64,000 nucleotides of DNA from Scenedesmus sp. ARA3 (Eukaryota > Chlorophyta > Chlorophyceae > Sphaeropleales > Scenedesmaceae): the NCBI GenBank assembly GCA_004335835.1, contig RWJK01001672.1, positions 71,866 to 135,865 of the forward strand, in the 5' to 3' direction. This document shows, piece by piece, positions 1 to 64,000 of this stretch. Position numbers and translations under genes: made by a program. The stretch's first letter is position 1. Each line of letters opens with the position of its first letter. The notes under the pieces are model-generated. The model had not been told where the DNA came from. It saw nothing but the letters and a program-made list of their open reading frames with translations, and did not search any database.

Positions 1-631
1 TATGCAGCCGAAGCCCCAGCCGCGCAGCAGCCCACACTAAGCCGATCACACCCGTTGACTCAGCCACTACTGCTGCACGTGCTGACAGTACTTGGCTCAG
101 CTGGTCTGCTACACCCTTTGGTAGGCTGTAGCTGGGCACGACATCGAGCGCCCCTTCGGCTAGCAGCAGCAGTAGCTGCGGATGATGACTCAGCATTGTC
201 CAGCTGCTCCAAGCTGTACAGAGCCCACACTGCATCTGACAGGTCCCCAGGCTGCAGCTGTGCTGCTGCCTCGCGGGTGAATGCAGCAGCAGCGAAATCG
301 GCCAGCCATTGGCGGCCAGGGTTGTGGCCTGCTGCTGCCAGGGCCCAGATGCAGCGGCAGCGCTGCTGCGGATGCATGCGAGATAGCCTGCGAGCAAAAG
401 TCCACACATATACAGGATTCAGATGTGCAGCAAATCACACTGGACGTGTGTATACAAATACTACTCATGCAAGACACTGCCGGGGTCCTGGGCGTGCATA
501 CATACGGCGCATTGCCTTGCTGGGAAAGTAGCAAGTCAGAAAAAGAAGCAGAATGATGAGTGTTAGTAGCAGTGCATTCTCACCTGCTGTGCACCTGCTC
601 AGCCAGTGCCTCCATCCAACCAGGCGGCACA

Positions 632-665
<34 letters not shown>

Positions 666-3600
666 GGCCTACCAGCACTGCCACTGCTACAGCTGCGTCA
701 GCCACAGCAGCATCTGACAGCTGCGGCCACGCCCCTGCCACGTCAGCACAGAAGCGCTGCAGCAGCAGCCGGCTGGCAGAGCATTCAAACTTGGTCAACA
801 GGTTGACCATGGTGCTGACCTCTGTTTGACCAGGGCCCTGCTGCTGCTGCTGCTGCTGCTGCTCTAGCAGCTGGCCATCTAGCTGGCTTGCAACGGTGCG
901 CAGCAGCTGCTGCACAGGCACGTCGCTGCTCCTGCCAATGCTGCTGCCTGCTGCTACAGTACTGCTGCTGGTGCTGCTGGCGGCACCTTCGCTGCTGCTG
1001 CTGCTGCTGTTGGCGCTGCTGCTAGATCCACTGCCAGTTGAGTACTGCCCATCAGCTGACAGATACAACCTCCCCAGTGCCCAGATCAGCTCCGACAGCT
1101 GCGGTTTAGTCAGCTGCTGAACCCCAGGTGCTGCTACAGCTGCAAACTGGTTTAGCCACTTGCTCGGCAACTTGACTGCTGCAGCATTGCTGCTGCCGCT
1201 GCAGCGCGCAATGGCCCACGCTGCCCCACACAGCTGCTGCGGACTCAGCTGACTAAACCTGTCATAGCTCTTGCTAATCAGCATGTTGATCAGGGACTGC
1301 AGGGTTTTAGGGTTTGCGCCCAGCTGGACTAAACCCCAGGCGGCATCTGCCAGCCCGCTGAGGTTTAGCGGCGCCTTGTAATCTGGGCTGTTGAGGATGC
1401 GAGATGCATCCATGTAGCTGCTGCCGAGCCTGCTGGTTGCCACAGCCGCCAGCTCAGACACAAACCTTGGATCTGGGCTGTAGCTGTCACTATCCCTGCT
1501 GCTGCTGCTGCTGCTGCTGGCAGAGGCAGCTTGGCCTGCTGCTGTCAATGCAGCAGCAGCATGGCAGATCGCTGCCAGCGTCTGGCTGTCTGCAGCCGCC
1601 AGCTGCTGCTGCACAGCCGCCAGGAACCCCCGCAGCCAAACCCCGGACGGCACAACCCCAGCCGCCGCCAAACTCTGCAGCACAGCGGCCATGTCTTTTG
1701 CGCTCGCCGTCCCTGCTGCTGCTGCAGCAGCAGCACGCTCCAGGTAGCTACCCATCAGCTGATCGTCCGGATCCATATCTAGCTTCTTCAACGCTGTCAT
1801 AACACCCGAGATCTGGACCGCTGTCAGGCGATCTACTGCAGTTTGAAGCTGACTCAGCGCCTCAGTGAGGACTGCTGAGGGTGCTTTGACTGGCAGCTGG
1901 CTCAGTGCATGCAGCAGGCTGACCAGCGCTTGCTCGCCGCCGGGAGATGCCACTGCTGCCCGCAGCTTGCCTGCAGAAGACAGCAGAAGACAGCAGAAGA
2001 CAGCAGATCGAAAATGCAGCGCGTAGACGAGGGAGTGCGTGGGAAGGGACCAGCGGTGTTGCAATGGTGACGCAGCCTTCACAACAAGGTCCTTGAACAA
2101 TGACTATTCCATCCCACCAGCCTTGGCTAGCTGGGCTCCCTCCCTGCTGCCCCATCCAGTGCCTGTGCCAGCCAAGCCTCATTTGGAGTGTAGCCAAGCT
2201 GCCCCAGCGCGCCCAGCAACACTACACCAGGCCACATGTAAACGCCCCAAACAGGGCACCACTCACACTCCTACCAAGGGCACCGCTCTTGCTGCATCTC
2301 ACCTGCTGCGCCGTCCAGCGCCTGTGCCAGCCAAGCTTCATCTGGCGTGTAGCCAAGCTGCCCCAGTGCGCCCAGCACTGCCGCCAGCTCGCCCGCAGTG
2401 GCCCCATCAGGCCCAGCCAGCTGCGGGTTGAGGTGCTTCAGCAGCTGCGAGGTGAACTCGGAAGGGGCGGGGATGGACTGCGCTGTCGTGGCACGCACGC
2501 CCTGCGCACACATTGCACAGTCACAGCAGCAGGGGTGACCAAGCATTCTTTCACAGGAGCATTTGAGCAGCAGCCGTGAAAGTGTACTACTAATGAGTGC
2601 AGGTAGCTGCACAGTGCTGTGTAGGAACGCTATTGCGCCAGCTCCTCTTTCCTACAAAAATATCATCAAAGCAGCACTGGCCTCAGCGTGTCATGTCTCT
2701 TCAGCGTGCCTGTTGTCTAGGCAGGCCTCTGCAAAGATTAAGCCTTGGTGATACAAAGTCATCAGCGGCCAGTGCAACCCACACACTGCACCCACGCGCT
2801 CACACATAGGCACCACATGCATCGGTTGCGACCACACACCACATGCAGCGGCTGACATCACACACATGCAGAAGCTGGCATCGCACACCCGCATTTCACA
2901 GCTGAATCAAAACATGCAGCGGCATGCAGTGGCAGAGAGTGCCGTCTACCAGCAGTGCCGTGGCCTGTCCAAAACCCACAAGCATCAGCATGCAGACCAC
3001 CGCACCGCACCTACGTGTCAACTTTTGTCAGCCGCAGCGCCACCAGCGCCTGCAGGCACTCACACAGCCGCCAAATGCACCAGGCATTTGTCCGCACAGG
3101 CATTGCAAACACCAAAACAAAGAACACAACACACAAGCTGCGGCATAGCATGCAGCAAGGCTGTTTCAAACACCTGCGTGTCCACCTTTGTCAGCCGCAG
3201 CGCCGCCAGCGCCTGCAGGCAGTGCTGCCTGTCCCTAACCCACAAATGACAAACAGTACTACTCAACCCTACCTGCGTGTCAACCTTGGTCAGCCGCAGC
3301 GCCGCCAGCGCCTGCAGGCACTCACACAGCTGGCCCCTGCTCAGGTCGCCTACATAGGCACCAAATGCAGCCCAAAACAAAACAGCACACACCATGTGCA
3401 GCGGCATGCAGCAACGAAGCTGTGCACGCCTGCACGTGCACAAGGTGCTATGGCTTGACATAAAGCAAAACAACAAGCAGTCGAAGCACAGCCAAAAAAC
3501 CAACCGCACCTGTGTGTCCACTTTGGTCAGCCGCAGTGCTGCCAGCGCCTGCAGGCACTCACACAGCTGGCCCCTGCTCAGCCCCCCCAGGCGCGGCATG

Positions 3601-6171
3601 AGGTCAGCCAGGAAGCCGCCCAGCAGCTGTGCCCGGGGCTTCTGCTTGAGCGCCCCAATGCTGCACAGCAGCGCCACGCGGTCGGCATCTGCGAAAAACG
3701 TACGCGGAAACACAACATGAGAAGGTGAGTGGGTTTAGACAGCGCATGCTTCTGGTGCAGGGCCTTGATGCTGTACAGCAGCGTCACACAATTTGTAGGT
3801 ACAATCTTCAATTGAACATGGCATACGTTCGGCACAAGAGACGCATGCTCCAGGGAGCAGCAGCATGTAACGGACATCAACCAACTCTCCCGCTAGACTT
3901 CCTTCACCACTCACGCAAAACCCGTGACTGCACCGCCCAGTTGTTGTAACAACTGCAACCTCACCTGCAAGCTTCTGCAGGGAGCCCTCCAGCTCACTCC
4001 AGTAGCCGTCCAGAACCTCGTACTCCATCAGAACCCTAAGCCCCGCCAGGGCCTGCGCCAGGTCAGCAAACTCCTGCGGTTTAAGCTGACTCAGCCGGGG
4101 TTTAAGGCCCTCCCGCTGAACCGCCGCTACAAAACCCTCCCCAGGCGCGACACCCAGCACCTGCAGTGCCTGCAGCAGCTGCACCAGCTGCCTTGTAGTG
4201 AGATCTGCCAAGTTGTGCTCATGTGACAGCTCCCCTAGCAGCTGCAAAACCGCAGATTCCTGCGATGGTTCTGCAGCGCTGAACCCCATCTGCAGGCCCA
4301 GGGTCGCCAGGATGTGTGTCAGCTGCTGGGGTTTAAACGTCGCTGATGCAGCAGCGGTTTGCACCAGCAGGCCACCCAGCAGCCGCTGCAGCTGGGGATC
4401 ACCCTGCTGCTGCTGCTGCTGCTGTGCTGCTGCTGGTGCTGCATACCAGCCGCTGAATGCTTCCACTACTGCCAGGCTGTCTGCTGCTGACAGCTGCCGC
4501 AGCTGCCTTGATAGGGCAGAGGCCATCTCAGACAGCCACTCGGGGGCTGCAAATGAACACAGTACAACACAACAGACCAGCAGCAGCAGCCGGAAGAGCA
4601 CCATTGCAAAAAATCGAACACAAACCAGCATCAGCAGCAGTGCTTACGAGAGTGGTAGCCTTCTGCAGACCTCCCATGCACTACAGCATGCGACGGAAAG
4701 GGTGGCTGTTGTTTCAGGCAACCAGCCGCTCGAATAAGAGCAACAGCTGCACGCATAATATAGCTTCTCGCACTGCAACATGTTTTGCAGAGCGGTTTGA
4801 AAAGCACGGTATGCTGCTCACCTGGTTGCGCCTCTGCAGCCGCCACGCCCCGCACCAGCCGCATCAGCACGCTGCTGCTGCTGCCGCTCATGCTGCCGGC
4901 AGCAGCAGCAGCAACAGCAGCCATGCTCGCTGCCACATCTAGCCCTTTGTGAGCCTCCTGCAGCTTAAAAGCTAGCCCTGGCTGCTGCACTTTCACCTCA
5001 GTCATTGCAAACACGATGTCAGATGCTGCTGTTGCATCCAATACAGCAGCATTCTTCAGATCTGCTGCTGAAGCCGCACTACTGCCAGCAGCAGCAGCAG
5101 CAGCAGCAGCAACAAGTGCTGCAGCAAAGTCCAGTCTATCTGACTCGGCAGGCCCAGGCCCCGAGGGGCCACCCCCCATGCCTGGCTTGCTGCTGTCAGC
5201 AGCAGCAGCAGGCTGCTGCAGCGCCCCCAGCTGCACTGCTGCCACTGCCAGCTGACCAATCGCTGCAGCAGGTGGCGGCGGCTTGTCAAACGCTGCTGCT
5301 GCTGCTGGCTTCTTGCCGGATTCTGCTGCTGGGGGTTGCTCTGGCTGCTGCTGCAGCTCGGCGGTGAGCTGCTGCAGCTGCTGCTGCGTGCAACTCATCC
5401 ATGACTTGAGCCAAGCTGGAGACAACCTGGCCACCCCTGTTGCAGCACTCTTGCCTGCCTGCCCAGTAGCAGCAGCTCCAGCACCAGCAGCAGCAGAAGA
5501 GCTAGCTGCTGCTGCTGCTGTTGTGATGGTTGCTGCCAGTGCTGCTGCCATAGATGCCAGCTGGGTGGGGCTCAGGTGCACTAGCTTGGGCTGTGATGCA
5601 GCCTGGAAGCTGTTGAGCCAGGCTGGGCGCGGGCACAGTTGCAGCGCGGCGGCAGCCTGCACAGAAACAGTGACACGGCAGGACATGTTGCACGAGTCAG
5701 TGACAGCTGGGGATTTGATGCAGCTTGGAAGCCGTTGAGACATGCAGGGCGGGGGCACAGCTGCAGCGCAGCAGCAGCCTGCACAGAAACAGTGACACAG
5801 CACGACAAAGCAGGACACATTGCACAAGTGAGTAGTAGCTTGGGCTGTGAGGCAGCGTAAAAGCTGTTGCAGCCCAGCAGCAGCCTGCACAGCGGCACAG
5901 CTTCACGTGGCGAGCAGCGGCAACAGGCAAGCAATGTACGCTTGTAAACATATAAAACGCATATGCCGAAACATGATGGCAAAGCAGCCTTTGTGCACCA
6001 GGCAGGAGTGTGACATACGGCCGGCGGCAGCAGCAGCAGCAGAAGCGCACCTGCACCACGCCCAGCAGCTGCTCAGCGCGCAGCGCCCCCAGCTGCAGCT
6101 GCAGCATGGTCGCCAGGTCATCAGCAAATGCAAGCACCCCAGCACTGCCCCTGCTCAGCGCTGCAGGCTCC

Positions 6172-6202
<31 letters not shown>

Positions 6203-7700
6203 GTTCAGCGACGGCTGCCCTGCCCTCGTTTGTTTCCGGCAGCCTTGCAATTAGTGCAGCGAGGTGATGTGGCCGCAGGCGCTGCTGCTGCCGCTCAAAG
6301 AGCTGCTGCAGCTCCCGCGTGCTGCGGCTGCTGCTGATGCGCTGCAGCAGGAAATCTGGCCGGCGAGCAGGGGCAGCATCTGCTGCAGCAGCATCCCCAG
6401 CTGCTGCTGCTGCTGCTGCTGGTGATGCGGTCTGGGCACGTGATGGGCTCGCGGCTGCTGCTGCTGCTGCCTGCTGCTGTGCCTGCAGCTGTTTGAGCTC
6501 TGCGAGTGCTGCTGCCGCTGCTGCTGCTGTCTCTGCAGAGATGTTCAGGGCTGGCAGCTGCTGGGGCAGTGGCGGTGCTGCTGCTGCTGCTGCTGTTGCG
6601 TCGATCCGTTCTGAAGCAGATGCAGCTGCAGGGGTGGTTGCTGCTTGATCCTGAGCAGCAGCAAGTTGCTGCACTGGCACAGGTTCAGCAGATACTGCTT
6701 CAGCTGCTTGTGCTGCTGATTTTGCTGCTGGTGCCGGTGCTGCTGCTGCTGCTGCAGGCACTGCATCAGCAGGCTCGCCCACAGCAGCCGCTGCCTTGTC
6801 AACAGGCGCCACCTCAGTTGCAGCAGTCGCAGGGGCAGCTGCTTGCGGCTGCTGCTGTTGCTGCTGCTGTGCCTGCAGCACCTGAGCCATCACCTGGTTC
6901 ATGCGCTGCAGCTGCTCCAGCTGTGCCTTCATACTTGCAGCACTGCTGCTGCTGCTGCTGCTGCTGCCGCTGCTGCTGCCGCTGCTGCTGCTTGATTTAG
7001 GAGGGCTTCGCGCCTCACCAGCAGCAACTTGCGCCTTTGCCTTGCCTGCCTTGGCATCAGGGCTGCTGCTGCTGCTGCTGCTGCTGCTGCCCTTGCCTTT
7101 CGCAGCTGCCTTGCCAGCTGCAACAGCTGCTGCTGTTGCTGCTGCTTTGGCTGGCTTTTCATGCGAAGCTGCTCGACTGCCCTTCTTTGCAGCAGCAGCG
7201 CCTGTTGCACTTGCAGCCTTGCTGGTGCTGCTGGCCTTGCGAGCCTTGGCTGCTGCTGCTGCTGCTGCCGCCAGCTTCTGACCTGCTTCGCGAGCAGCAG
7301 CAGCGTCGCTGCTGACCGGCTTTCCCCCAGCAGCAGCGCCACCCAGCACGGCCTTGGCAGCAGTTGCTGCTGCTGTTGCTGCTGCCAGCTGCTCCCTCAC
7401 CTCCCTGGCTGCCTTGCCAGGAAGGGAGATGCTGGCGTCAACAGCAGCAGCAGCAGCAGCAGGAGTAGCGGGCTCAGCAGTAGCAGCAGGAGCGGGCGTT
7501 GGCTCCTGTACTGGCGCTGCCGGCACTGCTGGTACTGCTGCTGCAGCAGCCTGAGTGACCCCCTGCTGCGGCTGCTGCTGCTGCTGCTGCTGCTGCTGCA
7601 TTGCCTGAGGTTTTGGCTGCAATGCAGCTGCTGCTGTTTCTGCTGCAGCTGGTGCCGCTGCTGCAGGTGCTGGTGCCGCAGGTATTGCAGGTGCTGCTGG

Positions 7701-7733
<33 letters not shown>

Positions 7734-8603
7734 TGCTGCAGGTGCTGCTGGTGCTGCAGGTGCAGGTTCAACCTGTTCCTGCAAGGCCGCTGGTGCTGCT
7801 GTTGCTGCAGGTGTTGCTGCTGCAGGTGCAACCTGTTCCTGCACAGCTGCCGGTGCTGCAGCTGGTGTGCTGCCGCTTGCTTGCGCCGCCGCCATCTGCT
7901 GCTGCATCTGCTGCATCTGCGCCCACAGCATAGCATTCTGCTGCTGCGCTGCCTGCAGCATTGCCGTCATCTGCTGCATCTGCTGCTGCATTTGCAGCTG
8001 CATCTGCGTCATGGCCTGCATGTCAGCTAGGCCTCCGGCTGGTGCTGCTGCTGGTGAGAAGCTTGCTCCCAGCTGCTGTGGCAGTGCTTCTTGTGCTGCT
8101 GCTGCCCCTGCAGTGTTCACTTCTGCAGCGCTGGCAGCAGCATCAACAACAGGGCTGTGTGTCCCATTGACAGCTGCTGCTGCAGGCTCTGGGGTGTGGC
8201 CAGGCGCTTGCTCAGTGGCGGGCGGTGCTGCTGCAGGCACTGTGAGGGGCCTCCTACTGCTGCTGACAGAGCGGCTGTTGCATGGCAGCTGCACGTAGCG
8301 TGCCTGCACAGTGTGTGGTGATTGCAGGGCGCGGGAAAACGCAGCGATCAAGTTAGCAGTTTGTTGTGGAGTAGAGTGTCCATTTGCCGCTGCCTGTGCA
8401 AGAAACAGCTGCCTGTGCAAGAAGGAGATTGCAGGGGTGGGACAACAAAAGGCGGCAAGTGAAGCTGGCTGCTGTGGCTGCTGCAGATGGGTGATGTGTG
8501 GCTTGTGTGTGTATGCTTGCAGCATCTGACAGCTGGCTGCAGGGTCAAGATACGCCCCGCATAGCAGAGCCCTTGCCTCTTGCAAAGACGACATACATAT
8601 CAT
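1..8603 (-). CDS. OPR-like organellar RNA-binding protein, partial (C-terminus beyond left edge)
   Basis: Spliced minus-strand gene. Best exons: 8603(?)-6051, 5656-4822, 4546-3965, 3688-3510, 2501-2303, 1970-584, 387-1; the internal phases agree at every junction. The protein carries many degenerate ~38-residue helical repeats with the core 'L..a.WalarLG..p...wl', for example LSDAVWALYSLEQL, LCGAAWAIARC, LADAAWGLVQLG and FADLAQALAGLR. This is the pattern of octotricopeptide (OPR, Tbc2-like) proteins, which bind specific chloroplast or mitochondrial RNAs and control their stability or translation. The first exon is mostly low-complexity Ala/Gln/Ser and then an N-terminal OPR-like block (residues RISSSRSTRELQQLF and on). 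The start is uncertain: 8603 is the first ATG of the open frame, but a later start near 8300 with a transit-like CNSRSVSSSRRPL is possible. The last exon appears to change frame near 190. No C-terminal RAP domain is visible; it may lie outside the window. Confidence 0.72.
1971..2007 (-). repeat. 10-bp tandem repeat at a 3' splice site
   Basis: About 3.7 units of a 10-bp CAGCAGAAGA-type repeat (CTTCTGCTGT in the sense of the transcript) sit directly before the acceptor at 1971-1973, so the pyrimidine tract of this intron is itself a tandem repeat. Confidence 0.8.
2130..2385 (-). repeat. Duplicated 3' end of OPR exon 2501-2303
   Basis: The exon end coding GYTPDEAWLAQALDG is repeated 159 bp downstream on the minus strand, at about 2225-2155. 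The copy is diverged but still recognisable over about 60 bp. Confidence 0.75.
3001..3570 (-). repeat. Four copies of an exon 3' end (donor side) in the OPR gene
   Basis: The end of exon 3688-3510, reading LQALAALRLTKVDTQ before the donor, recurs with donors at about 3273, 3174 and 3011 (spacings 237, 99 and 163 bp). All copies keep a GT after the final CAG or its equivalent. The copies at 3273 and 3174 are nearly identical to the exon. Confidence 0.85.
3639..3800 (-). repeat. Duplicated 5' part of the same OPR exon
   Basis: The acceptor-side segment of exon 3688-3510 (3639-3690) has a diverged copy 110 bp away at about 3749-3790, reading VTLLYSIKALHQK against VALLCSIGALKQK in the exon. Confidence 0.6.
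5594..5900 (-). repeat. Three tandem copies of an exon 5' end (acceptor side) in the OPR gene
   Basis: The acceptor of exon 5656-4822 and the first ~60 exon bases (reading QAAAALQLCPRPAWLNSFQ) are repeated upstream inside the intron, beginning near 5716 and 5848 (spacings 122 and 132 bp). The second copy reads QAAAALQLCPRPACLNGFQ and still has TGTGCAG before it; the third is more degenerate. Confidence 0.85.
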
Positions 8604-9495
8604 GGTTGTACCAGCATGCTAGCAATTACGGATTCATAACCATCATGGATCTGAATGTGAACAAGCTAATGATGCTGACCGCAACACTGGCCAAGTCCAT
8701 GACTGGCTTCAGAGAATGTTTGTTGCAGGATGCAGGCGAGGCTGCAGCTGCACTGCTGACGCACCTGGCGGTGAGCAGTTGAGCTTGGCAGGAGGCTGCG
8801 GTGGCCTGGCACAGCCTGGCAGCGCTTCTGAGGCACTGCCAGAGACTGCTGCAGCCGCATGGTGCAGCAGTAGATGTTACTGACCTTGGCTAGGTGCGGC
8901 CAGCAGCCACAGGTGTCTTTGAGCAGCAGCACAGGGCCACTGACTTCTTAGTGGCTGAGCCTGCAGAGTTGAAAGGCGGTATAGCGTGATGTAAAACGGT
9001 AAGGAAGCGATCTGAAGCGGGTTGGAGCAAAGCAGTTGTGGGCATGGTGTCCAGAGTCTCTGTCGGCAGCAGACACCCGAGACACATCCGTTGACGTCTG
9101 GGTGACAGTACACTGCTATAAACCAGTCACACAACATAGAGTAATACTTACATTTTCAAACAACTGTGCAAGCAGCAGCACACCTGCAGCGTTCTCTCAA
9201 GCTGTCGTCGGCAGCTTGCCAAACGGCGTCTGATCGCAAGTTTGGTTACACTCAAGAGCTTGATCAAAGAGATGAAAACTCAGGAAGGCAGAAAAACATG
9301 CGTTGCTGCTGCGTCTGCTGCCTCTCACTCTGCGTCATACTTGTTACGCCTGTAGGCCTTCCATTAGCAGTTATCTGTGTCCGTGATCAGGCTCCTCAGC
9401 CACCTATGACTCTTCTATTGTAGCTTCAAGGTGTTTGCTGCGTATGTCTGTTTGCCTGCTAGCAGCATCTGCTTGCCCTACTGGACACACGCATC
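8604..9495. promoter_or_regulatory. Shared upstream region of divergent OPR and PGM2-like genes
   Basis: 892 bp between two divergent starts. No gene can be supported: the open frames on both strands are short and dissimilar to known proteins. I see no clear TATA box or motif. It must hold both promoters and 5' UTRs, and possibly an upstream exon of the minus-strand gene. Confidence 0.4.
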
Positions 9496-12400
9496 ATGGA
9501 CGTGAGGAAGCACGTGAGGACAGTGCCAACCCATAGCTCATACGCCCCATCGAAGCCAGCTGTAGCATCCTTCAATCCTTCAAGAATGCAGCGAGTCGTT
9601 GCAGCATCGGCAGCAGCAGGCAACGTGCAGGAGAAGACACAGGAATGGCTGTCCATGGACAGGGATGCAGCATCTAGGGCAGCAGTGGAGCAGCTGCTGC
9701 AAAAGCAGTCACATACAGAGCTGGAGGAGCTCATGTGCAAACGGCTTGAGTTTGGTGAGCAAAACACTACTGGCAGGTGCTAGTTCTACAGCAAACATGC
9801 AGTAGTAAAGGGTGGTTTGCTTGTGCGGTAATCACCTGCAGATGCCCTGCACGATCCATTGCTGTCAGAGCTGGTGCAAGCTGATTGCAAGCTGCATGCT
9901 CAATAACAGCCTAACTCACATGCATTACAAACACGATCGTGTGTTACATGTGAAAATTGCTAGTTAGGATTGCTAGCAGCAGTAGCAGCTGTAGACAGCA
10001 ACTCCTGCAGGCACTCGCACATGCTCTCCTGCACAGTACCGCCAACTGGGCAACATCAGCTATGCTTTGCAAGCAAACACAAGCCCCTAGTACTTTGCAC
10101 TCAGCCATGTCTGAAACGGCTCGCTGCTTTGCCTGCAGGAACTGCTGGCTTGCGCGCCAAGATGGGTCCAGGGTTCAACCGCATGAACGCAGTGACCATC
10201 CAGCAGACTACGCAGGGCCTGCTGCGCTACCTGCAGCAGCAGGCGCCACAGCAGCTGGCAGACAATGGCGTGATCATAGGTGGGAGCAGCAGCAGCAGCA
10301 GCAGCAGCAGCGGTTGCAGCGGTTGCAGTGGCTGCAGTTTTGCTGCGATTGCAGTGACTGTGACTGTTGCATCAGTTGCAGCGGTTGCGCTGCATTGGAC
10401 TGAGCAGTGCAGCTGGCACCCGCTGAAGTGCACCAGCAGCAGCAGCGGCAGCAGCAGTTTTTGAGTGCCAGTGTGACACGCAGGCTGTTTGTGTGTACTG
10501 CACGGCTTGCTGTCGCACGCCTCTTTATATGCCGTCTTCAGCTTGCTCACAATGCACCAGCCAGCTCGCTGCGTATTGTGTGCAGCAAGCATGTGGGTAG
10601 GTGCTTGCTGCAGACGTATGCAGCCAGCTCCAAATGAAGGAGCTTAACGTGTACCGCATCATGTCAACGTTGTGTTGCTGCCTGCAGGCTTCGATGCGCG
10701 GCACAACTCCAAGGACTATGCCCACCTGGCAGCAGCGGTGTTTGCCTCTGCAGGCGTCAAGGTGCGGCTCTGCCTGCACCGCCTTCACTGCCTAGGCTGA
10801 TTAGTTGACGCAGGCAGTTTTGGCTGGGACATTTGGGATGCAAAGGTGTGCATTGCGTGCGTGGTGTTCACTCTCTTACGTCCTGGTAACAAAAGCGTTC
10901 ACCTTGTTTAGTGCGAAAGATGCTGCCAGGACCCGCATGTCACGACCCCTCTTGTTGCGCAGCTGGACCGGCGGCATGAACCATGGGAGACATGATGATA
11001 AAGTCCGCTTCAAATGCCTGCTGCCGTTGCTGCCACCTGCCAGGTGGCGCTGCCGGGCGGCTTTGTGCCCACGCCCTTTGTGGCTGCTGGCGTGGCGCTG
11101 CTGGGCTGCGCTGCTGGCGTGATGGTCACCGCCTCCCACAATACCAAGGAGTACAACGGGTACAAGGTCAGGCCAACAACAACCAAAGCTCATGTTTAGA
11201 TTGTTTCCATTTTCCATTGATTTCTTCCCCGCTCCAGTGCTTCTTTGGCTGCTAAAGGCTGCAAGGCGAGGTGGGAAGACCACATAGTTGCTTTCACAAC
11301 AGACACACAACCTGCATTGGCTGCTGCGCTTGGGCTACGCAACTGCAGGTGTACTGGGGCAACGGCTGCCAGATTATTCCCCCACACGATGCTGGTATTG
11401 CAGCAGCCATAGAAGCCAACCAGCAGCTCTGGCAACTGCCAGAGGAGCTGCCGCAGCAGCTGCTGCACGACCCAACGGACGCCATCAGCAGCAGCTACTA
11501 CGCAAAGCTGCAGCAGCACCTGAGGTTCTGCAGCGCGGCAGAGAATGGCGCTGGTGCACGGGCTGTGTACACTCCGCTGCATGGCGTGGGCGGCAAGTTT
11601 GTGCTGCGGGCGTTCTCGGTGCGTTTTGGCTCAGTGCCACCTGCGCATGGGTTGAGGCTTATGCAGCTGCAACTTGTGTGCGCCGTGAGTTGCGGCTGGC
11701 CGCTGCTAACTGTGCATAAATGCGCAGCTTGAGCCAGGCGATGTGCGTGCAGTTGCCGCCACTCATACGTACAGTCCTGACTTGCGACACCTGCACTGCT
11801 GCTCATGCTTATGTGATATCAAAGCTCAATACCTGCTGGTCTCAGACCATGCGTTCACCCTGTTGTGGCGCATTTCCAATTTGGTGCCAGGACCCACATG
11901 TAACTATCCTTTCTTGCAGGACTTTGGGCTGCCGCCGCTTGTGCTGGTGGAGGCGCAGATGCAGCCCGACCCTGAGTTCCCCACAGTCAGCTTCCCCAAC
12001 CCTGAGGAGGGCGAGGGCACCTGGCAGATGGCCTTCGACACAGGTGACAGACGGGGGTGTTATGTGACATGTTACATGACATGTTACATAACAGTATGTC
12101 GCAAGTACAAGATATAAGAACTGAGGTGTGTGACTTCAGTGGGCTGTCACCATCGTGTTCACATGTGTGTGTGGTGGTCCAACAATTCAGCAGCTGCATG
12201 TCAGCAACAGCATGCTGACCGTCCTGCTGCCGCTGCTGCTGCTGCTGCCGACCATTTCAGCCACCGCCAACAACGTGCAGCTAGTGTTGGCGAATGACCC
12301 TGATGCAGACAGGCTGGCAGCAGCAGAGCAGACGCTGGCTGATGGCAAGGGCACGGGGCAGTTCACAACATTCAGCGGCAATGACATTGGGCTGCTGCTG

Positions 12401-12706
12401 GCTGACTGGGTGTGGACAAACTTCCGGAAACAGCACCCAGAGGTATGGTGCTGCCGGTTATTGTTGTTATCTGCAGTGCTTTGATAGTGTGTTGTGTAAT
12501 AATCATGTGGTGTAGCAGTTGTTGTTGTCCTGGCTGAGCATAGCCGCAGCCGCTGCGCTGCAAAGGTGTGCTGACTGCATGGTGCACCCTGCATTGAGGG
12601 CAGTGATGTGCAGCCTCGCACAGCAGCAGTAGCAGCAGCAGCACGCGTTGATGGCAACCATCTTGCTGCTGGTCAATGTCATTATGCCACTCACATGTTC
12701 TGCCAA

Positions 12707-12756
<50 letters not shown>

Positions 12757-14161
12757 ACATCAGGTGCCGGCCAGCAGCTGCATCATGTTGGCCTCTGCAG
12801 TCAGCAGCGCAGCACTGGGGGCGATGGCAGCAGCAGAAGGCTTCCGGTTTGAGCAGACCTTGACAGGGTTCAAGTGGCTGGGCAACATTGCCAAGCAGAA
12901 GCAGGCACAGGGGCTGACTGTGCTGTTTGCGTTTGAGGAGGCAATTGGGTTCATGTTCCCTGCCACCAACATGGTGAGCTATGTTGGTCCGCTGTACAGA
13001 GCTGGAGGCGCACTGTTATGCAGCTGAAGCCCCACTTGGCCTGCCCAAGTCCTAGGGTTTGCAGCCCGCCCCCTGGGGACTTTTAGCCGAAAAGTCCACA
13101 CTTTTAGCGCAGGTCCAGCTCGATGCACAATGTGTTACCGCTGTTGTTGAGCACCAGGTTTTGCAGCTACACACTCTAATCATACTGCATGTACTTTGCA
13201 GGTGGTACACCCGCATCATGACTATGATAGTACACTGTTATGCAGCTGAAACCCCACTGCAGCAGCCGCCTGCAATCAGACATGCCTGCCTGCACTGCTG
13301 CAGGCATGATGTGGCGTCCTGCAAGGACCAGCACTTCTCTACTTTTCCCATTGTGTTATATAACATGTCACATTATGTTATGTGTGCTGCAGGACAAGGA
13401 CGGCGTGTCTGCTGCAGCTGTGTTTGCGGAGATGGCTGCCAGCCACTACAGGCGTGGCACCACAGTGGCAGCACACCTGCGGGAGCTGTACAACAGGTGG
13501 GTGGCAGCACGGGCCGCATTGCAGCATGGGCACAGAGTGCATGGAGCTCATCTGCATGCATGCAGTGCTGTGTCCTTTGATCTGGCAGCACAGGACATTG
13601 CTTGGTAAGTGACGCAGCGCCTGGTTGGCTCATGCCAGGATGAGCAACAGTAAGCCTTTCAGCGCCAGAGCCAGCTTCAGCCCTGCTTACATGTTGTAGA
13701 ATGAAAAGTCTTCCTTTGCAACTGGTCTTGCTGTCGTGACGTAGTGCGCTGTGCCTCCAGGTACAGCCAGTTTGTGTTCCGTGCCTGCTACCGCGCCGTT
13801 CAGCTTGAAGGGTTGCGTCCTGCACCCTAGCAACCAAGCAACCAGGCTGGTTGTGGCTGATCGTTGCCATGGCATGCGAGCTGTGTCGCAGCACGTGGCA
13901 GCTCATGTGGGTGCATCAGCGCATGCAGTTCTGCGTGACATGTGACAAAGGCACCTGCGGCTCCTTCACCAAAGGTTAATTCCTGCCCAGTGAGCTCATG
14001 CCAGTGGCATCAACCGGCCGCATTGTTTGCGATGTACTGTGCTGTGCTTGCAGGTACGGCCAGTTTGTGTTCCGCGCCAGCTACTACATCGCCGACCCGC
14101 CCTCACGCAGCCAGCCCGTGTTCGACAGGCTGCGCAAGGACGGGCAGTACCCAACGGTGAG

Positions 14162-14208
<47 letters not shown>

Positions 14209-14649
14209 GTTGCAACCCCCTTAGCCCGTAAGCCTTATCAGGAGGTGACGGCCACTTTCAAACTTATCTCTCGTCCTTGTGTCTCTTGTGCGAGAAGGCA
14301 GAGATCTGTCTCGGAGCATTTGACGATGTGTTCTACTGTCCTGCAGGCCTTGGGCGGGGTCAAAGTCACTGGTGTGCGGGACCTCGGGACAGGCCTCGAC
14401 ACTCGTCAGCCAGATCAGCAGGCAGTGCTGCCCTGGACTCCTGGGGACATGATGCTGACGCTGTTCTTTGAGGGCGATGGCGTGCTGACTCTGCGCGCGT
14501 CAGCCACAGAGCCGAAATTGAAGTACTACCTGGAGGTGAAGGGAGCAGACAGAGCAGCAGCAGAGGCGCTGGCGAGTAGGCTAGAGGCAGCCATAACAGA
14601 TGAGCTGGTGCAGCCGCAAGCAGCAGGCATCAAGATGCGAGGACTGTAG
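9496..14649 (+). CDS. PGM2-like: Phosphoglucomutase/phosphopentomutase, PGM2 family (alpha-D-phosphohexomutase)
   Basis: Eleven exons: 9496-9754, 10139-10279, 10688-10761, 11044-11166, 11349-11618, 11920-12043, 12261-12442, 12764-12973, 13393-13496, 14054-14156, 14347-14649. They sum to 1893 nt and encode 630 aa, the usual size for this family. The enzyme interconverts sugar-1- and sugar-6-phosphates; animal PGM2 prefers ribose/deoxyribose phosphates. Family signatures appear in order: [20 protein letters not shown] at about residue 85, active-site serine in TASHN (Ser189), metal-binding DPDADR (Asp343/345/347), sugar-binding FAFEEAIGF, and the phosphate-binding loop near the C-terminus. Two positions are unusual: TASHNT instead of TASHNP, and SATEPK instead of SGTEPK. 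The first ~45 residues are basic and Ser/Ala-rich, so a plastid or other targeting role is possible. The start is the only ATG that gives the conserved N-terminal helix. Confidence 0.94.
12065..12088 (+). repeat. 12-bp perfect tandem repeat in PGM2-like intron 6
   Basis: Two adjacent perfect copies of GACATGTTACAT just inside the intron that follows exon 11920-12043. Confidence 0.8.
12709..12753 (+). repeat. (CTG)15 in PGM2-like intron 7, next to the acceptor
   Basis: Fifteen uninterrupted CTG units end about ten bases before the acceptor of exon 12764-12973. Confidence 0.95.
13744..14100 (+). repeat. Duplicated 5' end of PGM2-like exon 10
   Basis: The acceptor and first ~45 bases of exon 14054-14156 (reading [10 protein letters not shown]) have a copy 293 bp upstream at 13761 ([10 protein letters not shown]). 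The copy keeps a CCAG before it, so it is a potential cryptic acceptor, but it soon loses similarity to the exon. Confidence 0.8.
14163..14207 (+). repeat. (CTG)15 at the start of PGM2-like intron 10
   Basis: Fifteen CTG units begin six bases after the donor of exon 14054-14156. The intron is otherwise unremarkable. Confidence 0.95.
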
Positions 14650-16011
14650 GCGTGTGCAGGAGTGGCAGCAATCCGACTCGCTTGCTGTTCTGGGTGCATG
14701 CCTCGAGTTCTTTGCTGTTCGGCTTGAGTTGTATGTATTAAGATCATTCTGTGATCTGACCAGGCATCAGCGTAGCGGCATGGCCTCACTGAGGTCTGCT
14801 GCTTCAGTCCTGGGTAACAAAGCATTGGACCAGGTATTCAGCACATAGCGAAGGCCCCTGTCTCTTGATTCGACTGAACTTGAAACGTCTCCAACCATAT
14901 TGACTTTCAGCATCGTCGTCAGGTCTTGTGCCTCTCTTCAGGCTGACTCGCGTTCAAACCACAGCATCAAAGACCGCATAAAGCACCTGCACGTCAGATC
15001 GCTGACAACAACCACCATGTTGACGGTGACAAAGCTTTCTTTCTTGTATTGAAGAGCACGACTGCTGCAAACATATGCTGTGCAGTTCTTCAGAGAGAAG
15101 TTATCAGCATCGGAACTTGCTTTTTCGCCCTCCAGTCAACGGTGTGTGCAGTTGTTCCGCCTTAACTTCGTCAGCCAAGCCCATAAACGTCTAGAGCACC
15201 CGCATCAACACCAGGCACTGCTCTTCAACGCAGCGCTACCCTAGTCAGGTGTGTAGGCAGCGTCTGCTTATATTTGCTTCGTCATTACATTGTTTCTGGA
15301 TGTTCACGACCCTTGACTGTCTATGTGCGGAGATGGATGCAGCAAAGGCGTGGTGTTGTTGGTGATGCACAGGATACCCGACAGCAGTGCATGGACGCGT
15401 GCTTTGCATACATACAACGTAATGGCAAGATCATGTGTTTTTGTTCAGACGTGAACTAGATCCTGCACACGCATGCTGACTTGGAGATGCAAAGCGTAGC
15501 TTGCATAGGATCCAGCACGTGTTGCTCTTCGCTAGCAGAAAGATAGAAACTGTGCAATAAACATGCGCCAGTGCCACCGGTGTCGCGTTGCAGCCAACGG
15601 AGCAAACATGCATTGGCGCCAACTGTGCACTCACTTGAATCTCAACCGGATTTCAGGTTGCCACGTGAATGCGCACGCCCTGTCTGATGACGCCGCTCCT
15701 GTGTGCAGAGCTGCGACAACTCGTCGTTCAGGACACCAGCTTGCAGCAGAGAAACCATCTGGATCAGCTCTGAGGCAGCTGCATTGGCCACGCCTCTGCA
15801 GCACTTGGTTTGCCACCGTTCCAACAGCGCTTCGCCCTTTGGTGTGTAGCCAATCCAACTTTCAATTCAACCTGCAGCATCACAGCTGCCTGCTCTGGCA
15901 GGGTTTGTGTGTGCGCTGAGCTCCTCCGTGTGTGTGTGTACCTCATCAGTGCTTCCCTGAGCCGAATATCCTTGCAGCTGCAACCCAGCAACAGCAAACA
16001 AGCACAGCAGC
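14650..16011. other. Intergenic region between PGM2-like and HNH genes
   Basis: Contains the 3' UTR of the PGM2-like gene and the promoter of the HNH gene. Nothing else is firm. One minus-strand frame (about 15860-15705) reads like real protein and is listed separately. Confidence 0.4.
15705..15860 (-). CDS. Possible orphan exon of unknown minus-strand gene
   Basis: A minus-strand frame reads WIGYTPKGEALLERWQTK and continues to ELIQMVSLLQAGVLNDELSQ. Its composition is balanced and helix-like and lacks the Ala/Gln/Ser runs that mark shadow frames here. I cannot find a matching start codon, clean acceptor or partner exons, and I do not recognise the family. It may be a single exon of a small gene, a pseudogene remnant, or chance. 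Confidence 0.25.
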
Positions 16012-18544
16012 ATGTTACCAGGCCGGGCAGCGCAGCGGCAGGCAACAGCTTCTTGCAGCATGCAGCACAGCTTGTACCCTGCAGCAGCTGCAGCTCTGGG
16101 GCTGCCGGCACGTAGCCGCATTGCAGGAGCACTCAGTCAGCAATCGCGCAGCAGCTGCTGCGCCAGAGTCGCACAGCGGCAGCTAGCGCTGCTGTGCAGT
16201 GCCAGTGCCGCTGCGGCTAGCGCCAAGAAGAGCAAGAGTGCAGCGAGCCGGGCAGCCAAGTCTGCGCCAGGCATCAGCAGCAGCACCAGCGCAGTCGCTG
16301 CTGCGGCAGTTGCAACCACGACCACAGCTGAGCCAGCAAACACCAGCAGCAGCAGCACTATTGTCATTGCGAATCCGCCACTAGGTTTTTCCAACAACAT
16401 TGTGCCAGCAGCGCCGCTGGTCGCGGCAGTGAATGCGCCGCACAGCCGCAGCCCTGATGAGTATGACTCTGATGAGAGCATGGACGATGAGGGGGGCGCT
16501 GCTGCTGCCTCGTATGATGGCAGCAGCATGCAGGGCCGCTCCACTGGCAGGAGCTCCGCATACAGGTGCGGAAACAAAACATAAGTTTGTGTTGTCTTGA
16601 ATGCATGTGGTCTAGTACTCAACGGCCGACTGGCTGTGCAGCAACCTGCAGGTGCAGAACAGTGTTCAGTTTGGACAAGAGGAAACAGGCAGATGCATAT
16701 GTTGTGGTACTGTGCGGCCGGCTGGCTGTGCAGCAACCTGCGTTGCAGTGTTCCAGCAATCTCTCGTGCGTTGCGCGTGCCATGTGGGCAAAGACAACCA
16801 TGCACTTGCAGGACTTGTTTGCTGTCAGCAAGTGGCGAACCGTGTGTGTTGTTTGCCCCCACGCGCATGCTGGCTGCTGCAGGTGCCTGGTGCTGGACAG
16901 CCGCTACCTGCCTGTCAATGTCATCAGCTGGTTCAGGGCGGTGGTCATGGACGCAAGCGGCAAGGTGCGCGTGTGGCAGCATTTTTGTTTGTGTTGCTGT
17001 TTGTGCAGCTGCAGCAGGTGCTGCAGGTGCAGCAGCAGGCATGCAGCGCTAGCCCTCTGTCGCTGTTTGTGCTTGAGAGCTGTCTAAGACAACACTGTCT
17101 GCGTCGTTCCCATGCAGTTTCAGGACCAAGAGTTGATCCTTCGCTGCCACTGGTGCACCAACAGCAACACATAGTAACTGCTGCTGCTGCTGCCGCTGCT
17201 GCTGCTGCCAGGTGGACATCCTGGAGTACCACCCGGGCGGATACGCCTACTCGGCCTACAAGGCGCACCCGCTGCCTGCGGTGCTGCGCGTGCGCACCTT
17301 TGTCGACGTGCACGAGTTTGCCGGGCGGCTGAGCCTGACGCGCAAGAACATCATGCTGCGGGACCACCACAGATGCCAGTGAGTGCGCCAGCTGCTTGCT
17401 GCAGTTGCCGTTTGTGCCTGCAGTGGCGACTTGTGCCTGCAGTGGTGTGTTGCTTTGTGCTGCGGGACCACCACAGATGCCAGTGATGCCAGGTACTGCG
17501 GCTGCCAGCAAGACCTGACACTGGACGATGTCATTCCTGCGTCAGCCGGTGGCGGCAACTCCTGCACAAACTGCCACCGCCGCTGCTGCTGATGATGATG
17601 CTGATGCTACTGCTGCTGATGCTGCTGCTGCTGCCAGGTACTGCGGCTGCCAGCGGGACCTCACCCTTGACCACGTCATCCCTGTGTCTGCTGGCGGCGG
17701 CAACTCCTGGGGCAACCTGGTGACCGCCTGCATGGCCTGCAACCAGCGCAAGGGTAACAAGAGCCTGGCACAGCTGGGCTGGAGCTTGCCTGCAGTGCCA
17801 CGGGAGCCGACTCCGCAGGAAGTTGGCGTGATCGCTGGCATTAGCAAGGTGGGCGCAAGCCAGGGGAGCGGTAACGGATCATGGTGTGCTGCGGGTTGGT
17901 GGTGTGTGGTGTGGTGTGGCGTGCTGGAGCTTGCCTGCAGTGCCACGGGAGCCGACTCTGCAGGAAGTTGGCGTGATCGCCGGCATCAGCAAGGTGGGCG
18001 CAAGGAGGGAGAGCTTTGGCGAGCTGTGCTGCAGCGTGCTGAATTTGGTTTTGCTGTGTTGTGCCATGCCGCCGGAGCCCGCGTTGCGGGATGTCCGCGA
18101 GATTGCGGGCATCAGCAAGGTGGGCGTTGTGACGTGCTGTGGCGTGGACAACACTGCAGTGCGGCATGTACTTGCATCGCAGAACATGCGCGTTGTAACA
18201 AATGTGGCTGCGTTCTTGTTGTGTTCACACAGGCTGATCTAGCAGACCCGCCGCTGCCCTGGGCGCCCTACCTAGCCTCATTTAAGGTCATGCTGGACAA
18301 GGCACAGCGGCGGGCAGCAGCAGCAGCATCAGGCCCTGGCTGGTCTGGCAGCAGCAGCAGCAGCAGCAGAGGTGACTTTGAAGCTTCGGATCTTGTCAGT
18401 GTGACGATGCACCCTGCGGGCCCGGGGTCAAAAGCAGCAAAGGCGGCGGCAGCAGCAGCAGCAGCAGCTGGGGGCGGTGTAGCTAGCAAGGCAGGTGGGG
18501 CGAAGGTTGCGTCCAAGGCCAACAAGTCTGGCAGGGTGCGGTGA
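16012..18544 (+). CDS. HNH endonuclease-domain protein, probably organelle-targeted
   Basis: Five exons: 16012-16565, 16883-16964, 17212-17378, 17638-17848, 18233-18544, giving 441 aa (425 aa if the second ATG at 16060 is used). Residues 1-~60 are Ser/Ala/Arg-rich and transit-like, followed by an acidic SPDEYDSDESMDDE patch. The domain begins with CLVLDSRYLPVNVISWFRA, then SLTRKNIMLRDHHRCQYCG, then the HNH core LTLDHVIP (Asp279-His280), SAGGGNSWGNLVTAC and CNQRKGNK. This is the compact McrA-like HNH family found in plants, algae and cyanobacteria, with a paired-cysteine zinc site; its substrate in plants is not established. The C-terminus is a basic Ala/Lys tail. The intron between exons 3 and 4 and the one after exon 4 carry duplicated exon fragments. 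Confidence 0.88.
17356..17660 (+). repeat. Duplicated exon 3 end / exon 4 start of the HNH gene
   Basis: The end of exon 3 (…RDHHRC) is repeated 104 bp downstream at 17460, and directly after it the start of exon 4 is repeated at 17493 (146 bp before the real exon). In the copy the essential Asp-His reads Asp-Asp and the segment ends in NSCTNC rather than NSWGNLVTAC, so it cannot encode an active HNH core. Confidence 0.85.
17779..18135 (+). repeat. Three copies of HNH exon 4's 3' end
   Basis: The exon end reading LPAVPREPTPQEVGVIAGISK, with its GTGGGC donor at 17849, recurs with donors at about 17994 and 18120 (spacings 145 and 126 bp). The second copy is almost identical and the third is reduced (PREIAGISK-like). 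All keep GTGGGCG after AAG. Confidence 0.9.
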
Positions 18545-20838
18545 GGTGGCTGTTGATTGAAGCATGCTGCAGGAAAGCACATGTGGGCAACATTGCTGTC
18601 ACAGCGCAAGGTGCTGGTTCGTATTTGACTGCGCTTAGACAGGAGGACCTGCTTCCATGGTAGTGGCTGTTCCATGCAGATGCGTGGGCATATGCTGCAG
18701 CATCTCTGCACAGCAGCTCTGTGCAACAATGTCCGATGTGTGTGAGCCAACGTACGCTAGGCGTGGCTTTCACGCATTTGGTGGGCCGTCAATGGCCTGC
18801 TAGAGCAGACAAACACCTCTGCCCTGTCATAGGATTGAAGATCTGGCTTGCAGTTGATGCTTGTGTATTCTGGAGGGGCTGTGATGCTTTTGATACCCAA
18901 GCAATTTTGCTGTTAGTACGGCACCGCACGCATATGCATGTATGGTGCCGTAAGCTGTGAGGGGAGGCAAACTGGGGTGCCAGGGTTGAGAAGCAGAGGG
19001 ATGCTGCTATGGGCTGGGCTGCTGCTGCAGTGCATTAGCCTGCCCATCAGCAGTTGAGCTTGAATGGTGTGGTTGCATGAGGGTTGTGTTCCAAGAGCTT
19101 GGGCAGCAGCAATGCTGCCGAGAGCATTTGGCTGGCGGCTAGCTGGTGCTGATAGGTGCACTTGCTGTATGTGCTGCATGGCAAATGCAGCATAGTGTTA
19201 TCGATGTGAGCGGTCGGGTGGCGGCAGCGCACCGGCGTAGGGCAAAGTGGTTTGTGTAGAGGCAAAAGTGCAAGAGGTTTGCTTTGATGCGTGCTGTGTA
19301 TTGCTGCTGTGGTTTATCATGTAAACTAGGACCTAACCTCAGCGTTGGTAGTTGATTGGACGTTATGGTGATGGCTGTTGTGTGTGCCGTGTTGCGAAAG
19401 CGCAAGTCACCGACATGCACATGCGCTCTTCTGTGAGTGCCCGCATGTCTGGAGGCTACAATCAGCTCCTGTTCTGGGCTGCTGGCACTCTGTCAGTTAT
19501 GTTTGACTTGTAGTTTGACTTGTGGTGTGGCTCTGTGTTGCTGGCGGCACCTCCTGGGGCCTGATCACAGCTGCTGCTGTTGCTGCTGCTCTGTGAAGAG
19601 TTGCAGAGAAGCTCACTAAAGCAGCGACATGCATCTTTCACGGCTCTCATGTGCCTGCTGCTGCGGTAGCTGCTGCTCTGTAGTGGTGTGGTGTTGGGCA
19701 GTGTGTGTCTCCTGCAAGTGGAGGCACGCTTGGCCCGCTGCACAGTGTATATCAGTCAAAGTTGATGTATAACAGCACATGTGAGGTGGAGTTGGTATGA
19801 TAGGATGCCTTAGTGCTTGCGTGCAAGGGAGATTTGGCTGTGGCCGTGTGCCCTCCAGCTACTTTGGTCCGTCCTTTAGCTACTTTGGTGCGGGGTTTGT
19901 GCGCTGCGTGAGAGGTGCGCCCTACTAGTAGCGCAGCACGTGCAGTGCCCGTTTTGGTACATCCCCGTGCTTTGGTGCCAGTGCAGTAACCTATCAGCTG
20001 CCCTGGAATGACATTGACCACTTGGTTGGCAGCCTGCTGTTCTGCGGGAGCAGACAGGGCAGGCACAGCAGCATTTTGGGTGCAGGCTAACGGGGGCAGG
20101 CTGCCCACCTGGGTTGTTTTGAACCTAGGCTGCTGCTTGCAGCTGCAGCTGCAGCGTGTGCTGGTGGTCATTGCGTGCAACTCGTTACACTGCAATGGCC
20201 AACTTGTTGAGGCAACTCTTCACACTGCAGTGTCACTGCTGGGCTGCAGGAGGGTTGGGCACATGTGAGCACTCAGCGGATGTGTAAATTCGTTCTTATA
20301 CATGCACTGGACCTGTTACCACTACACGGGTGTGCCATCGGGCCGCGACTTTGCAGCTTGTTGCATTGTAAAGCTGCACAGGGTTTCATCAGGCAGCCCC
20401 TGCACAGCCTTGCTTTGGAGGATCAGGTTGATTGAAGGACATTTGGGCGTTTGGGCCCGTACTGCTCGTCGTTCATGGCTCAACCTCGCAGCACCAAGCA
20501 TGGCACATTAACGGCAGTAAAAAATTAACGTCGATGAAATGCTGGCGTTTGAAGCGGGTAGTATGAAGCGCTCAAGCCAAGTAAGTAGCCCAACCGAGTT
20601 TTGGGCTCGGTCCTGTGTGGATGTGTGACCGTCATCGTGCCACGCTGCCAGGCATTCAAAGTCTGCGCATTTTCTTGACAAGTTTACCCAAATGTTTTCA
20701 GTTCAGTCTGGCGTGTTTTCATCTTGCGTCCGCCCTTTTTGGTTCGTAACACAGCGCAATCTCTGCAGAGGTTTGTTTGGCCTGCCACAGCACTCCAGTC
20801 GATTGATCTGGAGCTGAAAAGCAAGAAGTAACCAGGCT
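18545..20838. other. Intergenic region between HNH and acyltransferase genes
   Basis: 2.3 kb with no gene I can support. A 147-codon minus-strand frame (20195-19752), rich in Lys/Thr/Ala, is open but has no recognisable domain or splice context. The rest is presumably 3' UTR and promoter. Confidence 0.4.
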
Positions 20839-21294
20839 ATGTCTTTCTCTGGATCACGAAGCGACATAGGTGCGCTGCGAGCTTGTGTGTTTGCTCTGCA
20901 CATGACACTTGCATGCACTGCGTGTGCAACAGCTGCACTGAATTGCACAGGCCACCAGCTCTCAGTAGCCCCTAGAGACCTTTGGCAGACGTGTATATGC
21001 ATGTTGGTGAGCTTGTTTTAAAACTGTCAGACCCAGAAGGAAGGAAAACAGCTGCTTCCCAAGTCAGCGCTTGCCATGCCATGAGGCGCCCATGGGGCAA
21101 CTGTTCCGCAGCCGCTGCGGCCACAGCACAGAACATCAGGGCTGCAAAGCATGGGAAGCAGCCGTGCTTTCAGGTCGTCCTACACAGCGCCAAAGCTCTT
21201 AAACACGTGCTGCTGATGTCTGTTTCCTGCAGGCACAGTTGTCATCACCATGCCAGCAGCTTGCTCAGCAGGCAACACATCTGGCACTGCCTGC

Positions 21295-21341
<47 letters not shown>

Positions 21342-22942
21342 CTTGCACTACATCGACTGGCTGCGGGCGTTCATCATCGCCCTGGTGATCCTGTTCCACT
21401 GCTATGACCTGTTCTTTGACTACACCTACTGCGCGGGAGTGTACTTGGGCATTGTCAATGTGCCACCAGCAGACGGCACGCGCACAGCAGCCATCGTATT
21501 GGCTCAGCTCATACAGGTGAGGAGGCAGCTCATTGCGCACATCAGCTTTAGCTGCTGCGCTGCTAGTTGCTGTCAGCGGCAAGTTGTAGCTGGTTTGGCT
21601 GCGCTGTGTGCTGCATTTCATCCATGGACAAACATGCACAGCGGCGGACTTGAAGCAGTTTAGAACCATGGCAGCTACCATGGCAGCAGCTGTGTCACTG
21701 GCAGCTGTCAGCAGGTGTTCCTGCTGCTGCTGAGCGGGCAAATTGCGCCTGTGTTGCCCATCCTGCAACTGTGGCTGCCGCTCACACACACGTCTGCTCC
21801 TGCTGCTCTGTCCTGTGAACCCTGTTTGAAACCTGCAGTCATGGTTCATGGGGCTGATGTTTTTGCTCAGCGGCTACTTCAGTGGGCCCTCATATGACCG
21901 CAAGGGGCCAGGGCGCTTTCTGATGGACAGAACCCTGCGGCTACTGCTGCCACTGCTGGTCTATGACTGCCTGCTGCAGCCCCTGGCGTTTGAAATCGCC
22001 AGGCACAGTTCAAACGCGCCCGCTGGCCTGCAAGGGGCGGCCAACGGGTTTGTGTATTACTATGCCACGCAGTTCACTCGGCTAGGGCATGGCGCGGCCT
22101 GGTTCATTGCTGTGCTGTTTGTGTTTGATGTGGTGTATGCGGTTGTACGTATGGCTGGTGATGCTGCTGCCAAACTTAGCAAGGCGCTGCGCAGCAGGCA
22201 AGCTGAAACATCAGACAGTGATGACAGCGGCAGTGGTGCAGCTAAACCAGCAGCGTGTGTGGCAGCTGCTGACTCACTACGGCAGCTACCTGGCTTTTCA
22301 TGGGCGGTAACAGCATGTGGCGCTGCTGCCATTGCGGCTGTCATTGCTGGTCTGACTTTGCTGGTGCGTGTAGGAGTGCTTATCCCTCTGGGCTTGCCAA
22401 TAAGCTTGTGGGTTGTGCAATTCATCCAGTTCCAGCCTGCATATCTGCCACAATACCTGGTTGCATTTGTGCTTGGGTTCTTTGCAAGGAAGTTTGATGC
22501 ACTACGGCGCCTGCCAAACAGTGCTGGGGCCACTGCTGCTGTTGCAGCGCTGGCGCTTGCAGGAGCTGGTGCTGTTATTATGACTGTTATGCCGGGTTCA
22601 AATTTCGGCCACGAGCTCGAGTGGGGTCCCAGCACTGCATATGTAGCAGCGTTCGCAGTGTGGGAGCAGTTCTATGCAGTTTGCATGTGGCTGGCGATGC
22701 TGGTGTGTTTCAGGCAGCTGGTGAACCTGCAAGGGGGCCGACTGGGCGCAGCAGTGTCTGCCGCAGCATATGCAGTGTACCTGGTGCACGTGCCAGTGCT
22801 GTCAGCTTTTGGATTGGTGGCTGGGCTGCTGACGTGGCATCCGGCAGCCAAGTGTGTGTTAGTGACGTTACTAACGGCCTGTGGCAGCTGGGTCATCGGC
22901 ATGCTGCTGCGGCTCGTCCCAGGCATGAAGCGGGTGCTGTGA
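20839..22942 (+). CDS. Acyltransferase-3 family integral membrane protein
   Basis: Exons 20839-20869, 21233-21516 and 21839-22942 give 472 aa in frame. If the first short exon is wrong, translation starts at 21250. After a polyGln run, the first helix is RLHYIDWLRAFIIALVILFH, the diagnostic start of the family with its conserved His. A second signature, WFMGLMFLLSGYFSG, opens exon 3, followed by about eight more hydrophobic helices and a basic end (PGMKRVL). Members transfer acyl groups across or at membranes (for example O-acetylation of glycans), usually with acyl-CoA; the acceptor here cannot be told from sequence. A 14-unit CAG run directly precedes the domain. Confidence 0.85.
21298..21339 (+). 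repeat. (CAG)14 coding for polyGln
   Basis: Uninterrupted CAG run in exon 2 of the acyltransferase gene, immediately before the first transmembrane helix. Confidence 0.95.
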
Positions 22943-23246
22943 GCTGATGTTGCTCCAGCTGCTGATGTTGTAACAGTTGTAACCATGTTACTTGGAGGCT
23001 GCTGAGATCCATATGCGACGCACATGTACCGCGTTGCACTGAACGACATACCTCGAGATAATTCGATAACGCAGTACACAGACCCTTGGAAAAGAAACAG
23101 AGAGGTTGAAGGGGTGAAGGGTTACCCAGAAAGAAAGCGCCAACACAGTGCACTATGACAGTGACGTCAATCACTGACCATGTACAACTAGAAGCGCTTT
23201 CAGCCACTTGACGGACCTGACACACTACATGGCAATGCAGCGAACT
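22943..23246. other. Short convergent 3' intergenic region
   Basis: 304 bp between the stop codons of the acyltransferase gene (+) and the second OPR-like gene (-). Apart from the TGTAA signals I see nothing in it. Confidence 0.5.
22969..22982 (+). terminator. Two TGTAA polyadenylation signals after the acyltransferase gene
   Basis: TGTAA, the usual chlorophyte poly(A) signal, occurs twice (22969-22973, 22978-22982), 27-36 nt after the stop codon. That is close for a 3' UTR but plausible, because the neighbouring gene converges here. Confidence 0.5.
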
Positions 23247-23905
23247 TCACACTGCTACAGCTGCTGCTGCGTCCCGGTCAAACACCAAACTCATACTGCG
23301 CGGCAGCTGCACCCCCAGCAGCCTGTATGCATCTGCCAACTGCAGCCGCTGCGCCACAGGCATCATTGGCAGTAAGCCCTCAACCCTGGCCACATGCAGC
23401 TTTAGCAGCTGCTTCAGGCTGGGTGCTGCCAGCTGTCCTGCAAGGCCCTTCGCTGCAGCTTTGACCTCTGCTAGGGACGGTACTGCTGCTCCTCCTGCTG
23501 CCGGCTGCTGCTGCTGCTGTGTCGTGGTGGCTGCGCTCGGCTCCTCGAAACTAGAGCTAGATCCAGCAGCAGCAGCTGTTTTTGCTGCTGCTTCTGCTGC
23601 TGCTGCTGCTGCATTTACTTGCGCGCTGCTGATGCTGACTAGCTTAGCCAGCCCAGCAGCCAGCCGTGCCAGCTGCACTGGGCTCATGCTAGGAAGCACT
23701 GCACTGCACAGCGGTAGCGCCGTACCCAGCTCTGCCAGTAAGCCACTGCAGCACTGCAGCTTGTGCATCAGCTGCTCATGCTGCGGCCGCTTGCGCTGAG
23801 CCTTCCAGACAGCCTTTTGCAGCTCCAGCAGGCGGGAGGCTGCCCACACAGTGTTGGGCAGGGACTGAGCCAGGTCGAGCTCTGCATCAAGCTCGTCCTC
23901 ATCCA

Positions 23906-23999
<94 letters not shown>

Positions 24000-26025
24000 C
24001 TTGCCATGTCTGCTGCCGGTTCTACTGCTCAATCCTACTGTACTGCCTGTTTCAGCAGCAGCTTGTACTGCCTGGGTGTACTGCCGCACCAATCCCTGCA
24101 CAGCTGGCCACCCTGGCCGCACCTTTGCCTTTGCAAGTGCATACAGCAGCAGCGAGGCATCTGCTGCTGCCAGCTGCGCACCTGCTGCCTGCTGTGCTGC
24201 CTGCTGCAGCAGCAGCTCAGCCTCACCTAGCAGCAAGCCACACTCTGGCGCTGCTGCTGCACTCACATCTCTTGCGTCTCTCGCCAGCTTCCCTGCAGCA
24301 AGTGCTGCCCTGCATGCATCACTTACGCTTCGCGGCTGTCCAGCAGCTGCTAGCAGCTGTAACCTAGAAGCCATGGCTTTCACCAGCTGCGGCAGCAGCT
24401 CACTTTGCTGCAGCTCTGGCCACACCTGCTGCTGCTGCTGCTGCTGCTGCTGCAGTAGCCTGGCTAAGGACGTGCACAGGCTGATGCAGCTGTGGCTGCT
24501 TGCCGTTGGCAGCTGCTTCAGCACAGCAGTCAGCAGGTCAACCAGCAGACTGCTGCTGCTGCTGCTGCTGCTGCTCTCTGCAGGAAGTGCCATGCTGCCT
24601 CCTGTCTGGGTGGAGAGGGAGGCCTGATTACCACTCATGCCATGTCCAATCCTGACCAGGCAGTTTGTGAGTATTGCGAGTCCCTTGTCATCAAACTGCC
24701 GCAGCTTGCTGTGACAAGCAGCCAGCAGCTGCAGGAGACACAGCAAAACAAAGCAGCAGAGCAGCAGCGCAAGCATGTGTAAGCGGCGGCAGGGTGCCCA
24801 GCAGCAACAGAGCAGGCATGTGCATTGCAAGCTAGCAAGCACAGTGACACGCGCAGCACCTGCAGGCCAGGGCAGTGCTGTCTGGTTGCCATGGCAAACC
24901 CAAGCGTGTTGGATCTAACATGTCATACACAGCGCATGGTTGTTCATGAGCTTCCAACATGTAGAGGACGCACCGCCACCAATCGCATGCTCTTCGACTG
25001 TACCGCACATCACGTACCACAACATGCTCCACTGACACAAGAGCCACCTACAGGCATGCATATCCATTACTGCTGAGTGTTTTACAAATACAAGTGCACA
25101 TCACTCTCCCACCTCTGCTGAGAACGCCTTGAGCCGCCGCCTGTCTGTGCTGGGAGCCAGCTCAGGCATGGGAGCTAGCTTTGACAGCTGCTGCAGAACA
25201 GTCGCCAGGTGGATGGCATTCAGCCGCGCCCCGCCCCCGCTTGCATCATACAGCAGCTGCAGGTCCTGCCAGCTCTGCTGCTGCTGCAGCCGCACTGTCA
25301 GCACACGTGCTCTGTGTGTAGCAGGGTGGTAGAGCTGCACATGCTGCAGCTGATGGTGCTGTGTTTGAAAGGGTGGGAGGCTGTTGCAAGAGACATGTGG
25401 GCTGCCATTACCGCGAAGCAGCTGCTGCAGCCAGCTGTACGGGCGCAGCAGCGGCAGCAGCAGATTATTGTGTGTCTGCTGCTGTTGCTGGCACCACAAA
25501 TGCTGCTTCTGCTGGTGGCTGCTGCTGCTGCCGCAGGGTTCTGCAGCAGCTGCTGCTGCCGCTGCTGCTGCTGCTGCGATGCAGTTCTCAGCAGGCGCTG
25601 AACATGACGAGGCATCGCTCCCGCACTGAAAGCATCATGCAGGAGGGCATAGCAGCGGGTTCTGAGGGTGGGCAGCAGCAGATGTTGAGCTGCTGTTGAG
25701 GAGGAGCACAGCAAAGAACTGTTCTACTAACAGCCACACATGCAGATGCACAGAGCGTGTGCAGAGGCATGTATACCAATTTTAGGTGATTCAGACGCAC
25801 CTTACATGACCCTGACGGAACTGCAATAGTTTGTAGGCTCTGCACTATGTGTGGTGGAACATCCAGCAGCTTTGACAGCCTGATGGCTGCTTGCATGCAG
25901 TGCTGCTGCTGTGCTGCTGCAAGTGCTAGCATTATAGCAGCCGGCAGTAATGTGTTTAAGAATATCACCCTTATCGTTTCAGCATCAAATGACAGTCGTA
26001 CGTGTCCCTGATGAATTGAAGCCAA
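23247..26025 (-). CDS. Second OPR-like organellar RNA-binding protein
   Basis: Minus-strand exons, best reading: 26025-25806, 25692-about 25500, about 25340-25113, 24728-23247. The first and last junctions are in phase; the boundary near 25500-25340 is not resolved. It has the OPR-family N-terminal block (VRLQQQQSWQDLQLLYDASG, then LNAIHLATVLQQLSKLAP), followed by loose helical repeats such as LPNTVWAASRLLELQ and MSPVQLARLAAGLAKL, and ends FDRDAAAAVAV without a RAP domain. The family acts in chloroplasts or mitochondria on particular transcripts. I see no convincing transit peptide at 26025, so an upstream first exon may be missing. A 30-codon polyGln run splits the repeats. Confidence 0.6.
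23907..23996 (-). repeat. (CTG/CAG)30 coding for polyGln
   Basis: Thirty perfect triplets, the longest simple repeat in the window, in the last exon of the second OPR-like gene. Confidence 0.95.
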
Positions 26026-26359
26026 ACATGGCGTGCTACTGCACTGCTGCTACAGCAACATTGGTCGCCTGACAGCCGTGTACAAGCTGCGGCGTCAGTT
26101 CAAAGTTTTTAAGTCAGCCCCAAAAAGCTCTACTGCAACGACGGTTCTTGAACGTTGCACGCTTGTTACCAGCTGACGGGAGGGTTGAGTTGGCGTTATG
26201 CGTTTTGACAAATGCTCATTGACTCTGTATCCTTGAGAGAAGCATGTTTTCTGACAATTGGTTTGGTTTATCAAGTGATCCCTCCTGAAAACCAGTCGCC
26301 GCATGTGGTGAAGACCCTAAAGTTCTGCGGTGTGTCCTGATTGGGGATCGGGAAGCAAT
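26026..26359. promoter_or_regulatory. Compact bidirectional promoter region (OPR-like / KAS III)
   Basis: Only 334 bp separate the modelled start of the minus-strand OPR-like gene from the KAS III start codon. It is less CAG-rich and more AT-rich than the flanks. No specific element is identified. Confidence 0.4.
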
Positions 26360-29300
26360 ATGCAAACTTACAGCAACAAAACGTCTTCCCAGTCGCTGCG
26401 CAGCGCTAGCAGACGATGCTTCACAAGCAGCAATTGCCCGCAGCGACCAGCCCTCCGCTCACAGAGCTCAGCTGGCCAGCAGAGACGGGTTGCAGTCGAA
26501 GCACTGGTTGGAGCCAAGTTGGTTGGCGTTGGTAGCAGCGTGCCAGCGACAGTGCTTAGTAACACAGACCTGCAAAAGTTCGTGGAGACAAATGATGAAT
26601 GGATTTCCACCCGCACTGGCATCAAAAGGAGGCATGTACTAGCGGAAGGCGAGAGCATGGCAAGCCACGCTGCAGAAGCGTGCAAGAAAGCTCTGGAGAT
26701 GGCCAATGTTGCAGCAGCAGACGTCAACATGGTGATCATGGCAACCAGCACACCCGATGATGCCTTTGGCAGCGCATGCCAGGTGGGTGGATGTGCTTCT
26801 TGAATAATGAAGTGCATATGGACACCTACTGCAGCATTGTGTGCAGCTGCAGAGCAGCGGCAGATGCAGGTGTACAGCAGTGTGGGTACGCCTGACACAG
26901 CTGCTTCGGGAAATCGGCATATCACAGCTTGCAGCAGACACGTGTGAGATAGCTGCCATTCTTTTGTCGATCGCATGCATGCCAGCAGCAGCTGACAGCG
27001 TGCGCTGCACTGCACTTGACAGCAATGTACCGCCAACTTGCGGTGCAGCACGGAGGCAGCATGTCATCAGCAACTCTCCACACTAAAAACCGGCTCAGCC
27101 AAGACAATATTCAAACTTTTATGTGTATCTCCAGCATTTGCAGGTCTCGTAGTTTTGTTTGTGTGCCTGCAACCAGACGTTGTCAGTTGGATCTGTAAAT
27201 GTAATGTAATTATATGCCCTGCGCAGGTACAAGCAGCCATCGGCGCCAAGCAGGCAGTCGCATTTGACCTCACAGCAGCATGCAGCGGCTTTGTGCTGGC
27301 GCTGGTCACAGCAGCGCAGTTTGTGCGCACCGGCACAGCCAAGCACGTGCTGGTCATCGGTGCAGACGCGATGAGCAGAGTGGTGGACTGGAGGGACAGG
27401 GGTGAGGCGCTTGGGCGCAACTGCAAGACCTTGCAATGAATCATGTACAGCAGAGCTGTGACCTTTCATACAATGTTCAGCAGCAGCGCCATGTGGCGGC
27501 GAACCTATCATGCGTCTTAGAATTGCAGCAGGCACAGGGCAGCCTAGTTACTTCAACGATCATTGCCATCCTCCAGTAGTTAACGTGCATCTTCACAGCA
27601 ACAGGCGTCAGCTTGCGGCCCACCCACACACCACAACCACAAATAAGCTTGCAAAAAAAACACTCAGATGTGCCACCGCCGCCTTACCATTGTACTGCTT
27701 GCTGCGCCGCAGGCACCTGCATCCTCTTCGGCGACGGCTGCGGCGCCGTGCTGGTGTCAGCAGCGCCCGAGGGTGAGGCCTGCAGCCTGCTGGGCCTGGA
27801 CATGCACAGTGACGGCAACGGCCAGAAGTCGCTGCACGCAATGTACAGCGGCTGCGGCGGCAAGCCCTTCCAGGTGCGGCGCAGCGCTGTCAATCCATGA
27901 TTGGTGTGCCAGCAGTTTGACGTAGCTTTGACTGTTGACATGTACAGCGGCTGGGGCGGCAAGCCCTTCCAGGTGCGGCGCAGCGCTGATAGCTGAAGTT
28001 TGTGTGCCAGCAGTTTGACCTAGCTTTGGCTGTTCACATGTACAGTGGCTGCGGCGGCAAGCCGTTCCAGGTGCGCTGCAGCGCTGTCATTCCGGCGGCA
28101 GGTTGACTCAGGTTTGACTGTTGACTGGCACACCCGCTGCGGCAGCAAGTTCTTCTGGGTGCGCGGCACCTGCGGCTGTGGTTTGCAGCTCGCATAACAG
28201 CAGCCGCGGACTTGTGTGTGGCAGCAGCAGCAGCGCAAGCTGGAGTGCAGCAGCAGCCACAGGAGTGTTGCCAATGCAGCTGCAGCAGAGCATGCCTCTC
28301 CATCTATCAACAGCGTGGCCTGATCAGCAGTCTATGCCACTGACTGGTGTTGCGAAAGCTTCACGGAAGCTGTCAAGCAATTTGCTGCCTGTTGACCGAG
28401 CGTTGACCGGCGCTTGACCGGCCACATCTCCTGTAATCGTGTTGTGCTTGCAGGACGCGGGCGCCAGCAGTGACGCGAGCTACGGCAACGTCCACATGGC
28501 GGGCCAGGACGTGTTCAAGTTTGCGGTGCGCAGCGTGCCTGCTGTCATCGATGCGGCGCTGAAGCAGGCGCAGCTCACCAAGGATGATGTTGACTGGCTG
28601 GTGATGCACCAGGCCAACCAGCGCATCCTGGACGCAGCGGCGCAGCGGCTGGGGCTGCCAGCCGAGCGGGTGAGCACATTGTATCGTAGAGGTTGCAGGC
28701 AGGGGGCAATGGGTGGGCGCAAGTTTGTCTGTAACATTGTGCAATCTTTGTTCCTTTTTACCGGCGCATCCTGGATGCAGCGGCACAGCGGCTGGGGCTG
28801 CCAGCGGAGCGGGTGAGCAAGGGGTGCAGGGGTTGCGGGCACGGCAGTTGGGAGGCGCAAATTCGCAGCAGTAGGCACTTTGGGATGCTAGCGTCGTTTG
28901 TGGGGTGTGCTGATGGGTCGGATAGCAGCTGGGGCTGGCAGTAGAGTGGTTGGGTGCATTGGAGCGTTCGTGCAGGTAGCAACTGCATCAGACATGCAGT
29001 GTGGAGGCAGTGCAGAAGGATGCTGGGTTGTGACTGTGACTGTGCCTGCCAGCAGGACTGCTGGGGTATGCTCTGCAGGGCCGGGGTTGCAGCAGGAGCG
29101 TACAAATGTGTGCAGCGAATTCACGTGCACAACACACCTCAACGCACAACGATAGGGCATCGGTCCTTTCTGTTGTTGTTCTCGCCTGTTTGCTGATGAT
29201 TGTGCTGATGCTGATGCTATTGCTGCTGCACGTTGCGCTGTAGGTGGTCAGCAACCTGGCAGAGTACGGCAACACCAGCGCTGCCAGCATACCCCTGGCG

Positions 29301-29408
29301 CTGGATGAGGCTGTGCGGGCAGGCAAAGTGAAGCCGGGAGATGTGCTGGCGATGGCAGGGTTTGGTGCAGGGCTCACATGGGCAGGCGCTATCGTGCGCT
29401 GGGGCTGA
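26360..29408 (+). CDS. KAS3/FabH-like: 3-ketoacyl-ACP synthase III (KAS III), plastid
   Basis: Five exons: 26360-26782, 27227-27401, 27713-27873, 28454-28669, 29244-29408, giving 379 aa. KAS III condenses acetyl-CoA with malonyl-ACP and starts plastid fatty-acid synthesis. Residues 1-~45 are Ser/Arg/Gln-rich and transit-like; the mature enzyme begins near [17 protein letters not shown]. The catalytic triad is complete: Cys160 in TAACSGF, His305 in MHQANQRI and Asn335 in [11 protein letters not shown]. The His-Asn spacing of 30 equals that of bacterial FabH. The motif [12 protein letters not shown] near the N-terminus and the C-terminal [16 protein letters not shown] are also standard. The introns after exons 3 and 4 and the 3' UTR carry tandem copies of the preceding exon ends. 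Confidence 0.96.
27835..28170 (+). repeat. Four copies of KAS III exon 3's 3' end
   Basis: The last ~35 exon bases ([11 protein letters not shown]) plus intron recur at 27940, 28038 and about 28130 (spacings 99, 98 and about 95 bp). Copies 2 and 3 keep the CCAGGTGCG donor context; copy 4 reads TGGGTGCG and is degenerate. The intron parts also match each other (GCGCAGCGCTG, then GCCAGCAGTTTGAC). Confidence 0.9.
28615..28950 (+). repeat. Duplicated KAS III exon 4 3' end
   Basis: The exon end [16 protein letters not shown] with its GTGAGC donor is repeated 143 bp downstream at 28764-28817 with the donor intact. A weaker third copy may lie at about 28905-28950. Confidence 0.85.
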
Positions 29409-29700
29409 GCAGGTTGTCTGCTGTGCCGGATGCATGCCAGCTGGAGTGCTGTCTGTCACGTTGTCTGGCAATGGCAGGCTTTGGCGCAGGGCTGACATGG
29501 GCAGGCGCCATTATGCGCTAGGGCTGGGCTGCTGCAGGCAGTCTGGTCTGCTGTGAGGAAGGTTGTGCTGGGCAACTCTGCAGCAGGTGTACCTGGCGCA
29601 AGTGTGGGCTGAGCTGTTGCAGGCTGTCTAGTCTGCTGTGCAGAGGATCTTGCTGGGCAGCTGTGCAGCAGGCGTGCTTAGCGCAAGTGTGGGCAGCAAC
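29340..29700 (+). repeat. Terminal-exon copy and ~83-bp repeats in the KAS III 3' region
   Basis: The sequence coding [16 protein letters not shown] is repeated 119 bp downstream (from about 29465), past the stop codon. The copy also ends in a stop. It is followed by two ~83-bp tandem units (about 29527-29609 and 29610-29692). Confidence 0.85.
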
Positions 29701-31491
29701 GGACAGTTGCTGGCGGAGGGCCATACACAGCACCACGCCATTCTGCCACATCGCAGGCTGGCTGCATGCCAGCTGGTATGCTGCCTGTCTTGTAGCACGG
29801 CCTGCCGCACTTGTAGTGGTTTCATGGTTCATGATGGTAGCCAAGTGTGCTGCCGCTGGCTGCCCCACCAGAGCCAGAGCAATGGTGGGAGCAGCAGCAG
29901 TACGGCTAGCATCAGCAGCGTTTGGGATGCGCGGCAAGGATGCCAACACTGTCTGCTGGGCGCCAGCTGTCCCTGCTCGGCTGGTGTGACACTGCGTCAC
30001 AAGTTGCACTAGCGCAGCGCCTGCAGCTTGCACAGGAGCTTGGTGCTGCTGTGCCTTATATGGCATGTGTGTAGTGCGTTCATTGTTACTGCACAGTGGC
30101 TGCTGTGCGCCTCATGGCGTGCTTGGGCGTTCCTTGGAATCGAATCGAATTGTTTGGGGTGCATAGCGGCTAAGGACTGCTTCACGGGTGACTCGGGTTA
30201 CCAGCTGCCATATGTGTTGAGCTGGAAGAAGATCATAGGGCTTGTTCTGCTTGTTCATCAGCTTGTTCTGCTTCCTGGAAAAGGTGAAAAGGTGTAGAAG
30301 GTGCTGCAAAAAGGTGTGCTCTGCGGAGGCCAGCGTGCTTGGCAGGCTAGGGAGGTGCATGCAGCAATGCTGCTTGGTTTCGAGCAGCTACATATTGCGG
30401 CCCCTTGCACTCAGCGCAGGCTGTGCCGCCGGCTTCATCAGCATGCTGTTCTCTTGCTGACAAGCATGTGGGTCGGGCCGCGAATCGGCATCACAATGCA
30501 CTGGCAGCTGCTGGTTTGCTGCAGCAATCAGGCTGGGCGCATAGGTGGCCGCCGCCGCGGCGCTTTTACGTGCTTTGGTAGAAGTTGCTGTATGCTGTGG
30601 CCTGGAGGTGGGGGATGTGCAAGGTGCATGTGTGTCTACACCCGTGTGCACGTGGTGTGTGATGCTTGCACACCAAGGCAGCGCTACACGCCCCAGCCGC
30701 AGTGCGTGCCATTTGCTTTTTTTGCTGATATGGCATGCAGTGGCCAGCGTGGCGCTGTGACAGCATTTGTTGCATGCGTGACGGCAGTGACTGCACAGCA
30801 TGGGCAGCCCAGCACTCACCATGGATTATTGGGCTAGCATTTAAAACACTGGCTGCCAGCCTGGTGAAGGCAGCGTTGTTTCATGCCAGCAGATCTGTGG
30901 CGGATGCCAGTCACTTTGGCGCTATTGGCAACAAGTGTAACCCTTCTACCATAATGTGTCAAATGCCCACCTTGTTTGTTACATGCTGCACTCCCTCAAA
31001 AATTAATTGGCTGCAAAGGGGACCCGTACTATCAAAGCTGCTGCGATGCAGCACACGCTCAGCCGGGCGGGGACGCCACAACATGCCGCCGGCAAAAACT
31101 AAATCAATTAGGAGCGGCTGCACCTGCCGCACAATGCAGGACGTGCATGAGATCGCAGGGAAAAAGTCACAGCCCAGGGGCCCTTCTTTGCCGACAAGAA
31201 GCTAAATCACACTGCCCCCACTGAAGCTATGCAGTGACTGCTAGGATTGCAGCAGCTATAGTGTTCTTCATGATGCCACGAGCCTACAGCATGATTTTTG
31301 ACTCGCAGTACAGCAGCGGGCCTGCTGGCAACCTGCCCTGGGCCAATCCACGGCCTTAAGTGCCATATCAGTAGGATGCTGAATACATGCTGTCAACATG
31401 CTGTGTACGGCACGCTGTCAGCGTATTCCTTGCAGTGCTCTTAGTAGCCACGCTTAGGGCAAACCATCACGCACAGAGCCGCCCGATGGTG
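29409..31491. other. Convergent intergenic region after KAS III
   Basis: Besides the repeats near 29.4-29.7 kb, I find no supported gene. A plus-strand frame at 31269-31360, ending with LPWANPRP and a stop, and a Cys-rich frame at about 30980-31220 look mildly protein-like but have no start, splice sites or known domain. Confidence 0.35.
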
Positions 31492-33131
31492 TCAGTCATG
31501 CTGCAGCTGATGCTCTGCAGCGCCCCCACCGCACTGCAGCAGCCCGCCGCTGTACAGCAGTGCAGCAGCATCACCCATACCGCACCATTCCTCCTCCGCC
31601 TGCCTGGGCTCAAACATCAGCTGCTGCTGCTTTCCTGCAAGCGCGCTAGCTGCCCCTGCCCCTGCCTTGCCCCCAGCAGCAGCTGTGACGTATGCAGCAG
31701 CATCACCAGAAGCATCTGCAAGCCCAAACTCCTCTGGCAGAGCTCCCTCGAGGCCAGCCAGGTTCCTGCAGCGCAGCTCACCCAGCAGCACAGCAGCGTG
31801 GCTGTGCAGTGCCACACAGTCGGCGATGAAGGCTTGCTGCATCTCCTGCAGGGCCTGGCGCAGGGCCTGGCGCTGCTGCTGCGTGCTGGCGATGGTCTGC
31901 TTTGCGCTGGCATTGCAGGTCTGGAGAGGCAAGGGACAGATGTGCAAGGCAGCAAAAAGCAGATAACATGAGTGTTGGTCAAGGCGGTGCTGTGCAGGTT
32001 TCAGCACCCAGTGCACAGTGCCACATGCGTGATCATCACGCATGATGGTGCAACAGTCGAGCGTATGAGTCATCACGTGCTTCAGCAGCAGACACTGTCT
32101 GCCATGCACTTGCAGTGGCAGCCTCTGCACACACAGTAGCTCCGTGCCTGCATGATACGTGCGCACATGCATAGCGCGCTACCATTTTACATACTACGCA
32201 GCATGCGGTGATGGCTGGTGCCAGGCTGGTGCCTGACGGCATGCAGCAGCAGACTGCCGCCTCCACAAGAAACAACGAACCACCAGCCTGAGATGTCAGC
32301 AGAGCGCCACAGGCCAGCAGCGCACCTGGCAAGTTGCCATGCTGGCCTCCTTCTGCTGCAGCTCTGCAGTCAGCTCCCCATGCTTGGCCTGCGCCTCAGC
32401 CAGCGCCTGGCGGTGTTGTGCGTTGACAGCACGCGCATCCTCCAGTTCCTGCAAGCAGAACAGCAGCAAGCAGGGCATGTGATGCAAAGCGCACCTTGGT
32501 CAGGACATTAAGCACGCTGCAAACAGTGCATCAGCTGAAGGGTGTACAGGCAGCTGCAAAAGATGTTGGGTGCAAGGGGCTAGCCCAGTGGTTGCTGCAG
32601 TGCACTGCGTTCATGTGCCTGCTGCTGCTGTGCAGTTGAGCGACATTTTATGATAGCTGACAGCAGCCAGCTCTTCCTGCAAGACATATTCTGCTTTATT
32701 GATCGTCACTGTAGCTCATTGGTAAACAAATGCCTGTCGAGGTTCTGTCTGGTGGCCGTGCAAAGCCCCTGAGATGCCGCTGCTGTACATAGCTGCTGCT
32801 GCTCAGCTGAGTTGACACACTTACCTTGCTGAGGATCTCTTCCTGTTGTTTGACGGCGCTTATTTTGTCCTCTGCACGTAGCAAGGCAGCATTTCCAGGC
32901 TGCTTGAGATGAGGTGAGCATGGCCAAGGTTTGGTGTTGAGCCTTCAAGACACAGCCACCGATGCTCCACGTGCACGCAGCACAAACAGGCCAGCAGACT
33001 GTGTGGCCACAACTGGTTATGTATGCCAGTTCAGTGCTAAACAGCGTCAGTACGCTACGCAAGCTGATAAACTCGCCGTTTTGCTTGATGCTCCTGCTGT
33101 GGCTCTCCATCAGGCGCATGAGGTCCGCCAT
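31492..33131 (-). CDS. Coiled-coil protein of unknown function
   Basis: Minus-strand exons 33131-33059, 32871-32825, 32448-32326, 31920-31492 join in phase and give 223 aa. An extra very short exon near 32675-32660 (reading EELAA) is possible. From residue 1 (MADLMRLMESHSRSIKQNGE) to about 150 the protein is almost entirely charged heptad sequence (DKISAVKQQEEILSK, ALAEAQAKHGELTAELQQKE, QQQRQALRQALQEMQQAF), with an Ala/Gly-rich tail. The size and layout resemble small kinetochore, centrosome or flagellar coiled-coil subunits, but no family motif identifies it. The donor of exon 1 (GTAGCG) is weak. Confidence 0.55.
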
Positions 33132-33997
33132 GATACTATGTCACCAATGAAATGAAGAAAATATTTAAGCGTAAATCTAGGGGAGGCAGCTTGCACTTGA
33201 TAAGCGTCCAACGTGTGTGCTCCCAGGCGTCAACAGCCGCTGCAGCAACGAGCTTAACAAAGAAAAACGAAGTGAACAGAGAAGATCAATACCAGTATCC
33301 ATCGGTCGGATGGTCTCGTGCAGATTAAGGAGCTACGCTCAGGTTTTGAATTCTGTCAGGTAACCTTGGGACCCCCATGACCTGGTGTTGCTGGTCAATC
33401 GGCTATCGTTCCCCAAGAAATCAGTCCACAAAGGCACGGGCAGAGGTTACAACAGCAGATTTTGCTCATAACAGCACTACCTTTCCATCTCAAGTCCTCT
33501 TCACCAACTGATGAGGCAAAGCACCAACAGAGGGGGTCAGCTGCAGGGAAGTCGCCGCTGCCCTTCCTGATCAACAACCAATCACAAAAGTACGATTCTC
33601 CAATTAGCATAGAGGGTCTGCCTGCCATTTGAAAACGTCTCATCTACAACAACCAGCTGCTGCTGTGCACTGCTGCAACTTACTGCTGCAGCTGAGCATT
33701 ATTCGAGCGAGATTCTTGCAATAAGCCGATTGGCAAGCATCGGGATCCAGCCTCTTTGGCAGACAGACTCCCATTCCTCACGAACACCGCAACACAGACA
33801 CAAGTGTTAAAAGCTCACACACTCATCACAAAACGCCCGTCTCAACTCGGGTTGCCACCCAACCAAAGAGCACCTGCTGGTGCAGTGTGCTCAATTTCAT
33901 TTTGCAGCACATGTGACGTAACACATGCCGCAGTAGTCCTACTGTAGCCTGGAACACCAAACATGTGCCTGCGGCACGGTTGTGTAGCCTTGGCCGC
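33132..33997. other. Intergenic region between two minus-strand genes
   Basis: 866 bp holding the 3' UTR of the eight-cysteine protein gene and the promoter of the coiled-coil gene. Lower in CAG repeats than its surroundings; no feature recognised. Confidence 0.4.
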
Positions 33998-35591
33998 CTA
34001 ACAAGTGCCTGCACCGCGGTTCTTGATGCCACACCCCTTGGTGAAGTCCTTGAGCGTGGTGCTGGTGAGTCCGTTGATGCCAGCACCCAAGATGCCATTC
34101 TCCACATCAGACCACACGGCAGGGTCACACAGGCCTGCAACAGCAAAGTGTAGCAGCATGCACGTGGTAAGGCAGCAGTCAACCCTAAGGCTGCAGATGG
34201 CTGCAGCAGCTGCGATGCACACCGCAGTAAACATTGCAGCAGGCCTGATCACGTGCCGGTTAGCAGCAAGCAAGTGCACATACTATCCTGCAGACTTTGC
34301 TACTGACAGGATGTGTGAATGGTTCTTGCAAGGCAAGGCTGCAGCTGTGCTCTGTTTGTTTACAAACGAGGATGCAGCCATGTCAGCCATGCAGAACCAC
34401 AGATAATGTAGTTTGGCCACCCCTGCAGCAGCTGTGTGCTTGACCAGCAACTCACAGTCGGCTGGTGCCACTGACATTGCACTCTTGGCCTGCGACAGCA
34501 GCAGCAGCAGCAGCAGGCAGCAGCGACAGTGGCATCAGGTTTCCATTATTACGGCATGCTGTTTTGAATCATGCATGCATGCCATCCCCAATCCTGCAGC
34601 GCACCTCCCCGCAGCATTTGCCAAAATCGCAGCTGACCTCCACACACATACATGCCAGCATTCACAGCCACACCATGCAGCCCATGTGTGTGAGCATGCA
34701 TGCCTATGTAATCTGCTATCACGCAGCAGCGCACCTCCCCGCAGCACTTGTTGATGTCAAAGTTGCCCTCCAGGGCGCACGCCGCCTTCATACGCGATTC
34801 GATGCTGCTGCGCCCGCCAGCCTTGTTGAAAGCCTGCAGGAACGGCAGCAGCAGGCCCAGCATAGCAGCACGGCAGCGAGGGCAGCAGCAGCGATCAGTC
34901 CACGCATGTATGTGGCTGCAAGTGTAGGGGCTTGCTCACCTGTACACCACCACCAGTTTGGCGGTTGCTGAAGTCATGACGTGCGCATGCAGCGCTTTAC
35001 TGCAAGGCTGGGGTTGGAATGTATAGTCAACGCATGAATTACAGGGCATGGAAGGGAGATGCTGCTGGCTGCTGGTGTGCAACAGAGGCTGGCTTTGATG
35101 GTACCTCTCAATTCAGCAGCAGCAGCAGCAGCAGCAGCAGCCGCAGCGACGATGGATGGAAGCTGCACAGCTTCAATATGGCATGCACATGCATCCGTTG
35201 TACTGAATTCTTTTTTCCCTTTAATTGGGCCGCAGTACTCAAGCATGATCATGCTAGCTGCAGCTACATGCGCTGCTGGTGCCCTATTGATCGCATGGCT
35301 GTCTGTGCAACCGGGCGCCAGGACATGCATGGATGATGCATGATGGCAGCTGAGGCTGGCATGCAAAGCACTACAGCACCAAGCATGCAAGTTTGTGGCA
35401 AGAGAGCCTGGCAATAAAGGTAACAGTGCCGTTCTGTTGCCTACCTGGTTGCACTGGTCATACTTGCTGCCTTGCTGCATGAGCTGCCGCAGCTGGCGCC
35501 CAGCAAGAGGGTGGGCTGCTGCAGCATCCATTGACACTGCTGCAAGCAGCAGAACGCCAGCAAGCACGATCAGAGTAGATGCGTGAGACAT
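33998..35591 (-). CDS. Small secreted eight-cysteine protein, lipid-transfer/prolamin-superfamily-like
   Basis: Four exons, 35591-35445, 34833-34735, 34489-34456, 34134-33998, all phases closing, give 138 aa. Residues 1-26 form a clear signal peptide (TLIVLAGVLLLAAVSMDAAAA). The mature part has exactly eight cysteines (47, 68, 79, 80, 94, 96, 128, 138) in the order C-C-CC-CxC-C-C, the eight-cysteine motif of plant non-specific lipid-transfer proteins. The x of CxC is Leu, and the end CGIKNRGAGTC resembles the CGV..-C close of that family. Spacings are C-20-C-10-CC-13-CLC-31-C-9-C, so the first and C6-C7 loops are longer than in land-plant LTP1. In plants such proteins bind lipids in the apoplast. 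An unrelated algal cysteine-rich fold is the main alternative. The third exon is only 34 nt and rests on phase and splice consensus. Confidence 0.62.
34594..34790 (-). repeat. Duplicated 3' end of exon 2 in the eight-cysteine protein gene
   Basis: The exon end around KCCGE with its GTGCGCTGC donor (real donor at 34734) is repeated 130 bp downstream on the minus strand (donor at 34604). About 50 bp of exon and the first bases of the intron match, and the copy keeps the GT. Confidence 0.85.
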
Positions 35592-37218
35592 TGTAGAAGC
35601 AAAAAGGGCTGTACTACTTGGTGAAGTCACAAGAGTGTGCGTTGATGTGTCTGGCAGTACCAGAATTGAAGCTGCTCCGTGCTTTTGCGAATGGCGTCAC
35701 GAAACAGCGTGGTTATATTCAACGATACGAAGTGTTGTTGAACCCGCTTGCAGCTAAAACGAGCCAATTATCGTGATTAGCATTCTTGGGCATTCCGGCG
35801 ACGGCAACTGCCCGAATCCGCCGGAAACCAACAACAAGCCCAAGACATTTGGAACAGATCATGGGCGCGGCAGCGACCTGCCAACGTGGTTTTTATGATT
35901 TAGCATCTGAGAAAGGGCACCTGATGTGTTGCTGCAATGATACGAAGCCTCACGCTGCCTTGCTGCTGGAGCACTGGGCCGCCCAACAGTTGCACTGTCC
36001 AGTCAGCACAGCTGACCCAGCCACGGATTCAATCTCTCTGCCAGCGCGCGCTGTAGAAAGAAGTGGGGGTTTACAAACACTCTAGCCATCTTTTCTGTGG
36101 CACGGAAGGCCTGGGTCGTGGCATGTTGCCGTCCAAAGTTACCACTGGAGTGCCTGCAGGCACAACTGCAGCTGGTCAAGGTTCATATGTCTGGCCGACG
36201 ACCGGCCTCCGCACAGCAGCTCGCAAAGTGATGCAGAAACTTGAGTAGTTTACTATTTTTATCAAGTTGCAGCCCAGACAAGCCACCATGGGAGGAATCA
36301 TACATGTAACTGTGCTGCAGACTGAATCTGCCGCAGGAGCCTCGAGGCTCCTTGCTGCTGGGTGATCGTGAAAATGGCAACACTGCAGCTTGCTCTTCTG
36401 ACATAGCAACGTTTCTGGCAGCTAAATCTGGTTTTATTGTTTTGTAGTTAAAACAAAGTCTTCAGCAACTACGGCAGGCGAAGCCAGCCATGGCGACCTG
36501 GTCTCATGGGCTGTAGCAAGCAGCACCTCCAGCACCCGTGTAGTCGTCACTGATAGGTACAAAAATAAAAACAAAAAGCGATGAAAAGGCAGCTGTTTGG
36601 AAGCGCACGCCCGCGTTGTGGTAGTTTGACAGCCTTTGACACAGCTGCTTGTCTGACGGAGCCAGGGGCTGGACACGAAGAATTCGCCTGCTGTTCTAGA
36701 CGTAATGCATGTGTAGTGACGTCGACTGCAATTCACATAGGGGCTAATCATGTGCTCGATTTCGTGCGAAGGCATGGTCTGATACTGGTGAGGGGTCTTG
36801 TAATCCAACCTGCTGATACATTCAACATATAATCATCACTTCATTTGCGTTTGTACACGACTCCGATCGCGCTGACATCAGATGGCCGCTGTGCAAAATT
36901 TTCTGCAGACGGACGGCGAGGCATGGGGTTGCGGTGATTCCGCTGCCAAACAACAGGAAACCCCGGTCTAAAGCTTGCATAGGTACGGGACGGCTCTTGT
37001 CAAGATCTCAGTACTCTCGCCTCAGCTTGTCCTGACGCACCAGTGCCTGCTGCACGAGCACGGGATACCTGTACAAAACTGACCCACGCTATTTGAATTG
37101 CCTCACGTGCGCCTGCATCGGCCGTTACGTGCTCTCCAGCCAGCAGGCATGCCAGGTCACAGCGGTGACCCCACCCTACCCGCTGCTGTAGCCTGGTAGC
37201 ACACGTCTAGATGATCAC
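35592..37218. promoter_or_regulatory. Divergent upstream region (eight-cysteine protein / Gln-rich protein)
   Basis: 1.6 kb, mostly non-repetitive and more AT-rich than the flanks. It contains an 8-bp inverted repeat (35793-35800 with 35819-35826) about 200 bp upstream of the eight-cysteine gene and an 18-bp perfect palindrome at 36335-36352. No gene can be supported. Confidence 0.4.
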
Positions 37219-38374
37219 ATGCAGCAACAGGACCAGCAGCAGTGGCAGCCAGGCGTACCACTGCAGCAGCAGGCAGCACTGCTGCAGCTACAACTGCAGC
37301 AGCAACAGCAGCAGCAACAGCAACTCCAGCTGCAGCTGCAACAGCTGCCAGGCATGGCGCCACAAGGCCTACCCCCACACATTCAGCTGCAGGAGCACCA
37401 ACACCAGCTGCAGCAGTACCTATTGCAGCAGCAGCAGCAGCTGCTGCTGCATCAGCACCAGCTCCTTGATTCGCAACTGCTGCTGCCAGAAAGCTCAATC
37501 AGCCCTGCCCTGCCTTCTACATCCAGCTCCGACCAGGCAGCAGCAGCAGCGGCAGCAGCAGCAGCAGTAGCGGGGGGAGCAGCGCCATCTAGGCTGTTAG
37601 CAGAGCCTTCTATCATTGCCAGTGCAGTAAACCGCATGCCATGGGGTACACCTGTGTACCCCAACCAGCTGGCAGGTGTGGTCTCTTCGCCGACACAGCA
37701 GCCCACTCAATCGCTGTCATCGCAGTCGCAGGGCCAGCTACAGCAGCAGTCCAACTGGTTGCAGCTGCTGCTGCGCGGGAGTCAGCAGCAGCAGCAGCAA
37801 CAGCAGCAACAGCAGCCGCAGCTGCAGCTCTCACAGCTGGCCCAGCTGCCACTGCCACAGCTGCCTCCACAACAGCAGCAGCAGCAGCAGCAGCTTGCAG
37901 GGGAAGACCCGAGCAGGTTCATGAGCTACCCAAAGCTGCTGAAACTCATCACGAAGTTCCTCAAGGCAGCAAAGCAGCTAAAGCAGCAGCAGCAGCTGCT
38001 GCAGCTGCAGCACCAGCAGCCAGCCACAAGCTCAGCAGCAGCAGCTGCTGCCAGCATGACAGAGGCAGCACTGCTGACTTCTAGGCAAGAGCTTGAGACA
38101 CAGCGGCAGCTGCTAGCTGGTGCACTCGACCAGCAAGTGCAGCAGCTCAACAAGCTGAAGGCAGCGCTGCTGGCTGCGCCAACCTCCACCCAGCAGCAGC
38201 TGCAGGTGCAGCAGCAGCAGCTACAGCTTCAGCAGCTGCAGCAGCTGCAGCAGCAGTCGTTTGCGCAGGCGCAGCAGCAGAACCAGCAGGAGCTGCAGCA
38301 GCAGATGCTGGCAGACCTGCTCCAGCCGCAGCCCCTGCAGCAGGCTACAGAGCAGCCGGAGCTAGCCAACCTAT

Positions 38375-38411
<37 letters not shown>

Positions 38412-39322
38412 AGATACCAGTGATGTGGCTATGCTGTCAGCTGGCACATCTAGCGCGGCCGCTGCCGCCGCCGCCGCTGCTGCTGTTGCTGCTGGCCCAG
38501 GCGATGCCATGCACAGCAAAGACCAGGATGCTGCTCAGCAGCAGCAGCAACAGCAGCAGGACTCGCAGGCTGACAAGCAGCATCCATTGCTGCAGGCAGC
38601 GCCGGCTGCAGCTGGCAGCGCTGCAAGCGGTGACGTGTTTGACGAGCTCGACAACTACCTCCAAAATGTAATGGACAAAGATTTTGTGACCACGCCACCT
38701 GCAGAGATGCTTGGCTCAGCGGCTGACAGCATCCTGCAGCAGGTCGACCTGATGGAGCAGCAGCAGCAGCAGGCTCAGCCCCAACAGCAGCAGCAGCAGT
38801 TCCAGCAGCCACGCAGGCTGCAGCAGGGAGGCTACAGCAGTGTGGCCAACATGTGCATCTCCCGTGACTCATCGTCTTCAGGAGCAGCCATGGCCTCAGA
38901 TCCAGTCGGCGCATCACCCTTTGCCACCTCAAGTGCTCAGGACCACCCGCTGCAGAGCCTACCTTACGAGGAGCAGCAGCAGCTTGCAGATATGATCGCG
39001 TCAGCGCTAACAGCACCACAGCAGCAAGCTTCCGGCCCAGCAGCAGCAGCAGCAGCAGGGCGCCTGGGTGCCACTTTCAGTGGCCCTGCTACTGGCTCTC
39101 AGGTGCTGTCGCCGCACCTGTCAAGCATGGCTTCTGGCTCAGCTACTGGCGGCTCTGCTGCAGCTGCCGCTGCTGCTGCTCCTGCTGGCGGCGGTGACGC
39201 TGCTGGCAGCGGTGGCGGTGTGCTGGTGCCTATGGATCGGGCGCTGCAGGTGTCACTGCCTGTGCCGCTGCCTACTGGGCAATGGTCGATGCCAATGCAG
39301 CAGGACGTTTTCATGGCAATTA

Positions 39323-39356
<34 letters not shown>

Positions 39357-39783
39357 TAAGCCTCCCAAGCGGAGCCACACTGACCACGAAATGCAGACAG
39401 CCAAGCAGCAGAAGAGCGCTGCAGCGGGCAGCAGCAGCCAGCCTCTCACAGACCCAGGCCTAGCTGTCAGTGCAGCGTTCCCTGCCGCTGCTGCTGCTGC
39501 TGCTGCCGGTGCAGGGTCAAGCGGCCATGGCGGCACAGGCAGCGCGCTACCGCCGCAGCTGCAGCAGCAGCTGCACCAGCAGCTGCAGCAGCTGCGGCAG
39601 CAGCAGCAGATACTGCAGCAGCAGATACTGCAGGAGCAGAAGCGGGTGCATCAGGATGATGCTGCGCAGGCTGCCTTGCTGCATGCGCAGCAGCGGCTGC
39701 AGCAGATGGAGCAGGATGTCCTCGACATGTTTGGCTCCTTCCAGCAGCAGCAGCAGCAGCAGCAGCAGGGTTGGCAGCAGTAA
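37219..39783 (+). CDS. Gln-rich protein, probably nuclear (transcription-coactivator-like)
   Basis: A single open frame of 854 codons with no intron needed; upstream exons cannot be excluded. About half of it is Gln, with Ala, Ser and Leu making up most of the rest. Conserved-looking islands break the runs: FMSYPKLLKLITKFLKAAKQ at about residue 235, RQELETQRQLLAGALDQQVQ then LNKLKAALLAA at about 300 (likely coiled coil), VFDELDNYLQNVMDKDFVTT at about 472 (an acidic helix), and a basic RKPPKRSHTDHE at about 713 that could be a nuclear localisation signal. The C-terminus is again a Gln-rich coiled coil. The layout is that of Gln-rich activators or Mediator-type subunits, but no domain names it. 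Confidence 0.7.
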
Positions 39784-42700
39784 TCACAGTGCTTGGTTAT
39801 GCCCTCTGTGTGTTCAGGTCCTGATGGGAGTTGGCTCGTCAACGAGCTTAGTAAACGATGTGCTTTCAAGGTCAGCACATGTGCGTGTGTCTGGCACAAG
39901 TGGTGGCTTGAGTTGTGGATTCGCCAGCATAAGCACGCAAGGTCCTGCCTGTATCCACTTGTCAAGGCTGTTGTTGTTGAGTGAGCTGTGCAATCATCTA
40001 TGCAGCTCAAACGCCTCATTCATCACAGCAGGGCCCTGGCTGTGAGGCACATACCTGATTACCGCGCCTTCCCGCAGAAACCTTGGGAGCTATCGCGTGC
40101 TTTCTGTTCTTGCAGCAAAACCTTGCTCTGGCAGCGTACCTTCTGCGCTTCTGCACAGTACATTTGATGCTTTACCTGTTGCAGCATTTCATCTGCTTGC
40201 CATTGCTGCATTGACCAGAGCGTTTGGGCTGGCATGCACAGCAGCACAGCCACTTGTGCATCCACATGTAGTGTGTTTTGCCAGCCCTGACTTTCATGCA
40301 GCACAGTTGATGCATTTGCGCAGCATATTGAGGTCTCTCTGCACGTACTGTCAAAGCCGCTACTTACTGCCGCAGTCACCATGCCACACCGTGGCGTCGT
40401 GACTTCGCACAGCATGGTTTGTCTGACATAACAGTTACTCCAGCATGTTACTTTTGTGGCGGCCGTCATTGCCTGCCCACAGCCAGCACCATCAAAGATA
40501 GCCGGTTTCTTGTGCATGGGCATGAGCTGTTGTCATTTGCAGCTTTGACTTCTCTTTGTTGCTTTGACCAACAACACAACACCCGGGCTGGTTGGTTTGT
40601 GCTGGGCTTCTGCTGTCTGTTGTAGCTGGCTGGGTTGACACGGCTGGTGGGTTCCTCCCAACTGCAGTTTGCATGATGGGTGTGAAGTGTGATGCTTGAT
40701 GTGTGTTGATTCCATGCGCAAGCACAAGCATTGCCTTGACTGCCAGCATCATGAGTCAGCTCGACGATTTGCCGCCGCTGATATCATTGTGTCAAGTCAC
40801 ACTGAGTGAGGCTTTGCAGGGTGAACAGACCCACCTGTGCCTTGCCAGCTTCCCTTGACTGACATTTCCTGCATGGTGATCTGGGGGTGATGTGTGTTAG
40901 TAGTTGTGCTGCACTCGCATGCACGTACTCGATGTGTGTATTAGTCAAACTTGCCAAAATGAGTGGTGCGGCCTCGTTGCTGCTGCCACACCCGACAACA
41001 CTTTGCCAAAGCATAGGATGAGAGCGGCACCGCTGCCTTTTGCCGTTGACTGTCCTTCTAGTTGCGATGCGTTGACCTGCAACTGCCATGCCTAGAAACT
41101 GCCATACAGATGTGATGTGATGTGATGTGATGCAGGGGCCAGCTGATATCTGCTGTCACATGCTGCATTGGTGATCCTGCGATGCATACTGGTTCGCTGT
41201 GGTTGAACATCTTTGTTAGCAGTCAGATCAAACTGAGAAAGACGATGCCTTGCATGGTGTCTCCTGACATGTGCATGCTGCTTGTGTTTGCGCTTGAATA
41301 CTCGCTGGCATTTCGTGGTATCAAGCTAGGATGTGGCACGGCGTCTGCGCTGACCACTGTGCATGCAAGGGGGCTTGACCAGGGCTGCAGTCCAACTGCA
41401 GCTTGTGGTTTGGTTATCATGTGATGCTTAGATTTTGTTGTGTGTATGCTTGTGTATGCTGATGACATCACTGCCACAGAGCTTTTTGTAGTAAGGTGTT
41501 TGCAGCTGAGGTGTTGGATGCTGTTGTTTGCCTGGGTTCAAACTTAGTTTGACCACCAGACGCAGCATTGCAGCATCCACAACTCAGCTTGGCAATCACC
41601 TCAGCCGCATGTGCATGGCATAGCATAACGTAGCAGTACTTTGAAAGAGATACACTGATGAAAGGCTTCATGTGTATGTGATCTGCAATTTAGGGTGCTT
41701 CAAGCAGTACCACCTTAGGGCTTGCCGAGTGCGCTGCTGTGCAGGCTTGACAGCAACTTGGCAGTGCCTTGCTTGTGGCGACTGCTCAACTGCCAGCTAC
41801 CTATCAGCTGGCATGTTGTGCGATATTATCATGGTGGCGCCTGCTGTGTCAGCAGGGAGCATGCGGATTGGCCTGATAAGCGGGTGGTTTGTGGCTTCCT
41901 GTGTTCCCACCAACTGTGCTCCTGCATGCTGTGACAACCACAGCACGACTGGCGGCGCAGGCTGGGATAAGATTTGTTGAGATGGCGGTGGCGTGCTGAA
42001 GGTGGTGATCACAGCAGCGTCCAGCGGTCAAACTTGGTCAAACGCCAGGCGAGGACTTGTATCATCTGCAGCGCTCCCGTCAACTGTGCTGCAGAGACCT
42101 CTCGCGCCTTGGCTTGTTTGGCCCCGGCCTTGGTGGTGTCGGTGGTGATGGTGGTGATGGCAGTGGTGGTGATGAAATCGAGGAGCAGTGATTGCTGGGC
42201 CATCTGGGCAGGCCAGTTTCATGCTATCATGATACAAAAGTTACTCTTATGGTACGAGGAGGGCAGCGCTCTTACTTACTTATCAACCGCACCAGATGTT
42301 TATGTGCGGTGAGTTGTTCCTGGTCAAACTACTTTAGGAGGCCTGGGAACATATGCGCTGTGCCGTGGCAGTAGTTGTGGAGTTGCTGTGCCATGTCATA
42401 GCAACGTGGCTTGCTGATGGCATGTCTCCACAGCACTGGTATCTTACGTTTGTGGTGCGGGTGGTGCTGGCACCTCATTCTACTGATGTCACCTGTGGAC
42501 ATCAGGCAGAGAGGTTTTGGTATCAGCGGATGGTGGCTGTGTGTCAATAACGTCTGGGTGATCAGGGTGCACACATCGTTGCAGCACTGGCTTCAATGCT
42601 GCAATGTGCTCTGATACCTAGGTGTGGTTGGTTGTGCTTTGTTTCTTTTGCAGTCACATGAAACAGGAGCCAGCTGGGAAAGGTTTCACAGTGCTGCTGT

Positions 42701-43087
42701 GCTGTGTTTGGTGCTGTGCACAGTTGCCAACACTCAGGCAGTATTGGGTGGCTAAGGCACTGTCTGGCTGGTTGGTACCATTGTTCTGCGTGTTGCAGCT
42801 GCTTGTGGCTTCATTCTGTTGCTGCAGTTGCAGCGCTGGCTGCCGCTGCAGCAGCAGCAATTGTGAGTTGACTTCCGGCTGTCGAGCAGCCTGCACTACT
42901 ATCTTACAGGCTTGAGTTGTGTTGCTACGCATACTCCAGCACCCATGAGGTACGTACCTCTGGTTGAAGGGTGCTAGGTTTGTTCCAGCCCTATCTGTGG
43001 CCCCAGGCACAGTCCTGCAGGCAGGTCCTGCAAGGGTCCTGGCTGCAGGAAACCTGCCAGGTAGGCATGCTAGGAGGCGTGCTGGGC

Positions 43088-43126
43088 ATTCCTGCAAGAG
43101 AGCCGCCTGCAGGAATCATTCCTGCA
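43088..43126. repeat. Three alternating inverted arms (ATTCCTGCA / TGCAGGAAT)
   Basis: ATTCCTGCA at 43088-43096, its complement at 43108-43116 and ATTCCTGCA again at 43118-43126. The middle arm can pair with either neighbour (loops of 11 nt or 1 nt). Confidence 0.75.
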
Positions 43127-43958
43127 AGTGGCTTTCTTGCAGGGCACGCCGGCCGCAATGCATGTGCAGGTGTAGGCACAGCATGTGGGCTGACATGGCT
43201 CGTTATCATAACTTATGTATCTGCCGATGATACATTGATACATCTACTCTTTAACCCTTACTAGTTATCATTGAGTAGCTTACAGTCGCGGCGTGTTCAT
43301 ACGGCTGTCGCGGTCGTCTGATAACATATGGTGGAGGGGCACTTGCATACTGGTGCATTCACGCTGGCTTCAAGCCATGGTTCATGCGCAGAGCTGTTGA
43401 GCAGCATGCTTCCTTTGCAGCTCACAAGGCTTGCCTGTGCCTGAGCTTGCCAGAGCTGTTCTTGCTGAGAGCAGCAGGTTCAGGGAAGCAGGCGTGTTCC
43501 GGTGATGCTGCTGCCTCCCCTGCAGGCACAGAGAATCACTGTGACAAGCTCACCACAGCTGAGCAGAAGACTTAGGGTTGGTCATTTACTGTTACATAAA
43601 GCATGCATGCCTGAATCACTGACGCAGCTGCTGTTGTGGTGGTGGTCCGCACTGGAGCACTGCTGCTTTGCTGCAGAGAGCATGACAATGCGGCGGCAGC
43701 AGCTACAGCAGTTTTGCATGGCACTCTTCAGCCTGACGTTAACAGGCCAGGTGTTGCTTGAGCTCTTGTTTGCGGCAGCAGCCGCCGTTTTGGTTGGCTT
43801 GCTGTCAGCCCCGACCAATGGGTGTACTTTGACAGAACCGCGGCTTGGTGCATAAGGATGCCTGCCTGCTGGTGTGCTGTTTGCTCGCTGGCAGGACCAC
43901 CATATCTATCTATGATTATGCAGGACATACCACAGCAGTTTGCTTCGTGCCTGCAAGG

Positions 43959-43992
43959 CTTGCAGGAACTTGCGCCGCGAGTTTCCTGCAAG
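43959..43992. repeat. 34-nt near-perfect hairpin
   Basis: CTTGCAGGAA at 43959 pairs with TTCCTGCAAG ending at 43992. The inner bases extend the stem to about 16 pairs with one bulged base and one wobble. Confidence 0.7.
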
Positions 43993-44483
43993 GGTTCACG
44001 CATTCTTTTTTGCAACTAGCAGCACTGCCAGAGGTTCATGCAGCAAGGGACTGTAGTAGTCATCCTGGTCACTTGCAGGAACAGACATGCTGAAGGGTAA
44101 TGCATGCCGGGTTTACACACATGCAACGACAGTGAGTCTTGCCTGCAATTCTTTATAGTGAACCAAAAAGTGGCACTGAGCTCAAAAGAAGCCGCGCGAG
44201 CGCCTCAGCAATGTAGCCTTGCGCCGTGAGCCCAGTAGACGGTCAGCAGTGACACTCACACAGCACCCAAACCCTGCTGTCAGTAACACTGTCACAACAC
44301 AGGGCTCTGCCTCGCCGGCTGGCAAGGCAAACAATCGCAACGACTTTGGTATGAAGGAGCCGGTTTACACCTGCCATCTTCGTGGTTGCGCTGGATATCG
44401 AACGCAGCAGTGACTGCGCAGTGGCGGAGACTTTCGACAAAGCCGGCAAAACCCACTAAAAATAATCCCTTGGTTACGTTAGA

Positions 44484-46160
44484 ATGAAGAAGAAAAAGAA
44501 CGTGACCCCTAGGGCAGTGGCAGCCCCTAAGCATGCTGCTAAGCCAAACCCCTTTGAGCTCAAGGGCAGCAAACGCAAGTTTGATGTGATGGGAAAGCGC
44601 GACAAGGAAGGCAAAAAGAACATAATCAAGTCTCGAGAGGAGGCAGTGAACAAGGTAGGGTCACCTGTCCCTGGGCAGCTGCAGCAGTCTCGGCAGCAGC
44701 AATGCTGGCAGCAGTGACGGCGGCAGCAGCAGCAGCAATCTCTACAACTTGGGATGTCCAAGACTGTCCTAGTAAAGTACTACATCAGCTGTGATTGGAC
44801 AATTACGTGTGTGCCTGTCCTCATTGCAACCTGTGCAGCGCAAGAAGACACTGCTGGTGGAGTACAAGCAGCTGCGCAAGGCCAACACCTTCATTGACAG
44901 GCGCTTTGGAGGTGCGTGTGCGCAGCTTTTTCTCTTGAATTGCAGCGCTCGTGTACCGATTGTCTAGTCTGCAATTGCCCAGCTAGTTGGCAAGGCTGCA
45001 GCCGACCAGGCGCGCAGTCTGCTGTCTCTTCCTCATCCGCTAAGCCATGCAATCCTAGCAACACCTGGCTTCACTCCGCACGCAGCAGTAACTTGTGCCC
45101 CTGGTTGTACCACCTCTCCTAATGTAACAATCGCCGCAGTACGTCAATCCTGACATCAACAACACCTGCGTCTGCTCTGCAGAGGATGACCCGCGGCTGA
45201 ATGAGGAGGACAAGGCTCTTGCGCGCTTCCAAGCACAGCGCATCCGTGAGGCCAAGAAATCCACACGCTTCCACTTGCAGGACAGCTCAGCAGCAGCAGC
45301 AGCAGCAGCAGGCCAGCAGCAGCAGCAGCACATGCTCACGCACGGCGGCGTGTCATTAGAAGAGCTTGAGGAGATGAATGCACGGCCCTCAGAGCTGCTT
45401 GGTGACCTGGATGATGATCTGTTGGAGGACCTGGTGCAGCAGTACCACTTTGGAGGCGGCGAGGAGCAGCAGGAGGGGCAGGAGGACGGGCAGCGCAAGA
45501 CAAAGAAGCAGGTGCGGGCTGTGGGGTGCAGCATGCTGCAAAGGATGGATGGCAAAGCAGCAGGTACCGCAACGGGCTGAGAGGCAGGAGTGCTTTGACG
45601 GTTGGGTGGTTGGGCTGTGGGTGGGGACGGCGGCGTTGCTTTGTGCAATGCAACGTGACTGAGCTGCTGCCACAGTTCTTCGACATGTACTAGCTAATGG
45701 CTGTATGGCAGCACTTTAGCGGCTGCGAGTCTGCCGTTGTAGTTGACGCACATGTCGATCTGCTGTCTCCACCACACATCCTCACAGCCCTCACCTGCAT
45801 TCATTTCTTTGCTTCCTGCTTGCAGATTTGTTTCTTGTTTGCTGTTTTGATTAGCTTTCCCAACTTTTGTCTGTGTTTGATGGTCGCAGGTGATGGAGGA
45901 GATCATAGCCAAGAGCAAGGCAGCCAAGGCAGAGAAAGCCCGCCAAAAGGAAGCTGACGAGGCGGCACTGGATGCACTGGATGACAGCTTCAAGGCCATC
46001 AGCGGGGGGCTGGCGGCCTTTGTGAAGCCAGCAGGGTTCGAAAAGTAAGTGCTGCTGCTGCTGCTGCTGCCCGTGCTGCTGGACCAGTGTGTTACTTCTG
46101 CATGCTGCCTGACACTGCTGCTGTCGTGTTGCATTTTACTTGGTGCTGATGTTGCCGCCG

Positions 46161-46191
<31 letters not shown>

Positions 46192-46569
46192 GCCGGCGTG
46201 TTACTTCTGCATGCTGCCTGGCACTGCTGCTGCTGTTGTTGTGTGTCAGTTCACATGATGCTGATGTTGCCACTGCCGCTGCTGCTGCTGCTGCTGCCAC
46301 ATGCTGCAGGGGCCGCAAGCTCAAAGCAGAAACTGAGGAGGATGCGGCATACGACAGGGCAGCGCGCGAGCTGGTGTTTGAAGCAAAGGGCCAGGTGGGC
46401 TGGCTGGGGTTTCAGCAGCAGCCGCAAACAGAGGCAGCAGCGCTGCAGTATCCTTGGTGTGTATATGCTGCTGTCCAGCAGTGCAGTTGCCGTTTTGATC
46501 TGCCGGGGAGGCGGCAGCAGCAGGCAGCATTGAGTGCAGCTTTTCCCTTGTATTCACTTTGCTTTGACC

Positions 46570-46610
<41 letters not shown>

Positions 46611-49600
46611 AGGCCAGTGAGCGCACACTGACAGCTGAGGAGCTGCAGGAGAAGGAGCAGCAGCGCCTGGCAGCGCTGGAGGCAGCACGCCTCAAGCGCA
46701 TGCGCGCAGCAGCCGGCAGCGGCGCAGCAGCTGATGGCGAGGACGCAGCAGACAGTGATGGTGATGATGAGGATGATGAGGATGGTGGGATGGCGGCAGC
46801 AGCAGCAGCGCCGCAGGGCGGCTATGCTGCCAAGCGTGCGAGGATGCAGCGGGAGGCCGAGGAGTGGGAGCGGCGGCAGAAGCGCAAGAGGCAGGCGTCC
46901 GGTGCGTTGGGGGTGCCCAGGCGTGTTTGCTGCCTGCAGCAGGCGCACCGCCGCCTGTTGGTGCTGAGTGTTGCGATGTGCCCAACACATGTGTCTACAC
47001 AGGGCTGCATGCTGTCCTGCTGTCCTGCCACAGCTTCCTTGCCCGTGTTCATCGCTCTTCCTGCTACTTGAACCAAACCTTGTTTCTTCCTGTTTATCCT
47101 CCATTTCCATATGCAGGCGACGACCTGGATGAGAACTTCGCACTGTCGGATGAGGAAGATGAGGGTGAAGATGACAGCGAAGATGCAGACGGCGGCAGCG
47201 GGCTCGGTGCGCGGCGCCAGGCTGCTGCTGCTGGAGACCACCCGCTGCAAAAGGCCTTCAGGCAGGCAGCAGCAAAGCTGGCAGCAAAGTATGGCGTTGA
47301 AGCAGCAGCAGCAGGGTCGGGGGATGAGTCAGATGATGATGAAGGGGAAGAGGGGGAGGAAGGGGAGGAGGGCAGCAGTGAAGAGGGTGAAGGTGAACAG
47401 TCGGAAGATGAGGAAGCAGGTACAGCATCCGGAGGCGAGGAGGCAGGCGACAATTCAGACGATGCAGAGCAGCAGGGCGCTGGCAGCGGCAGCGATGACG
47501 AGCAAGAAGCAGCGGACGCAGCAGCAGCACCAAAGCTACAGCAGAAGCAGCAGCAGCAGCAGCAGCAGCTGGATGGGCCTCTGGACTTGAGCTACACACC
47601 GGCTGTGCCTGAGAGCTATGCCGAGTTTGCTGCTCTGGTGGGGGGCAGGCCGGCACAGCAGCTGGCGCTGGCGGTGCAGCGCATCCGCGTGTACAACGCT
47701 GCGGCACTGGCGACTGACAGCAAGCGCAAGCTGCAGGTGGGATGGGGTTTGGGGTTTGGGGTTCTGACACATGGCCACATGTGCATGCTGTTTTGAGAGG
47801 GTGGGAAATAGCAGTCGAGGCGCGTGGTCAGGCGCGCTTGTGATGCCTGCAGGGTCAGATTTGTGTGTTATTGCGCTGGGCGTGATTGTGCAGTGTGTTT
47901 GTGCTGACCACATGTTCGCAATGAGCTGTTGGCAATGAGGATAACACCAATCTCTTTACTCCAAATCACCGACAGGGCTCTCAGCTCTGCTGAAGACACA
48001 CTTGTCCCTCTTATCTGAGCCAATACAATTCCTCCAGGTGCCTGCAAGTGCTATGAGTGCCATGCATGTGTCTGTGATGCTGTTCTCATTATGCAGCGTG
48101 TTTATTGCTGGTTGTGTGGTTGTTGTGTGCGTGCCAACAACATCAAAACTCGGTTGTTGCATGTGTGTATGCGCGTTGCATGTGCATGCGTTGAGTGCTG
48201 TCATGTGCAGTGTGCAAGCATTTGGCAGTGAGGACACCAACAATTTTACTCCATACACTGACAGGGGCCAACACGGCCCCACTGCAGACACACTTGTCCC
48301 TCTTATCTGAGCCAAAATCACCTGCACCCTGCGCACACAGCAAGGCCTGCCTGTGCCTCGCTCGCGTTTGCTGCACGATAGGACATCTTCGTGCGGCAGA
48401 TTCAGGCTTAACTTTGTGTCGTGGAATGCCATTGGGACCGCACTTGCCCATCCAGTGGAAAATAGTACACATCACCCCACCCACGTTGCTGCTTTGTGTG
48501 CTGTTTGCACCCCCTGCACGCAGGTGTTCTATGGCATCCTAGTGCAGCACTTTGCTCTGCTAGCTGGCCAGCAGCCCTGCCCCACAGCCCACCTGGACAC
48601 CCTCACAACAGTGCTGCTGCAGCTCACCCCAGAGGTACCCTTCTACGCAGCAACAGTAGCACGCGCGCGCCTCGACAAGATGCACGAGCGCCTTGCAGCA
48701 GCACTAGCAGACCCATTCGGCCCAACAACACAGCAGCAGGTGATGGGCTGGCCTGGACCCCGGCAGCTGCTGCAGCTGCGGCTGTTCTCACTGCTGTTTC
48801 CTGCAAGTGACAGGAGGCACCCAGTGATGACACCGCTGGCGCTGCTGCTAGGGAAGCACCTGAGCCAGTGCCCGGTTGTGAGCAGCTACACTGCTGCAGT
48901 GGGGCTGCTGTGCTGCGGCATGGCTCTAGAGAATGCAGCAGACGCGCAGCGGTTCTGTCCGGAGGTGTTTACTTTTCTGGCAGGCGCACTGCGAGCGTTC
49001 ATACCAGCTGAGCGGCAGCAGCAGCAGCAGGGTGCGGCTGCTGCAGAAGCAGCGGCAGGAGTTAGCCTATTCACGCCTGGCTTGCTGGCACTCAGCTGCT
49101 GCTCGCTTACTGCAGCTGGCAATAAGGCAGGCAAGCGGCAAGCCAAGCAGGCCGGCAAGCAGCAGCAGCAGAATGGCAGCGATGAGCAGCAGCAGCTGCA
49201 GCTTCCGAGTTTGAAGCTGCATCAGCTGCTCAACTCAGCGCCAGATGCTGCTGAGTTGAGTAGCGATGAGTTCAAGTTAGCGCTGCTGGGCTGCACTGTT
49301 GCAACTGCCACACGGGCTTGCCACCTCAGCACTGGCTGTGGTGTGGCAGCGCCCGAAGTCCTGCAGCCGATGCTGTCAGCAGCAGCAGTTGTGCTGTCAG
49401 GAGTGCAGGGCCTTCCTTCAGCTGCTGAGTCAGCACTGCAGCAGCTGCAGCAGCAGCTGCAGCAGGCGTGTGATGCAGTTGTCGCCACACGCCAGCCGAT
49501 GGTGCAGTCTCAGAGGTGGGTGATTTGGCTGTGCTGCCAGCTGGCGGGCTTTTCGGTCAAACACGGTCAAACATCGCTGTCAGCTTGCTGCTCCCGGCTG

Positions 49601-50548
49601 TGCTCTTGTGCAGGCCATCAGTGATTATGTGTTGTACTGTAAGATGACAGGTGTTGGACAGACAGCTAGACATGTGCACATGCACTATTACCCCAGCTGT
49701 CTGCATTGAAAGCAGCAGTTTCCATAGCAGCTTCTGCAAGCACAAGCCCTGACTATGTTCAGCAGCATCACCAGGCTACCATTACACCCACACCAACACC
49801 AACACACCTACTACATTGCCTTGTTTGACTTGTTACAAAATTGTTATTTGTTATTGTTACAACCCCCGCAGGGTGAAGCTGGTGGCGCCGCGCGAGTTCA
49901 ACCCGCGCTTTGAGGCCGACTTTGCCTTGGGTGCAGACTACGATCCCGACAGGCAGCGCAGCGAGGCGCGCAAGCTGCAGCGGCAGCTGGTCAAGGAGAA
50001 ACGTGGCGCAATGCGCGAGCTGCGGCGTGACGCAGTCTTCATGTCGGCGGTGGGTTGCTGCTTCGTTTGGTTTGATTGCACCTGCGGAGTCTTGAAACGC
50101 GATGGGTGGCTGTCTCCTCGCACTTGGTAAGCCAAAGGTTTGCACAATGACCGTTGTTTGTGAAGTTCCATTTGCTTGCTGGAGCATCATGTTGACAAGA
50201 TGCATTGTGTTGCTGCCAGGTCACCTGCTGTGTTACATGCTCAGCCACAGTGCTGTCACACGTCACAGGCCGCGCATGCGTGGTTATCAATGGGATGTCG
50301 GGTCATACGGGCACCCCTACTGCGAGTCTTGTTATCGCCTGACTGCCTGTTCGCCTGACTGCCTGTTCGCCTGGCTGCTTCATTCTGCATGTTGCTGCGT
50401 GCAGGAGCGCGATGCGGAAAAGGGCCGCGTGGATGCGGAGCGGTTGGCCAGCGAGCGCGCCTTTTACAGCGAGCTGCAGGTGCAGGAGGCCGACGCAAAG
50501 AGCGGCGGGCAAAAAGGCCTCAACCCGCACCACAAGAAGAAGAAGTGA
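44484..50548 (+). CDS. NOP14: NOP14, nucleolar small-subunit processome component
   Basis: Ten exons: 44484-44654, 44839-44911, 45183-45511, 45890-46044, 46310-46394, 46613-46901, 47117-47736, 48524-49515, 49872-50049, 50405-50548, giving 1011 aa with all phases closing. Nop14 works with Noc4 and Emg1 in the 90S pre-ribosome for 18S rRNA maturation and 40S assembly. Family marks: the N-terminal NPFELKGSKRKFDVMGKRDK, then RKKTLLVEYKQLRKANTFIDRRFG; the acidic middle (residues ~400-500, Asp/Glu/Ser runs); the helical block VFYGILVQHFALLAGQQP; and the C-terminal VKLVAPREFNPRFEADF, then KLQRQLVKEKRGAMRELRRD and ERAFYSELQVQEAD before a Lys-rich end (HHKKKK), which is a nucleolar signal. Ala/Gln runs make it longer than yeast Nop14. 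Confidence 0.96.
46045..46309 (+). repeat. 109-bp tandem repeat filling NOP14 intron 4
   Basis: Two and a fraction units of a CTG run followed by GTGTTACTTCTGCATGCTGC and GATGTTGCC; the matching blocks are 109 bp apart (46089 and 46198). The third, partial unit ends in the acceptor. Confidence 0.85.
46571..46609 (+). repeat. (CTG)13 forming the end of NOP14 intron 5
   Basis: Thirteen CTG units run directly into the CAG acceptor of exon 46613-46901. Confidence 0.95.
47929..48345 (+). repeat. Direct repeat in NOP14 intron 7
   Basis: A ~110-bp segment (about 47929-48045) recurs 292 bp downstream (about 48223-48340). It contains an almost perfect ~30-bp core around CTTGTCCCTCTTATCTGAGC and is diverged outside it. 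Confidence 0.8.
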
Positions 50549-51349
50549 GGCGCTTGCAGGACACCTTGCAGGACAGCTGGCTGGACTCCTGGTACTGCTG
50601 TACACAGCTTTGTGGGCCCTGCTGCATGAGGCCTGCAGGAGCAGGCCAGAGGTTGCACAGCGCCAGCAGCTGCTGTGCAGTTTCAGCAGGGGCAGCTGCT
50701 GTGTGGCGACTTGCAGGATCTTGCTGCAGCTGCTGAAGCTGGCTTGCAGTGGTGTGAGAGGGCAAAACAGCAGCAGCAGGGCGGCAGTGGCGTGCACCTG
50801 GGGGCTGTGCTTGTGCTGCTGCGGCCCCAGGCTGGGGCTGCAGCAGCTGCAGCAGGAGTAAGGCGCGAAGAGCTGGTTGTTTGAGTCTGTTGGTGGGGTC
50901 ACGGAATTCGGCGAATCAATTCCGAGATCATCATGCAAGGATATTGAACTGCTGATGGTCGGTTGCAACCTACCTGGTATCGGCACATCCTCCTTGCCAC
51001 AGCCTTCGCTTCGTGCTAGATTGCTGTGACATCAGCACATCCGTTCCATACTGCTGTACTGACGTTTGTATGAGCTAATTGAAGCCTTGCCAGCGCCGAG
51101 CAGCTCCGACTGGCGAAGCCAGCATTAGCAAAGCCAGCCCGGCTGGCCCAGCCCTGAGCCCCGCCTAGAGGCAGTGTCATTTTGGTGCAGGGTGTGGCTA
51201 TAATAAGTTTGTCTTTCATTGTTTCAAGTGCACGAGTACACAGAGGTACCTGCCAGGCTTGCAATTGAAGTGAATCATCTCTTCGTTTGTAAGCAACCCT
51301 GAAAGCGCTCTCGAACAAGCAGCTGCCACTACCAACAATATTTAACAAC
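50549..51349. other. Intergenic region between NOP14 and CHUP1-like genes
   Basis: 801 bp of NOP14 3' UTR and CHUP1-like promoter. CTTGCAGGA-type words repeat at 50552, 50566 and 50715. No other feature is seen. Confidence 0.45.
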
Positions 51350-53566
51350 ATGATGGACGCCTATCAGATTAACTTGGTAGTGGACTTCGAGAGGAAGTGG
51401 TACGGCCGGTGCAGCCTGGCGGGAGAAAGCAGCGCACCTACCAGCACCGTGCTGCGCAGCAGGTGAGCTTGCTGGTGTATATAATGCGTGATAGCGCTGA
51501 AACATGCATGTGTGTCAGTAAGATGCTGCAGACGTGCTCAACTGTCGCAGCTCCCGCCATCCACTGTACACCATCGCAGCAGCTTCTCTTGAGCCCACTG
51601 TGCAGCCTGCAGGCAGCAACAAGCATATGTATCGTCGGCTGCAATCACTAGCCTCTTGTTATGCCATTCTTGCTCTACAACAGCTTTGCAGGCAGTCGCC
51701 TTTCCCAGCCTGCTCCATTACAGCAACCCAACCGGCTCTGCCTTACCATGCTGTGCCTGCTTGTGTCTGCCCTTACTGCAGTCCCTGCAAAGGCACATCG
51801 ACAAAGATAGCCAACCAGGAGCAGTCTGCACAGACGGTGCACTACACTCAAGACGTCGCCTGCCAGACTTCATTGTTCCTGGACAGTTCGGAGTCACCCG
51901 CCTGCAAGCAGCCGCACCGGGGCAGCTACCTGTCCAGGTGCAGCAGCAGCAGCAGTAACAGTGCGCCCCCTAGCCCCGTAGCTGCACGTCTGTCCATTGC
52001 AGAGCCCGGCACCCCTCGCCTGTCTACAGATGGCCCCTTTGCAGCAGGCTCCGAGGCAGGCAGCGCCCGCAGCAGCGACAGCGCCTCAGCTGCTGGCGAC
52101 GATGCCCCCAGCACAGGCAAGCCAGCAGCGGCACTGCTGCTGCAGCCTGCACTGCTGGCAGCCGTGTATGCTCTGGGGCGCATGGACCGCAGGCGCAGCA
52201 GCACGGCAGTGGGCCTGCCACTGCTCAAGATCCGCACAGCAGCAGCCAGCAGCGATAGCACTGCTGAGCCAGCTGCACCCAGCACACCCACAGCGCCCGG
52301 CACACCAGCAGCGGCGCCCCCAGCAAAGGCCGCCCCACCGCCACCACCCCCGCCACCAAAGGGAGCGGCAGGCTGGGCCAACACCCCAGGCCTCACACGC
52401 CTCCCTGCGGTGCAGGCGAGCCGCGACAGGATCATGCGCACACGCCGCCCTTCAGCAGGGCTCGGCACAGCAGCAGGCAAGGCAGCTGGCATCAGCAGCA
52501 TCAGCAGCAGCAGCGGGGACGGCAGCTCGCTGCTGGCAGAGCTGAGCGGCAAGAGCAGCCACGTGCAGGCCATGCAGCAGGACCTGGCAACGCGGTGTGC
52601 AGATATCGACAGCTGGGCGGAGGCCATCCGCAGTTTTGACAGCAAGGATATGGGGGAGTGCAGCCGGCTGGTGGGCTCCATTGACGGCCAGCTTGACAGC
52701 TTGTCTGACAGCGCAGGCGTGCTGCGGCTGTATGGCAGAGAGCAGTGGCCCGGCACCAAGTGGGAGGCGATGCTGGAGGCAGTGGCGGAGCAGCGGTGAG
52801 TGCGGCTTGGGTAGCAGCTGGGTTGTGTGCTGCTTGGCAACGTGCCGATTGATGCATGATCTGATGCAGAAGCAGCCGTGAACAGCGTGGCGTGCATCCT
52901 ATCTGCTCCAATTTCTGCTGTTTGCAATGCTGTCGATGTCCCTCGTGCTGGCGCCAGCCATCACCATCACCCAGCTCACAATCATTCAGCGTGCTGACCC
53001 ATGACTGCTGCTGCTTGCTGGCCCCCTGCAGGCGCATGCTGCAGGCAGCCGAGGAGGCCAAGCGCTTCAAGCCGGCAGCAGCAGGCGGCAGCCTCAACAG
53101 CACCGCCGGCAGCTGCGAGGCTGGCCTGGCCAAGCTGCTGGCAGTTGAGGAGCGCTGGATGCAGCCGCAGCACGGCCCGCGCATCAGCAAGGCCTGCAGC
53201 GACAATGGTGTGCCTTTCAAGGCTGAGGTGCCGCTGGCTGAGCTGAAGAAGGCTAGCATGGGCTTTGCGGTTGTCATGAGCAAGGCCAGCATGCGGGAAG
53301 CACACAGGCTGGGGCTGCAGCAGCAGCCAACAGCAGCAGCAGCAGGCGGCAAGGCGCAGCGCTGGCGCGCGCAGGCGCCCAGCTGCCAGCAGCGGCAGCA
53401 GCAGCTGCTGGGCGACGCGGTGCTGTTTGTGCACAAGGTGCATGGCTTTGCGCGCGGGCTGAGCACGCCGGCGGCGGCTGCGTTCAGGCAGCTGGATGCG
53501 ATGCTGCTGCAGGTGGAGGGCGGCAGCTTTGTGGCGGATGCAGGCGCGGCGGCTGCAGCACTGTAG
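51350..53566 (+). CDS. CHUP1-like: CHUP1-like protein (chloroplast positioning / actin-linked)
   Basis: Exons 51350-51462, 51782-52795 and 53032-53566 join in phase to 553 aa. The middle is disordered Ser/Pro/Ala with a formin-type polyproline run (PPPPPPPPK, about residue 270). The C-terminal ~220 residues match the CHUP1 C-domain in layout: VQAMQQDLATRCADIDSWAE, then a segment with SIDGQLDSLSDSAGVLRLYG, then WEAMLEAVAEQRRMLQAAEE, ending with GPRISKACSDNGVPF and LAELKKASMGFAVVM, which parallels the 'giP…s..LA..YM' stretch. Plant CHUP1 sits on the chloroplast outer envelope and organises short actin filaments for light-driven movement. The N-terminal anchor and leucine zipper of plant CHUP1 are not seen, so the start and the role are less sure. 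Confidence 0.6.
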
Positions 53567-55155
53567 CTGGTTTTGATTGTTGGTAGACTGTGGTGACAGA
53601 TGTTGTGGTGGATGCAGGGAGAAGAGTTATGGTTGGGTTACTGCAAAAGGCTGGCAGCAAAAAGAAATAAGAGTTGTTGCAGATGCGGCGGCAGCAGCAT
53701 CAGCGCTGCCTGCACAGTTGAATGTTGGTGTGCCGGGTGTCAAAGAAATGAATGTGATGTGACAATTGCTCTGAAAAGGCTGGTGGTGTGGGCGTTGACT
53801 GCAAGGATAGGCTGTGATACGTTTGTTGAAGTGGGTGCATGGGCGCAAAGCTGCAGGATTTCATGCACAAGCATTGTACATGGCTCTGGTTGGAGGTTGA
53901 GCATGCATCTGATTGTTTGGCATGTGATTGAGTTGCATTGAGGTTGAGGTTGGTCAGCCACCCTGCAGCAGCCCTCTTGTTGCTTGCACAGGCGCTGAGG
54001 CTTGAAGTTGGCTTGTATAGGCATTGTGTATGTAGCATGAAACGATATTCAGCAGCACGAGGGTGTGCTGCAACTTGCCCATTGCCTCACCTTGTGGGCT
54101 TGGCGTTTAGCTGTGTAACTCGGGTACACCTGCCACCAAATAATGAGGAAACGCAGCTCAAAGCGTCTGGCTGTGCGCCGGGCAGTCCAGCCTGCCAAAC
54201 AGCACAGACATGCCTCGACCTGGCTGCCGCAGCTCCTGATGCGCGTAATTGGCTTTTACTCTGGTCCTCGTCAGGTGCAGGTATGCCGCAACATCTGGGC
54301 CTGGCTGCAGGTACCAGCTGCAGTGCCACTGCTTTGGGCATGCGCGGCCCGCAGGGTTGCCAGTGGATGTTGACCTGGTGTTGACAAGCCTGTCCTGCCA
54401 GGCTGGGGTGCATCAGCACGTAGATCAATATTGAGTAGCATTTGTGTGATTTTTCGTGGTGTTTTATGCGGTTCCATGTTGGCAAGTTTGAATCAGTGGC
54501 ACATGGCCCAAGGAGGCAGTAGCAGGCAGTACTGGTGTACAACGTCAGAGCCTCAAGCCGGTCCTGACGCATTGACTGATCTGCCGAGCAGTCACATCAA
54601 AAACATAATGATGAAGTTGCTTGCATTCTTTGGCGCAACTGAGCGTGACTCGCGCGTAGTAGAGAGCTGCAGCAATACCCTCGCACGCCCATGTCAAGAA
54701 AGGCTGGTCAACCCCGAGTCGTTGTGATTTTATGTAGCTGATCGTCGCACAACTCCTGTCTATGCCGGTTGGTATGCGAGACGGCTCCTGTTGGCCATCT
54801 CCAGAGGTCAGCTTGCACTCGACCTGCACTGACTAACACATCCTGCTGTCAGCATCCAGCTCTGGTATATATTGCACCAACGGCGCCGTGTCCTTGCTTG
54901 AGAGACAACCTCACACCTGAAAGGACCAGGTGTGCACACAATCCAGACAGCAAAGGGCATAATTCAAGCCATGCAGTGCGTAACAGCGATGTTTCGTTCA
55001 AAGTTGAAGTTACTACATGCTTCTGCATCGAGCTGACCACGCCTGCAGGACAGCATCAGGTCCACATGCTGCAGCAGTGCTGCTTTACCTGCATCTCACC
55101 AGAGTCCTGCTGATGCCTTATTGATCTGTAGGTTGCTGCTGGCATACAGCATGCT
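53567..55155. other. Intergenic region between CHUP1-like and CemA-like genes
   Basis: 1.6 kb; several short open frames on both strands but nothing with a domain or consistent splicing. I see no clear promoter motif. Confidence 0.4.
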
Positions 55156-58100
55156 ATGTTGGGACCATCAGCACTGCATCAGACAGGCACCGCAAAGCAC
55201 AGTAGCACACACAGCATGCAGCGGCAACATAGCTCACTAGGAGCAGCATGGAGCAGCAGCAGTAGCAGCAGCCGGGGCATGCTGTTGAAGCAGCAGAGAA
55301 AACATGCGCTGCTGCCAGCAGCAGCATCTGCATCGGCACAGCAGGTTGCACCACTGTCCAGCATTAGCTGCTGCAGCGGTGCACGCAGGTTACACAACCA
55401 GCAGCAGCAGCAGCAGCCGATGCTGCTGCAGCCAGCTGCTGCGCTGTTCAGCAGCTCTAGAACTAGCAGCAGGCCGCCGTTCAGCAGCAGTAGCAGCAGC
55501 AGTAGACGGACATGCATAAGTTTGCATGCAGTACAGCGTCAGCAACCTCCTGCAGCTGGCAACACTAGCAACAGCCAGCAGCATCAGCAGCGGCGCAGCA
55601 ACGTGCGCTGTGCAGCATGGGGCAGGCCGCCCTCAAATAGCAGCAGCAGCAGCAGCGGTTCCCAGCCGCCAGACCCATGGGGCCAGCAGCGGCCCCCCAG
55701 AGGGGCCTGGCAGGGTGGCACCAGCCCTAGTGGCCTGCAGTTCGACAGCGTAAACGGCTCAGGTGACGCAGAGAACCCTCTGAACAGTTACGATCCATGG
55801 GAGGACGCAAGGCCGCGTGTGCCTGCTGGTGGGGTGCCTGCGTACGAGCAGACCGACTGGGGCTGGGATGCTGCTGCTGAGCAGGACTGGGACCCTGCTG
55901 CGGGGCTGGGCCCTGAGCAGCTGGCTGACCTGGAACGGTGAGTGGAATGAGTAGAGTAGTTGCTGATGGTGTTTGTTTTGGTGGAGGTGCATGCTTGCAA
56001 AGGAGATGTAGGTATGGGATGCTGTGGGCAAGCAATCAGGCAGGGCAGCTGTGTGCTTATGAGCTAGTCAGTGCCAAAGCACTGACTGTGATCAGGAAGA
56101 CGTTTTGTCACAGCACATGCTGACTGGAGGGTAGCATGTGGCTGGAGATGTAGCAGTGCAGGCACATGTGATCGCATGCAGCAGAAACCCTGCTTCTGTG
56201 CGGGAACTTGTAGTGCACAGACCTAGCAGTGTTCACAGCATGCAGTAGGCAGGACAGCAGCAGCCAAGTCAGCAGAAGCGGGCACGGCCACTTGATGCTG
56301 CTCGTCTGCCTGGCCAGCCAGCTGTCAGTTCAGACATTCAAACCAGCTGTAACCTGAACCCTGTGTGCAGGGACTACCAGGAGCAGATGGACAGGCGCAG
56401 GGGCTCCAGCGAGCCGCCGCGTGACAAGTGGATCACGCCGCTGCTGGACTGGCAGGTGCGCTGGGCACACCTGTAGCTGCGCACACCTCGCCTGGTGCAG
56501 CTGCGGTCCTAGCACATGCTATCCAGTGACAGCTGCAAACACAGCAAGGTTGCAGCCACTCTCTTATGCTCAATCGCACACCATAAACTGAAGCAAGTGA
56601 TGTGACACCCATCAAAGAAGTCACATCTCTCGTGTTCTGCCTCCTTGCCTGCCGTGGTGCAGTCCATCAGCGGCGCCTTTGACCCCGACCAGTCCCGCAC
56701 TGAGGAGTCCATGGCTGACGAGGCGCTCACCAACAAGGAGGAGTCACGGGAGGCGCTGGCCTTTGCAGGGCGGCTGGTGGCCATCCCCCTCATCACGGGC
56801 GCACTGATCAGCAGGGCCATCACGGAGCCGGTGCTCAGCTTCAGCCTGCAGGTGGGCAGCTGGGGGGTGTAAGTTTTTGTCTGGTTGTTGGTCTATCTCA
56901 TCAGCAGGGCCGTCACGGAGCAGTGCTCAGCTTTAGCCTGCAGGCGGGCGGCTGGGGTTTGATTTTGAAGTGGTTTTGTCTGGTGTCATTTTGCTGGTCT
57001 TACTCTCGGCAGGGCCATCACGGAGCCAGGGCTCAGCTTAGCCTGCGCGCGGACTGCTGAGTGGTGTTGTATTGTTATGACGTGTCAGCAGGCCGTTAAT
57101 CTGAGGTGTTGTTTTGTCATCTGCAAGCGCTCACCAGCGCGGCCGGTGCTTAGCTTCAGCCTGCAGGCGCGCGGCTGGAGTTGTGCACGAGTGCAAGCTT
57201 GTTTCATTACCTCGTGACTGTGTCATGTGCGCGGTGTTGTAGCGCTTGTAGCACTCGCTGGCTGCAGCTGGCTGATCTTGCGTCACCTCACCACCGCTCA
57301 TGTACGCCTTGCTGCTGCCGCTGCTGCTGCTGCTGCCGCAGAACAACCCCAACGCGTTTGCGATGACGGGCCGCCAGAAGATTGAGGGCGCTTCTGCGGT
57401 GCACCTGGAGGAGACGCGCGTGAAGATGATGATGGCTATCGGGCAGGCACCGCCCCTGGATGACGAGAGCATGCTGCGCCACCTGCACGAGTATGCGCTG
57501 GAGGTGCGCACAGAGGGCTTGAATGCTAGCTGCCCTGCGAATGTGATGTCCGTTACATGGCAGATGTGCTGGATGACGCCAGCATGCTGCGCCACCTGCA
57601 CAAGCATGCACTGGACATGCGGATTTCGGCATTGGTTCAAACATGGTGTAGATGATGTTACAGAATCCAAGGTGGTGGATGTGCTGGGTGGCGGTCTTGG
57701 CGCGATCCTGTTTTGAGGCGTTGCATCCTACCTTTGCCCATATCACTCATTAACACAGTACTGCCGTTGCTGTGCTTGATTTTCTGTTTGCTCTTTTCGC
57801 CCTGCAGGTGCAGGAGGAGGAGCGCCAGCACAACGAGGCCAACCTGATGACAGCCGTCAGCGACAGCATCTCCGCCATGGTCTTCTTCCTGCTGTTTGTA
57901 AGAGACACGCAGGGCCGCGCAGCCATCTTCAACACACTGGGGCGGCTGTTTGAGGGCCTGTCTGACATTGCCAAGGCCGTCATGATCATCCTGATCGCTG
58001 ACACGCTGCTGGGGTACCACTCCGAGGAAGGTGTGTGCCAACATGTAGCAGTGATTATTGTGACACAGTGTTTGGCCACAGGGTGGACTGCTTTTGCATC

Positions 58101-58661
58101 TCTGCCCCTGCTAACTGTGCCTCTCCACATCTTGCAGCTGCTTGGACTGTGCCTGCGTCGATCAAGCAGGGAGGTGCCTGCAATGAGTATGAACTTGTCA
58201 ATGTGTCACTTTTGTGTTACTTTTAATTTCAAACCGCAGGCTGGACGGGCTTCCTGGACCTGTTCCTGGGCCACTACGGCATTGAGGTGGAGGAGGAGAA
58301 CATCCTGCTCTTCGTGGGCATCGTGCCCATTGCCATTGACGTGTGGTTCAAGTACTGGATCTTCATCGGTGAGCGCAAACGCAGCAAGAAGCTTTGCACT
58401 ACTGCAGCAGCAGCAGCAGCTGGAGTTGGCTCTTGCCATTGCCGTGTTTGGCGTCAGCGCTCTCAGCAGTCAGCTGTATTTGCACGGCGCTTGTACACTG
58501 GAACAGCAGCATGACCAGAGATTGTTGCTCTAGCTACCTCTACTGCGCGGCTGCTTACATCCTCCTGCCATGCGCACCTGTGTTTGCTGCTGCCCCTTGC
58601 AGGCCTGAACAAGATCTCGCCAGGAGCAGTGGTGACCATCAAGCAGCTGGACAGGCACTGA
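55156..58661 (+). CDS. DLDG1-like: Nuclear-encoded CemA-like chloroplast envelope protein (DLDG1 type)
   Basis: Seven exons: 55156-55937, 56371-56455, 56663-56851, 57342-57503, 57808-58030, 58240-58368, 58603-58661, giving 542 aa. CemA/PxcA relatives help control H+ flux across the chloroplast envelope or cyanobacterial membrane; the plant nuclear paralogue DLDG1 tunes light-dependent proton homeostasis. The first ~200 residues are a Ser/Gln-rich transit and linker region. The CemA domain has a first hydrophobic segment (RLVAIPLITGALISRAITEP), then SDSISAMVFFLLFVRDTQGR, AKAVMIILIADTLLGYHSEE (the GYHS signature at about 475), WTGFLDLF, then NILLFVGIVPIAIDVWFKYW and LNKISPGAVVTIKQLDRH. The spacing of the last two blocks is that of CemA. 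Introns 3 and 4 contain decayed copies of the preceding exon ends. Confidence 0.92.
56800..57180 (+). repeat. Four copies of CemA-like exon 3's 3' end, copies with dead donors
   Basis: The exon end (SRAITEPVLSFSLQ) recurs with its end at about 56943, 57046 and 57166 (spacings 92, ~104 and ~120 bp). The real donor is CAG/GTGGGC; the equivalent positions in the copies read CAGGCGGGC, GCGCGC and CAGGCGCGC, so the donor GT is gone in all three. Confidence 0.9.
57455..57630 (+). repeat. Duplicated CemA-like exon 4 3' end, donor lost
   Basis: The exon end DDESMLRHLHEYALE is repeated 113 bp downstream (57572-57620). The donor GT of the exon (GAGGTGCGC) is AT in the copy (GACATGCGG). Confidence 0.85.
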
Positions 58662-58688
58662 GCCAGCAGCAGCTGGACAGGCACTGAG

Positions 58689-58692
<4 letters not shown>
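58645..58692 (+). repeat. 24-bp tandem duplication across the CemA-like stop codon
   Basis: AGCTGGACAGGCACTGAGCC, including the TGA, occurs twice in tandem, followed by a (CAG)n run. Confidence 0.85.
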
Positions 58693-58724
<32 letters not shown>

Positions 58725-60038
58725 CCGGCTGCGCTGGCATCTGGCAGGCAGTGCAGCCACATGGCAGGCAGTTGATGATGGCTTGCAGGACAGGATGTTG
58801 ACAGTTTTCATATTCAGGCAGTGAGGGTCTAGGCAGGGCAGCAGTGGCTTTCTCCCAAGCAGTATTGCTGGTGAAGCAGGGTGTGCAGTGCTGGCGTGGT
58901 GGTGGCACTGTACCTCGCAACACGAAGAATGGCGCAGCCGCCACTGCAGCAATCCACAATTGCGTACTGCAGTTTGCGTATCTGCGCAGCTGCAGCTTGC
59001 GCAAGTGGGCTGCCTGCAACTGCTGTGACAGGATTGTGTCGGCTTCGTCCAGCACCTAGATGTTTGTGCGACATGTGCTGTTTGATGAGAGAAACAGTAG
59101 AGCAGTTGCCAGGCAGGCCAGGCATACAGCAATGGCTTGTGTGCAGAAGCACGGTGCGTGTGTTGTTGTGTTGCTATGTTGTTGAGCTTCAGGGAAGGCA
59201 GCGGAAAAGCATCTGCATGCACCGGCACATGTATGTTTCCCCTAAATTGGCTGACGAAGCAGCAATCAAATTATGGCCTGGTTGAGGGTACTCTTGTTGT
59301 TTTACCATGGCTCTGCAGTGCCTCTACAGTAGTAGAGGTGTTTACTGTGTTCAAACTATGCCACTTGCCAGTTTTTTGGTATGTGCAGCCATGCGGGTGT
59401 GACCAATCAGCACGCACAGCAGGAGGGTAGCGCAGTTTTAGAGGACAAGTTCGCTGCATGTCACCTATGCCGCCCAACATCTTCTGCTGCCAGGTGCCAG
59501 CGCTCTGGTTTGTGGAAAGTGTGCGCGTCAGCATCTTCCAATTCTGCTAATTTTTGTCTGCTTGAATTAATCTGGATGGAATGTTGTCCTTGCAGCAGGC
59601 CTGCAGGTGTTGGCCCACTATGCATGGTGTGCGTGCTGTGCTGATGAGGGTGCTGAGTTATGCACGGCTTGGTGGGAACTATGTTGACTCATTTCAATTA
59701 TATAAGTCAGTTTTCATGCTGCTGCAACATCTGGTGCAGCAAATACATGGTCTTGACTGTCTGTGATGCCTTGCCATCAGGCAGGTAGTACTTTCATATC
59801 TTTGCTGCGGCCCATTGATGACAAGTCGTCACTGGTAGTTCCAGCTGTGATCGCATCTACCTTTCTAATACACGATTAGTCGTGTTACTGAGTTCACTGG
59901 AGTGAGTCCGTACGCTACAGCAGCATAACATGTTCGTCTTTGCTGAAGCACAGTGACAGAGCTACAAACACGAATGCGTTAATCCAGCTGTATCCAGCTC
60001 GTCACCGGGTTCTGACCTGATTTTGCTGAACAGGGAGG
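58662..60038. other. Intergenic region between CemA-like and DiT1-like genes
   Basis: 1.4 kb of 3' UTR and promoter. No gene supported. The last ~400 bp are AT-richer and have few CAG runs, as expected of a promoter. Confidence 0.4.
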
Positions 60039-63000
60039 TTGGCTGTCACAGCGTGCTTTGCTGACCTGGCTGCAGCTGTCGGTTCTTCGACACCACAAGA
60101 CGCACATGAGAGCAGCAGCGCTATTGCAATGAAGAGCTTGAAGTGTAACCATCGAGATCTTCGAGCCTGTGCACCGGTCAGCCGGACAGCAGCGCTTAAA
60201 ATCAGCAGCAGAAGGCAGCAAACACGCTCAAGTCCGCTGGGAGCAGCTGACAAAGAGGACAGCAGCACAGGAGTGGTAATGGTGAATCAAGAAAGCAGCA
60301 ATGGCAATGGAGACGGCAGCAGCAACGGCCAGAATGGAGCAGCACCAGCCAGCAGCATAAGACAACCGCTGCTACCACAGAGCAGCCTGCGCAGCAGCAG
60401 TAGCACTCCTGCAAACTGGTCTGACATTACTATATACAAGGTATAGTGAACGACACAGCAAAATCATGTTGCTCTTCTTCATATGTGTGTTGCTTGAGTC
60501 TCAAAACAGCACATGATTCCTGGCACGACACCACATGCCCATGTGTGCACGCCCAGCACCTGCAGCAGCAGCAGCGGCGGCAACAGCTGTGTCCTGAGCG
60601 GTCGCTTCTGTGATTAGCATAGCGTCTGTTGTTGTCAGCCCCTTGTGCCGGTTGCAGGTTGTATCAGCAATAACACGCAGCACAGCAGACTTGCTTCTTC
60701 GGCACACCCCATGTATTGTGCACTGTCACTGGTTTCCATCAGTTCACAGCGGGCTCACTGACTTGCAAACCCCCTGATGTGCCTTCAGGGGGCCAAGCTT
60801 GCGCCGGCAGCTGCTGCGATAGCAGCTGGCCTGGCAATACGCTATGCAGTGCCTGTACCCGAAGGCCTCACTGATCAGGTGCGCGGCAGCAACAGGAGCA
60901 GGAGCAGCAGCAGCAGGAGTGGCAGGCATTGCTACATATTGCTTGTTTTGCTGAGCATGCTGCAGCGGCTGTTAATGCCTTGGCAGCTGCTGCGACATCC
61001 CTGCAGGGACGCTGTCAGCAGTTTATCGCTCCTGCAAGCATGCAGCAAGCAAGCAAGGCCAGGCTAGCGTCACCTGCCACTCCCATACAGCAACGTCAGG
61101 CTGTTGGTGTCTCACCGCAAACTCTGCACACTATCTTCTTAGCGCACCCTGTGCCGCACCTTGCCTCTGCATGTCAGGCTTGGTCGCTGCTGGCGCTGTT
61201 CGTGACAATGGTGTCTGGCCTTGTGCTGGCGCCACTGCCCACTGGCGCGTGGGCCTTCCTAGGGGCGACAGCAGGCCTCTTGACACACACGCTGACCTTT
61301 GAGCAGATGTTTGCGGCTGCAAACAACACTGTGATGTGGCTGGTGGTGGTGTCATTCTTCCTGGCAAGGGTGAGCACAGAGCAGTGCTGGCTGGCGCGGC
61401 AGCTGAGTGATTGCCGCATGTTGCAGTGCACTTGTATGGCTGCATGCGCGTTCAGCAGGAGTTTGCAGCAGCAAGTAGCGCTGTGTTGAGGCTGGGACGT
61501 ACCCACTGCCGATGTAATGTGGAGGACGGCTGCCTGTTGACTCAGCTTGTAAGGACAGATGCACTTTGCACCAACACCGCAACTGTGCTTCCATGCGATG
61601 CTGCTATGTTCCTGTTATTTCTGTTATCTGTTTGAATTTCGAACGCCTGCAGGGCTTTGAGAAGACGGGGCTGGGCGAGCGCATCGCCAACAACCTGCTG
61701 ACTGTGTGCGGCAGCAGCAGCCTGCAGCTGGCGCTGGGCCTGGCAGCAGCAGAGGTGTTAATAACACCTGCCATGCCCAGCACGACAGCACGGGCTGCAG
61801 GCATCTTCATGCCTGTGATCAAGTCGGTGTCGCAGGCAGTCGGCAGCATGCCAGGTGCGGGGTGGGGAGTGCCGGGTGGTGTGGTGCACATTGGGGTGAT
61901 GGGGTGGTGTACAAAGAATGGATACTTGTTGTGGCAGCAGCTGCGTGGCTTTGCACCTTGTAGCGCACACCACCTGATGCCGAGCCAGGTGCTCAGCTTT
62001 TGTGGCCGCCTGCTTCGGCTGTCAGCGCTGGCGCTACTTCAGGGTGTTGTGGCTGGCAGGGTGGGGAGCAGCGCCCTCTCAGCAGTAAGACATGTGCTTA
62101 CAACAATCATGTGTCACTGCCCCCACCGCTGCTGCTGCTGCTGCTGCAGGCGACGAGAGCCGCAAGCAGCTGGGCGCCTTCCTGATGCAGGCGCAGTTCC
62201 AGTCGTCGGTGCACAGCAGCAACTTTGTGATGACAGCGGCTGCGCAGAACCTGCTGTGCTTGCAGATGGCTGCCAGTGTGGGCGTGTCGCTGGGTGACCC
62301 ATTCATGACCTGGCTGGCAGGTTCCAGCGTGCCGGTGCTACTAGGTGAACACAGCAACAGTAGCCACTGTGACTAGCATTTTGTCCCTGCAGTATGCATG
62401 CTGCAGTTGGCATGCTGGTAGCTTGTCTCTGGGGACGTACTTGAGCCTTGCTGTATGCCTTGTGCTGCATTGCTTGGCTTTATTGGTGCAATGTATACTC
62501 AATAACTTGCTGCTGCTGTACTGCTTCCTACTGCCTGCAGGTGTAGTGCTCACCCCTTGCGTGCTGTACTGGCTGTGGCCGCCCGCCATCACCAGCACGC
62601 CACACGCGCCAGCGGCAGCTAGAGCGCGCTTGCAGGAAATGGGGCCACTGTCAGCAGATGAGGGGGTGATGCTCGGTGCAGTGACGCTGGCTGTGGGGCT
62701 GTGGGTGGGTGACACTGCACCGGTGACACGGTGGCTGGTGACACTCTGGCTGGTGACACTGTGGCTGGCGACACTGCACGAGTGACACTGTGTTACAAAC
62801 CGCTGGTCTCGTGATATCGTTTGTGACTGACAAGTTGGAGTTATGGCGCTGTCCATGCCGCCAAGCTTGCTGCATATGGACCAGCAAAATCTTAAACATC
62901 AAGCATCTGCATATAAACCAGCAAGCACTTTGACAGTTGTTCTCTGCCATCAATCCCTTTGCTTTGCTGGCTGCCTACCTCGCTGGCTGCCTGTCTAATC

Positions 63001-64000
63001 TTCCACCCTGCAGGTGTTTGGTGGGCAGCTGGGTGTTGCACCCGTGACAGCTGCCATGTGTGCGCTGGGTGTGCTGCTGGCCAGTGGCGTGCTGAGCTGG
63101 CAGGACTGCCTGCAGTACACACCAGCCTGGGACACACTCATCTGGTTCACAGGTGGGCAACATGCCTCACTATCTGCTTTGCTTCACGATGTTGTGTCAT
63201 GATGGGTTAGGACTGGGGTGATTATTCATTGGGCAATCGCGGGATTGCATGGCAGCCAGACATGTTTTGACAAGGGACGTGGTCTGGCCGTCTGGGACAC
63301 ACTCATCTGGTTCACAGGTGGGATCAGGCATGGGCTCACTGCTCAGCCGGTTATGCATGCTTTCATGGCGTTCGGTCGGATTTGACTTGCGGTTGTTGTC
63401 ATGTTAGCCACACCAGCTGTGCGCGTGCCGGATAGGGGTTGCTGTTGCTTGCAAATGCACGCCAGCCAACAGAAGCAGTTCCTGTTGGCTGTGTTTCAAA
63501 GCCCAGCCAAGCAAGGCTGCAAACCGATCACACCATCCGACAAGCTCACAGAGTACACCACGCCTCTGCTGAACTTTTTCCTCCTGCTGCTGCTGCTGCT
63601 CCTGCTCCTGCTGCCGCCGCAGTGCTCGTGAGCATGGCTGGAGGCCTGCAGTCTCTGGGTGTGATCGACCTGTTCTCAGGCTGGGCAGGGGGCCAGCTGT
63701 CAGGCCTAGACCTGCCCTGGCCGGCGCTGTTTGCTGGGCTGCACCTGCTGTTCTTTGCCATGCACTACATGTTTGCCTCGCAGACGGCGCACGTGGGGGC
63801 GCTGTTTGCTGCCTTCTGCTCGCTGATGATATCGGCAGGTAAGCCTCATCCTGTGTTTGTGGTGTGAGATGAACTGACGGACTTCAACAGTCGGTCACAG
63901 TTCATTGGCGAGTCAGCGCAGTGGTTGTAGCATGCTTCGTCAGCTGTCCATTGAGCTGTGATGCAGCAAGTGCTTGCAGCGCCCAGCAGCCGGTGCATCA
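60039..64000 (+). CDS. DiT1-like: Plastid 2-oxoglutarate/malate translocator (DiT1, SLC13/DASS family), partial at right edge
   Basis: Visible exons: 60039-60440, 60789-60878, 61178-61369, 61653-61854, 62150-62344, 62541-62704, 63014-63152, 63623-63838; the gene continues beyond 64000. Together they encode 533 aa in frame. DiT1 exchanges 2-oxoglutarate for malate across the inner chloroplast envelope and supplies carbon skeletons for ammonia assimilation. Residues 1-~110 are a Ser/Arg-rich transit region (a second start, ATG at 60129, is equally possible). Family blocks follow: AWSLLALFVTMVSGLVLAPL, NNTVMWLVVVSFFLARGFEK, TGLGERIANNLLTVCGSSSL, the substrate loop ITPAMPSTTARAAGIFMPVI, FQSSVHSSNFVMTAAAQNLL, GVAPVTAAMCALGVLLASGV, DTLIWF and FAMHYMFASQTAHVGALFAA. 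About ten membrane helices are covered; the last helices are missing. Confidence 0.94.
62709..62790 (+). repeat. 15-bp tandem repeat at the start of DiT1-like intron 6
   Basis: TGGCTGGTGACACTS units, three in tandem with further GTGACAC words on both sides, beginning right at the donor of exon 62541-62704, whose first intron bases (GTGGGTGACACTG) resemble the unit. Confidence 0.8.
63121..63326 (+). repeat. Duplicated DiT1-like exon 7 3' end
   Basis: The exon end WDTLIWFTG and its GTGGG donor (63153) are repeated 165 bp downstream with the donor intact (63318). Confidence 0.9.

Follow-up and report, generated by a model that had tools for sequence, protein, structure and literature searches.

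Local direct repeats of exon edges in the introns of a Scenedesmus genome

Genes and exon-edge repeats in the window

The window, by which we mean the whole 64,000-nucleotide stretch of Scenedesmus sp. ARA3 DNA analysed here, contains OPR, PGM, HNH, KAS III, eight-cysteine, CemA and DiT1 genes whose exon edges recur nearby as local direct repeats. Pfam matches support the identities of PGM, KAS III, CemA and DiT1; the HNH score lies slightly below its cut-off (21.4 vs 22 bits), and a Pfam scan of the OPR strand gave no match. Gene models were made with our own self-trained gene finder from curated seeds, which learned a MAG/GTGAG donor and a TGCAG/G acceptor. Once short tandem repeats had been masked, an ungapped comparison of the window against itself (lags of 25-699, score of at least 19) returned 38 local direct repeat pairs, against 0 in two triplet-block shuffles. 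Every locus named in the original prediction was recovered among them, the weakest being 34596/34726 (79%, 47 bp) and 3638/3748 (78%, 40 bp). The self-comparison also returned pairs outside that list, namely HNH 17354/17458, HNH 17490/17635 and KAS III 29346/29465 in the 3'UTR.

On the minus strand, the OPR exon end at 2302..2377 (modelled exon 2303-2482) is the source of a copy at 2143-2218 (91%, 76 bp, lag 159), from which it differs by 6 synonymous and 1 nonsynonymous changes. A second OPR exon (3510..3688, minus strand) has its donor end copied downstream at 3273-3344, 3174-3221 and 3015-3068, with 5/5, 5/5 and 4/5 of the differences at third positions by our own alignment count and three mutually incompatible informative sites in the family; the self-comparison pairs in OPR include 3004/3503, 3318/3555 and 3638/3748. 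The acceptor side is represented in OPR at 5583..5892 (minus strand), where the acceptor end of modelled exon 4822-5656 is accompanied by upstream copies at 5705-5757 and 5836-5892 (83%/53 bp, 88%/34 bp and 89%/27 bp). The PGM acceptor (13738..14084, plus strand; modelled exon 14054-14156) has an upstream copy at 13738-13791 (pair 13738/14031; 85%, 54 bp, lag 293), and the eight-cysteine gene contributes a weak donor-side pair at 34596..34772 on the minus strand (modelled exon 34735-34833; 79%, 47 bp, lag 130).

HNH, on the plus strand, also has such repeats. An exon end at 17354..17486 has an exact 29-bp copy at 17458 (100%, lag 104), the similarity stopping 4 nt beyond the modelled donor. 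An exon start (17490..17709; source 17635-17709) has an upstream copy at 17490-17564 (84%, 75 bp) with 9 synonymous and 3 nonsynonymous differences, among which, on our own reading of the translation, D in place of the H of LDHVIP seems to be a lost motif residue. A further exon end (17779..18126; modelled donor 17848) is copied at 17924-17986 and 18062-18126 (97% and 74%). CemA, also on the plus strand, has three copies (56897, 57006, 57142) downstream of the donor end of exon 56663-56851 by self-comparison (56804..57182), and one copy at 57569 of the donor end of exon 57342-57503 (57456..57621; 87%, 53 bp), in which the donor is lost through a change of GT to AT.

In KAS III (plus strand), whose model is supported by orthologues, self-comparison places three copies (27940, 28038, 28130) downstream of the donor end of exon 27713-27873 (27841..28168). 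The donor end of exon 28454-28669 (28634..28863) has a copy at about 28777-28819 (96%, 27-bp core), with three third-position differences, on our own reading, in the pair 28650/28793. At 29346..29529 the end of the last exon, stop codon included, is copied into the 3'UTR at 29465 (86%, 65 bp ungapped), with weaker gapped similarity extending further into the 3'UTR. The first 16 codons of this copy show 6 synonymous and 0 nonsynonymous differences, followed, on our reading, by V to M and an earlier stop. Because this copy spans the stop codon and continues into the 3'UTR, a splice site is not required for duplication.

Over all 280 of its residues the KAS III model is identical to Tetradesmus obliquus protein P0004, which identifies the alga as T. 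obliquus or a very near relative; Scenedesmus P0001 matches it at 92% with 99% query coverage. Neither match includes the copies. For DiT1 (plus strand), where the donor end of exon 63014-63152 has an exact 31-bp copy at 63292 (63127..63322; 100%, lag 165), the model agrees with T. obliquus P0121 through the 63152 junction, and that annotated protein also lacks the copy. The claim that reading frames stay intact despite the copies thus stands in the two genes checked, KAS III and DiT1. Significant similarity was sought in the intron flanks of the DiT1 pair 63127/63292, and none was found (p 0.16 and 0.45). The DiT1 protein encoded here departs at a few residues from that of another T. obliquus record.

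Geometry and boundaries of the repeats

The exon-edge copy pattern occurs on several contigs and not in the window alone. In 259 kb from 16 sequences, 69 direct and 6 inverted pairs reached a score of at least 56 and a single shuffle gave 0. The exon-edge repeats in introns are not the product of chance. A whole-genome search with eight stretches from seven genes found no relatives beyond the own locus, CTG-type repeats for one of them excepted. Paralogous templates were rejected as a source, since the copies of six genes matched no other locus among the best candidates scored, with common words skipped.

On our own gene models we distinguish 51 exon-related repeat families (30 donor-side, 18 acceptor-side and 3 interior), after removal of the coding repeats at loci L016 and L017 from both family and codon counts. 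The copy lies downstream in 29/30 donor-side families and upstream in 18/18 acceptor-side ones; a single rule is thus obeyed by 47 of the 51, with one exception besides the interior three, and the common geometry first proposed is supported. Donors do outnumber acceptors, as had been predicted, but 30 against 18 families falls short of a strong bias. The modelled junction is inside the repeat in 45 families, one of which is really the KAS III stop-codon edge, and at most 13 nt away in a further 3. For 47 of 59 families the spacing falls in the range 92-165 bp. Typically one edge and a variable length of exon are shared, not a whole exon with both splice sites; a few families, L007 3398 among them, do take in a short modelled exon from one edge to the other. 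Head-to-tail units across the full period, the mark of a minisatellite, form a minority (27841, 87021, L012 6798), and the spacer is mostly unshared.

Both copies fall within one exon in 1/51 families (two picked loci excluded), compared with 15% under random placement. Loci L023 and L024, chosen for suspected copies, were excluded from the placement test. In the other loci 40 of 48 families are at exon edges where 37.5% would be expected among tolerated positions (p ~9e-11), and the predicted enrichment persists at p ~9e-7 once our own rough correction for exon-edge copies decaying more slowly raises the expectation to 49%. Six of the 8 families not scored as involving exons are entirely noncoding; 28650 and L007 3398, scored among those 8, do contact an exon edge, and the count of 40/48 was kept. 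These 40 families stand against 915 modelled junctions. Stretches from first to last copy comprise only 7.2% of intronic bases, so the copies account for little intron length and do not explain, as had been suggested, why introns here are long.

Of 27 exons, 20 have similarity that gives out 1-7 nt beyond the donor, as do 14 of 19 without the picked loci. The KAS III stop edge counts as a donor in the 51-family and 27-exon sets because the model terminated that exon early, and is excluded from the figures without picked loci. Among near-identical pairs (no more than 3% divergence) the break comes within 8 nt in 9/13, and in 6/6 outside the picked loci. Donor-side similarity is 0.79 at +2..+6, 0.37 at +6..+10, 0.45-0.48 at +10..+20 and at most 0.34 beyond, and acceptor-side similarity is 0.93 at -3..0 vs 0.61 at -6..-3. 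About 30% of pairs, in all divergence classes, have over 10 nt of intron in common, and the extent on the exon side varies. Where the original prediction had the repeat unit carrying adjoining intron, the splice consensus alone is usually shared.

Many copies retain strong splice sites (31/39 donor pairs, 21/29 acceptor pairs), and the gene finder called 21 of the 51 best copies partly or wholly exonic. Reading from exon to copy is open in 1/39 donor pairs, which rules against use of the copies by reading through the intron. Several copies are decaying, with stops, frameshifts or lost donors; divergence between families runs from zero to high, the wide range that had been anticipated.

Codon-position differences and candidate explanations

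Between exon and copy, differences affect 17.1% of third codon positions vs 6.3% and 3.3% of the others, a ratio of 3.5 (2.5-4.8), or 3.8 (2.6-5.5) without picked loci and 4.15 (3.05-5.87) when stratified by trinucleotide. A pair entered these counts only if at least 7 codons aligned and more than a little exon lay past the match, a rule that drops KAS III 28650; repeated matches of one copy were collapsed. The ratio is 4.36 where the gene finder calls the copy exonic vs 3.20 (2.0-4.9) otherwise, 3.1 (1.8-5.9) between copies, and 1.9 (103/1167 vs 110/2344) in a rougher test on changes unique to a single copy. The L024 array comprises six copies plus the exon and differs from the exon at 8 sites, all synonymous by our own count; it is weaker than it appears because 7 of the 8 are third-position CpG C to T changes. 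A kinase copy at L024 carries 8 synonymous and 3 nonsynonymous changes, the latter conservative-looking. Site patterns among copies are incompatible in 13 of 24 site pairs, a small number of sites with 8 of the pairs coming from a single family.

Our preferred explanation, held tentatively and at somewhat less than even confidence, is duplication across exon edges followed by homology-limited exchange with the exon edge and selection on interchangeable versions. Local direct duplications straddling exon edges, with a spacing of ~92-165 bp, would recur; those fully inside exons would be rare among survivors, and those over one edge would be tolerated, the first donor or last acceptor still working. 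Homology-limited exchange, whether through gene conversion or unequal recombination and whether in one allele or between two, could keep copies similar to the exon edge while intron outside the block drifts. Because exchange can move a copy into the exon, coding and splicing-competent versions would be the ones to survive. For a codon bias as large as the one seen, diverged alleles would also have to take part in the exchange, or some copies would have to code for protein now or have done so before. The repeats, their geometry, the boundary at the splice consensus, the strong splice sites of the copies and the third-position bias are observations, whereas exchange, its direction and the selection are inferred.

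The excess of direct over inverted pairs, the edge geometry, the scarcity of families within one exon, the near-identical blocks ending at the consensus, the incompatible site patterns, few as the sites are, and the lack of relatives beyond the own locus for the stretches searched support this explanation; such near-identical blocks need a block similarity decoupled from true age. In the simulation, exchange kept the block alike next to a flank that had diverged (third-position divergence 0.05-0.13, flank ~0.49, in one parameter set), and duplication with homology-limited exchange accordingly fits the boundary. The codon signal did not emerge from the simulation: run at a single mutation rate and a single population size, it yielded ratios of 1.3-2.3, or 1.3-1.7 under frequent exchange, vs the 3.5 observed. 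This counts against the exchange model, as do the copy-copy ratio of 3.1 and the pairs with over 10 nt of shared intron. Since the simulation, in its one parameter set, failed to reproduce the codon bias, gene conversion was rejected as its only source.

Neutral tandem duplication by itself fits poorly. Duplications would arise anywhere and exonic ones be purged, while exon-edge copies would stay recognisable longer because their exon side is conserved, making the pattern one of ascertainment. Some families are indeed tandem with similar introns (KAS III 27841, 87021), the decaying copies and the entirely noncoding families are as such a process would leave them, and the single-copy ratio of 1.9 is attainable by a neutral copy. 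However, the edge share exceeds both expectations, the boundary sits at the splice consensus even for near-identical blocks, and the exon-copy ratio exceeds 2, about the maximum expected when the copy evolves neutrally and its exon under constraint, with a thin margin for copies not called exons (2.0 at the lower limit) and a copy-copy interval reaching down to 1.8. We regard this explanation as rather unlikely.

Less likely still is direct selection on some copies, either as alternative ends of exons or as splice sites that act as decoys or in regulatory (unproductive) splicing. The codon-like differences, stronger where copies are called exonic, would suit it, as would the functional-looking splice sites and the L024 kinase copy; against it stand the closed readings from exon to copy, the annotated T. 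obliquus KAS III and DiT1 proteins without copies, the HNH copy that has apparently lost a motif residue, and the copy in a 3'UTR. Juxtaposition of separately evolved exon edges from diverged alleles, through unequal haplotype exchange or hybrid origin, would explain at once why the differences look codon-like, why splice sites are kept and why the introns cannot be aligned, and would accord with the few residue differences between DiT1 proteins; we nonetheless consider it improbable, given the range of divergence between families, the L024 array, and no second haplotype among the best candidates scored for the copies searched.

Copying targeted to splice junctions, by RNA-templated or splicing-coupled repair, would account for a boundary near +6 and -3 whatever the divergence, but appears very improbable in view of the KAS III duplication across a stop codon, the variable exon-side extent and the unexplained codon bias. 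Among the mechanisms originally suggested, replication slippage fits the mainly direct orientation but alone gives no sharp boundary, and insertion of reverse-transcribed lariats is a bad fit, since the copies extend from exon sequence over the donor; as to repair at transcribed splice sites, the KAS III copy over the stop codon shows that duplication can do without a splice site. An assembly artefact of joined haplotypes or misplaced repeats, conceivable in an assembly of 1567 contigs, hardly deserves credence: an artefact would not avoid duplications within one exon, and the arrays of several diverged copies and the presence of the pattern on several contigs also speak against it.

Relation to known duplications and significance

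Duplications crossing one splice junction are already known. An earlier study reportedly found short duplications to be frequent inside genes, affecting exon-intron structure; it is not known to describe maintained exon-edge blocks with codon-like differences. In the open-licence literature, judged by titles and abstract openings, we found no description of the exon-edge copy pattern. The AGGT model of intron gain likewise couples local direct duplication to splice sites, but duplicates an exonic AGGT that gives both splice sites, one copy becoming intron, whereas our copies each reproduce one existing junction within an intron.

In a potato RdRp gene, a tandem duplication across an intron-exon boundary created a new intron (PMC4974935). 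The unit here likewise straddles one junction. Unlike that single case, the pattern recurs in many families, mostly with exon plus splice consensus alone shared, and in the two genes checked, KAS III and DiT1, we see no new intron and no changed protein. Direct repeats of 4-30 bp have also been noted near splice sites and read as insertion marks from comparison of an intron's two borders (PMC11782384); ours also lie at or near exon-intron borders, but are longer copies of one exon edge inside the intron. Introners, dispersed similar introns known from green algae among others, resemble our case insofar as copying shapes intron sequence (PMC9860276). The two introns searched here against the genome, however, lack dispersed relatives, simple repeats excepted: the HNH intron matches its own locus only, and the DiT1 intron has, besides its own locus, matches limited to its CTG-type 3' end. 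Duplication of a whole exon with both splice sites, as in tandem or mutually exclusive exons, is not what the families analysed show, the few that take in a short modelled exon excepted.

Annotations of this alga may include false exons, given how many best copies our gene finder called at least partly exonic. Returning to duplication with exchange, introns may perhaps hold spare exon edges interchangeable with the working edge, exon ends evolving in concert and replaceable from the intron, with selection acting at codon resolution inside introns; this broader proposition is doubtful enough that we advance it only as a possibility. If RNA-supported models bore it out, intron sequence would owe part of its shape to selection via exon exchange, a store of replacements for exon ends would lie close by, and comparison of strains could show the raw material of duplication-based intron gain.

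Local direct repeats and the gene models

The original prediction held that exon edges are recurrently duplicated in tandem into introns across the window, and local repeats were indeed recovered at every locus it named, all of them among the 38 local direct pairs of a masked window self-comparison that yielded 0 pairs in two shuffles. Across 259 kb (the window plus 21 further stretches, L002–L022, forming 16 sequences), direct pairs no more than 1 kb apart and scoring at least 56 outnumber inverted pairs by 69 to 6, with 0 in one shuffle. This mostly direct orientation is expected from slippage or unequal exchange, but not from transposition. One of the few inverted repeats is a 53-bp imperfect palindrome (87%) at 43091–43143; the window also carries one long open frame (37219–39769; ~850 codons) that is rich in glutamine and has runs of CAG.

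Judging from predicted proteins, the source alga (87.3 Mb in 1567 contigs) is Tetradesmus obliquus or very near: the KAS III model is identical to a T. obliquus protein over 280 residues, and the DiT1 model shows 99% identity to another in its aligned part. Gene models came from the third version of a purpose-trained gene finder, which learned MAG|GTGAG donors and TGCAG|G acceptors and returned a median exon of ~127 bp and a median intron of ~249 bp; it miscalls some copies as exons and ends the KAS III last exon early, limiting the geometry, boundary and codon counts below. Only two gene models were compared with orthologues, which back the KAS III joins and, in DiT1, the junction at 63152; elsewhere the DiT1 model contains one error, of 16 residues. 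In PGM, CemA and DiT1, one frame stays open across modelled junctions. At 62680–62790, a 15-bp minisatellite whose units combine exon-end and donor-like sequence starts where a DiT1 exon ends; here the model overran the exon by 16 residues relative to T. obliquus P0121.

Geometry and spacing of exon-edge copies

Matches scoring at least 50 were grouped into 62 families from 276 kb of the 87 Mb genome. One contig supplies 124 kb of this sample, which includes two loci (L023 and L024) picked as interesting-looking. With the coding repeats of L016 and L017 left out, 51 families involve a modelled exon. The donor end is concerned in 30 of these, 27 including the junction (one being in truth the KAS III stop edge) and 3 lying within 13 nt of it; the copy is downstream in 29 of the 30, and upstream in all 18 acceptor-end families, leaving 3 of the 51 as interior. 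Outside the picked loci, exon-involving families make up 40 of 48, against 37.5% edge cases among tolerated positions when the same unit lengths are placed at random (p ~9e-11); raising the expectation to 49%, our own rough correction for exon-edge copies decaying more slowly, gives p ~9e-7. Both copies fall inside one modelled exon in a single family of the 51 outside the picked loci (in L017), compared with 15% of random placements. Once periods of 24 bp or less had been masked, spacing starts sharply at ~92 bp: the shortest lag is 92–165 bp in 47 of 59 families, 213–293 bp in nine and longer in two, the sole shorter one (81 bp; 1/59) belonging to a minisatellite.

Several loci show further arrangements. 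Within an HNH intron, at 17458–17564, copies of the end of one exon and of the start of the following exon lie in that order ~10 bp apart, as though the copy had lost the intron between them. In stretch L024 (2093–2753), the start of a kinase exon (DFG region) is present, together with its acceptor, in six copies separated by CTG repeats; in the common block, differences from the exon are all synonymous. In L016 (1639–3415), exons recur at ~820–890 bp spacing, apparently in a gene with internal coding repeats.

Where similarity stops and what the copies retain

When alignments were extended ungapped across the junction, donor-side similarity was 0.87–0.92 over the last 20 exon bases, 0.90 at the GT and 0.79 at +2 to +6, falling past the consensus to 0.37 at +6 to +10, 0.45–0.48 at +10 to +20 and at most 0.34 farther out. 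On the acceptor side it was 0.93 over the last three intron bases, 0.61 over the preceding three, ~0.5 to -15 and then 0.3–0.4. The fitted break lies at 1–7 nt in 20 of 27 donor exons and at 3–6 nt in 9 of 19 acceptor exons (14/19 and 6/14 with picked loci and the stop edge excluded), while the extent on the exon side varies from 3 to 60 or more, where measurement stops. Break position is independent of divergence: 9 of 13 pairs with exon-block divergence of at most 3% break within 8 nt, and although 6 of the 13 come from picked loci, 6 of 6 outside them do so. More than 10 nt of intron is common to ~30% of pairs in each divergence class, and gapped comparison reveals residual spacer similarity in part of the 17 window events; together these indicate plain tandem duplications among the events.

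At the sequence level the copies look functional. GT is kept in 31 of 39 donor-pair copies, and those 31 score like real donors, against 24% of random intronic GTs; AG is kept in 25 of 29 acceptor-pair copies, of which 21 score like real acceptors (25% at random). Reading from the exon on to the copy is open in only 1 of 39 cases. With one pair taken per family, exon and copy differ by 6.3%, 3.3% and 17.1% at codon positions 1, 2 and 3, a third-position ratio (position 3 to positions 1+2) of 3.5 (bootstrap 2.5–4.8). The ratio is 3.8 (2.6–5.5) without picked loci, 4.15 (3.05–5.87) stratified by trinucleotide context, 4.1 for the 17 families whose gene identities have outside support, 3.2 (2.0–4.9) for copies not called exons by the gene finder, and 3.1 (1.8–5.9; 20 families) between copies. 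The neutral copy of a constrained exon is expected to reach ~2 at most, and simulation without exchange gave 1.6–2.2; changes specific to a single copy give only 1.9, attainable by a neutral copy. Heterogeneity is large, with clear decay in CemA 57569, the fourth KAS III copy and several copies with stops or frameshifts.

Origin of the copies and known relatives

A paralogous source is unlikely, since in a whole-genome search eight stretches from seven genes matched their own locus only, except for CTG-type repeats with the DiT1 intron. Neutral duplication with unequal decay partly explains the pattern: it accounts for copy position relative to the junction, but fails on the boundary where blocks are almost identical, and reaches the edge enrichment and codon ratio only with difficulty. 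At 29346–29694, KAS III carries the end of its last exon, a 3'UTR copy of that end in which the stop codon comes earlier, and then an 85-bp tandem repeat; ungapped similarity stops 2 bp past the exon's stop, and weaker gapped similarity continues. Because this duplication spans a stop codon, a splice site is unnecessary for such duplication.

Among known relatives, a potato RdRp case (PMC4974935) has the same geometry, but in one gene, where it gave rise to a new intron. Also related, though different in their defining features from the exon-edge copies here, are the AGGT model of intron gain with its review (PMC3443670), direct repeats close to splice sites (PMC11782384) and introners (PMC9860276). 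Among the titles and abstract openings listed by searches of an open-licence library, none described the exon-edge pattern, an absence that is weak evidence of novelty.

Homology-limited exchange, by unequal recombination or gene conversion between an exon edge and its intronic copies, would make blocks look young beside old-looking introns and would yield incompatible site patterns among copies. Such patterns occur in 13 of 24 pairs of informative sites, 8 of the 13 from one family, and forward simulation of exchange reproduces a similar block beside a diverged flank. In the one parameter set simulated, the codon ratio is 1.3–2.3 (1.3–1.7 under frequent exchange), which is too low and would imply either that exchange draws on diverged alleles or that some of the copies serve, or formerly served, as coding sequence.
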